42,294 bases of DNA. Origin: Fibrobacter sp. Lineage in GTDB: Bacteria > Fibrobacterota > Fibrobacteria > Fibrobacterales > Fibrobacteraceae. Where the stretch lies: the NCBI GenBank assembly GCA_024398995.1, contig JAKSIE010000015.1:1-42294 (forward strand). Direction: 5' to 3'. Positions 1-42,294 of the stretch are shown piece after piece (position 1 is the first letter of the stretch; each line of letters starts with the position of its first letter). The notes beneath the pieces are model-generated. The model saw nothing but the letters and a program-made list of their open reading frames with translations. It did no database searches and was not told where the DNA came from. The position numbers and the translations under genes are program-made.

Positions 1-176
1 AAGCTGGTCGCGAAATCGGCCACAAGGAAGGCGTGCTGGTGGGTATCTCTTCTGGTGCAGCTCTCTGGGCTGCCAAGGAACTGGCAAAGCGCCCGGAAAA
101 CAAGGGCAAGACCATCGTGGCCCTGCTCCCGGACACCGGTGACCGCTACCTTTCTACCGCACTGTTCGCTGAATAA
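1..176 (+). CDS. cysK: cysteine synthase, C-terminal fragment cut by the window edge
   Basis: This is the last 57 codons of a PLP-dependent cysteine synthase (O-acetylserine sulfhydrylase), read from base 3 to a TAA at 174-176. The visible part contains the conserved [15 protein letters not shown] segment and the [12 protein letters not shown] ending typical of CysK. It is nearly identical to the end of the complete gene that follows at 295-1227, differing at about ten positions, so the two are tandem paralogues. A good hairpin terminator separates them, so the second copy probably has its own promoter. The start and the PLP lysine lie outside the window. Confidence 0.93.
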
Positions 177-212
177 ACCCGCTCGTTCCACAAGCTGGAT
201 ATTATTGAGAGG

Positions 213-253
213 AAAACGCTTGAAAGCACCATTGGCTTTCAGGCGTTTTTTTT
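213..253 (+). terminator. rho-independent terminator after first cysK
   Basis: The arms CGCTTGAAAGC and GCTTTCAGGCG pair with one G-U wobble around a short loop and are followed by eight T residues, 36 bases after the cysK stop. Confidence 0.85.
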
Positions 254-267
254 AATATTAGACTATA

Positions 268-281
268 GATTTTATAAAATC
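268..281 (+). promoter_or_regulatory. perfect 14-bp palindrome before second cysK
   Basis: GATTTTATAAAATC is a perfect palindrome 13 bases before the cysK start codon, just upstream of the AAGGA ribosome site. It includes a TATAAA-like -10. It may be an operator overlapping the promoter; AT-rich palindromes also arise by chance. Confidence 0.3.
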
Positions 282-294
282 AAGGATTTGCTTT

Positions 295-1227
295 ATGTCT
301 AAAATTTATACCTCTGTAGACCAGCTTATTGGACATACCCCGCTTCTGGAACTTTGCAATATCGAAAAGAAAAACAATTTGGAAGCCAAGCTTTTGGCAA
401 AGTTGGAGTATCTGAATCCTGCAGGATCCATTAAGGATCGCGTGGCCAAGAAAATGATGGACGAGGCGGAAAAATCCGGCAAACTGACCAAGGATGCTGT
501 AATTATCGAGCCTACTTCGGGAAATACCGGCATTGGCCTGGCTGCAGTGGCTGCTGCCCGCGGCTATCGCGTGATTATTGTAATGCCGGACTCCATGAGT
601 AAGGAACGCTGCATCTTGATGACCGCCTACGGCGCAGAACTTGTACTGAGCGAAGGTGCCAAGGGTATGGCAGGCTGCATTGAAAAAGCTGAAGAACTTT
701 TGAGAACAATTCCTAACAGCTTTATTGCTGGCCAGTTTGTGAACCCGGCGAATCCCGCAGCCCATGTGGAATCTACGGGCCCGGAAATTTGGGAAGACAC
801 CGATGGTAACGTGGATATTCTTGTTGCCGGTGTCGGTACCGGTGGCACCATTACTGGAACTGGCGAATATCTGAAGTCTAAGAACCCGAACATCAAGGTG
901 GTTGCTGTGGAGCCAGCGGCATCTCCTATGCTGTCTAAGGGCGTTGCCGGCCCTCATAAGCTGCAGGGTATTGGTGCGAATTTCGTTCCCGAGATTTTAA
1001 ACACCAAGATTCTTGATGAAATCATTGCGGTGGAAGCTGAATCTGCCTACGAATGTGCTCGAGAAATTGGAAAGAACGAAGGTGTTCTGGTTGGTATTTC
1101 TGCTGGCGCCGCACTTTGGGCCGCCAAAGAATTGGCGAAGCGTCCAGAAAACAAAGGCAAGAATATTGTGGTGATTTTGCCTGATACCGGCGACCGTTAT
1201 TTATCTACGGATTTGTTCGCTGAGTAG
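295..1227 (+). CDS. cysK: cysteine synthase (O-acetylserine sulfhydrylase)
   Basis: The 310-residue protein would make cysteine from O-acetylserine and sulfide in the cytoplasm. Visible family marks are the PLP lysine in NPAGSIKDR (about residue 45), the substrate loop EPTSGNTGIGLAA (about 74-86), the PLP phosphate loop GTGGTITGTG (about 180-190) and GISAGAALWAA near the end. Length is normal for CysK. The ATG at 295 is preceded by AAGGA with good spacing. It is the second of two tandem cysK-type genes; the copies may be regulated differently or use different sulfur donors, which cannot be judged here. A weak inverted repeat (about 1233-1262) follows the stop without a T run. Confidence 0.95.
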   Translation: MSKIYTSVDQLIGHTPLLELCNIEKKNNLEAKLLAKLEYLNPAGSIKDRVAKKMMDEAEKSGKLTKDAVIIEPTSGNTGIGLAAVAAARGYRVIIVMPDSMSKERCILMTAYGAELVLSEGAKGMAGCIEKAEELLRTIPNSFIAGQFVNPANPAAHVESTGPEIWEDTDGNVDILVAGVGTGGTITGTGEYLKSKNPNIKVVAVEPAASPMLSKGVAGPHKLQGIGANFVPEILNTKILDEIIAVEAESAYECAREIGKNEGVLVGISAGAALWAAKELAKRPENKGKNIVVILPDTGDRYLSTDLFAE

Positions 1228-1399
1228 TAAGCCTTTTTGGGGACGAAAAGTCCCAAAAGAAGGAATGTTGGATTGTAGAGTATTCTTTTATAGAATAATG
1301 ATTTGAAAATTATCCTTTCCTTTTATTTTACGTTGGTTGTATTTTTATGAACAACGGATGTTTGAGATTGTACGAACATAAAAAATGGGATGGTTTCAC

Positions 1400-2707
1400 A
1401 TGAATAGACTATGCTTATTTGGCGCTTTTCAAATGATGCTTTCTCTTTTTGTAGGTTGCGGGGAAGAAAATACTGGATTTGTCCCTGAAGAATTGTCCTC
1501 CGATTGCGGAGACATTTCCGAGGGCTCAATAACATATGATGCTATAACCAAGAGATTATTCGCTTGCGTTGATGGTGAAATGCTCCCGGTTGAGAATGTA
1601 ACCGATACGGTTTATTCTATTGACACAGTCCATTCTATAGATACAATTCATTCTGTAGATACCTTATACGTGGAACAAAAGCCTCCCCTGGGAACAGGAA
1701 TCTTGGATTTTCATCCCGATGAGGTAATGATTCCGAAATTAGAGAATCTTGTTCATCAGAAAAGAGATGAGCACTTTAGAGTGCGGGCTCAGCAAATAGT
1801 CCTTCTGCATATAACGGATATTCACGGTGATCAAAGAAATCTTGCGCGAGTAGAAGAATTCAGGAGTCATTACTCAAAGTACATTGATGAAGTAGTCCAT
1901 ACTGGCGATGCCGTACAGAATCGTTGGGTAGATGGTTATGACTTCTGGAGTGCTGCTGGAGCTGACAAGTATTTGTTTGTTTTAGGAGACCATGATATTA
2001 AATTCAAGGATTGGTCGAATAATGATGTGCCTGTAACGCAGCAGGACGTTTACGCTAGATACATGGCTCCTTTTGTAGACGGGTGGAATGCAGTCCAACC
2101 GGATAATGCGGCAAACGAAGCCCTGATGTATTACTACAAGGATATTGATAAAGGTGAAGGTCTGGAACGGGCAAAACTTAGAATGATAGCCTTGGACGAC
2201 TACCATTGGGACAATAAGCAGGCAGAATGGCTTGTGGCTGTTTTGGACGATGCCTTGGCAAAAGATTTTGCTGTCATTATCTTCACTCATGAAGGCCATG
2301 CTGTTACCAAGTATGAAAATAGTTCCTTCGCTTCCTTGGAGAATTTTGGAGACCCGGATGAAATCCTTGAGGCTCAGGTTGCCGTTGATGAGTTTATGAA
2401 TAAGGGCGGCGAATTTGTAATGTGGGTTAGTGGTGATGCTCATCAAGATGATATCGGCGTTCTTAAGAATTATCCTAGACAGATTGCCTATCGCGGTGAA
2501 ATTTCAGGAATTAATTCTGCAGAATGGAGCGATGGTTGGCGAAAGAGGGGAACCATAACCCAGGATTGTTTCACTTTGATTTCCGTCGATCGATTCGAAA
2601 AGGTTGTGCGTTTCTTGCGTATCGGATCGCACGTGGATCGCTACCAGCGTAAAAAGGAATCGATGTGCATCAATTACGCCACCACGAAAATGATTACTTC
2701 TGATTGA
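1400..2707 (+). CDS. metallophosphoesterase lipoprotein
   Basis: The protein has a lipoprotein signal ending in LSLFVGC (lipid-modified Cys20 from the ATG at 1400) and a calcineurin-like phosphoesterase domain from about residue 125. Metal-binding motifs appear in the expected order: HITDIHGD, VHTGDAVQ, VLGDHDI (the usual GNHD with N replaced by D), FTHEGH and SGDAHQD. Between signal and domain (about residues 70-93) is a short repeat of the form DTVYSIDTVHSIDTIHS, probably an extended linker to the membrane. An in-frame ATG at 1385 exists, but starting there gives a longer, less typical N-terminus; GGGA about 10 bases before 1400 supports the shorter form. The substrate is unknown. It stands alone on its strand. 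Confidence 0.8.
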   Translation: MNRLCLFGAFQMMLSLFVGCGEENTGFVPEELSSDCGDISEGSITYDAITKRLFACVDGEMLPVENVTDTVYSIDTVHSIDTIHSVDTLYVEQKPPLGTGILDFHPDEVMIPKLENLVHQKRDEHFRVRAQQIVLLHITDIHGDQRNLARVEEFRSHYSKYIDEVVHTGDAVQNRWVDGYDFWSAAGADKYLFVLGDHDIKFKDWSNNDVPVTQQDVYARYMAPFVDGWNAVQPDNAANEALMYYYKDIDKGEGLERAKLRMIALDDYHWDNKQAEWLVAVLDDALAKDFAVIIFTHEGHAVTKYENSSFASLENFGDPDEILEAQVAVDEFMNKGGEFVMWVSGDAHQDDIGVLKNYPRQIAYRGEISGINSAEWSDGWRKRGTITQDCFTLISVDRFEKVVRFLRIGSHVDRYQRKKESMCINYATTKMITSD

Positions 2708-2746
2708 TCGATGGACTGATTTGGTATATTTGGGACTGGAGGAATT

Positions 2747-2785
2747 ATGGCACAAACGAAGTATTGTGAAGAAACCTTGCTGTAA
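2747..2785 (+). CDS. possible 12-codon mini-gene with its own signals
   Basis: A 12-codon reading frame begins at an ATG with an excellent GGAGG site (2738-2742, five bases before the start). A TATATT -10-like hexamer lies at 2725-2730 and a strong terminator at 2804-2831. Promoter, ribosome site, short frame and terminator would together make a transcript of about 95 nt. I recognise no peptide family. It could be a leader or regulatory peptide, a small RNA, or the remnant of a lost gene's start. Confidence 0.3.
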   Translation: MAQTKYCEETLL

Positions 2786-2803
2786 ATAATCCATGTACTT
2801 TAG

Positions 2804-2831
2804 AAAATCCCTCTTGCTCAGGGATTTTTTT
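2804..2831. terminator. hairpin between convergent transcripts
   Basis: AAATCCCT and AGGGATTT pair around a seven-base loop and are followed by seven T on the + strand. A run of A before the hairpin means it could also stop pdxR transcription from the minus strand. Confidence 0.85.
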
Positions 2832-2839
2832 GTCTGCAG

Positions 2840-4282
2840 TTAACCGACTGCTACATCGTACAATGCATTTAGCGCTTTCTCCAAGTTTTTAAGAGACAGG
2901 GCGGAATAGTTGATGATGAACTGATGTTCGCTGGGGGTGGCTTCGGTGTAGTAATCCGAAAGGGCTCCGATGCGGATTCCTTTTTCGTTGGCCCGCTTGC
3001 AGAAATCTTCGTCGCTTAAGCGGGTTTTGATTTTCATGATGAAGTGAAGGCCAGCGTTTTCTTCGGAGATTTCCACCAGGTGGGAGAGCTTGCTTTTGCG
3101 AATGGCTTGAAGCAGAGCGTCACGGCGACCGCGGTAAAGATTGCGCATGCGATTGATGTGCTTTTCGAAGGAGCCTTCGTCAATGAATTTTGCCAGAGCC
3201 AGCTGTTCTAACGTTGAAATGGTGCAGGCGTAAAAGGAAAATTCCTCATGGAACTTTTTTGCTAGCGGTTTGGGCAATACCATGTAACTGAAGCGAGCGG
3301 AGGACGTTAACGTTTTAGAGAAGGTGTTGATGTAAATGACCTTGTCCATGACGTCAATGTTTTTCATGGCGGGAATGGGGCTGCCTGTCATGCGGAACTC
3401 GCTATCATAATCGTCTTCTACAATGTAGTGGTTGCTGGATTTTGCAGCCCAGCTCAGCAGTTCGTAACGGCGGCTTACCGGCGTTACGATGCCCGAGGGA
3501 AAATGGTGCGATGGCGAAATATGGATGACGTCGGTGCAGGTTTCTTCCAACTGTTCAACAATGACTCCGCTTGCGTCCATAGGAATGAAATTGCAGACCA
3601 CGTTCATTTTACGATAGATCTTGGAAATTTTGCTGTAGCCCGGGTCTTCTACGCCGTATTTTTTGTCGAAACCTAAAAGCTGAACTAGCAGCCCGTATAA
3701 GTAATCTGTTCCTGCGCCCACAATAATCTGGCTGGGGTCCACGTCCATATTGCGGAAACCTCGCAGCAGTTTTGCGATGGATTTGCGCAGCGCCAGCAAC
3801 CCACCGTAAGGGGAGGGCTCCATCAGTTCCCGCTGGTTTTCACAAATGATTTTCCGCATGTTTTTTGCCCAAGTGGAGAAGGGGAAACTTTCTGGATCCA
3901 CTTGGTTGTTGACGAAATCGGCCAGATATTTTTTTGGGGACGCTGGCTTTCCAATGCTGTTTTTATAAAAATTGCTGGACTGGCCCTCGGAATAATTTTT
4001 CTGTGCTTCCCTAGACTGTTTTAGGTTGGATTTTCCGGTGTCGATGGCAGAAACGAAAAAGCCCATGCGGGGCTTTGTGTAGATAAAACCTTCCGCCAAA
4101 AGTTGGGCATAGGCGTTCTCCACCGTAATGACGCTGACACCCAGATGTGCAGCAAAAGGGCGCTTGGAGGGCAACTTTTCGTCGGCAGGAATTGCTCCCG
4201 AAAGAATGTCCTTCTTGATGCACTTGTAGATGTAGTGGTACAGGGAATCGGAATCCGCTTTCTTGATGTCGTAACTGAGCAT
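2840..4282 (-). CDS. pdxR: MocR/GntR-type PLP-dependent transcriptional regulator (PdxR-like)
   Basis: The 480-residue protein has a GntR-type winged helix at the N-terminus (about 10-75, with LPSKRPFAAHLGVSVITVENAY) joined to a class I aminotransferase-like domain (about 125-475). That domain keeps the PLP lysine in NTFSKTLTSSARFS (K323) and the VEDDYDSEFR segment common in MocR regulators. It is divergent from pdxS and pdxT, the PLP synthase genes, so the likely role is sensing PLP and controlling vitamin B6 synthesis, as PdxR does in Gram-positive bacteria. An AAGGTCAGTT element sits two bases before its start codon on its own strand, mirrored on the pdxS side. Assignment as PdxR rather than another MocR member rests on context. 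Confidence 0.88.
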   Translation of the reverse strand: MLSYDIKKADSDSLYHYIYKCIKKDILSGAIPADEKLPSKRPFAAHLGVSVITVENAYAQLLAEGFIYTKPRMGFFVSAIDTGKSNLKQSREAQKNYSEGQSSNFYKNSIGKPASPKKYLADFVNNQVDPESFPFSTWAKNMRKIICENQRELMEPSPYGGLLALRKSIAKLLRGFRNMDVDPSQIIVGAGTDYLYGLLVQLLGFDKKYGVEDPGYSKISKIYRKMNVVCNFIPMDASGVIVEQLEETCTDVIHISPSHHFPSGIVTPVSRRYELLSWAAKSSNHYIVEDDYDSEFRMTGSPIPAMKNIDVMDKVIYINTFSKTLTSSARFSYMVLPKPLAKKFHEEFSFYACTISTLEQLALAKFIDEGSFEKHINRMRNLYRGRRDALLQAIRKSKLSHLVEISEENAGLHFIMKIKTRLSDEDFCKRANEKGIRIGALSDYYTEATPSEHQFIINYSALSLKNLEKALNALYDVAVG

Positions 4283-4283
4283 A

Positions 4284-4344
4284 AACTGACCTTAATCTGG
4301 ACTTATTAAAATAATAGAAAATTGAATATTTAAAAAGGTCAGTT
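4284..4344. promoter_or_regulatory. inverted repeat in the pdxR-pdxS divergent region, likely PdxR operator
   Basis: AACTGACCTT (4284-4293) and its exact reverse complement AAGGTCAGTT (4335-4344) are spaced 51 bases centre to centre. Each copy points towards the gene on its side. The left copy overlaps the ribosome-site region of pdxR, consistent with autoregulation. AT-rich sequence between them probably holds both promoters. Confidence 0.6.
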
Positions 4345-4370
4345 GAATGCCTAATTTATGGTCCGAAAAG

Positions 4371-4396
4371 GTGATCCCCGCCTGCGCGGGGATGAC
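4371..4396. repeat. GC-rich palindromic intergenic repeat of the 'GDPRLRGDDN' type
   Basis: ATCCCCGC and GCGGGGAT (4374-4381 and 4386-4393) form a perfect hairpin in otherwise AT-rich intergenic DNA. Similar short palindromes that translate to GDPRLRGDD or VIPACAGMT strings are dispersed in many bacterial genomes (for example dRS3-like repeats in Neisseria). A second similar fragment, GGAATGACA, occurs near 4450. It lies between the candidate operator and pdxS, so it would be in the pdxS leader. Confidence 0.55.
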
Positions 4397-4475
4397 AACG
4401 GGAAAGAAATTCTGGTTTTCCGAAACAGTTTTGGAACGGACTCGAACCGGAATGACATTAACAGTGAGGTAAAAA

Positions 4476-5363
4476 ATGTCCGAGAACTACATTGCAGAAC
4501 GTTACGAATTGAACAAGAATTTGGCTCAGATGCTGAAGGGTGGTGTCATTATGGACGTGACCACTCCAGAACAGGCAAAGATTGCTGAAGCCGCAGGCGC
4601 TTGCGCTGTGATGGCTTTGGAACGCATTCCTGCAGACATTCGCGCTGCCGGTGGCGTAAGCCGTATGAGCGATCCCAAGATGATCAAGGGTATTCAGGAT
4701 GCCGTTTCTATTCCGGTGATGGCCAAATGCCGCATTGGTCATTTTGCTGAAGCCCAAATTCTGGAAGCTATTGAAATTGACTACATCGACGAAAGCGAAG
4801 TCCTTTCTCCCGCCGATGATATTTTCCACATCAACAAACGCGATTTCAAGGTGCCCTTCGTTTGTGGCGCCAAGGATTTGGGCGAAGCTCTCCGCCGTAT
4901 TGAAGAAGGCGCTTCCATGATTCGTACCAAGGGTGAACCGGGTACTGGCGATATCGTGCAGGCTGTGCGTCACATGCGCCTGATGCAGCAGGAAATTTCT
5001 CGCCTTACTTCTATGCGTGAAGATGAACTGTACAACCGTGCCAAGGAACTTCAGGTTTCCTATGCCTTGGTCAAGTACGTTCACGATCACGGTAAGCTTC
5101 CTGTGGTGAACTTCGCCGCAGGTGGCGTGGCTACTCCTGCTGATGCTGCCCTCATGATGCAGCTGGGTGCCGAAGGCGTATTTGTTGGTTCCGGCATTTT
5201 CAAGTCCGGCAATCCGGTAAAGCGTGCTCAGGCTATCGTAAAAGCTGTGACCAACTACAAGGATGCAAAGCTTATCGCTGAACTTTCCGAAGATCTTGGC
5301 GAAGCCATGGTGGGTATCAATGAACAGGAAATCGCTCTCCTCATGGCTGAAAGAGGTAAGTGA
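4476..5363 (+). CDS. pdxS: pyridoxal 5'-phosphate synthase, synthase subunit
   Basis: PdxS builds PLP from ribose 5-phosphate, glyceraldehyde 3-phosphate and ammonia supplied by PdxT. The 295-residue sequence is typical: [13 protein letters not shown] with Asp27, the catalytic lysine K84 in [28 protein letters not shown], the second lysine in [11 protein letters not shown], and [19 protein letters not shown] with the phosphate-binding [15 protein letters not shown] precedes the ATG. The gene overlaps pdxT by one base, so the two form an operon with expected coupled translation. The leader carries the GC-rich repeat and probably a PdxR site. Confidence 0.98.
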
Positions 5364-6034
5364 TGAATGAATCTCAATCCGCGCAAGTTTACGCGCGGCC
5401 TCTGATAGGTGTACTCGCAGTTCAGGGTGCATTCATTGAACATGAACAGATTCTTACTAAGCTTGGCGTAGAGACCGTGGAAATCCGACAGAAGTCGGAC
5501 CTGGTTCCTCCCGTAGGATTCGACCGTCCTTTCGACGGCCTGATTCTCCCTGGTGGTGAAAGCACTGTACAGGGCAAGCTCTTGAGGGAACTGGGTTTGT
5601 TTGAACCTCTGAAAAGAATGATTGAAGAGGGACTTCCGGTATTTGGAACATGCGCGGGTCTCATCCTCTTGGCAGAACACCTCAGCAACGATGCGAACAC
5701 CTACTTTGGCACCTTGCCTGTGACCGTTCAGCGTAACGCTTACGGCCGCCAGCTAGGAAGCTTCTATGCCGAATTGCCGTTCCGTGGCATCACTGATTCA
5801 GCAATGGACCGTCAAACTTCTGTGGCGAATGAACCAGACGTGGTTCCCATGACTTTCATCCGAGCGCCTCTCATTGAGTGCGTGAACGATGGTGTGGAAA
5901 TCCTGGCTGAAGCAAAAGGCGGAATCGTTGCCGCTCGCTACAAGAACCAGCTAGGCATTACATTCCACCCGGAACTGAACGAAGATACTCGAATCCACCA
6001 GTACTTTGTGAATATGGTTTTGGAAGTAGCATAA
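5363..6034 (+). CDS. pdxT: pyridoxal 5'-phosphate synthase, glutaminase subunit
   Basis: PdxT hydrolyses glutamine and passes ammonia to PdxS. Visible marks are GVLAVQGAFIEH near the N-terminus, the GGEST loop, the nucleophile Cys97 in FGTCAGLILLAE, and the His202-x-Glu204 pair in ITFHPEL. The ATG at 5363 shares its A with the pdxS stop (TGATG arrangement) behind an AAGAGG site; a GTG three bases earlier is a less likely start. The protein is a little longer than the usual PdxT (about 190-200 residues), partly from an N-terminal extension of about ten residues. Confidence 0.97.
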   Translation: MNESQSAQVYARPLIGVLAVQGAFIEHEQILTKLGVETVEIRQKSDLVPPVGFDRPFDGLILPGGESTVQGKLLRELGLFEPLKRMIEEGLPVFGTCAGLILLAEHLSNDANTYFGTLPVTVQRNAYGRQLGSFYAELPFRGITDSAMDRQTSVANEPDVVPMTFIRAPLIECVNDGVEILAEAKGGIVAARYKNQLGITFHPELNEDTRIHQYFVNMVLEVA

Positions 6035-6065
6035 CGGGTGCGCTAACATTATCTATTTTTGAGGC

Positions 6066-6824
6066 ATGTCTGCAAACCCGGCAATTTTTAACCGAACTAT
6101 TCGCCTCGTGGGTAACGAGGCTATGGATGTCATTTCCTCCAAACGCGTAATCATTTTTGGCGTTGGGGGAGTTGGTAGCTGGTGTGCCGAAAGCTTGGTC
6201 CGTTCTGGAATCAAGCACTTGACTATGGTGGATTCTGATCTGGTCAATGTTACTAATGTGAATCGCCAGCTGATGGCAACTACTAAAACTGTTGGCCAGG
6301 TGAAAGTGGATGTGCTGAAGCAACGTTTGCTGGAAATTAACCCGGATGCAGAAATTGAGGCTCGCGCTGAATTCTATTCTCAAGAAACCGCGGCCTCTTT
6401 CAAGTTGAAGGATTACGACTACATCATTGATGCCATCGATAGTCTTGATCCGAAAATGAATTTACTCATGAATGCCTCTCGCACCAAGGCGAAGGTTTTC
6501 TCTTCTATGGGTGCGGCCTTAAAGATTGACCCCACCAAAATTAAGGTTGCAGAATTCTGGGAAGCCAAGGGCTGTCCTTTGGCACGTGCTCTTCGCGACA
6601 AGTTTAAGAAAAATAATCTTCGCCCGTCTAAGAAAATCAAGGTGGTTTATAGCGAGGAATTGCTAAAGAACTTGGGCCCGGTGGCAAATGACGATGGAAG
6701 CCCTGCGGAATTTCGCAAGGTGGCCTATAACGGCACTATGGCGCATGCGGTGGCGATTTTCGGCTTTACTATTGCTGGCCTCGTAATGAAAGATATTTAC
6801 GACAAGAGCTTTAAACAGGGATAG
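6066..6824 (+). CDS. tcdA: tRNA threonylcarbamoyladenosine dehydratase
   Basis: TcdA (YgdL/CsdL) cyclises the t6A37 modification of ANN-decoding tRNAs to ct6A using ATP. The sequence shows an E1-like nucleotide fold: NRTIRLVGNEAMDVISSKRVIIFGVGGVGSWCAESLVRSG at the N-terminus (glycine-rich loop about residues 36-42), DSDLVNVTNVNRQLMA with the adenylation Asp and Arg, DAIDSLDPKMNL, and the TcdA-typical GCPLARALRDKFKK segment. The length of 252 fits the family. A TATTTT -10-like hexamer ends seven bases before the ATG, so the mRNA may be leaderless. Confidence 0.93.
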   Translation: MSANPAIFNRTIRLVGNEAMDVISSKRVIIFGVGGVGSWCAESLVRSGIKHLTMVDSDLVNVTNVNRQLMATTKTVGQVKVDVLKQRLLEINPDAEIEARAEFYSQETAASFKLKDYDYIIDAIDSLDPKMNLLMNASRTKAKVFSSMGAALKIDPTKIKVAEFWEAKGCPLARALRDKFKKNNLRPSKKIKVVYSEELLKNLGPVANDDGSPAEFRKVAYNGTMAHAVAIFGFTIAGLVMKDIYDKSFKQG

Positions 6825-6845
6825 ATAAATTCCTATATTTTAGGT

Positions 6846-7958
6846 ATGGATATAAATTCTTCTAAAAAGCGCGTGGCTGTTGGCCTTTCCGGTGGTGTTG
6901 ATTCTGCTTTGGCTGCATACTTGTTGAAACAACAGGGCTACGAAGTCATTGGTGTAACCATGGCCACTTGGGATGGCTCCATTAAAAACATGCCACACGT
7001 GGAAGGTCGCGAAGGCTGCTTTGGTCCTGGGGAAGACGAAAATATTGCCCAGGCAAAAACCGTGGCCGACCGTCTGGGAATTCCCCATTATGTGGTCCGT
7101 GTAACGGAAGATTACAAGCGAGAAGTTTTGGATTATTTCCGTGCTGAATATCGTGCGGGACGTACTCCTAATCCCTGCGTCCGCTGCAATCAGAATATTA
7201 AGTTTGGCGCCTTGCATTCTGCGACTCGTCGCATGGGTGTGGAATTCGATTATTTTGCTACCGGTCATTATGCCCGCGTGGAATTCAAGAATCCCAAGGA
7301 ACCCTTCCTTTACGCAGCCTTGGACGATTCCAAGGATCAGACCTACTTCCTTTCCCGCTTGACTGCGGAGCAGCTGTCTACAGTCATTTTCCCGTTAGGC
7401 GGAATGAAAAAGACCGATGTGAAGGCTTTGGCCGCCGAAATCGGCTGGGTGGATTTTGCTACCAAGAAGGAAAGCCAGGATTTTTTGGAATGTGGGGACT
7501 ATACCGTACTTTTTGATGAATCCGACAATAAGCCCGGTGACTTTGTGGACATGAACGGCAAGGTACTGGGCAAGCACCGCGGCATTATCCACTATACCAT
7601 CGGTCAGCGCAAGGGCTTGAACATTGGCGGCTTGCCGGAACCCTATTTCGTGGTGAGCATTGATGTTCACAAGAATCAGGTGGTCCTTGGTCCTCGTAGC
7701 GTCATGAGCTGCGTAGATGTGAATGCCGAAGAATTGAACTTGATGGTGGATGAGGATTCTCCGTTGTTGCAACAGCCCTTGACTGCACACATTCGTTTGG
7801 GCCATAAGGGTGCGACAGCTCACATTACGTCCTTAGATGTGTCCGCAGGTAAGATCAGCGTCCATTTCGATGAACCCCAGTTCGCTTCCGCTCCGGGCCA
7901 GATTCTAGTGCTTTACGCCGGCCAGGGCATTGTGGCTTCGGGCATTATTGCTAAGTAG
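6846..7958 (+). CDS. mnmA: tRNA-specific 2-thiouridylase
   Basis: MnmA adds sulfur to U34 of Lys, Glu and Gln tRNAs. The 370-residue protein has the PP-loop VGLSGGVDSALAAYLL (about residues 12-27), the two catalytic cysteines C111 in PNPCVRCNQNIKFG and C216 in DFLECGDY, SKDQTYFLSRL, and GQRKGLNIGG followed by the C-terminal beta-barrel. A TATATT hexamer (6834-6839) lies seven bases before the ATG with no ribosome site, suggesting a leaderless transcript. Its neighbour tcdA is also a tRNA modification gene. Confidence 0.97.
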   Translation: MDINSSKKRVAVGLSGGVDSALAAYLLKQQGYEVIGVTMATWDGSIKNMPHVEGREGCFGPGEDENIAQAKTVADRLGIPHYVVRVTEDYKREVLDYFRAEYRAGRTPNPCVRCNQNIKFGALHSATRRMGVEFDYFATGHYARVEFKNPKEPFLYAALDDSKDQTYFLSRLTAEQLSTVIFPLGGMKKTDVKALAAEIGWVDFATKKESQDFLECGDYTVLFDESDNKPGDFVDMNGKVLGKHRGIIHYTIGQRKGLNIGGLPEPYFVVSIDVHKNQVVLGPRSVMSCVDVNAEELNLMVDEDSPLLQQPLTAHIRLGHKGATAHITSLDVSAGKISVHFDEPQFASAPGQILVLYAGQGIVASGIIAK

Positions 7959-7962
7959 TACA

Positions 7963-7995
7963 AGAAAGGCGACACCTTGAGTGCCGCCTTCTTTA
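7963..7995 (+). terminator. terminator after mnmA
   Basis: AAGGCG-A-CAC and GTG-C-CGCCTT pair with one mismatch around CTTGA; the T-rich tail is short (CTTTAT). Confidence 0.65.
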
Positions 7996-8017
7996 TATGT
8001 CTTGAATTTACGAAAAC

Positions 8018-8287
8018 TTATCGTCTGATGGCGATGAAGTTAAGACCGATGGTTTGGGTGCTCATATCCTTCAGGCGAGCGTGGATGAGCGAGTCGTCAT
8101 CGCCCTGGGGATTAATGTGGAAGTCGACATAGGCTTCAATGCCCAGATTAACCCTTTCGGATGCAGGCCAGACGTGGCCAAGCTTTACACCGAGATTACC
8201 CCACCAAGCCTCGTTAAGGTAGATTTTGCGATTGGTTTCTACCTGGTACAAGCCGGTTCCCAGTTCAAGGTCGCAGCCGTTACAAAA
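8018..8287 (-). pseudogene. C-terminal remnant of a probable outer-membrane beta-barrel protein
   Basis: Reading the minus strand gives about 85 in-frame residues, from NGCDLELGTGLYQ to a stop at 8018, with alternating hydrophobic and polar residues (LGVKLGHVWP, VNLGIEAYVDF, TIGLNFIAIRR). This resembles the last strands of an outer-membrane barrel. There is no start codon with a ribosome site and no signal peptide. Upstream the frame soon meets a stop, and the DNA changes to bioD-like sequence in another frame. I read it as the 3' end of a gene whose 5' part was deleted. Function of the parent protein is unknown. Confidence 0.6.
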
Positions 8288-8340
8288 GTCTTGCCGACAT
8301 CAGTACCTGTTGCTGTTACGAAATAGCCTTTTATTTTTAT
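8273..8340 (-). pseudogene. bioD: remnant of the start of a dethiobiotin synthetase gene
   Basis: The minus strand encodes KIKGYFVTATGTDVGKTF and a few more residues. This is the BioD N-terminus including its P-loop (GTDVGKT), preceded by ATA codons where an ATG is expected. After VTAATL the frame no longer resembles BioD and stops within seven codons. The break with the barrel remnant is around 8265-8287, so a deletion seems to have joined the first ~20 codons of bioD to the 3' end of another gene. Confidence 0.6.
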
Positions 8341-8427
8341 CTCTAGGGAAGAATTCCTTTAGAATATAAGATAGAAAATAACGTTGAGTTTACTACGTAG
8401 GGTTTTAGAAAATCTATAATTGCATTA

Positions 8428-9024
8428 ATGGATAAAGGTAAAGAAAATACAAGGGTCACTAAGACCAAAAAAGTGCTGAAGGAAGCCGTTGTTGAATTGC
8501 TTAAGCAAGGTGACGCCTCTTTGATCAATGTGTGTTCTATTTGCGAAGTTGCAAAAGTCAATCGCACCACATTCTATAATCATTACCAGGATAAAGAAAC
8601 CTTGCTGAAGGAAATGGTGTTGGATACTGTGGATGCGTCCTCAGAGTTTCTAAAGGCTTTTTTGGAAAAGAAAAACCGTAGTATGGCCATGAGCAAAATG
8701 CTTCAATACTACCGTGAAAATGACGGTTTTTTCTTGACTCTTATGAAAACCGACTATTCCAATACATTCACTAAGCTCATGATTGAGACTTTGTGGGAAA
8801 AGAATTGCCTGTGGAGTGGGGATAAGAACAAGGATATCGCATCTAATAGCTACGAGTATTATCGTACGATTTTTAAGGTGTCCGGTGTTATCCATATGAT
8901 TCTCCATTGGCTGGAAGAAGGACGAAAAATCCCCCTGCCGACCATGTCCAGCGTCATTTTAAGCTTCATCTCTGGAAAAACAACAAAAGCCTATCTTGGT
9001 GTTGAATTAGATGAAAAAAGTTAA
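8428..9024 (+). CDS. TetR-family transcriptional regulator
   Basis: The 198-residue protein has a TetR-type helix-turn-helix at about residues 8-60 (KKVLKEAVVELLKQ..ICEVAKVNRTTFYNHYQDKETLL) and an all-helical C-terminal domain of the kind seen in DhaS-like members. The ligand is unknown. A TATAAT -10 at 8415-8420 ends eight bases before the ATG and no Shine-Dalgarno is visible, so translation may start on a leaderless mRNA. CTACGTAG (8393-8400) and GGAA-GAA-TTCC (8348-8358) upstream are possible operator palindromes. fabF follows 47 bases later; the pair may be functionally linked. Confidence 0.9.
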   Translation: MDKGKENTRVTKTKKVLKEAVVELLKQGDASLINVCSICEVAKVNRTTFYNHYQDKETLLKEMVLDTVDASSEFLKAFLEKKNRSMAMSKMLQYYRENDGFFLTLMKTDYSNTFTKLMIETLWEKNCLWSGDKNKDIASNSYEYYRTIFKVSGVIHMILHWLEEGRKIPLPTMSSVILSFISGKTTKAYLGVELDEKS

Positions 9025-9071
9025 AATCAACACCGTGTTGAAGTCCCCAAAGCAATTTTATCTTTTTGGGA

Positions 9072-10325
9072 ATGGAAAAGAGAAGAGTTGTCATCACAGG
9101 TATGGGAGCCGTGTCTCCCTTGGGCCATAATACGAAAGAATTATGGGATGCTATCAAGAATCATCGTTGTGGCATTGATAGAATTTCGCTTTTTGACCCC
9201 ACATCTTGTCCGGTACAGATTGCTGCCGAAGTAAAGAATTTCAATCCCGAGGAATTCGGCATTTCATCGAAGAATGCCTCACGTATGGGTCGCTTTACCC
9301 AGTTCCTTTTGGCCGCCTCTCTTGAAGCTGTGAAAGATGCTAATCTTGATAATGAAATCCTTGCCGATGAAAAGACCGGTGTTATTGCAGGAAGCGGAAT
9401 CGGTGGCATGGATGTGATTGACCAGTCTTTCAATTATTACGTAGAATCTGGTAAAAAGAAAATTTCTCCTTTTGATGTAGCTCGCCTTATTCCTAATGAA
9501 TCTGTAGCCAATGTGTCTATGGAATTAGGTATCACAGGGTGCGCCTGGGTGGTGTCCTCTGCATGTGCTTCTGGAACAGACGCTCTTGGCGTGGCTCTTA
9601 AGGCCATTCGCTATGGAGATCTGGATGTGTGCCTTGCCGGTGGTTCAGAAAGCTGCATTACAGATTACGCTATTAAGGGCTTTGCTAGCATGCGTGCCCT
9701 GACCTCTCAACATAATGATTGCCCTCAAAAGGCATCTCGACCTTTTGATAAGAATCGTTCTGGCTTTGTAATGGGTGAGGGCGGAGCTGTTCTTGTTCTG
9801 GAAGAACTTGAACATGCAAAAAAACGTGGAGCAAAAATTTATGCGGAATTAGCAGGCTATGGAGCTAGCGCCGATGCCTACCATATTACGTCTCCTAGAC
9901 CCAATGGGGATATTTGTGCTCGAGCTGTTCGTCATGCCCTGCGCGATGCCGATGTGGCTGCAGAAAGTGTTGACTATTACAATGCTCACGGCACTTCTAC
10001 CGCAATGAATGATGTGACTGAATCTCGAATGCTGCAGGACGTTTTTGGCGATCATGCGAAAACGAAGATGAAAATCTCCAGCACCAAGGGTATGACTGGC
10101 CACTGTGTGGGTGCTGCCGGCGCTCTTGAGGCTATCATTTCTACCATGGCAATTTACGATTCCTTCTACCCGGCAAATATTAACTGTGATGAACAGGACG
10201 AAGCTTGCGATATCAATCTTGTGGACGGCGTAGGCTTTACTGGAAACATCGACTGTGCTGTTTCCTCATCTCTGGGCTTTGGTGGGCACAACGGCGTTCT
10301 TGTCTTTAAAAAATATAAGGGATGA
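9072..10325 (+). CDS. fabF: beta-ketoacyl-ACP synthase II
   Basis: This condensing enzyme elongates acyl-ACP with malonyl-ACP. The 417-residue sequence has MEKRRVVITGMGAVSPLG at the N-terminus, the nucleophile Cys165 in VSSACASGTDALG, His306 in NAHGTSTAMND and His344 in GMTGHCVGAAGALEA, giving the full Cys-His-His set. The ATG at 9072 is preferred over an in-frame TTG six bases earlier, since the typical FabF start follows directly. A TATCTT hexamer ends eight bases before it. It is not in a fab operon here: it follows a TetR gene and precedes an unknown membrane protein, so a specialised lipid role is possible. Confidence 0.95.
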   Translation: MEKRRVVITGMGAVSPLGHNTKELWDAIKNHRCGIDRISLFDPTSCPVQIAAEVKNFNPEEFGISSKNASRMGRFTQFLLAASLEAVKDANLDNEILADEKTGVIAGSGIGGMDVIDQSFNYYVESGKKKISPFDVARLIPNESVANVSMELGITGCAWVVSSACASGTDALGVALKAIRYGDLDVCLAGGSESCITDYAIKGFASMRALTSQHNDCPQKASRPFDKNRSGFVMGEGGAVLVLEELEHAKKRGAKIYAELAGYGASADAYHITSPRPNGDICARAVRHALRDADVAAESVDYYNAHGTSTAMNDVTESRMLQDVFGDHAKTKMKISSTKGMTGHCVGAAGALEAIISTMAIYDSFYPANINCDEQDEACDINLVDGVGFTGNIDCAVSSSLGFGGHNGVLVFKKYKG

Positions 10326-10383
10326 TTTTCTATTTTAAAAGTCTGATTGGCTTACAGCGCTAAAGGACTTAATGGAATAGATT

Positions 10384-10845
10384 ATGGCAACCTTAATTGT
10401 AAGAGAAGCGAAATCTCGCTCCCCGTTTCGGCTGCCCCATATGATTTGCCTCAATGGTCGACCTTTGGGGGTTTTGGGAAAAATCGGTAAAGAGGCCTTG
10501 AAGCCTCAGTTGAAATCGGTGCCTGCGCAAGCAAATATCGCGTTGCCCGCTGGGCGTTATACCGTTCGTATTCAAAGTATGATTAAGTGGATTTCCTCCA
10601 CGATTGAGCTTGATGTGTCAGAAACGCAGCCTGCTGTTGTTGAATTCGATCATAAGGAATTTTGGTGGGACTTACTTTTTCTTGGCGATATTATCGCTTG
10701 GATTGTTCAGCTGTTCGTGACCTTTGATAATCCTTGGAACATCGTGTATGAGGTGGTTTCCAATGGTGCATTTTTGATTTGGCTCATTCATCAATTCCGC
10801 ATAAGGAATAAGTATTTTTCTTTTAAGGTGTTAAAAGATGAGTAA
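10384..10845 (+). CDS. unknown small membrane protein
   Basis: I do not recognise this 153-residue protein. The first ~90 residues look like a beta-rich domain (ICLNGRPLGVLGKIG, ANIALPAGRYTVRIQS, STIELDVSE), of the type seen in small PEGA-like or DUF2846-like modules that sit at a membrane surface. Two hydrophobic stretches follow, at about 97-118 and 125-142, ending in a basic tail (RIRNKYFSFKVLKDE). There is no signal peptide. It starts 58 bases after fabF on the same strand and might be co-transcribed. Confidence 0.7.
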   Translation: MATLIVREAKSRSPFRLPHMICLNGRPLGVLGKIGKEALKPQLKSVPAQANIALPAGRYTVRIQSMIKWISSTIELDVSETQPAVVEFDHKEFWWDLLFLGDIIAWIVQLFVTFDNPWNIVYEVVSNGAFLIWLIHQFRIRNKYFSFKVLKDE

Positions 10846-11000
10846 GTTTTGTTCTGCATCAAAAGCCAGAAGGGAATCACTTTTTCATGTCTATAATTTA
10901 GAAAAACTTCAGTTCAATGCTATTCCTGCGTTGTTTCTGCTTAACTATATTTGGTAGAGGTTCAAGCCTCAAAAAAATGCTGCCGGGAATTTGGTCTACT

Positions 11001-11858
11001 ATGAAAACCGAAAAAAGAAATCTGACTTATGTTCAAAAAGTAGAACGTAGCATTTCTACTACTTACCGCGAACGTTTGTGGACTCCTTTTATCAATGCAA
11101 TTAAACAGTACAAGTTGATTGAAGAAGGTGATAAGATTGCGGTCTGTATTTCCGGCGGCAAGGATTCCATGCTAATGGCAAAGTTGATGCAGATGCTTAC
11201 CCGCCATAGCGATTTCAAGTTTGAAGTTTTGTACTTGGTGATGGACCCAGGCTATAACGAAGTTAATCGCGCAAAAATCGAAAGCAACGCGGCCCTTCTG
11301 GAAATTCCCATTACCGTTTTTGAGACCAATATTTTTGACGTGGCCAACAAAAGTGATCACTCTCCTTGCTATTTGTGCGCCAAGATGCGTCGCGGCCACT
11401 TGTACAATAAGGCGAGAGAACTGGGCTGCAACAAGATTGCCTTAGGGCACCATTTTTCGGATGTCATTGAAACTACGGTTTTGAGCATGTTCTACGGTTC
11501 TCAATTGCAGGGGATGATTCCTATGCTCCGTAGCCAGAATTACGATGGCATGACTTTGATTCGTCCGTTGTACTGCATTCATGAACAGGATATTATCTCG
11601 TGGAAAAATTACAATGACTTGCAGTTCATTCAGTGTGCCTGTCGATTTACAGAGAACATAACCGTTAGCGATGATGGCAGTAGCAGCAGCAAACGCCAGG
11701 AAATTAAGCAACTTATCAAGAAGTTGAAACAGACCAATCCCAATATTGAAAAGAGCATCTTCAATGCAATTCATTCCGTATGCATTGAAACCTTCCCGGG
11801 ATTCAAGGCGGAAGGTAGTTCACATTCTTTCTTGGAACGGTTTGAAAAAGAAGAATAG
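11001..11858 (+). CDS. ttcA: PP-loop tRNA thiolase, TtcA-like
   Basis: The protein resembles TtcA, which makes 2-thiocytidine at tRNA position 32. It has the PP-loop CISGGKDS (S51-S56), a Cys123-x-x-Cys126 pair in SPCYLCAKMRRGHLY, GCNKIALGHHFSDVIETT, and further cysteines C212 and C214 (QCACRF). This is the pattern of the iron-sulfur-dependent TtcA family, which uses three cysteines. I chose the ATG at 11001 because a TATATT -10-like hexamer lies at 10946-10951; an upstream ATG at 10917 would precede that promoter and adds a non-homologous stretch. An ATG at 10977 is also possible. Family level is secure; substrate (cytidine 32) is inferred. Confidence 0.88.
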   Translation: MKTEKRNLTYVQKVERSISTTYRERLWTPFINAIKQYKLIEEGDKIAVCISGGKDSMLMAKLMQMLTRHSDFKFEVLYLVMDPGYNEVNRAKIESNAALLEIPITVFETNIFDVANKSDHSPCYLCAKMRRGHLYNKARELGCNKIALGHHFSDVIETTVLSMFYGSQLQGMIPMLRSQNYDGMTLIRPLYCIHEQDIISWKNYNDLQFIQCACRFTENITVSDDGSSSSKRQEIKQLIKKLKQTNPNIEKSIFNAIHSVCIETFPGFKAEGSSHSFLERFEKEE

Positions 11859-11868
11859 AGCTGAGTAC

Positions 11869-13212
11869 CTACTCAAAAAGGTCACTTAAATATTCAGCGA
11901 TTAATCCTCTTTGTGCCGGAGCGAAACAATCAAAGAATCGGTGCAAATCTTCGCTTGAAAAATTTGGATTGTATTCAAAAAGCATTCGGCTTTGCTTTCG
12001 GTATTCGTCGAAATTTTGGGCTCTGTAGTTGCAGGCGATTGTCAGCAATCTTGCGTAGGGGATTTCTGGATGGAACATCAAAAGCTGTTCAGAAATCTTT
12101 TGGCATTCCTCGTACTCGCCGTGCATAAAGTGAATGAAGGCGCTTGCCAGAATCTGGAAGGGCTGGTACATGGATTCCGGTATAACTCGGTTGTATTCAT
12201 CCAGCTGAAGTTGGGCCTTTTCGCTTTGATCTGTGAGGGAGTAGACCTGAGATAGCATCCTTCGGCATATCGCGTGTATCGGGCTGCTGCTGTGCATAAT
12301 GAGCTCAAAGTAGTTGATAGCCTCGCGGTTATTGCCCAGGAGCATATTATACAGCGCAATAGAATATAGAGCGTAAACGGACGAGGGGTTTTTGCGCATC
12401 GCATCGCTGACAATCTCGCCGATTTTCTTGATGTATTCTTCGCCATTAACCCAGTTCTCTGTGATGGCGGCGTAGTAGGTCGCGGTCAATGCGCCTGCGA
12501 CAAAGTCGGTATGCTTGCCGCCCTGCAGTAAAGCCTGCAGAATTTTTTCACCTTGTTCAAAATCGGACTTGCTGCGGATCTCTATTTTCAGAATGGTGTA
12601 GCAGGATGCGTACCACCACTGGGGCGCAGAGTTGGGACATACTTCGTACGTGTTTGCTGCGGCGAGAATGATGTGCCGGAACAGCTGCAGAGCAGTCTGT
12701 TCAGTAAGTAGATTGATGTCTTCGTTGCCCTGGATTTTTTGCAGGTTAGACCATAGGAGAGCCTCGCTGTCTTTTTTATGAAGCGACAGGAATAATGCTT
12801 GATTCTCTCCCTGGGTCGTCGACAACTTGATTCGATAATCGCATTGCCTATCGTCGTCGTTGGGGCCACAGATCTTGATTTGAAAAACTCCACAGCCTTG
12901 CAGTGCCTGCACAACGCCCAGATAAAGAGTGTGCGCCAATGGTGCATTTTGGAAATCGTCATTGTGGCAGATTGCCAAGGTGATTTCTTCTTTATCTTCG
13001 TCCTGCGGATCGGAGGCCATGTCTGTAGAAACCGCTTCGGTTCGGTTTGTGACTTCTAGGATCCTATAGATGTTGGCAAGATGGACTTTAACGGTGTTTG
13101 CAGAGATATTCAGGGCGAAGCAAATTTCGCTATTGGTCAAGCCTTTACGCAAGAGACTGAGAATCTCTTTCTGACGGCTGGTCAATTCCTGTTTCTTTCC
13201 TAATTCGCCCAT
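11869..13212 (-). CDS. LuxR-type HTH regulator with TPR-like C-terminal region
   Basis: This 447-residue protein has a LuxR/GerE helix-turn-helix at its N-terminus (about 9-68: LTSRQKEILSLLRKGLTNSEICFALNISANTVKVHLANIYRIL), not in the usual C-terminal place. The middle (about 75-190) is a domain I cannot name, and the rest (about 200-440) is helical and TPR-like (YALYSIALYNMLLGNNREAINYFELIM). No receiver domain or ATPase motif is seen. It is convergent with ttcA and divergent from the sodium:solute symporter gene, 82 bases away, so the symporter is its most likely target. A perfect palindrome lies between them. Confidence 0.8.
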   Translation of the reverse strand: MGELGKKQELTSRQKEILSLLRKGLTNSEICFALNISANTVKVHLANIYRILEVTNRTEAVSTDMASDPQDEDKEEITLAICHNDDFQNAPLAHTLYLGVVQALQGCGVFQIKICGPNDDDRQCDYRIKLSTTQGENQALFLSLHKKDSEALLWSNLQKIQGNEDINLLTEQTALQLFRHIILAAANTYEVCPNSAPQWWYASCYTILKIEIRSKSDFEQGEKILQALLQGGKHTDFVAGALTATYYAAITENWVNGEEYIKKIGEIVSDAMRKNPSSVYALYSIALYNMLLGNNREAINYFELIMHSSSPIHAICRRMLSQVYSLTDQSEKAQLQLDEYNRVIPESMYQPFQILASAFIHFMHGEYEECQKISEQLLMFHPEIPYARLLTIACNYRAQNFDEYRKQSRMLFEYNPNFSSEDLHRFFDCFAPAQRGLIAEYLSDLFE

Positions 13213-13252
13213 ATGTCGGTAAATCTAACTAATTTTTTTTCTTTCCCTACTG

Positions 13253-13267
13253 GATATGGGTCATATC
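13253..13267. promoter_or_regulatory. palindrome in the luxR-type / symporter divergent region
   Basis: GATATG-GGT-CATATC is a perfect 6-3-6 inverted repeat 28 bases before the symporter start. A looser inverted repeat of AACTAATTTTTTT and AAAAAAAGTTAATT flanks it. It is a reasonable operator for the divergent regulator. Confidence 0.45.
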
Positions 13268-13294
13268 TAGAAAAAAAGTTAATTTTGGGGCTGT

Positions 13295-14650
13295 ATGAAG
13301 CTACTGGTTATTTATTTCTTGGTCCTGGGATTTATTTGTGTCCGCGATTTATTCAAGGTCAAGAATTTTGACGACTATGTAGTGGCGGGTCGCCGTCAAA
13401 GTGCGCCCTTTGTCTTTATGAGCCTTATGGCCACGGTTCTTGGGGCCAGCGCCACTATCGGTATTGCCGCCCGTGCAGAATCTATTGGGTTTGCGGCCTT
13501 CTGGTGGCTGGGTGTTGGTGCTATCGGTTTTTGGTTCCAGGCGGCTTTCTTAAGTAAGCCTATTCACGACTTGGATGTCCGTACCCTTCCGGAACTTGCA
13601 GAAAAGACCGTGGGGAAGGTTGGCCGCAAGTTGGTGGCACTTATTATTGCCGTTTCCTGGATCGGAATTATTGCGGCTCAGTTTGCGGCGGTGGCAGGTT
13701 TCATTGGACTGGTTCTGGGACACGACGCCGGTACTTTATCTGTAGTGATTACGGCGACTATCGTTATCGTATATACGCTGCTGGGCGGCCAGCTTTCTGT
13801 GGTGCGCACGGATGCCTTGCAGTTCGGAATTCTGGCATTGGGATTTGTTGCAGCTGTGGTTTATTTACTTGGCGGATTCTCCGGTGTGGAAAGCGCTTCT
13901 GTTACGGAGTTAGACTTTTCGCTGCTGAATGAAAAGTTTGGCGCCTCAGACCTAGCCATGATGCTCTTTACCGTAGGTGGAGCCTACTTCCTGGGGCCGG
14001 ATGTCATCTCCCGAAACCTGGTGGCTAAGGATGCAAGTTCCGCCCGCAAGGCCGTTATTGCAGGTAGTTTCTCCATTCTTGTATTCAGCGTGATTATTGT
14101 TCTTTTGGGAATGTGGGCTGCGCAGTACGCTCCTGATGTGGCTTCGGGTGTGAGCGGTGGCGGTTCCGGCGCAAAGACCAATGCCTTGTTCCGCTTGGCT
14201 TCAGGAGTGTTGCCTTTGCCCTTGGCTGCTCTTCTTTCCGTTGGCCTTCTCTCTGCGTTGCTTTCTTCTGCGGATACCTGCTTGATCAATTCTGCAGCTA
14301 TTTTCGGAAACGATATCCTTAACACCCGCAAGATTTCTGTTGTCCGAGTCATCGTGGTTGTAATTGGCCTTATCGCCATGGTTCTTGCCTTGGGCGGCAA
14401 TGATATCATTAGCCTTTTGACCATGGCTTACTCCGTTTATACACCGGGAATTGTGGCGCCTTTGGCTGTTGCTATTATAGCCCGCAAGAAGTACGAAATC
14501 AGGAAACCTTTCTGGTATGCCGGTGTTTGTCTTGGAGGCTTATGCGGTTTTGTGCCGGTGGTCTATATGCCCCATATTGGGATTGCGATTTCCTTGATTT
14601 TTGCGTTGGTTAGCTTGAAAAAGAGAAAAAATGGATCTTTTTCCCATTAA
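13295..14650 (+). CDS. sodium:solute symporter (SSS family)
   Basis: The 451-residue integral membrane protein has about 12-13 hydrophobic helices and the typical SSS opening: a first helix, then KNFDDYVVAGRRQSAPFVFMSLMATVLGASATIG. Sodium-site-like serines appear in SALLSSADTCLINSAAIFGNDI (about 325-346). It would import a small solute with sodium; the substrate cannot be told from sequence. GGGG lies about seven bases before the ATG. The gene is divergent from the LuxR-HTH/TPR regulator and is followed by a LysR gene. Confidence 0.9.
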   Translation: MKLLVIYFLVLGFICVRDLFKVKNFDDYVVAGRRQSAPFVFMSLMATVLGASATIGIAARAESIGFAAFWWLGVGAIGFWFQAAFLSKPIHDLDVRTLPELAEKTVGKVGRKLVALIIAVSWIGIIAAQFAAVAGFIGLVLGHDAGTLSVVITATIVIVYTLLGGQLSVVRTDALQFGILALGFVAAVVYLLGGFSGVESASVTELDFSLLNEKFGASDLAMMLFTVGGAYFLGPDVISRNLVAKDASSARKAVIAGSFSILVFSVIIVLLGMWAAQYAPDVASGVSGGGSGAKTNALFRLASGVLPLPLAALLSVGLLSALLSSADTCLINSAAIFGNDILNTRKISVVRVIVVVIGLIAMVLALGGNDIISLLTMAYSVYTPGIVAPLAVAIIARKKYEIRKPFWYAGVCLGGLCGFVPVVYMPHIGIAISLIFALVSLKKRKNGSFSH

Positions 14651-14694
14651 ATCTATAGGAAATCAAAGGCTATTTAACTATATTTTCTATAGAT
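14651..14694. promoter_or_regulatory. long imperfect inverted repeat upstream of the LysR gene
   Basis: ATCTATAGGAAAT (14651-14663) and ATTTTCTATAGAT (14682-14694) match at 12 of 13 positions as an inverted repeat around an 18-base centre. It begins directly after the symporter stop and covers a TATATT -10-like sequence. It could be an operator or an mRNA hairpin at the end of the symporter transcript. Confidence 0.45.
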
Positions 14695-14696
14695 AA

Positions 14697-14718
14697 CGTC
14701 AATATCGATAAATTGACG
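14697..14718. promoter_or_regulatory. inverted repeat, likely LysR autoregulatory site
   Basis: CGTCAAT and ATTGACG are perfect inverted 7-mers separated by ATCGATAA, 25 bases before the LysR start codon. LysR proteins typically bind such interrupted dyads near their own promoters. Confidence 0.45.
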
Positions 14719-14742
14719 GGGAAAAATAACGCTGGAGAATTC

Positions 14743-15684
14743 ATGACACTTCAACAACTTCGCTACGCAATCGGCATTGCAAAAGTAGGCTCCTTTAACA
14801 AGGCCGCTGAAGCACTGTTTATTTCCCAGCCCTCCCTGACCGCTGCCATCCACGACCTGGAAAACGAAATCGGTATTGTCATCTTTAACCGTTCCAGTCG
14901 CGGTGTAACCCTCACTCCCGAGGGTGAAGAATTCATTGCTCAGGCTAACCAGCTGTACCACCACTACGAAACGGTTCTAGATAATTACAGCAAGAGTGAA
15001 CAGAAAAAAAAGAAGTTTGCAGTTTCCACCCAGCATTATTCCTTTGCGGTAAAGTCTTTTGTGGACCTTGTCAAACGTTACAATATTGATGACTATGAAT
15101 TCGCCATTCGCGAGACAAAGACCAAGGAAGTTATCGACGACGTGGCTGCTTTGAAGAGTGAAATCGGTATTCTTTACCTCAGCGATTTCAACCGCAAGTA
15201 TATTACGTATTTGCTGAAGGAACACGACCTGGAATTCCATAAGCTTATCGACTGCCATGCCTACGCCTATATGTGGAAGGATCATCCCTTGGCAAGCAAG
15301 AAATCCGTGAATTTGGAAGACCTTTCCCAGTATCCTTGCCTTTCCTTTGAGCAGGGCGAAAGCGGTAGCTACTATTTCGCCGAAGAAATCCTCAGTACCA
15401 ATGAATACCATAAGACGATCAAGGCCAATGACCGCGCTACCATGCTGAACTTGATGGTTGGTCTTAACGGATATACACTCTGCTCAGGTATCATCAGCGA
15501 AGAAATCAACGGTTCTGACTACGTTGCCGTCCCCTTCAAGGATGCCAAGGGCGAGGACGACCGCACCATGGAAATTGGCTACATTACCAAGAAGAACTTT
15601 ATGCTCAGTACCATTTGCCGGATTTATATCCGCGAAATGGAGGCGTATCTCCAGGCGTATACTACAGGCAAAACTGCCGAGTAA
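14743..15684 (+). CDS. LysR-family transcriptional regulator
   Basis: A winged helix-turn-helix occupies about residues 1-60 (MTLQQLRYAIGIAKVGSF..AAEALFISQPSLTAAIHDLENEIG), followed by a substrate-binding-type effector domain (about 90-290). The ATG at 14743 is chosen because it gives the standard LysR N-terminus and has GGAG six bases upstream; a TTG at 14713 is an unlikely alternative. The length of 313 is normal. The effector is unknown. Two inverted repeats in the 92 bases before it suggest autoregulation and perhaps control of the preceding symporter. Confidence 0.92.
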   Translation: MTLQQLRYAIGIAKVGSFNKAAEALFISQPSLTAAIHDLENEIGIVIFNRSSRGVTLTPEGEEFIAQANQLYHHYETVLDNYSKSEQKKKKFAVSTQHYSFAVKSFVDLVKRYNIDDYEFAIRETKTKEVIDDVAALKSEIGILYLSDFNRKYITYLLKEHDLEFHKLIDCHAYAYMWKDHPLASKKSVNLEDLSQYPCLSFEQGESGSYYFAEEILSTNEYHKTIKANDRATMLNLMVGLNGYTLCSGIISEEINGSDYVAVPFKDAKGEDDRTMEIGYITKKNFMLSTICRIYIREMEAYLQAYTTGKTAE

Positions 15685-15759
15685 TTGCGGCTCATGTCAA
15701 GGGTGGCCTTTCTTACAAAAATGTGAAAAAGTGGCTTTTTTGAAACAAAAACGCCGTTT

Positions 15760-15775
15760 TGTGACCATTGTCACA
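15760..15775. promoter_or_regulatory. perfect CRP-consensus palindrome
   Basis: TGTGACCATTGTCACA matches the CRP/FNR-family consensus TGTGA-N6-TCACA exactly. Its centre is 79 bases before the -10 of the TIGR02147 operon, i.e. about -89 from the inferred transcription start, and 22.5 bases upstream of the shared hemicellulase-type operator. No other promoter of the cluster in this window has it. Confidence 0.5.
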
Positions 15776-15782
15776 AGCCCCT

Positions 15783-15849
15783 TGGATAATTCATCCATAG
15801 GGATTTTTTAAAAAGGTTTCTTTTTGTTAACCCAAAGTCTATCTTATAA
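15783..15849 (+). promoter_or_regulatory. shared operator and promoter, TIGR02147 operon
   Basis: Operator TGGATA-ATT-CATCCA at 15783-15797 (centre 15790) and -10-like TTATAA at 15844-15849, 56.5 bases away. The tetranucleotide at +49 is CTAT rather than GRTA. This puts the putative regulator gene under the same element as the enzyme genes. Confidence 0.65.
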
Positions 15850-15864
15850 ATGTTAAATTTGGGT
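15830..15864. promoter_or_regulatory. inverted repeat bracketing the -10 of the TIGR02147 operon
   Basis: ACCCAAA (15830-15836) and TTTGGGT (15858-15864) are exact inverted repeats flanking the -10 and the likely transcription start, nine bases before the ATG. It could be a repressor site or a leader hairpin; no clear Shine-Dalgarno is visible here. Confidence 0.4.
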
Positions 15865-15872
15865 AAATAAAT

Positions 15873-16733
15873 ATGGTTACTTTTTCTGACATTGCAGATT
15901 ACCGCGACTTCCTGAAGTCTTACTACGATCGCAAGAAAGCCGAGATGCCTTTCTACAGTTATCGTATGATGGGTGACAAGCTGGGATTGGATTCCAGCTA
16001 CTTGTATCGCGTTCTGCAGAAGAAGCAGCATCTGCCTGCTCATGCCCTGGCCTCCGCCAAGGAAATCTTGAATTTGGCTGGTCGCGAAGCCGAGTACTTC
16101 GACCTGCTTTACACGGCCTCTGTCACAAAGGACAAGGCAAAACGTGAAGAACTTATTGCCAAGGCTCTCTCTCTGAGAGATGTTGAACGTCATAGCCTCC
16201 AGGCTGCAGAACTGAAGGTTCTGGAAAACTGGTGGATCCCGGCAGTCCGTGCCTACCTGGAACTGAATGGCGGCGTGGTGAATCTTAAGCAGATCGCTCA
16301 CGATATCTGCCCGCCGATTACCGAAGCCCAGGCCCAGGAAGCTATTGACACCCTTATGGACGTGGGTCTCGTCAAGAAGATGGCTTCGGGCCGTCTGGCT
16401 TTGACGGATGCACATTTGACTGCGGGTGGCCCTGAAAAGAAGGTTGCTGTACGCAAATTCCAGAAGCAAGTGCTCGCTTTGGCTAGCGATTCTCTTGAAA
16501 ATGTCCCTGTGGACGAAAGAAATATTTCTACACTTACCTTATCCGTTGATCAAGCTTGCTTTGACGACCTGGGTGACATGTTGCGCGAATTCAGACGTTT
16601 GGTACAGAAACGCGTTGACAGTTCTAAGAACCCCGACCGTGTAATGCAGCTTTCTATGGCATTCTATCCTGTAGCTCGCAAGGGTGGGGTAGCTTCTGCT
16701 AAGGAAACGGTGGATGGAACAAAGGGAGTTTAA
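15873..16733 (+). CDS. TIGR02147 (DUF4423) family protein, putative transcriptional regulator
   Basis: This 286-residue protein belongs to TIGR02147, a family defined on Fibrobacter succinogenes paralogues. The N-terminus (YRDFLKSYYDRKKAEM..FYSYRMMGDKLGLDSSYLYRVLQKKQHLPAHALASAKEILNL, residues about 8-70) reads like an XRE-type helix-turn-helix: a short helix, LGLDSSYLYRVL as turn and recognition helix, then a packing helix. The remainder (LLYTASVTKDKAKREEL and on) is the family's helical DUF4423 region. The stop codon is directly followed by the lipoprotein ATG, so the two are one operon. Its promoter has the same operator as the enzyme genes, plus a CRP-like site. DNA binding is my inference; the family has no function that I know of. 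Confidence 0.88.
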   Translation: MVTFSDIADYRDFLKSYYDRKKAEMPFYSYRMMGDKLGLDSSYLYRVLQKKQHLPAHALASAKEILNLAGREAEYFDLLYTASVTKDKAKREELIAKALSLRDVERHSLQAAELKVLENWWIPAVRAYLELNGGVVNLKQIAHDICPPITEAQAQEAIDTLMDVGLVKKMASGRLALTDAHLTAGGPEKKVAVRKFQKQVLALASDSLENVPVDERNISTLTLSVDQACFDDLGDMLREFRRLVQKRVDSSKNPDRVMQLSMAFYPVARKGGVASAKETVDGTKGV

Positions 16734-17996
16734 ATGAAGTTTAGGGTGTGTCATATTGGTCTGGCGGCTGTGGGCGTTTGCACGCTCCTTACAGGCTGTG
16801 GTCTGATCGATGGTCGCGGTCAGGCATCCGGATCCTTTGAGACGGAAAATTCCGTAGCGCTGAGTGTCCAGCTGGCTGACGGTTCTCCGGCTGCACGCGC
16901 CTTGGTTAAGGTGCGTCCCGCAGATTACCTGGCTGGTACTTCTAATATTGATGGCGTCGACGAAACTGATTTTAAGGATTCTGTAGCAGGCATCTACAAT
17001 GGCAGGACGGACGAGCAGGGCCGGTTGAACGTTCCCAAGCTGAAGTCTGGCAAGTATGCTGTAGAAGTCGAAGGCAAGAAAAACAAGGGCTTTGCCCGTT
17101 TTGATGTCTCTCCGACAAAATGCGATTCTCTTGATGTGGACATGGATAAGTCTGGCTCCATGACAGGCCAGGTTGTGATGCCTGCAGGCTTGAATTCTGT
17201 GAAGGTGGGTATCCGTGGTCTTGACTACGTGGTCGAAACCGATTCCCTGGGCAACTTCGAGTTCGAAGACTTGCCGGCTGGTAACTTCAAGGCTGTTGGC
17301 TTTACCTACTCCACTTCCGATTACGTCAACGAAGAAGGTGAAACGGATACTTACGAAAGCTTCCAGGCCTTCGGTGTTACGAGTGTTACCGTGAAGTCCG
17401 ACGAGACTAAGGAAGACGTGATGATCGGCTACCGCAAGGAAGTGGTGAAGGACACCTTGCCGTATATCATGCTTTCTGATTTCGAGGACAGTACCTACGG
17501 CTGGTATACTTCCTACTCTAGATTCTCAAAGATGAAGCTCAATGCGGTCGCTGGTGGTGGTAAGTACGGCCTGGTTGCCCATATGGAATGCCATACCGAC
17601 TCTCTGTACACCTGGACCATGATGGGACGTAACTTTGCCAAGTACCACGACTTCAGCGACTTGGATTCCGTGGTTCTCTATGCCAAGGGAAGCAACCCTG
17701 AAGGCGATTCCATGTGGGTCAGCGTTTCCTTTGATGTTCATGCTGATAGCGCCTCGGGTTACGAATCTGGTAAGGCGTGGGCCCATGTGGGCATTACCGA
17801 CGAATGGAACAAGATCGTTGTAACGCCTAAGAACTTCCAGCCTGCGGATTCCAACAAGACCGGTGGTAACTTGGGCTGGGACAAGGTGAAGGACCATATC
17901 AACAGCTTTGGTATCTTTGCTGGTCGTACTCACACTGGTGATTTCGAGGTCTGGATTGACGACGTTGAAATCTTCGGTGTCAAGGGACTGGAATAA
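16734..17996 (+). CDS. lipoprotein with carboxypeptidase-like repeats and a CBM11/CIA30-like domain
   Basis: A lipoprotein signal ends in LLTGC (Cys22). Two beta-sandwich segments of the carboxypeptidase regulatory-like type follow: about 38-130 (VALSVQLADGSPAARALVKV..GRTDEQGRLNVPKLKSGKYAVEV) and about 135-230 (GSMTGQVVMPAGLNSVKV..GNFEFEDLPAGNFKAVG). The last ~170 residues (LSDFEDSTYGWYT..LDSVVLYAKGS..EWNKIVVTPKNFQ..DFEVWIDDVEIFG) look like a jelly-roll carbohydrate-binding domain of the CBM11 or CIA30 kind. No catalytic motif is seen. It starts directly after the TIGR02147 stop with AAAGGGAG upstream, so it is co-translated. It may bind oligosaccharides at the cell surface and work with the regulator; that is inference. 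Confidence 0.8.
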   Translation: MKFRVCHIGLAAVGVCTLLTGCGLIDGRGQASGSFETENSVALSVQLADGSPAARALVKVRPADYLAGTSNIDGVDETDFKDSVAGIYNGRTDEQGRLNVPKLKSGKYAVEVEGKKNKGFARFDVSPTKCDSLDVDMDKSGSMTGQVVMPAGLNSVKVGIRGLDYVVETDSLGNFEFEDLPAGNFKAVGFTYSTSDYVNEEGETDTYESFQAFGVTSVTVKSDETKEDVMIGYRKEVVKDTLPYIMLSDFEDSTYGWYTSYSRFSKMKLNAVAGGGKYGLVAHMECHTDSLYTWTMMGRNFAKYHDFSDLDSVVLYAKGSNPEGDSMWVSVSFDVHADSASGYESGKAWAHVGITDEWNKIVVTPKNFQPADSNKTGGNLGWDKVKDHINSFGIFAGRTHTGDFEVWIDDVEIFGVKGLE

Positions 17997-18020
17997 TCTC
18001 CGTTCCAAATGTGAAATTGC

Positions 18021-18053
18021 AAAGCCCTCCCCTTTCGGGGAGGGCTTTTTTTG
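18021..18053 (+). terminator. strong terminator after the lipoprotein operon
   Basis: AAAGCCCTCCCC and GGGGAGGGCTTT pair perfectly around TTTC and run into seven T. Confidence 0.97.
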
Positions 18054-18072
18054 TCCACATTTTTGCAGTATC

Positions 18073-18142
18073 TATGGACAACTTGTCCATAGAATATGTT
18101 TTTGAAAGTAAAAAAAGTCATTCTTTTCAAGATATCTTTAGG
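18073..18142 (+). promoter_or_regulatory. shared operator and promoter, GH43 gene 1
   Basis: TATGGACAACTTGTCCATA (18073-18091) is a perfect 19-bp palindrome, the best copy of the shared operator (core centre 18082). GATA begins exactly 49 bases after the centre and the -10-like TTTAGG is at 18137-18142. Confidence 0.75.
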
Positions 18143-18186
18143 ATTAAGATTAAGGCTGGGTGTATGGTTTGCCTTAAGGAGTGACT

Positions 18187-20433
18187 ATGAATCTTTTTAA
18201 GAAAGTTCTCGGAGCGACGTTTGTTGCGGGTCTGACCACCTTTGGCTTGGCTTACAATCCGATTTCTACTTATCATTATCTGGCTGACCCTGCGGCTGCC
18301 GCAGATGATGAGTATTTCTACATCATCACTGACTCCGATGATCCGGCTCCGTACAATTCCAATGGCTATGAAATCAAGGCTCTTTACGGTTTCCGTTCCA
18401 AGGATATGCAGAACTGGACTGACTTTGGCATTATTTACGATGCCCGTCAGGTTGAGGGCGTAGGTGCTATCTGGGCTTCCGGTATCGCCAAGAATCCTAA
18501 TGATGGTCGTCTCTATATCGTGTTCCCCGATGGCGGTGGCGGCGGCATTGTACTGATTGGTGCCGATAGCCTTGCTGGCCCGTGGACCAACCCTCTTTCT
18601 GGCGGCAAGCGCTTGATTGGTTGGGGTGGCGGAGCCATTTCCGGTTGTGATAATATTGGATGGTGCTTCGACCCCGCGATCTTCTACGATGATAACGGTG
18701 ACGGCTACTTTACCTTTGGTGGTGGTAGCAGTGATCAGCGCCCGGCTCGCGACAACGACAATAACATCTTCAATATCTACAAGCTCGACAAGGATATGAA
18801 GAGCTATAACCCCAATACCAAGGTGGAATTGAAGATTGGTGGCCCCAAGGCTATGGAAGCCTCCTATATCCATAAGTACAAAGACAATTATTACCTGTCT
18901 TACAGTACTGCGGACTTGCGTATTGCCTACGGTATGTCCAAGAGCCCCACGGGTCCTTACACCTATACAGGCATTTTTATGGGTAACCCCAATATTGGTG
19001 GCCAGAATATCAATGCCAACAACAATAACCACCACGGTATTGCTGAATTCAAGGGCCATTGGTATGTGACCTATCACGACCGCCGTATTTCCAATGGTTA
19101 CGATGGCTTGGAAAAAATTCCTGCCGAAGATGGCATGCCCAACCCGAATCCGGCATATCACCGTAGCGTAAGCATTGATGAATTCTACTATAATGCTGAC
19201 GGCACCATGAAGAGCCTGACCTTTACCAAGGAAGGTCCGGAACAGATTGAAAACTTCGATCCGTACGATTGGTATCCGGCTCTGACCAGCTCCAAGCAGA
19301 GAGGCATACGTAGCCGCTCCACCTGGGCTCCAGGCAGGGTTGCATCCTCCATTTTGCTGCCTCTTTCTACCAAGGAATCCTGGATCCGCGTAAGTGGCGT
19401 TGATTTCGGTAAGGGGGCAACAGGCTTTACTGTTGAAGCCGCAAGTACTGCCGACAACAACAAGATTGAAATCCACAAGGGTTCTGCAACTGGCGCCTTG
19501 GCTGGTACCTGTACTCTTAAGAAGACTGGCTCCAAGAACACCTATGCAGAAAACAAGTGCGAAGTTGACGGCCTTTCCGGTATTGTTGATTACGTGTTCA
19601 TGGTGTTCAAGGGTTCCCAGGATTCTACCATGGCCATCAAGGCATGGGGCTTTGAAGGTAGCGGCACCACTCCTCCGGAACCGCAGAAGGCTTTCAACGC
19701 AACCAATACCCCGTGGGCAATTCCTGGTACCATTCAGGCAGAAGACTTTGACGTTCCGGGCACTGGCCGCGGTAGCGATCTCAAGAGCTTCTACGATCAG
19801 GATTCCGAAAATCACGGCGATAGCGACTACCGTAAGGATGACGCTCCTTCCGTAGATTTGTACAAGAAGTCCAACAACCGCGTTGTTGTGGGCTACATCC
19901 AGAAGGATGAATGGCTGGAATACACCGTGAACGTTGCCGAAGATGGTGACTACACTGTATTCGCCGCAGTTGCCTCTGATGGCGGCTCTAGCTTCAGCCT
20001 CTCTGTAGATGAAAAGGTCATTGCTGAAATGGACGTTCCCAAGGCTGTGAAGGCTGAAGGCGATACTGCCCAGAATTTTGATGACTACGGAAAGGTCAGC
20101 GCCAATGTGAAGCTTACCAAGGGTGAACACGTTTTGCGCTTCACTGCAACCGGCGACTGGTTCGATATTGACTACATCAATTTCGTGAAGGGTGAAAACG
20201 CTAAGGACGATAATCCGCTGGGCGACAAGGAAACTTCATCTATCGCTTCTGTCAAGTTCAACGCCGTTGCTACCCAGGAATTCAAGGTGTTTAGCCTTCA
20301 GGGCAAATTGATGGGAACGGTGGATCTTGCTGGCCGCACTGCTGGCAAGGCACTCCGTGAAGCTGGCTACAGCCGTGGCGCCTATATGCTCCGCAGCGAT
20401 AGCAAGCAGTTCATTGCAACTACCGAAAAGTAG
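18187..20433 (+). CDS. secreted GH43 enzyme with two CBM6-type domains and FPm-1-like tail
   Basis: After a signal peptide (about 1-20), a five-bladed GH43 domain spans about 20-355. The expected acidic residues are Asp34 (YLADPAAAADDEYF), Asp162 (CFDPAIFYDDNGDG) and Glu224 (KAMEASYIH). A first beta-sandwich (about 357-494) sits where GH43 enzymes of the xylosidase/arabinofuranosidase type often carry a CBM6. A second, clearly CBM6-like module is at about 505-650 (IPGTIQAEDFD..EWLEYTVNV..WFDIDYINFVKG). A short tail (about 684-748) ends GAYMLRSDSKQFIATTEK. AAGGAG five bases before the ATG at 18187 decides against the GTG at 18181. Likely an arabinofuranosidase or xylosidase on arabinoxylan; substrate not resolved. 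Confidence 0.9.
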   Translation: MNLFKKVLGATFVAGLTTFGLAYNPISTYHYLADPAAAADDEYFYIITDSDDPAPYNSNGYEIKALYGFRSKDMQNWTDFGIIYDARQVEGVGAIWASGIAKNPNDGRLYIVFPDGGGGGIVLIGADSLAGPWTNPLSGGKRLIGWGGGAISGCDNIGWCFDPAIFYDDNGDGYFTFGGGSSDQRPARDNDNNIFNIYKLDKDMKSYNPNTKVELKIGGPKAMEASYIHKYKDNYYLSYSTADLRIAYGMSKSPTGPYTYTGIFMGNPNIGGQNINANNNNHHGIAEFKGHWYVTYHDRRISNGYDGLEKIPAEDGMPNPNPAYHRSVSIDEFYYNADGTMKSLTFTKEGPEQIENFDPYDWYPALTSSKQRGIRSRSTWAPGRVASSILLPLSTKESWIRVSGVDFGKGATGFTVEAASTADNNKIEIHKGSATGALAGTCTLKKTGSKNTYAENKCEVDGLSGIVDYVFMVFKGSQDSTMAIKAWGFEGSGTTPPEPQKAFNATNTPWAIPGTIQAEDFDVPGTGRGSDLKSFYDQDSENHGDSDYRKDDAPSVDLYKKSNNRVVVGYIQKDEWLEYTVNVAEDGDYTVFAAVASDGGSSFSLSVDEKVIAEMDVPKAVKAEGDTAQNFDDYGKVSANVKLTKGEHVLRFTATGDWFDIDYINFVKGENAKDDNPLGDKETSSIASVKFNAVATQEFKVFSLQGKLMGTVDLAGRTAGKALREAGYSRGAYMLRSDSKQFIATTEK

Positions 20434-20463
20434 TACAAGAGTCTCCATAAACACACATCCAAA

Positions 20464-20496
20464 AGAAAGGCATCCCGGTTTCGGGGTGCCTTTTTT
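20464..20496 (+). terminator. terminator after GH43 gene 1
   Basis: AAAGGCATCCC and GGGGTGCCTTT pair around GGTTTC and run into six T. Confidence 0.92.
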
Positions 20497-20589
20497 GCTT
20501 TTGGCATGCTGTTTTTGTCTTTTTTATTGTGAAAATTTCAAAAATGGCGAAATTTGAGTAAAAATGCCGTTTTGTAACATAATTGGTTA

Positions 20590-20656
20590 TGGATAATTCG
20601 TCCATGAAGACTGAATTCGCCTAGGTGAAATATTCCGATTTAGAGGATAGTTTATA
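20590..20656 (+). promoter_or_regulatory. shared operator and promoter, GH30 gene
   Basis: Operator TGGATA-ATT-CGTCCA at 20590-20604 (centre 20597), GATA exactly 49 bases after the centre, -10-like TTTATA at 20651-20656, followed by GGTGTG. Confidence 0.72.
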
Positions 20657-20703
20657 GGTGTGAGGGTATAGGTGTGCTCTCGAGAAAAAAGTAGGGATGA
20701 ATT

Positions 20704-22857
20704 ATGTTTGGTAACAAGTTTTTAAAGCTTGGTGTAGCTTGCGCACTTGCAAGCGCCTTTGGAATTTCCGCAAACGCTTCTACCGTCAATGTGAATGTTG
20801 GTGAAGAACACCAGGTAATTCGCGGCTTTGGCGGCATGGTGCATAACCAGTGGCAGGGGGGTGGCGGCCTTTCTGAAGCCGATGCGAAGATTGCCTTTGG
20901 CACTGGCGATGGTACCCTGGGCCTTAACACCCTTCGTATTCCGGTATACGCAAGCTCCAATGACTTCAATAAGGAAGTTCAGGCCGCCAAGTGGGCCAAG
21001 AAGTATGCCGGTGATGATTTTATTCTTTATGCAACTCCTTGGACTTCTCCCTATGCGGGTGCAAACCAGCACATGGCTTCTAGCAACTACCAGAAGTATG
21101 TGGATCACCTGAATAATTTCAATGACTACATGAAGAACCAGGGTGTTCCTCTGTATGCCATTTCCATCAGTAATGAACCGGACTGGTGTGGTGAATGGGC
21201 TTGCTGGTCTGCCGATGAAATTTACAACTTCACCAAGGGCTATGCCGACAAGATGCGCAAGAACGGCGCCAAGGTGATTTCTACCGAATCCTTTGCCTAC
21301 CAGAAAAAGCTTTACGACAACGTTCTGAACGATGCCAATGCTCTCAAGAACTGGGACATTCTTGGTGCCCATTTCTATGCAAGTGATGCAAAGACTGCTG
21401 ATTCCTGGTTCGCCTACTCCCTGGCCGATCAGAAGAAGGTGGAACGTTGGATGACCGAACACTACACCGAAAGCCAGGGCAGTGGTAACTACTGGCGTAC
21501 CGTGATGCGCACTGGTGACCAGGCAAATGCCTCCAAGGTAGACACCGTCCGCGCAATGGACGTGGGTTACGAAATTCATCGCGCCATGGTGGTGGGCAAT
21601 TTCAATCAGTACACCTGGTGGTATATTCGTCGTTGCTATGGCCTGATCATGGAAAAGGATTTCGGCAACAAGCTGCAGATTCCCTCCAATGAAATTGGCA
21701 AGATTTCCAAGCGTGGCTATATCTTGAGTCAGTTCGCTCGCTTTATCCGCCCCGGTGCAATCCGCGTTGGTGCAACTGCCAAGCCCGAAGATCACGTTTT
21801 CGCCTCTGCCTATAAAAGCAAGGATGGCGACTCCACTATCGTTGTTCTTGTAAACCGTGACTATGGCAAGTCCAAGACTGTTACCGTTAACGTGCAGGGC
21901 GCCGATGTTCAGTCCTTCCACGTATACACCACTTCTGAAGCAAAGAATGCCAAGTACGAAGGTGAAGTGGAAGCCAAGAATGGCTCCGTGACCATTACCA
22001 TGGAATCCGGCGCTACCAATAAGGACTGTATCGTGACCTTGGTTGGCGTAGGCAAGCAGATTGTTATTCCGCAGGAACCCTTTGGCGGCAATGCCTGGGC
22101 AATTCCGGGCAAGATTCAGGCTGAAGACTTCGACGTTTCTGGTTCCGGCAAGGATGAAAACGGCAACAGCAACATTTCCTACTATGATAACGATTCCGAA
22201 AATCATGGCAACAGCGACTACCGCAAGGATACCGGCGTTGACATCTACGAAAAGAAGTTTGGCAAGGTTATCGGTTACAACCAGGTCGGCGAATGGTTGG
22301 AATATACCGTGGATGTGAAAAAGGCTGGAGACTATACCATGTTTGCATACGTTGCATCCAGCAACGGTACCGCAAGTTTCCAGATTCTTATGGATAACAA
22401 GGCCATTACTGATACCATCGTTGTTCCTAAGACTGTGACAGCAACCGAAGGCGATTTTGAGGAATTCGGCAAGATTCAGAGAGATGTTACCCTCACCGCA
22501 GGCAAGCACGTGATGAAGTTCCTGGTGACTGGCGACTGGATGGATGTAGACTACTTCACCTTTGTCGAAGGTAAGGGCGCCACAGACCCAGAACCGGATA
22601 CTACAGCAACGACTACTCCTGAAAAGGGTGAAGAAAATCCGGGCGAAAATCCAGCAGCAATTGCTCCGGTTCAGTTCCAGGCAGTTTCCGCTTCCGCTGA
22701 ATTTGGCATCTATGACATGTCTGGCGCCTTCCTGGGTTCCGTCACTGCACAGAACAAGGTGGAACTCCGCAGCAAGGCCGCTTCCGTCGTAGATCGCTCT
22801 GGCGTATACATGGTAAAGTCTGCCGGTCACGTCACTAACCTGTCTGTCGTCAAGTAA
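20704..22857 (+). CDS. GH30 subfamily 8 glucuronoxylanase with CBM6 and FPm-1-like tail
   Basis: A signal peptide (about 1-25) leads into a GH30 (beta/alpha)8 domain with its beta-sandwich (about 27-455). The acid/base Glu158 is in ISISNEPDW and the nucleophile Glu252 in WMTEHYTE. WWYIRRCYG (about 305-313) matches the subfamily 8 signature, in which an Arg and a Tyr grip the 4-O-methylglucuronic acid side chain. The enzyme should therefore cut xylan one residue from each glucuronate-decorated xylose. A CBM6 module (about 470-625, IPGKIQAEDFDVSG..VGEWLEYTVDV..WMDVDYFTFVEG) is followed by an acidic Pro/Thr/Glu linker and a C-terminal tail ending GVYMVKSAGHVTNLSVVK. One of the most certain activity calls in the window. 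Confidence 0.95.
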   Translation: MFGNKFLKLGVACALASAFGISANASTVNVNVGEEHQVIRGFGGMVHNQWQGGGGLSEADAKIAFGTGDGTLGLNTLRIPVYASSNDFNKEVQAAKWAKKYAGDDFILYATPWTSPYAGANQHMASSNYQKYVDHLNNFNDYMKNQGVPLYAISISNEPDWCGEWACWSADEIYNFTKGYADKMRKNGAKVISTESFAYQKKLYDNVLNDANALKNWDILGAHFYASDAKTADSWFAYSLADQKKVERWMTEHYTESQGSGNYWRTVMRTGDQANASKVDTVRAMDVGYEIHRAMVVGNFNQYTWWYIRRCYGLIMEKDFGNKLQIPSNEIGKISKRGYILSQFARFIRPGAIRVGATAKPEDHVFASAYKSKDGDSTIVVLVNRDYGKSKTVTVNVQGADVQSFHVYTTSEAKNAKYEGEVEAKNGSVTITMESGATNKDCIVTLVGVGKQIVIPQEPFGGNAWAIPGKIQAEDFDVSGSGKDENGNSNISYYDNDSENHGNSDYRKDTGVDIYEKKFGKVIGYNQVGEWLEYTVDVKKAGDYTMFAYVASSNGTASFQILMDNKAITDTIVVPKTVTATEGDFEEFGKIQRDVTLTAGKHVMKFLVTGDWMDVDYFTFVEGKGATDPEPDTTATTTPEKGEENPGENPAAIAPVQFQAVSASAEFGIYDMSGAFLGSVTAQNKVELRSKAASVVDRSGVYMVKSAGHVTNLSVVK

Positions 22858-22898
22858 AGCAAGATTTTTCTCTCTCAAAATCTTCCATAAACACAATG

Positions 22899-22935
22899 GA
22901 CGCTCCCCCTCTTAGAGCGGGGGACGTCTTTTTTA
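22899..22935 (+). terminator. terminator after the GH30 gene
   Basis: GACG-TCCCCC and GGGGGA-CGTC pair with one bulged C and are followed by six T. The loop is large, so some read-through into the esterase gene is possible. Confidence 0.8.
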
Positions 22936-22949
22936 ATTAGTGGTGTTTC

Positions 22950-23026
22950 TGGACAACGCTTTTTTTTAATTACAACGTTTTTGTGCAAATGAGATGTTCA
23001 AACGAACGCTCATGGTGCTATTTTAT
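22950..23026 (+). promoter_or_regulatory. degenerate promoter region of CE6 gene 1, half operator only
   Basis: Only one half-site, TGGACA (22950-22955), is present, and a -10-like TTTTAT (23021-23026) after GGTGCTA is about 66.5 bases from the expected dyad centre, nine to ten bases more than in the other promoters. This gene may rely on read-through from GH30 or be controlled differently. Confidence 0.4.
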
Positions 23027-23053
23027 GTGGGCAATATTTGCAAGGAGTTATAA

Positions 23054-24742
23054 ATGGGTGTAATGAAGAGACTCGGTTGCGCCGCAGCCGTAATGACCTT
23101 TGGCCTTTCCATGTTGATCCCGGCAGAAGTGGATGCAGCCCCCAATCCAAATTTCCACATTTACATTGCCTACGGACAGTCCAATATGGCGGGCGCAGGT
23201 CCTATCCAGTCTGGTGACCAGGATCCTGTGGATAATTTCGTGATGCTATCCGGCATTGACTGTGGCTCCCGTAAGGGTGGCACCAGTATCAAGCTTGCCA
23301 AGGGCCAGTGGGCCAAGGCAGTGCCTCCTATGTTCCATTGTCAGGAAGGCCTTTCCGTAGCAGACTATTTCGGAAAGACCATGGCAAAAGAAATGCCCGG
23401 TGTGACCATCGGTATTATTCCCGTGGCTGTTGGTGGCGCTTCCATCAAACTGTTTGACAAGGCTCAGTGGCAACCCTATGTGAATTCTTCCGAAAGCTGG
23501 CTTGCCAACTGGGCAAAGGATTACGATCCCCAGGGGAACGACTACGCCGCCATTATCAACCTGGCCAAGAAGGCCCAGGAAGTGGGCGTCATCAAGGGCT
23601 TCATTTTCCATCAGGGAGAAACCGATGGCGGCATGGGCAACTGGGAACAGATTGTCCAGAAGACTTATAAAGACATGCGTAATGATTTGGGCATCAAGGA
23701 AGAATTGCCCTTCGTTGCTGGTGAAATGGTTTACAATGGAGCCTGCCATGGCATGAGCACTCGCGTAAACGGTCTTTCCAAGTACTTTGCAAAGTTTGGC
23801 GTTGCCAAGTCCCAGGGAACGGGCATGCAGAGCGATCGTTTGCACTTTGACCACGACGGTTACGTGGAAATGGGTAAGCGTTATGCAGCCGAAATGCTGA
23901 AGCTTATCGACAAGACTGTGGATCCCGACGCTCCCGCTGTAAGTGTGCCTCTTTACGGTGGCGGTTCCGCAGGTAGCGAAAAACCTGAAGAATATGGCCC
24001 CTATGGCGACGTGTTCAAGATTCCGGGCAAGATTCAGGCAGAAGACTATAACAAGGGTGGCCAGGGCGTAGCCTATTCTGATATGGATAGCAAAAACCAG
24101 GGCGATGAATACCGTGGCGATGGCGTGGATATCTATAAGGCCGGCATGGGCATGGCTGTAGGTTACTGCCAGAAGGGCGAATGGATGAAGTACTCCGTTC
24201 ATGTGGAAGAAACTGGCGAATATGAAATGAGCGCGCTTCTGTCCGGTACGAACGGCACTGGTGCTATCGCTGTCTACCTAGGCGATGACAAGATTGGCGA
24301 GACTATGGTTTCTAAGCAGAATGCTGCCGGTGACTATGACACCTATACGAGCGTTAGCGGTGGTAAGGTTACCTTGAAGTCAGGCGATTACGATCTTAAG
24401 ATCCAGATTGAGTCGGACTGGGTGAACATCGATTATGTGGAATTCAAGAAGGCTGATGCCGTCGTATCCTCCAGTTCATCTTCCGTGGATCTGGGCTTGG
24501 GGTCTAGTAGCTCCGATGCAGCCCAGGCTATTGGAATGGGGCTCAAGCTAGATGTATCCGTAGAGACCACCTTTGATCTTTACAATATGTTTGGCCAGTG
24601 CGTGGCTCAGTTCCGTGCCAAGGGAATGAGAGATGCGATGAATTTGGTTAAGTCTGGTGCCCAGTTCGACAAATTGAGTAAGGGAACCTACTTTATTGGC
24701 GCCAAGGGCTTTAACGTACAGAAAGTAACAGTAAATAAGTAA
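23054..24742 (+). CDS. CE6 acetyl xylan esterase with CBM6 and FPm-1-like tail
   Basis: The secreted enzyme (signal about 1-28) has an SGNH-type esterase domain of family CE6 at about 29-295. The nucleophile Ser43 is in YGQSNMAG, HQGETDG (Glu189) is the CE6-typical segment, and the catalytic His264 is in SDRLHFD. It should remove acetyl groups from xylan, opening it to GH30 and GH43 enzymes. A CBM6 module (about 318-465) is followed by a serine linker (about 472-490) and a tail (about 495-562). AAGGAG eight bases before the ATG supports the start. It is a close paralogue of the next gene. F. succinogenes is known to have such Axe6-type esterases in its xylanase cluster. Confidence 0.94.
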   Translation: MGVMKRLGCAAAVMTFGLSMLIPAEVDAAPNPNFHIYIAYGQSNMAGAGPIQSGDQDPVDNFVMLSGIDCGSRKGGTSIKLAKGQWAKAVPPMFHCQEGLSVADYFGKTMAKEMPGVTIGIIPVAVGGASIKLFDKAQWQPYVNSSESWLANWAKDYDPQGNDYAAIINLAKKAQEVGVIKGFIFHQGETDGGMGNWEQIVQKTYKDMRNDLGIKEELPFVAGEMVYNGACHGMSTRVNGLSKYFAKFGVAKSQGTGMQSDRLHFDHDGYVEMGKRYAAEMLKLIDKTVDPDAPAVSVPLYGGGSAGSEKPEEYGPYGDVFKIPGKIQAEDYNKGGQGVAYSDMDSKNQGDEYRGDGVDIYKAGMGMAVGYCQKGEWMKYSVHVEETGEYEMSALLSGTNGTGAIAVYLGDDKIGETMVSKQNAAGDYDTYTSVSGGKVTLKSGDYDLKIQIESDWVNIDYVEFKKADAVVSSSSSSVDLGLGSSSSDAAQAIGMGLKLDVSVETTFDLYNMFGQCVAQFRAKGMRDAMNLVKSGAQFDKLSKGTYFIGAKGFNVQKVTVNK

Positions 24743-24767
24743 ATTTCCGCATTTTGAGCTAGAAATG

Positions 24768-24799
24768 AGGGACTCGGCCGTGCTGAGCCCCTTTTTTTT
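24768..24799 (+). terminator. terminator after CE6 gene 1
   Basis: An imperfect stem (GGG-CTC-GC with GC-GAG-CCC) closes on CGT and is followed by eight T. Confidence 0.85.
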
Positions 24800-24821
24800 G
24801 CGTAAAAAAAGGCTTTTTTTA

Positions 24822-24888
24822 TTGACAAAATGTCAATGAGAATGCGTTGCTCTTTATGCTAAAAAGTGTTTTGGGGAGGTAATTTATA
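24822..24888 (+). promoter_or_regulatory. shared operator and promoter, CE6 gene 2
   Basis: ATTGACA-AAA-TGTCAAT is a perfect dyad (core 24822-24836, centre 24829). GGTA starts exactly 49 bases after the centre and TTTATA is at 24883-24888. Confidence 0.75.
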
Positions 24889-24926
24889 CATAGAAATATT
24901 GGGAAAATAAACAAAGGTGTGTTGTA

Positions 24927-26573
24927 ATGAACTTCTTTCGTAAAATGACAGCTGCAGCTTGCTGCATGTTTGGTTTGACGATGCTTGCTTCCCATGCAGA
25001 AGCTGCCCCCAATCCGAATTTCCACATTTATATTGCTTATGGCCAGTCCAATATGGCGGGTAACGGTGAAATTAACCCTGCTGTGGACCAGGCAACCAAT
25101 CCCAAGAATTTTTTGATGCTTGCCTCCCATAATGCAAACGCAGCTAGCCGTACTGGTTCTACAACCCAGTCCATTAAGACTGGCGAATGGTATCCGGCAA
25201 TTCCTCCCATGTTCCATGCCTTTGAACAGCTTTCTCCGGCGGATTACTTTGGTCGCGCCATGGTGGATTCTTTGCCGGGTGTGACTGTGGGTATTATTCC
25301 TGTGGCCGTCGGTGGCGTCAGCATTCGCGCCTTCCTTTTGGATCAGTATGCCGCCTATTTCGATGGCGATGGCAGGAGCTTTAAGGGCTGGGCCGGTGAC
25401 TACGGTGGAAACCCCATGGGTCGCATTTTGGAACTGGGTAAGAAGGCTAAGGAAGTGGGTGTTATCAAGGGCGTCATTTTCCATCAGGGTGAAAGCGACG
25501 GTGTTGACGATAATTGGCGTAATCGCGTCTATGCCTCCTACAAGACCATTATTAATGAACTTGATCTGGACGAAAATGAGGTCCCCTTTGTGGCTGGCGA
25601 AATGCTGCAGGCTCAGGGTGCTTGCTGCGGCAGCAAGAATGGTGGCATTGCCTTGCTGAAGAACAAGTTCAAGAAGTTTGGTCTGGCATCTTCCGCAGGT
25701 CTCCAGGGTAACGGAAAGGATCCCTATCACTTTGGCCGTAGCGGTGTCATTGAACTGGGCAAGCGTTACGCTTCTGAAATGCTGAAACTCATTGACAAGA
25801 CTATTGATCCTAATGCTCCTGCTGTTGACCTGGTAAACCCGGAAAATTCCGTAGTTCCTGATTTGCCTCCTGAAGAATATGGCCCCTACTATGGAGAACC
25901 CATGACCATCCCTGGCCAGATTCAGGCTGAGGATTACAACAAGGGTGGCGCAGGCAAGGCCTACTATGACCTGGATAAGGGCAATAGCGAAGGCAAGTAC
26001 CGTAAGGACGACGTGGACGTAAAGCAGCCCAACAAGGGTATGGCTGTAGGTTCCTGCCGAAAGGGTGAATGGCTCAAGTACACCGTAAAGGTTGAAGAAA
26101 CCGGTGAATACGAAATTTCTGCTCTTATTGCAGGCGACAACAAGACTGGCGGATTTATCCTCTATATGGACGACGAACGTATCGGTGACGAAATGGTCAA
26201 CGAAGGCCTGGGTTGGGATGACAACGGCTATTCGATGGTAAGTGGCGGCAAGGCAACCTTGAAGGCTGGCGAACACGAACTTAAGCTTGAAATTACCAAT
26301 GACTGGGTTGACATTGACTATGTGGAATTCAAGAAAGCAAGCGCGGTCGTTCCGGAGTCTTCTTCTTCTGCGGTTGTTGGCGGATCCTCCAGTTCCTCTG
26401 AACTGCAAAGCATTCGTGCATCTTTGATTGCTACCGGCTCTTTGAATATGGATAAGGCTCAGTACTTTGATATGCAGGGCAATTGCATTAGCAAATCCGC
26501 TACTAAGACCCAGGGCGTTTACATGGTCCGTGTTCCTGGTGGCAAGACATTTATGGTGCGCACCGAAAAGTAA
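24927..26573 (+). CDS. second CE6 acetyl xylan esterase with CBM6 and tail
   Basis: A signal peptide (about 1-26) is followed by a CE6 esterase domain (about 28-300) with nucleophile Ser41 (YGQSNMAG), Glu189 (HQGESDG) and catalytic His268 (DPYHFG). A CBM6 module (about 325-475: IPGQIQAEDYNKGG..KGEWLKYTVKV..WVDIDYVEFKKA) is followed by a serine-rich linker and a tail with YFDMQGNCISK and GVYMVRVPGGKTFMVRTEK. The 20 residues around the catalytic serine are identical in both esterases, while other parts differ, so this is an older tandem duplication whose copies may prefer different acetyl positions or xylan types. Confidence 0.94.
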   Translation: MNFFRKMTAAACCMFGLTMLASHAEAAPNPNFHIYIAYGQSNMAGNGEINPAVDQATNPKNFLMLASHNANAASRTGSTTQSIKTGEWYPAIPPMFHAFEQLSPADYFGRAMVDSLPGVTVGIIPVAVGGVSIRAFLLDQYAAYFDGDGRSFKGWAGDYGGNPMGRILELGKKAKEVGVIKGVIFHQGESDGVDDNWRNRVYASYKTIINELDLDENEVPFVAGEMLQAQGACCGSKNGGIALLKNKFKKFGLASSAGLQGNGKDPYHFGRSGVIELGKRYASEMLKLIDKTIDPNAPAVDLVNPENSVVPDLPPEEYGPYYGEPMTIPGQIQAEDYNKGGAGKAYYDLDKGNSEGKYRKDDVDVKQPNKGMAVGSCRKGEWLKYTVKVEETGEYEISALIAGDNKTGGFILYMDDERIGDEMVNEGLGWDDNGYSMVSGGKATLKAGEHELKLEITNDWVDIDYVEFKKASAVVPESSSSAVVGGSSSSSELQSIRASLIATGSLNMDKAQYFDMQGNCISKSATKTQGVYMVRVPGGKTFMVRTEK

Positions 26574-26640
26574 AAAGCGTTAGACGGCACCACATCAAGA
26601 CTGGTGTAACATCTAATCAAAAGATCTTACTTCTTTCAGA

Positions 26641-26671
26641 AAACAGCCCGCTTCGGCGGGCTGTTTTTTTT
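26641..26671 (+). terminator. strong terminator after CE6 gene 2
   Basis: AACAGCCCGC and GCGGGCTGTT pair perfectly around a TTCG tetraloop and run into eight T. Confidence 0.97.
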
Positions 26672-26722
26672 CGAAAAGGCGTGTTTTAGTTGTGTTCGGT
26701 CTGTTTTATGGTTGCATTACTT

Positions 26723-26789
26723 TTGAGATTTTCGCAAAAGTTATTGCTGTGTGCAGGTGTAAAATCCTCTTTCGCTTAGGTAATTTATA
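26723..26789 (+). promoter_or_regulatory. degenerate shared operator and promoter, clan GH-A gene
   Basis: TTGAGA-TTT-TCGCAA (26723-26737, centre 26730) is a weaker copy, within a dyad TTTTGAGA/TCGCAAAA matching at 7 of 8 positions. GGTA starts exactly 49 bases after the centre and TTTATA is at 26784-26789. The conserved spacing supports it despite the divergent half-sites. Confidence 0.5.
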
Positions 26790-26845
26790 GTTGTGAACCT
26801 GCGCCTTGGTGTATGGGAGCAGGTCGCGGGTATGATGGGAACGTT

Positions 26846-28813
26846 ATGAACTTGAAAATGAAAAAAATTTTGGCCACCGTTGTTGTCGCCTCCTTGACCA
26901 GTAGCGCCTTTGCAGCGACCTTGAAGGTTGACTTGACAGACAGCATTCGTCCGGTAACTCATGTGGCAAGCGGTTCGCTCTATGGTTTTACCGAAACTCT
27001 CCCTAGCAATGTGGATGCAGATGTGGCTCCTTTGAAGCCCAATGTTTTCTTGGCTCCTGCTCGCAGCGGTCAGGGCCGTCAGCAGGGAATCGGCGGTGCA
27101 TTTTTGATTTCTCCGCGCCTTAAGAATACCACCGGCAAGGTGCAGATCCGTCTGGCTGATATTTTGCCCGGTTGGCCTTACAAGTACCAGAATTGGGATC
27201 ACTGGAAAAAGGAAGTGACTTCTGTTATTAATGATCGCAAGTCTGCCGCCGTTCAGAACTTTGATGGCTACGAAATTTGGAACGAACCTAATGATACTTG
27301 GAAAGGTTCTGATAACTTCGAAAGGGATCTGTGGAAGCCTACATATGATCTGATCCGTCAGTTGGATCCGGGTGCAAAGATTATTGGACCGTCCTATTCC
27401 TACTATAACTCCACCAGAATGGAAAATTTCTTGAGGTTCTGTGTGCAGAACAATTGCCTTCCTGATGTGATCAGCTGGCATCAGTGGGGTTCCGAAGGTT
27501 TCGTCGGCGCCTTGGAAAATCTGCGCAGTCTCGAAAAGAAACTTGGAATTTCTCCCCGCGCCATCAGTATCAACGAATACTCCGATGGCGAGCACTCCTA
27601 TGAAGGTTGCCCGGGTATTTCTGTACCTTTCATTGCAAAGTTCGAACGTCACGGTGTTGAAAGTGCCATGATTTCCTGGTGGTTCGTACCGCTGCCCGGT
27701 CGCTTGGGAAGCTTGCTTACTGCCCAGAATCAGCGTGGCGGTGGCTGGCATTTGTACAAGTGGTATGGCGATATGTCTGGCTACATGGCCAAGGTGACCC
27801 CTCCCAACGACAAAAGCGCTGGCCTTGATGGCTTTGCCGCTGCGGATGCGAAGCAGAATTACGCGAGCGTTGTTATTGGCGGAAATACCATAGGCAATAG
27901 CGATGTGGTCTTTGAAAAACTGCCTGCTTTCTTGGGCGGAAAAGTCAAGGCTATTGTGGAACGTGTCGTATGGAAAGACAAGGATACCGCAGTTCCCAAG
28001 ACTGACACCCTCTCTGCCAAGGAATACACCTTGACAGGACCAAGCCTCACCATTCCTGTGAACATTGAAAGCAAGTTCTATGGCTATCGTATTTACTTGA
28101 CTCCCATCGATGTTCCCCTAAAGCCTTTCAAGGATGTAATTGCCATTCCGGGTAAGGTTGAAGTGGAAAACTACGATGTTGCAGGTCAAGGATTCTCCTA
28201 CTTTGATAACAACAGCGATAACAAGGGTGGCGCCTACCGCGAAGACGGCGTAGATATTGAAAAGTCCGGCGACAACTATGTGGTTGGCTACACCGAAGCT
28301 GGCGAATGGCTGAAGTACTCTGTGGATGTTGCTACCGAGGGTGAATATGTGGTAACCGCAAATGTGGCTACTTCTGCCGACACCAAGGGTTTTAAGTTGT
28401 TCCTAGATGACAAGGAAATTTCTGAGGACTTCACTGTGCCCCAGACTGGCGAAGGCTGGAGCGATTACAAGGTTATCAATGTTGGCAAGGTAAATCTTGC
28501 TGCGGGTAAGCACACTTTGAAACTGGAAATTGTGGGCAGCTACGTGAATATTGACTGGCTTGAATTCAAGGATGCCTCCAAGATCGTGGAACCTACGGTA
28601 GAACCGGAAGATCCTGAGGAGACTCAGGTGCCGGAAAACTCCGCTGCAATTATTGGTGGTGCCCTGCTTTCAAAGATTCAGGCCAACGGCTCAGCCCAGT
28701 ACTTTGATATGCGCGGCCATCGGGTGAGTAAGCAAATGACAGTTCGCAATCCTGGTGTCTACCTTGTTCGAATCCCGGGCGCAAAGGCCTTTATATTCCG
28801 CACGGAAAAGTAA
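26846..28813 (+). CDS. secreted clan GH-A glycoside hydrolase (GH39-like) with CBM6 and tail
   Basis: After a signal peptide (about 1-23) comes a (beta/alpha)8 domain of clan GH-A with acid/base Glu147 (EIWNEPND) and probable nucleophile Glu244 (SINEYSDGEH), then a beta-sandwich (about 335-425). The NEP and NEY spacing and flanks are most like GH39 or related families, but I cannot assign the family firmly. A CBM6 (about 430-585: IPGKVEVENYDVAG..GEWLKYSVDV..YVNIDWLEFKD) and a tail ending GVYLVRIPGAKAFIFRTEK follow. The ATG at 26846 is chosen over 26813 because it gives a clean signal peptide and GATGGGA lies upstream. Probable role: xylosidase or another xylan-chain or side-chain enzyme. Confidence 0.82.
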   Translation: MNLKMKKILATVVVASLTSSAFAATLKVDLTDSIRPVTHVASGSLYGFTETLPSNVDADVAPLKPNVFLAPARSGQGRQQGIGGAFLISPRLKNTTGKVQIRLADILPGWPYKYQNWDHWKKEVTSVINDRKSAAVQNFDGYEIWNEPNDTWKGSDNFERDLWKPTYDLIRQLDPGAKIIGPSYSYYNSTRMENFLRFCVQNNCLPDVISWHQWGSEGFVGALENLRSLEKKLGISPRAISINEYSDGEHSYEGCPGISVPFIAKFERHGVESAMISWWFVPLPGRLGSLLTAQNQRGGGWHLYKWYGDMSGYMAKVTPPNDKSAGLDGFAAADAKQNYASVVIGGNTIGNSDVVFEKLPAFLGGKVKAIVERVVWKDKDTAVPKTDTLSAKEYTLTGPSLTIPVNIESKFYGYRIYLTPIDVPLKPFKDVIAIPGKVEVENYDVAGQGFSYFDNNSDNKGGAYREDGVDIEKSGDNYVVGYTEAGEWLKYSVDVATEGEYVVTANVATSADTKGFKLFLDDKEISEDFTVPQTGEGWSDYKVINVGKVNLAAGKHTLKLEIVGSYVNIDWLEFKDASKIVEPTVEPEDPEETQVPENSAAIIGGALLSKIQANGSAQYFDMRGHRVSKQMTVRNPGVYLVRIPGAKAFIFRTEK

Positions 28814-28843
28814 CTTTATTTCGATCTCATAACATCACAACCG

Positions 28844-28876
28844 AAAAGCAGCTCGAGAAATCGGGCTGCTTTTTTA
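28844..28876 (+). terminator. terminator after the clan GH-A gene
   Basis: AAGCAGCTCGA and TCGGGCTGCTT pair with one wobble around GAAA and run into six T. Confidence 0.92.
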
Positions 28877-28991
28877 TTTTTTTCTTACAATGGGCTAATG
28901 CCGTTTTTTTTGCAAATTTGTTTACAAAAATATCCAGAAAATGTAATGGTCCTTATGGTGCGCCAGGGGGCCATTTTTGTAGTTTAAGCCC

Positions 28992-29075
28992 ATGTTGAAA
29001 GAACACGTTACCATTATCAAGCATATCGCTTTTTTCTTTGCCCTGGCTGTAGCTCTCGGTTTTCTTTACGGCTAG
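28992..29075 (+). CDS. possible 27-residue single-helix membrane peptide
   Basis: A 27-codon frame in the 384-base gap between two enzyme genes encodes a short basic/polar start (MLKEHVTIIKH) and then a hydrophobic helix (IAFFFALAVALGFLYG). No good Shine-Dalgarno is seen (GTAGTTTAAGCCC before the ATG). It lies before the operator of the next GH43 gene. The clean amphipathic-then-hydrophobic make-up suggests a real small membrane protein, but chance cannot be ruled out. Confidence 0.35.
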   Translation: MLKEHVTIIKHIAFFFALAVALGFLYG

Positions 29076-29103
29076 TTTTCGCCTTTTGTGGTGCCCCTGG
29101 CTA

Positions 29104-29171
29104 TGGATAATCTGTCCATAGAAACTCCGTTCATACCCTAAAAATATCCCTATTTAGGGAATATTTTTGTA
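29104..29171 (+). promoter_or_regulatory. shared operator and promoter, GH43 gene 2
   Basis: TATGGATAATCTGTCCATA (29102-29120; core 29104-29118, centre 29111) is a near-perfect dyad. AATA begins 49 bases after the centre and the -10-like TTTGTA is at 29166-29171. Confidence 0.7.
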
Positions 29172-29197
29172 CTTGTAAAATCTTAAAATGGATTGGT

Positions 29198-31546
29198 ATG
29201 GGTATGAAAAATAGTGAAAATTTGAAAATCATCAAGCAGACTGTGGGTTTGTTGGCTCTCGCCGCTGCTCTCGCTTTGCCGGGGGCTGCAAATGCCGCTA
29301 CGGTTTCTAATCCCTGGATTTATTCTGATGTTCCGGACCTTTGCATTGCCAAGGGCGAGGGCAACAACTACTACATGGTAAGTACCACCATGCATTACGC
29401 ACCGGGCGTACCTATCATGAAATCCACAGACTTGTCTAATTGGCGTACTGTCAATTACGCTTACGAAACCCTGACCAATAACGACAATATGAACCTGAAC
29501 GGCGGCAAGAACGCCTACGGTAAGGGTTCCTGGGCTTCTGCAATCCGTTTTCATAAGGGTAAGTGGTATATTCTGACTCCGTCCTATACCACTAACAAGA
29601 CACACCTTTACATTACCGACGATATTGAAAACGGCCCCTTCACCGAAAAGCAGTTGCCGTTCTACCATGATCCCAGCATCTTCTTTGACGATGATGGCAG
29701 TGCCTATGTGATTTATGGTGGCGGCCAGCTTAGCATCGTCAAGCTGAAATCTGACCTTTCCGGCCCCGATGGCGGATCTACCGTATTGGTGAGCGAAGCC
29801 CTGCGTAATCAGACTTCTGGCACTAGCAGCTACATTGTGGCTCTTGAAGGTGCCCACATGGAAAAGGTCAATGGCGAATACTACCTGTTTGGCATTAGCT
29901 GGTATGGCCCTTGCCGTACAGAATTGGTATTCCGTTCCAAGAATCTTAAGGGTGGTTACTCCGGTAAGGTTTTCCTGCAGAACAATGGTGTCGCACAGGG
30001 TAGTATCTTCCAGACCGAAGGCGGCAAGTGGTATGGCTACCTGTTCCGCGACAGCGGTGGCATTGGCCGTATCCCGTACCTCATGGAAGTGGAATGGAAG
30101 GATGGCTGGCCGACGGTTGTGGGCGGCAAGGCACCCGCTACCTTGAACTTGGAAAGCGAAGTGGAACCTGGCTACGGCATGGTCACTTCCGATGACTTCG
30201 ACGGTCCGGATCTTCCCCTGGAATGGCAGTGGAATCACAACCCCGATAACAGCAAGTGGGCTCTCTCCGACGGCAAGCTGAAAATCACTACCGGTCGTGT
30301 GGATGGCAAGCTTTACAATGCAAAGAACACTCTGACTCAGCGTACCTATGGCCCCAAGTGCTCCGGCCGTACCCTCGTAAACGGTGCAGATATGAAGGAT
30401 GGTGACGTTGCAGGTCTCGTTGCTCTGGCTGACTCTCTTGGCTTTGTTGCTCTTGAAAAGAACGGCAATGGTTTCGAAGTGGTTTATTACGAACGCGAAT
30501 ACAAGATCAAGAGCGTGCCTATCAATGGTAACGAAGCTTACTTCCGTATTGACTTCTCTTTTGGTAGTGGAGACCGTGCAAACTTCTACTATAGCCTTAA
30601 TGGAAAGGATTGGACAAAGATCGGTAACGAACTGAAGTTGCCCTATACCTTGGGCATGTTCGTGGGTTATCGCTTTGGCCTGTTCAACTTTGCAAAGAAG
30701 ACTGCTGGCGGTACCGCAGCATTTGACTGGTTCAAGGTGGGTAACGACTATAATGACGAAATTTACCTGGATGGCGCTGTAGAACCGGTTCCACAGACTG
30801 CTCATAATGCTACCCAGACTCCGTGGGCAATTCCTGGCCAGATTGAAGCAGAAGACTTTGATGATCCGGGTAAGGGCAAGGGTGGTGCATCCTTCTACGA
30901 CATGGATTCTGAAAATCATGGCGACAGCGACTACCGTAAGGACGCTCCTTCTGTAGATCTTTACAAGAAATCTGGCGACCGTGTGGTTGTGGGTTACATT
31001 CAAAAGGGTGAATGGCTGGAATACACAATTAATGTGAAGAAGGCTGGTGAGTACACCATGTTTGCTGCAGTCGCTTCCGATGGAGGCTCTAGCTTCAGCG
31101 TGTCCGTTGATGATAAGATTGTGGCGGAAAACATTGAAGTTCCCAAGGCTGTAAAGGCTGAAGGTGATTCTGCCCAGAATTTTGACGATTATGCTAAGGC
31201 AAAGGCTAACGTAACTCTTGCTGAGGGCGTTCATGTTTTGCGCTTTACCGCAACTGCTGATTGGTTTGATATTGACTATTTCAACTTCGCCGAAGGTAAG
31301 GATGCTACTGATCCTGCACCCATCAAGCCTTCGGAAGAAACTGATAAATGCGCTGTTCCGGGTACCGCTGGTTGCGAAATGTCCATTGCTGGCCAGAATG
31401 TCCGAATTGATGCAGTCAACGGTTCTGTTCAGTACTTTGACCTCCAGGGTCATCGTGTGAACAAGTCCTCTGCAATGAAGGCTGGCGTTTACCTGGTGAA
31501 GAATTCCAAGGGCGTATTCCTCCAGCGTATCGAAAAGAGCCGCTAG
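29198..31546 (+). CDS. secreted GH43 (subfamily 12-like) enzyme with GH43 C-terminal domain, CBM6 and tail
   Basis: Signal peptide about 1-34. The GH43 propeller (about 36-325) has Asp47 (SDVPDLCI), Asp158 (YHDPSIFFDDDG) and Glu217 (LEGAHMEK). The STTMHYAPGVPIMKSTDLSNW segment is typical of subfamily 12-like arabinofuranosidases and xylosidases. A concanavalin-like C-terminal domain (about 330-515) is followed by CBM6 (about 540-690) and a tail (about 710-782) with YFDLQGHRVNK and GVYLVKNSKGVFLQRIEK. The inferred transcript starts near 29178, giving a ~20-nt leader; the start may be 29198 or the in-frame ATG at 29204. Its CBM6 is nearly the same as those of GH43 genes 1 and 3. Confidence 0.92.
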   Translation: MGMKNSENLKIIKQTVGLLALAAALALPGAANAATVSNPWIYSDVPDLCIAKGEGNNYYMVSTTMHYAPGVPIMKSTDLSNWRTVNYAYETLTNNDNMNLNGGKNAYGKGSWASAIRFHKGKWYILTPSYTTNKTHLYITDDIENGPFTEKQLPFYHDPSIFFDDDGSAYVIYGGGQLSIVKLKSDLSGPDGGSTVLVSEALRNQTSGTSSYIVALEGAHMEKVNGEYYLFGISWYGPCRTELVFRSKNLKGGYSGKVFLQNNGVAQGSIFQTEGGKWYGYLFRDSGGIGRIPYLMEVEWKDGWPTVVGGKAPATLNLESEVEPGYGMVTSDDFDGPDLPLEWQWNHNPDNSKWALSDGKLKITTGRVDGKLYNAKNTLTQRTYGPKCSGRTLVNGADMKDGDVAGLVALADSLGFVALEKNGNGFEVVYYEREYKIKSVPINGNEAYFRIDFSFGSGDRANFYYSLNGKDWTKIGNELKLPYTLGMFVGYRFGLFNFAKKTAGGTAAFDWFKVGNDYNDEIYLDGAVEPVPQTAHNATQTPWAIPGQIEAEDFDDPGKGKGGASFYDMDSENHGDSDYRKDAPSVDLYKKSGDRVVVGYIQKGEWLEYTINVKKAGEYTMFAAVASDGGSSFSVSVDDKIVAENIEVPKAVKAEGDSAQNFDDYAKAKANVTLAEGVHVLRFTATADWFDIDYFNFAEGKDATDPAPIKPSEETDKCAVPGTAGCEMSIAGQNVRIDAVNGSVQYFDLQGHRVNKSSAMKAGVYLVKNSKGVFLQRIEKSR

Positions 31547-31569
31547 AACTTTATTACTCATACATCCAT

Positions 31570-31603
31570 AAAAATCCTCTGCGGTTATGCGGGGGATTTT
31601 TTT
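31570..31603 (+). terminator. terminator after GH43 gene 2
   Basis: AAAATCC-GC and GC-GGATTTT pair with internal mismatches and are followed by seven T. Confidence 0.85.
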
Positions 31604-31653
31604 GAATTTGTACAATTTCGATGGTTTTCCCTGAAATTTGGACAACGGCCCTA

Positions 31654-31721
31654 TTGACAAGTTGTCCATGAGAAATTACCCGGCCTACTTTATTTTTGAT
31701 TCTCGCTTAGGTAGTTTTATA
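31654..31721 (+). promoter_or_regulatory. shared operator and promoter, GH43 gene 3
   Basis: Operator TTGACA-AGT-TGTCCA at 31654-31668 (centre 31661), GGTA exactly 49 bases after the centre, TTTATA at 31716-31721. An extra half-site, TGGACA, lies about 16 bases upstream near 31639-31644. Confidence 0.75.
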
Positions 31722-31747
31722 GAAAAACAAGAAAGAGGGCGATTGGT

Positions 31748-33913
31748 ATGACTTCTAAGAAATCTTTTAAGGGATTAAAGAGACTTTCTGCAGTTTGTGG
31801 CCTGGCCATTTTTGGCCTTGCATCCAATGCGTTGGCGGATAATCCGTTTATTCAGACTTATTATTCCCCGGACCCGGCTCCGGTTGTATTTGGCGATACG
31901 CTTTGCTCTTATTCCGGTAACGACGAAGGCGGTTCCTTCTTTACCATGCACGGCTGGCGCGTGTCCTGCACCACCGATATGGTGAACTGGACCGATATGA
32001 ACACCTTGATTCTTGAAGCTAGCGATTTTAATGGTAGTGCCAAGAAGAATGGCGACTGGGCTGCCCAGGTAATTCGTCGCAATGATACTTATTACTACTA
32101 CGTGACTGTAGAATCTACTCGTGGTGGCCGCGCTATTAATGTGGCTACTTCCAAGAAGAAGGAAGGTCCCTTCAAGGATGCCTTGAACGGCAAGCATTTG
32201 GCAGGCCCCAACTGGGACTACATCGATCCTACCGTATGGATTGATGATGATGGCCAGGCCTACCTCTACTGGGGTAACCCCAAGCTTTACTATTGCCCCC
32301 TTAAGGAAAACATGATTGAATGCGATGGCAAGGAAAAGGTCACCGACATGGCTTCCTTTAACGGCAAGTACACCGAAGGTCCATGGATTCACAAGCGTGG
32401 CAAGAAGTACTACATGATTTACGCCGCCGGTGGTATTCCTGAATCCATTGACTATTCTTGGAGTGATTCTCCTACTGGTCCGTGGACCTACAAGGGCGTG
32501 ATTATGCCCAGTGCCGAACCGGGTGCCGCATTTACGGTTCATTCCGGCATTGTGGATTTCAAGGGCCGCAGCTTCTTCTTCTATCATAACCAGCGCCGTG
32601 TTGCCGGTGCAGGCGGCTATTCCCGTACTTCCGCCGTGGAAGAATTCAAGTGGAATCCCGATGGTACTATTCCCACGATCCGTATGACCGATGACGGTGT
32701 TACCACCCCGATCAAGAACCTGGATCCTTACGAACGTGTGGAAGCCGAAACCAAGGCATGGGTTGGCAACATCACTTTGGATAAGAGCCAGAAGGACGAT
32801 AAGGGCGTTGCATACACCATTATCAAGAACGTGGCTGCCGAAAATGGTTGCGTTTACTTGACTAACATGAACGAAGGCTTCTACACCAAGGTTCGTTCCG
32901 TGGATATGAGCGATGGCGCCGATAAGATTAACGTCGTTACCCGTGGTAAGGGCGGTAAGATGGAACTTCGTTTGGGCGGCCTCACCGGAACACTTTTGGC
33001 AACGATGGATATTCCCGCAAGCACCGCCTGGGAAGAACATTCCTTTGACGTAACTGGCGCCGAAGATGTGGGCGACCTTTACTTTGTGGTGAAGCAGGGT
33101 GGTTTTGATTTTGACTACTGGTACTTGGAATCCGAAAAGACCGCCGTTCCCCAGGAACCGTTCAGCGGCAAGGCTTTCGCAATTCCGGGGCTGATTCAGG
33201 CTGAAGAATTTGACAAGCCGGGTGTGGGTCGCGGTAACAAGTCCTTCCTGGATAACGATGCTGAAAATCATGGCAATAGCGATTTCCGTGCAGAAGACGC
33301 TCCCTCTGTAGACCTTTACAAGAAGGGTGCCGATGGCAAGCGCGTTGTTGTGGGTTACATCCAGAAGGGTGAATGGCTGGAATATACCGTGGATGTCGCT
33401 GAAGATGGTGATTACACTATGTTCGCTGCGGTTGCATCTGCGGGTGGTTCCACCTTTAAGATGTCTATTGATGGCGAAGATATTACAGGTGATGTGGAAG
33501 TCCCGAAGGCAGCCGTGGAAGACAGTTATGACGAATACGGCAAGGTTTCTGCCAACGTGAAACTGACCGCCGGCAAGCATCTCCTCCGCTTTACCGCAAC
33601 CGGCGACTGGTTCGACGTAGACTACTTCAATATCGAAAAGGGTAAGGGTGCAAAGGATAACGTTCCCATTGGTCCTGATGGCGAACCGGTGATTACTCCG
33701 TCGGATACAGTTGTGGCTGCAATCCAGAAGAGTGTCCAGTTTGACTTTGCAAATCAGTCCTTCGACGTGTTCAACATGTTGGGCAAGAAGCTGGGCACGG
33801 TGCAGTTGAATGGCGAATCCGCCAAGGAAGCTCTCTCTCAGGCAGGCTTTGGCAAGGGTGTCTACATGCTCCGAAGTGGCAACAAGAGCATGATGGTCAA
33901 CACCTTCAAGTAA
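31748..33913 (+). CDS. secreted GH43 enzyme with two CBM6 domains and FPm-1-like tail
   Basis: After a signal peptide (1-30), the GH43 domain (about 32-320) shows Asp42 (YYSPDPAPVVFGD), Asp160 (YIDPTVWIDDDG) and Glu210 (YTEGPWIHKRG). A first CBM6 (about 330-465, RVEAETKAWVGNI..DFDYWYLES) follows directly, as in GH43-CBM6 arabinofuranosidases acting on arabinoxylan. A second CBM6 (about 476-630) of the type shared by the cluster and a tail (about 655-721, FDVFNMLGKKLGTVQL..GVYMLRSGNKSMMVNTFK) complete the protein. The leader is about 20 nt. Domain order matches GH43 gene 1, so the two are paralogues with diverged catalytic parts. Confidence 0.92.
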   Translation: MTSKKSFKGLKRLSAVCGLAIFGLASNALADNPFIQTYYSPDPAPVVFGDTLCSYSGNDEGGSFFTMHGWRVSCTTDMVNWTDMNTLILEASDFNGSAKKNGDWAAQVIRRNDTYYYYVTVESTRGGRAINVATSKKKEGPFKDALNGKHLAGPNWDYIDPTVWIDDDGQAYLYWGNPKLYYCPLKENMIECDGKEKVTDMASFNGKYTEGPWIHKRGKKYYMIYAAGGIPESIDYSWSDSPTGPWTYKGVIMPSAEPGAAFTVHSGIVDFKGRSFFFYHNQRRVAGAGGYSRTSAVEEFKWNPDGTIPTIRMTDDGVTTPIKNLDPYERVEAETKAWVGNITLDKSQKDDKGVAYTIIKNVAAENGCVYLTNMNEGFYTKVRSVDMSDGADKINVVTRGKGGKMELRLGGLTGTLLATMDIPASTAWEEHSFDVTGAEDVGDLYFVVKQGGFDFDYWYLESEKTAVPQEPFSGKAFAIPGLIQAEEFDKPGVGRGNKSFLDNDAENHGNSDFRAEDAPSVDLYKKGADGKRVVVGYIQKGEWLEYTVDVAEDGDYTMFAAVASAGGSTFKMSIDGEDITGDVEVPKAAVEDSYDEYGKVSANVKLTAGKHLLRFTATGDWFDVDYFNIEKGKGAKDNVPIGPDGEPVITPSDTVVAAIQKSVQFDFANQSFDVFNMLGKKLGTVQLNGESAKEALSQAGFGKGVYMLRSGNKSMMVNTFK

Positions 33914-33976
33914 CAATATGGCATGAATCGCTTTGATGGCGGTTTGTTAACTGCAAAAAGCAACACACTCCTTATG

Positions 33977-34007
33977 GGACCCTCGTTTTTACGAGGGTTC
34001 TTTTTTT
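33977..34007 (+). terminator. terminator after GH43 gene 3
   Basis: GACCCTCG and CGAGGGTTC pair around TTTTTA and run into seven T. Confidence 0.95.
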
Positions 34008-34055
34008 GCAGGCGATATGGTGGCAAAATATACCGGGAAATTGGCTGCGTCGCCG

Positions 34056-34123
34056 TTGACAATCCGTCCATAAGAATGTATTGGCGCGGGTGTTTTTTGT
34101 TTTAATCCAGAGATATTTTTGTA
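34056..34123 (+). promoter_or_regulatory. shared operator and promoter, beta-helix gene
   Basis: Operator TTGACA-ATC-CGTCCA at 34056-34070 (centre 34063), GATA exactly 49 bases after the centre, TTTGTA at 34118-34123, followed by GTGGGTG. Confidence 0.72.
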
Positions 34124-34150
34124 GTGGGTGTAGAAAAAAAGGATGATAAG

Positions 34151-36727
34151 ATGAAAAAAAGTTTCATTTTTGGTTTGATGGCTTTTTTGGGTTGTGCCTC
34201 GACTTCCCTTGCTGCTACTGAGTTCTACGTTTCTCCGTCGGGTAGCGATGCCGCCGAAGGTACCAAGGCCGCTCCTTTCAAGACTATCGAAAAGGCTCAG
34301 AAGGCTGTCCGTGCCATAAATAGCGACATGAAGGAAGATATCAATGTCTATCTTCGCGAAGGCACTTACCAGCTGGCTTCTACTATCAAGTTTGTCAATG
34401 CAGATGGCGGTACCAACGGCTATTACGTAAACTACCAGGCCTATGGCGATGAAACCGTAATTATAACGGGCGGCCTGCCTATCACTGGCTGGGAAGTTTG
34501 CGACGAAGCGGCAAATATCTGGTGCGCCAAGGGTGTTGATGCCCGTTTCCGCCAGATGTACATTAACGGTAAAAAAGCGATTCGCGCCCGTCACCCCAAT
34601 ATTGAAAATGCCGGTGACCATAACTTTAACCGTTTGGCAAAGGTGGACTCCATGGGTCGCGCCTTTGACGTATACACCGACCAGATCAAGACTCTAAAGA
34701 ATATCAAGAAGGCCGAAATCCACTTGATGGTGGCATGGGCCGACCAGGTGCTTCGCCTTGACGATGTCAAGAATAACGGTAATATCTCAAAGCTTATTCC
34801 CCAGGATCCTGAACGTAGTAGGCTTTTTAAGCGTAAGTATCCCATGCTGGGTACTGCCTTTGCAAGTAATCCGCCCAAGCAGCAGGTTTACTATTTGGAA
34901 AACGACTATAACCTGATGGATTCTGAAGGGGAATGGTACCTGGATGAAGACACGAATATTTTGTATTACAAGGCTCGTAAGGGTGAAAACCTAGCCGGTG
35001 CAAATGTGGTCGTTCCCAATCTTGAAACTCTCATTGAAATTCGCGGTGAAAATACCAAGAACAAGTTGCAGAACTTGCGTATCAAGGGCTTGGTGTTTGA
35101 ACATACCAACTATCTGCGCCCCTCCAAGGAAGGTTTCCTTGATTTGCAGGCTGGTCAATTCTCCGTATATGTGGAAGATCGTGGCAACCTGAATTCCAAC
35201 GAGTTTAACTTGTGGCATCCCAATGCTGGCATTATGGTTAGCAATACCAGCCGTCTTGCCATCGAGAACAATATCTTTGCCAACATGGCTGGCACAGGCC
35301 TTGACCTTGAAAGCGGTACCAATGACTCTCGAGTTTTCGGCAACGTCTTTAGGGAAATTGGCGGTTCCGGCATTTCCGTAGGCAAATTTGCTCCGGATTC
35401 CTTGACCGAAATTCATAAAGGCTATAACCCCAGCGACAAGGATGAAATCAGTACCCGAGACTCCATCATGAACAACCTGGTGACCAATACCACCAACGAA
35501 ATTCAGGGTGCTGTAGGTATTGCCGCCGGTTATCCCCGCTACGTAGTAATTGAACATAACGAAGTTTCCTACGCAAATTATTCCGGTATTTCTGTGGGCT
35601 TTGGCTGGACCAAGAAGGAAACTGCCATGACCAACAACCATATCAACTGGAATAACATTCATAATATTGCTCGTTTGCTTTGTGACTCTGGCCCGATTTA
35701 CACTTTGTCTAATCAGGGTACCGGTAGCGAAATCCAGCATAACTATATTCACGACAATGGAACCTCCAAGTGGGCCGACTACTGGAATGTGCCCATCTAT
35801 CTGGATGAAGGCTCCAGCGGCTTTACCGTCAAGGAAAATGTTTTCGTGAATTCTCCTGATGGTGTCGGCCAGAATCAGGCGGGTACCAACACCCTTCAAC
35901 AGCAGTCTGGCTACAAGAACAACGATGTTATTGCAAACGCAGGTCTCCAGGGTGACTACAAGGCTATTGCAAATAAGGTGGTTCCAGAACCGAACTTCGG
36001 TGATGGCATTGTACAGGAACCGTTCAAGTCTGTTATGACTCTTCCGGGTCTTATTGAATTTGAAGATTACGATGTAGGTGGTCAGGGTATCAGTTACAGT
36101 GACAACGATCTTGAAAACCAGGGCAAGGTTTACCGCGAAGACGGTGTGGACGTGGTTGGCCTTGAATGCGCTGACTCCTTGAATACCGTAGACTGCAAGG
36201 GCTATGCCATCGGTTACACCAATCCGGGCGAATGGATGGAATACACCGTCAATGCTGTTATTGATGGGGAATATCATTTCAGGTCCCGCGTTGCAAGTGG
36301 ACTTGATGTGGCAAGTTTCCAGTTGTTCATTGATGGCGACGCCGTTTCCGACACAATCAAGATCCCGCAGGGTGAAGATTGGAACACCTATACGGAAGTT
36401 GATGGTAAGACAGAGAAGATTGAAAAGGGCGAACACGTTCTTCGTGTAAAGATTACCGGAACCTATGGCAACCTGGACTGGATCCAGTTCGCTTTGACCG
36501 AGGAAGAACTAGCCATTAATCCTAGCCAGGATCGATTCCACATGGACTTCATGGTCGGAGCTCAGCAGTATCGTGTATACAGCATGAACGGCACCCTTCT
36601 TGGAACCATTTTCGCAGACTCCCACGAGGTGATGTCCAAGACCCGTCAGTTTGTTAAGCAGAGTGGCGTGTATATCGTGAAGGCTTCCCGTGGCAACCAA
36701 ATGTTCCGGGTAAACGTGTTAAAATAG
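34151..36727 (+). CDS. secreted right-handed beta-helix enzyme (GH120-like) with CBM6 and tail
   Basis: Signal peptide about 1-22, then ATEFYVSPSGSDAAEGTKAAPFKTIEKAQ, a standard opening of beta-helix carbohydrate enzymes. Many short N-rich helix turns follow (IENNIFANM, VFGNVFREIGGSGISV, IEHNEVSYANYSGISVG, IQHNYIHDNG) up to about residue 600. Conserved acids in CDSGPIYTLSNQ and YLDEGSSG could be the catalytic pair. GH120 beta-xylosidase is my best guess from fold and context; a polysaccharide lyase or another beta-helix family is possible. A CBM6 (about 628-780, LPGLIEFEDYDVGG..GNLDWIQFAL) and tail (about 795-858) follow. The ATG at 34151 is chosen; the in-frame start at 34124 would lie before the inferred transcription start. 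Confidence 0.85.
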   Translation: MKKSFIFGLMAFLGCASTSLAATEFYVSPSGSDAAEGTKAAPFKTIEKAQKAVRAINSDMKEDINVYLREGTYQLASTIKFVNADGGTNGYYVNYQAYGDETVIITGGLPITGWEVCDEAANIWCAKGVDARFRQMYINGKKAIRARHPNIENAGDHNFNRLAKVDSMGRAFDVYTDQIKTLKNIKKAEIHLMVAWADQVLRLDDVKNNGNISKLIPQDPERSRLFKRKYPMLGTAFASNPPKQQVYYLENDYNLMDSEGEWYLDEDTNILYYKARKGENLAGANVVVPNLETLIEIRGENTKNKLQNLRIKGLVFEHTNYLRPSKEGFLDLQAGQFSVYVEDRGNLNSNEFNLWHPNAGIMVSNTSRLAIENNIFANMAGTGLDLESGTNDSRVFGNVFREIGGSGISVGKFAPDSLTEIHKGYNPSDKDEISTRDSIMNNLVTNTTNEIQGAVGIAAGYPRYVVIEHNEVSYANYSGISVGFGWTKKETAMTNNHINWNNIHNIARLLCDSGPIYTLSNQGTGSEIQHNYIHDNGTSKWADYWNVPIYLDEGSSGFTVKENVFVNSPDGVGQNQAGTNTLQQQSGYKNNDVIANAGLQGDYKAIANKVVPEPNFGDGIVQEPFKSVMTLPGLIEFEDYDVGGQGISYSDNDLENQGKVYREDGVDVVGLECADSLNTVDCKGYAIGYTNPGEWMEYTVNAVIDGEYHFRSRVASGLDVASFQLFIDGDAVSDTIKIPQGEDWNTYTEVDGKTEKIEKGEHVLRVKITGTYGNLDWIQFALTEEELAINPSQDRFHMDFMVGAQQYRVYSMNGTLLGTIFADSHEVMSKTRQFVKQSGVYIVKASRGNQMFRVNVLK

Positions 36728-36784
36728 CGTTTTAGAACGAAAATTACCCGAAAAAAGGTTGATTTTCGGCATAAAATGCTGTTG

Positions 36785-36852
36785 TTGACAAGTTATCCAT
36801 GGGAATATTTGAAGAATAAAAAATTTTGGTTTTAACTTTTGGTAATTTTATA
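36785..36852 (+). promoter_or_regulatory. orphan copy of the shared operator and promoter
   Basis: Operator TTGACA-AGT-TATCCA at 36785-36799 (centre 36792), GGTA exactly 49 bases after the centre, TTTATA at 36847-36852. No reading frame follows; a terminator ends about 80 bases later, and a separate copy of the element for the next gene lies at 36977. Confidence 0.65.
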
Positions 36853-36858
36853 ACGTAA

Positions 36859-36933
36859 AAGTTAAAAACTTAAAAAATTCCTACATCACACCCGAAGGCA
36901 CCCTGGGCAATCACGCCCGGGGTGTCTTTTTTT
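36859..36933 (+). ncRNA. possible ~75-nt small RNA from the orphan promoter
   Basis: From the -10 at 36847-36852 a transcript would begin near 36859, cross an A-rich single-stranded stretch and CTACATCACACCCGAA, and end in a strong GC hairpin with a T run. This is the general layout of a small RNA with an intrinsic terminator. Ends are inferred. It may instead be the joined promoter and terminator of a deleted enzyme gene, or the terminator may serve the upstream beta-helix gene. Confidence 0.3.
36897..36933 (+). terminator. strong terminator after the orphan promoter
   Basis: GGCACCCTGGGC and GCCCGGGGTGTC form a 12-bp stem with two wobbles around AATCAC and run into seven T. Confidence 0.95.
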
Positions 36934-36976
36934 ATCAAATCGGTCATTGCCGTCGCGCTAGTTCGTCACTTGACCT

Positions 36977-40990
<4,014 letters not shown>

Positions 40991-41044
40991 TAGCTAAAAA
41001 CTTACTCCTTTTCATAATTGCCTTTTTCTATAGAATTATGAAAG

Positions 41045-41076
41045 AAAAAGTCATCGGTTCGCCGGTGACTTTTTTC
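41045..41076 (+). terminator. terminator after the GH2 gene
   Basis: AAAAAGTCATCGG and CCGGTGACTTTTT pair around TTCG with one wobble and run into T residues. Confidence 0.96.
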
Positions 41077-41107
41077 GTTTTTTTGAGCCAATTTTGAAGT
41101 TACACCT

Positions 41108-41175
41108 TTGACAAACTGTCCACGAGACTTTTTTTGTTTCTGTTGGAATCGTGCTTCTAAAGGGGTATCTTTAAG
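41108..41175 (+). promoter_or_regulatory. shared operator and promoter, GH95 gene
   Basis: Operator TTGACA-AAC-TGTCCA at 41108-41122 (centre 41115), GGTA exactly 49 bases after the centre, TTTAAG at 41170-41175, followed by ATTGTG. Confidence 0.72.
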
Positions 41176-41212
41176 ATTGTGAAAATGTGCATGTAGGGTA
41201 AACGAGGTCTTT

Positions 41213-42294
41213 ATGTTTTCTAGAAATTTGCTGTTCGGCTTGGGTCTGGGTTTTGCGACTTTCACCATTCCTGGTTTTGTTGCTCCCGTGGTGGCGGCAC
41301 CTACAACATCCCATGTACTTTGGTATAATAGCGACGCTGGCACTACCTTTACAAATGCCTTGCCCATCGGTAATGGCTATATGGGCGGTATGGTCTATGG
41401 TGGCGTCAGCAAGGATGTAATCAACTTGAATGAGGGTACCGTTTGGAATAGCGGGCCCGGCAGCAATAACAAGAGTGGTTCTGCAAGCAAACTTGGCCAA
41501 ATTCGTAACGCCCTTTTCTCCGGAGATTACAAAACCGCTGAAGATATGACAGGTAGTTTTTCTACCTATGACATTGCAAAGTTCCAGCCTGTAGGCGACT
41601 TGGTTCTGGATTTTGGTCACACGGGTACAGATTACCGCCGTGAACTGGATTTGGAAACGGCCATCGCCAAGACCACTTATACCTCAGGTGGCGTCAAGTA
41701 TACCCGCGAATATTTTGCAAACTATCCTGATAACGTCATCGTCATTCGCATTTCTGCAGACGCAAGCGGTAAGGTAAACTTTAGCGCTTCCCTCACTACG
41801 CCTCACACTAACAAAAGTATCAAGAATGTGGGTTCCGACGGCCTCACCCTAGATGCCACCATCAATTCCATCAAGTTCCAGACCCGCTTTGTGGTAAAGG
41901 CCGACGGCGGTAAGGTTTCCGCAGGTTACAATTCTGTCAAGGTTGAAGGCGCAAATTCCGCCTACATCATCTTGAATACAGGTACAAACTTTGTCTCCTT
42001 CGATAACGTTTCCGCAAACGCCGGTGAACGCGCCGCTGCCGCAGTCGAAGCTGCCAGCAAAAAAACTTATGACCAGCTGAAATCCGCCCACCTGAAGGAC
42101 TATCAGGAATTGTACAACCGAGTGCGTTTGAACCTGGGTACTCCCGCTTCCAACGCAGGCGATATTACCTCCAGCCGCGTCAAGGCATTTAATACCACCG
42201 ACGACCCTTCCTTCGTGGAACTGTACTATCAGTTTGGTCGTTACCTCATGATTTCCAGCTCTCGTAAGGGCGGCCAGCCCGCAAACCTTCAGGG
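41213..42294 (+). CDS. GH95 alpha-L-fucosidase/alpha-L-galactosidase, cut by the window edge
   Basis: The first 360 codons are present with no stop. A signal peptide (about 1-28, ending VVAAPTTS) leads to the GH95 N-terminal beta-domain with its typical opening: LWYNSDAGTTFTNALPIGNGYMGGMVYGG, then LNEGTVWNSGPG, QPVGDLVLDFGH and YRRELDLETAIAKTTYT. The start of the helical catalytic domain is seen near the end (FVELYYQFGRYLMISSSRKGGQPANLQ). The catalytic residues lie beyond the window. GH95 enzymes release alpha-1,2-fucose, and some release alpha-L-galactose from complex xylans, which would fit this cluster. GAGG before the ATG supports the start. A CBM6 and tail would be expected downstream. 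Confidence 0.93.
   Translation, partial: MFSRNLLFGLGLGFATFTIPGFVAPVVAAPTTSHVLWYNSDAGTTFTNALPIGNGYMGGMVYGGVSKDVINLNEGTVWNSGPGSNNKSGSASKLGQIRNALFSGDYKTAEDMTGSFSTYDIAKFQPVGDLVLDFGHTGTDYRRELDLETAIAKTTYTSGGVKYTREYFANYPDNVIVIRISADASGKVNFSASLTTPHTNKSIKNVGSDGLTLDATINSIKFQTRFVVKADGGKVSAGYNSVKVEGANSAYIILNTGTNFVSFDNVSANAGERAAAAVEAASKKTYDQLKSAHLKDYQELYNRVRLNLGTPASNAGDITSSRVKAFNTTDDPSFVELYYQFGRYLMISSSRKGGQPANLQ

Follow-up and report, generated by a model that had tools for sequence, protein, structure and literature searches.

The E. coli CRP protein acts as a class I activator at promoters of the −61.5 type. The promoters described here resemble these in having one palindromic site with a predicted centre near −61 to −63, phased with a putative sigma70-type −10, and no good −35. 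Unlike the CRP site, however, the palindrome is a 15-bp, odd-centred TKGAYA-N3-YRTCMA element, and its candidate regulator belongs to another protein family. A similar set of enzymes (GH43, CE6 and GH10 with CBM6 and a basic terminal module) is encoded by the Fisuc_1762-1804 cluster of F. succinogenes S85 (PMC3079729), and the description given in that paper, on which our comparison is based, names no operator or TIGR02147 protein. The same paper treats the regulation of the S85 cellulase genes as an unanswered question, finds few regulators near them and, as a guess, points to two metal-dependent response regulators encoded within the cluster. Among the open-licence PMC papers searched (including PMC3079729, PMC6851124 and PMC12546842), we found no description of a Fibrobacter operator, regulon or promoter map; none of these papers names TIGR02147, and one names DUF4423, in a protein table only. 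Our candidate regulator is a member of the TIGR02147 (Fsuc_second)/DUF4423 (PF14394) family according to its HMMs, and these models give no function.

By the window we mean the whole stretch of 42,294 nucleotides that was analysed. The first-pass annotation had listed eleven dyads upstream of genes from the TIGR02147 operon to GH95, and all eleven were found at the centres it gave. Ten are exact copies of TKGAYANNNYRTCMA, i.e. T(T/G)GAYA-N3-YRTCMA, over 15 bp, and a TANNTT box begins 51 bases past every centre, or 50 at a single copy. That copy opens the array, all of which is on the forward strand. The dyad TGGATAATTCATCCA (centre 15790, 15783-15797), conserved upstream of orthologues, and the TATCTT box found by pattern scan at +50 (15840-15845) precede the gene of a TIGR02147/DUF4423 protein (15873-16733), the proposed regulator. 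The copy had been described as a misfit; it is indeed the sole shifted one, but by one base only. A lipoprotein with carboxypeptidase-regulatory-like repeats (16734-17996; weak Pfam matches) is encoded in the same operon. Six further dyads found by pattern match, each with its box at +51, precede enzyme genes: 18075-18089 (centre 18082) with TATCTT at 18133-18138 before a GH43-CBM6 gene (18181-20433); 20590-20604 (centre 20597) with TAGTTT at 20648-20653 before a GH30-CBM6 gene (20704-22857); 24822-24836 (centre 24829) with TAATTT at 24880-24885 before a SASA-type carbohydrate esterase-CBM6 gene (24927-26573); 29104-29118 (centre 29111) with TATTTT at 29162-29167 before a GH43-CBM6 gene (29198-31546); 31654-31668 (centre 31661) with TAGTTT at 31712-31717 before another GH43-CBM6 gene (31748-33913); and 34056-34070 (centre 34063) with TATTTT at 34114-34119 before a GH141-like-CBM6 gene (34124-36727), whose start is more likely the ATG at 34151, past the predicted transcript start. 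Beyond these, the pattern-matched dyad at 36977-36991 (centre 36984), with TAAGTT at +51 (37035-37040), belongs to a GH2-CBM6 gene (37007-40990) whose start is more likely the ATG at 37079, and that at 41108-41122 (centre 41115), with TATCTT at +51 (41166-41171), to a GH95 gene (41213-42294; PF14498 and PF22124) of which only the beginning is present, the contig end cutting it.

Two members of the array call for separate comment. The variant dyad TTGAGATTTTCGCAA (centre 26730, 26723-26737) carries three mismatches to the pattern and lies, with TAATTT at +51 (26781-26786), before a GH39-like-CBM6 gene (26813-28813). Dyads at three mismatches are not above chance, this one included when taken alone, and its support therefore comes from its own box and from the orthologues, four of which retain the terminal TTG and GCAA. 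The dyad at 36785-36799 (centre 36792) is an orphan: dyad and box (TAATTT at +51, 36843-36848) are both present, but no evident ORF is driven from them ahead of a terminator. We infer instead a putative short transcript (36855-36935) with a strong terminator hairpin at its end, and an Rfam search of 14600-42294 gave no match at gathering scores. The element had been assigned to the whole locus, and its eleven copies are real, but the esterase gene at 23054 lacks one.

The GRTA or AATA tetranucleotide reported at +49 is real and occurs in ten of the eleven copies, not nine; an AAGT remarked upon at the 26730 copy was a misreading, the GGTA at 26779 fitting +49. The ten strict window places make up 17 strand-views, among which TANNTT occurs nine times at +51 and once at +50; any other single offset collects a mean of 0.11 matches. 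The conserved hexamer is TANNTT at +51 to +56, centred at +53.5, and not a hexamer centred at +56.5 to +57.5 as first proposed. Reading it as the −10 places the predicted start at about +63 and the dyad centre at about −63 (assuming a start 7 bases past the hexamer) rather than near −67. Taking window and outside copies together, the box is found at +50 or +51 in 21/21 own-genome copies read as promoters, variant included. The lack of a consensus −35 was borne out, since the best match to TTGACA at a spacing of 15-19 reaches 2-4 of 6 positions at all 21 sites. We take this box for a −10 of the sigma70 type that would work without a −35.

The element extends past the locus, to at least ten further promoters in the same genome. 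Random occurrence genome-wide, named at the outset as a refutation, can be rejected: with palindromes counted on both strands, the real pattern gave 24+22 rows in this genome and the reversed pattern 4+2, and across 61 genomes of the genus 2040 and 448 rows, respectively. Nineteen strict copies lie outside the window, and we sorted these places by eye. The box stands at +50/+51 in all ten just before a gene and at that position in one of the nine in open frames. This last one, L012:1408, lies inside a 134-codon open frame and is counted in the own-genome figure of 11/19; its box is probably a chance match. Open frames 157 to 734 codons long also cover five of the ten gene-preceding sites, and we judged these frames not to be genes. 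Unsorted and on both strands, the 19 places yield 2 matches at +50, 9 at +51 and a mean of 0.14 per other offset. Near the 20 strict sites TANNTT matched at 5/920 of the other offsets tested; from this, ten out of ten by chance would have a probability of about 2e-20, or of 5e-13 if the rate is set at 0.03. The genes behind the ten sites encode three GH10-CBM6 proteins, GH27-CBM6, GH5-CBM6, GH43-CBM6, esterase-CBM4, a PETase-like protein, a CarbopepD_reg protein and a 42-residue ORF; fibre enzymes account for 8/10. From its sequence, then, this genome carries dyad plus box before about twenty genes, mostly for fibre-digesting enzymes.

The same arrangement is retained in relatives. In another complete species (G003), 16 of 24 places bear the spacing, 12 of these 16 before carbohydrate enzymes. 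Six genomes from other genera contribute 22 spacing-bearing sites: 16 precede proteins with carbohydrate-enzyme or CBM6 domains, 4 the regulator itself, and one each a guanylate-cyclase-like protein and a protein that matched nothing in Pfam. For a footprint we tried 55 gene-genome pairs and dropped CE6a (5 pairs), GH43a in G009 (a 36% hit) and seven G024 genes at contig ends, which left 42 orthologous promoters from five genomes. The strict dyad is found in 35 of the 42, and identity is 89-90% in its arms, 51-54% in the spacer and 41% upstream. Positions +51/+52 and +55/+56 are 99-100% identical and +57 to +59 only 56%, which places the hexamer at +51 to +56. Box counts here and in the named-genome scans are biased because the scans prefer candidates with the spacing. 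The copies outside the window, those in G003 and the orthologous promoters lend strong support to a shared operator-promoter element of fixed geometry, whose best reading is a site for an activator acting from upstream. The original observation was right and is stronger than was claimed.

We propose a candidate regulator for the element, which the first-pass annotation did not offer. The first gene of the array encodes 286 residues that pass the membership cut-offs of TIGR02147 (192.6 bits against 50) and PF14394 (97.4 against 30). The predicted fold combines an XRE-like HTH (8-90) resembling HigA/SinR/434 Cro with a C-terminal winged helix (109-190) of the MarR/ArsR type, two folds here joined in one chain; the nearest folds are HigA, SinR, Cro, MarR and ArsR, with middling Z values of 8.1 and 7.9. 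Foldseek returned no E-value at or below 0.001, no Pfam HTH rose above its cut-off (HTH_31, E 0.038), and a sequence search of solved structures gave nothing convincing, the best hit being a designed protein (E 0.039). The dyad accompanies this gene in every orthologue examined, down to 53% identity. It is present upstream of all 30 genus orthologues (26 strict, 4 with one mismatch), with the box at +50/+51 in 30/30 and the lipoprotein as conserved partner in 30/30 loci, and at all 50 named-genome loci of the candidate (33 strict, 17 with one mismatch). Homologues at 53-86% identity have it in 14/14 cases with at most one mismatch; two of them, at 53-54%, lack TANNTT at +48 to +53 and have TACAAT or TATACT at +50/+51, and two others carry TANNTT at +49 or +52. 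By contrast, none of 29 TIGR02147 paralogues scanned, from 38 listed for two genomes, has the dyad upstream. At the level of sequence we show a dyad with fixed spacing, conserved together with its downstream genes, with no −35, and present at regulator orthologues but not at the examined paralogues.

Spaced dyads and regulator also occur together. Where an orthologue is present, in six genomes, the dyad bears the spacing at 44 of 79 places; in four genomes without one, two of which belong to the same genus, it does so at 1 of 37. The first figure leaves out G138 (4/11), G127 (1/11) and the window's own ten, and the second leaves out G137, G128 and G094, which also lack the regulator; the count took in 24 of 25 listed places in G003, 8 of 9 in G140, 11 of 13 in G127 and all elsewhere. 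The genomes are not independent, since G025 and G056 are close, G106 and G042 have dyad sequences in common and are probably sisters, and several loci recur between sets; moreover, G042 (71%) and G140 (83%), both without the regulator, are incomplete. Only the count of dyad plus spacing separated genomes with the regulator from those without. Dyad counts alone did not, G137, which lacks it, having 33 rows against 11 in the control. CBM6 matches number 0-2 in the four genomes without the regulator and 10-37 in the six. As these four also lack nearly all CBM6, the absence of the regulator may reflect loss of the whole regulon. What these counts show is linkage between the element and the TIGR02147 regulator; co-absence by itself does not single out the binder.

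Altogether, the 15-bp dyad 50/51 bases before TANNTT is likely the operator of an activator, most probably of the TIGR02147/DUF4423 protein. That this protein binds DNA and activates is our inference, as are the point where transcription begins and the signal that induces it. In the proposed scenario, a presumed dimer would occupy the dyad, whose centre is predicted near −63, and reach RNA polymerase from the upstream side in class I fashion; this contact would compensate for the missing −35 and weak −10, and the target genes would be turned on one by one as separate units. With the dyad also present ahead of the regulator and its lipoprotein partner, the regulator would activate its own expression in a positive loop.

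Alternatively, the dyad might be the operator of a regulator encoded elsewhere, e.g. a CRP/FNR-like protein, the TIGR02147 gene being merely one target. The FNR half-site resembles TTGAY, CRP-type proteins often act as class I activators near −61.5, and a Crp-type HTH protein is present in 14 of 15 genomes checked, regardless of the regulon. This includes, however, G106, G113 and G140, where spacing-bearing dyads are nearly absent. FNR and CRP sites have even spacing, whereas the ten strict window copies are odd-centred over 15 bp and form no even-centred palindrome. The dyad also follows the TIGR02147 lineage down to 53% identity and is lacking at the examined paralogues, and we hold a regulator encoded elsewhere to be unlikely. 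Somewhat less probable still is that the box is a Bacteroidota-like −7 element, TAnnTTTG, and not a sigma70-type −10. Fibrobacterota belong to the FCB group, and this was our first idea. Six of the 21 own-genome sites match TAnnTTTG fully (29111, 34063, 36984, L013:2023, L013:4144 and L014:4027), but fifteen do not, and +57 to +59 are weakly conserved. In addition, the classical TTGACN-N17-TATAWT signal peaks in pooled, partly homologous loci from many genomes (15 pairs at spacing 17, 0-5 at other spacings from 10 to 27); loci of this genome contribute only 2 pairs with that spacing. With so few sites fitting and a normal promoter signal seen, we demoted this idea to a rival. Such a box would alter the core promoter, not the regulon.

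Could the TIGR02147 protein instead be a repressor that leaves the dyad when a signal derived from hemicellulose appears? Many repressors regulate their own genes, and the nearest folds, HigA, SinR, Cro, MarR and ArsR, include many of them. The operator, however, lies upstream of the region where polymerase contact is expected and not over it, and repression would not require some twenty promoters to keep the spacing within a single base; such constancy and an absent −35 are features of the activator type, and we consider repression improbable. A LysR regulator is encoded at 14713-15684, immediately ahead of the array, but control by it can be dismissed almost entirely, as it is not conserved with the element and its own distribution contradicts the idea. 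G079 carries 7/12 spacing-bearing dyads and a TIGR02147 orthologue but no match to this LysR protein, and in G003, G014 and G085 the LysR orthologue lies some 210 kb off or on a different contig. A LacI-family candidate was rejected, a LacI-type protein being found in 0 of 15 genomes, some of them incomplete.

The TIGR02147/DUF4423 family has 16 members in this genome, and some relatives encode 40 or more. We speculate, with somewhat less than even confidence, that these proteins could be transcription regulators not so far recognised as such, which would govern polysaccharide use throughout Fibrobacterota; most genomes have from a few to dozens of paralogues, and each would read a short operator of its own. 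The copy described here would then act as master activator for the breakdown of hemicellulose, driving about twenty single-gene promoters and a small RNA, and the fast-evolving envelope lipoprotein coupled to it would help to report the substrate. For Fibrobacter, one of the foremost degraders of plant fibre in the guts of herbivores, the result is a concrete, testable regulon consisting of an operator, a spacing and a candidate regulator, together with a proposed function for the TIGR02147/DUF4423 family and a rule by which further hemicellulose genes may be found.

All eleven dyads that the first-pass annotation claimed for the window were found on reading its sequence; ten match the 15-bp inverted repeat TKGAYANNNYRTCMA without mismatch, and the dyad centred at 26730 has three mismatches to this strict pattern. 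The window makes up all of contig C32, one of the 124 contigs of a 2.82-Mb draft genome. Across this genome the strict pattern has 29 occurrences, 10 in the window and 19 outside. The dyad is above random expectation genome-wide, with 24 + 22 rows versus 4 + 2 for a reversed control pattern. Since the arrays of two relatives (G025 and G056) extend into genes resembling those of our genome's contig C54, C32 is probably a fragment of one long one-strand cluster.

The spacing between the dyad and a −10-like TANNTT box was examined at all 19 outside places, none of which was among the copies used in the earlier annotation. According to a sorting by eye, ten places stand just before a gene; five of these ten also lie in open frames of 157-734 codons, which were judged non-genic there. 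A box is present at all ten, at +51 from the dyad centre in nine and at +50 in one. The remaining nine lie inside open frames 134-1507 codons long; a box is present at just one of these nine, on a single strand. When the 19 places were left unsorted and read on both strands, 2 matches were found at +50, 9 at +51 and a mean of 0.14 at each other offset. TANNTT occurred at 5 of 920 background positions, taken at other offsets around the 20 strict sites that were interpreted as promoters, and the chance of ten out of ten at +50/+51 is about 2e-20, or 5e-13 if the rate is generously set at 0.03.

A comparison with five relatives, some of them close to one another or to the window, covered ten genes and 42 orthologous promoters. 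The dyad, which the search did not require to be strict, is so in 35, has one mismatch in 3 and two or three in 4, all GH39; the box stands at +51 in 35 promoters and at +50 in the other 7, figures biased by a search that prefers candidates having the spacing. In the 38 equal-spacing promoters, identity is 89-90% in the arms, 51-54% in the spacer and 41% in upstream sequence. The 26730 site persists as TTG...GCAA, together with a correctly placed box, in four GH39 orthologues, and therefore looks like a genuine variant.

Over 21 aligned sites, the conserved letters are T51 (19), A52 (19), T55 (21) and T56 (20), positions 49 and 50 are each G or A in 18, and the box is moved to +50 at two. Identity among orthologous promoters is 99% at +51/+52, 100% at +55/+56 and 56% from +57 to +59. 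From this conservation the −10 hexamer is placed at +51 to +56, 3-4 bases upstream of the position first assigned to it. The reported lack of a −35 element held, TTGACA being matched at best at 2-4 of 6 letters at spacings 15-19. Ordinary promoters look sigma70-like: in pooled loci fetched from whole genomes, TTGACN followed by TATAWT peaks at spacing 17 with 15 pairs (2 in our own genome's loci alone), and each other spacing from 10 to 27 has 0-5. The hexamer is usually seven bases from the transcript start; counted this way, the start would fall at about +63 and the centre of the dyad at about −63, a class I position.

In the window, the element precedes the TIGR02147 regulator-lipoprotein pair and genes for GH43, GH30, a SASA-type esterase, a GH39-like protein, two further GH43, a GH141-like protein and GH2, all with CBM6 except the regulator-lipoprotein pair; a GH95 gene truncated by the contig end is also behind a copy. 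Outside, the targets are three GH10-CBM6, GH27-CBM6, GH5-CBM6, GH43-CBM6, a CBM4 esterase, a PETase-like protein, a CarbopepD_reg protein and a 42-residue ORF. Fibre enzymes or esterases make up 17 of the 20 downstream genes or operons (orphan 36792 copy left out). Fetched dyad places in the complete relative G003 number 24; 16 of them have a box, 12 before carbohydrate enzymes, 1 before the regulator and 3 before others. Six genomes of other genera have 22 boxed sites, of which 16 precede carbohydrate enzymes or CBM6 proteins, 4 the regulator and 2 others.

The 42-residue ORF (locus L020:4124-4252, minus strand; element at L020:4362) shows no Pfam match, and its C-terminal part includes a hydrophobic stretch. 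An esterase gene within the array (23054-24742) is without an element, as are its orthologues in G025, G009 and G056. At 36785-36935, an orphan element is followed by about 80 ORF-free bases and a strong terminator hairpin. It is kept in G025, with a diverged upstream flank, and in G056, with a diverged downstream flank, and was not seen in any other fetched locus; its putative transcript region has no Rfam match and is a candidate small RNA of the regulon.

On sequence grounds, the TIGR02147 protein (15873-16733) is a candidate regulator of the element. Of 61 genomes in the genus, 60 carry an orthologue at 81-100% identity. All 30 fetched orthologues have an upstream dyad (26 strict, 4 with one mismatch); their box starts at +51 in 25 cases and at +50 in the other 5. 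An upstream dyad is also present at 50 of 50 regulator loci from named genomes (33 strict, 17 with one mismatch), a set sharing some genomes with the 30. Most of these 50 records are metagenome assemblies of Fibrobacter sp. and F. succinogenes; one is an F. intestinalis strain, and a few are named at the rank of Fibrobacteraceae or above. Among 14 homologues at 53-86% identity, 13 from other genera and including a second copy in G079, all have the dyad with at most one mismatch and 12 have TANNTT at +49 to +52; no dyad was found at a 44%-identity homologue from another family of the class. None of 29 paralogues scanned (of 38 in two genomes) has a dyad below two mismatches. Four genomes without the orthologue have a box at 1 of 37 dyad places, versus 44 of 79 places in six genomes that carry the orthologue (Fisher p 6e-9, kinship among genomes ignored); two of the four belong to the same genus, and G042 and G140 are 71% and 83% complete. 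Regulator, operators and enzymes may all have been lost together in these four, as the 0-2 CBM6 matches there versus 10-37 in the six would suggest, so the contrast does not single out this protein as the binder. A dyad-binding repressor would leave the fixed upstream spacing unexplained, and Crp-type proteins, another conceivable binder, occur in 14 of 15 genomes irrespective of whether these have the regulon. A LacI-type regulator is found in 0 of the 15 genomes searched, and a genome retaining the element yielded no match to the LysR protein at 14713.

The lipoprotein gene (16734-17996) stands beside the regulator in 30 of 30 orthologue loci and evolves faster; its product is possibly a substrate-reporting partner. 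In the G004 and G045 clade (L074, L077 and similar loci), the regulator start codon lies about 65 bases past the dyad centre, no more than a few bases from where the transcript is predicted to begin, which suggests a leaderless mRNA. The dyad-free regions upstream of paralogues (L082-L110) have repeated words of their own, GTGTTC (L082, L084) and TGTRGAC (L083, L085), and GTATCAT adjoins TTGACT-N17-TATATT at, for example, L092, L098 and L110; these words suggest operators specific to each paralogue. A LuxR-type HTH protein near the locus (11869-13212, minus strand) has weak helical-repeat matches, and no link to the element was seen.

As the first-pass annotation stated, no published account of the element in Fibrobacter was found in the open-access literature surveyed, where the role of the regulator family, the operator and the one-promoter-per-gene layout are likewise not described. 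The S85 genome paper (PMC3079729) describes how its cellulase genes are regulated as an unanswered question and conjectures other regulators for the shared cellulase/hemicellulase cluster. Upstream activator regulons are of a known kind; what is new here is a candidate regulator family without assigned function, the operator, and one promoter per gene.
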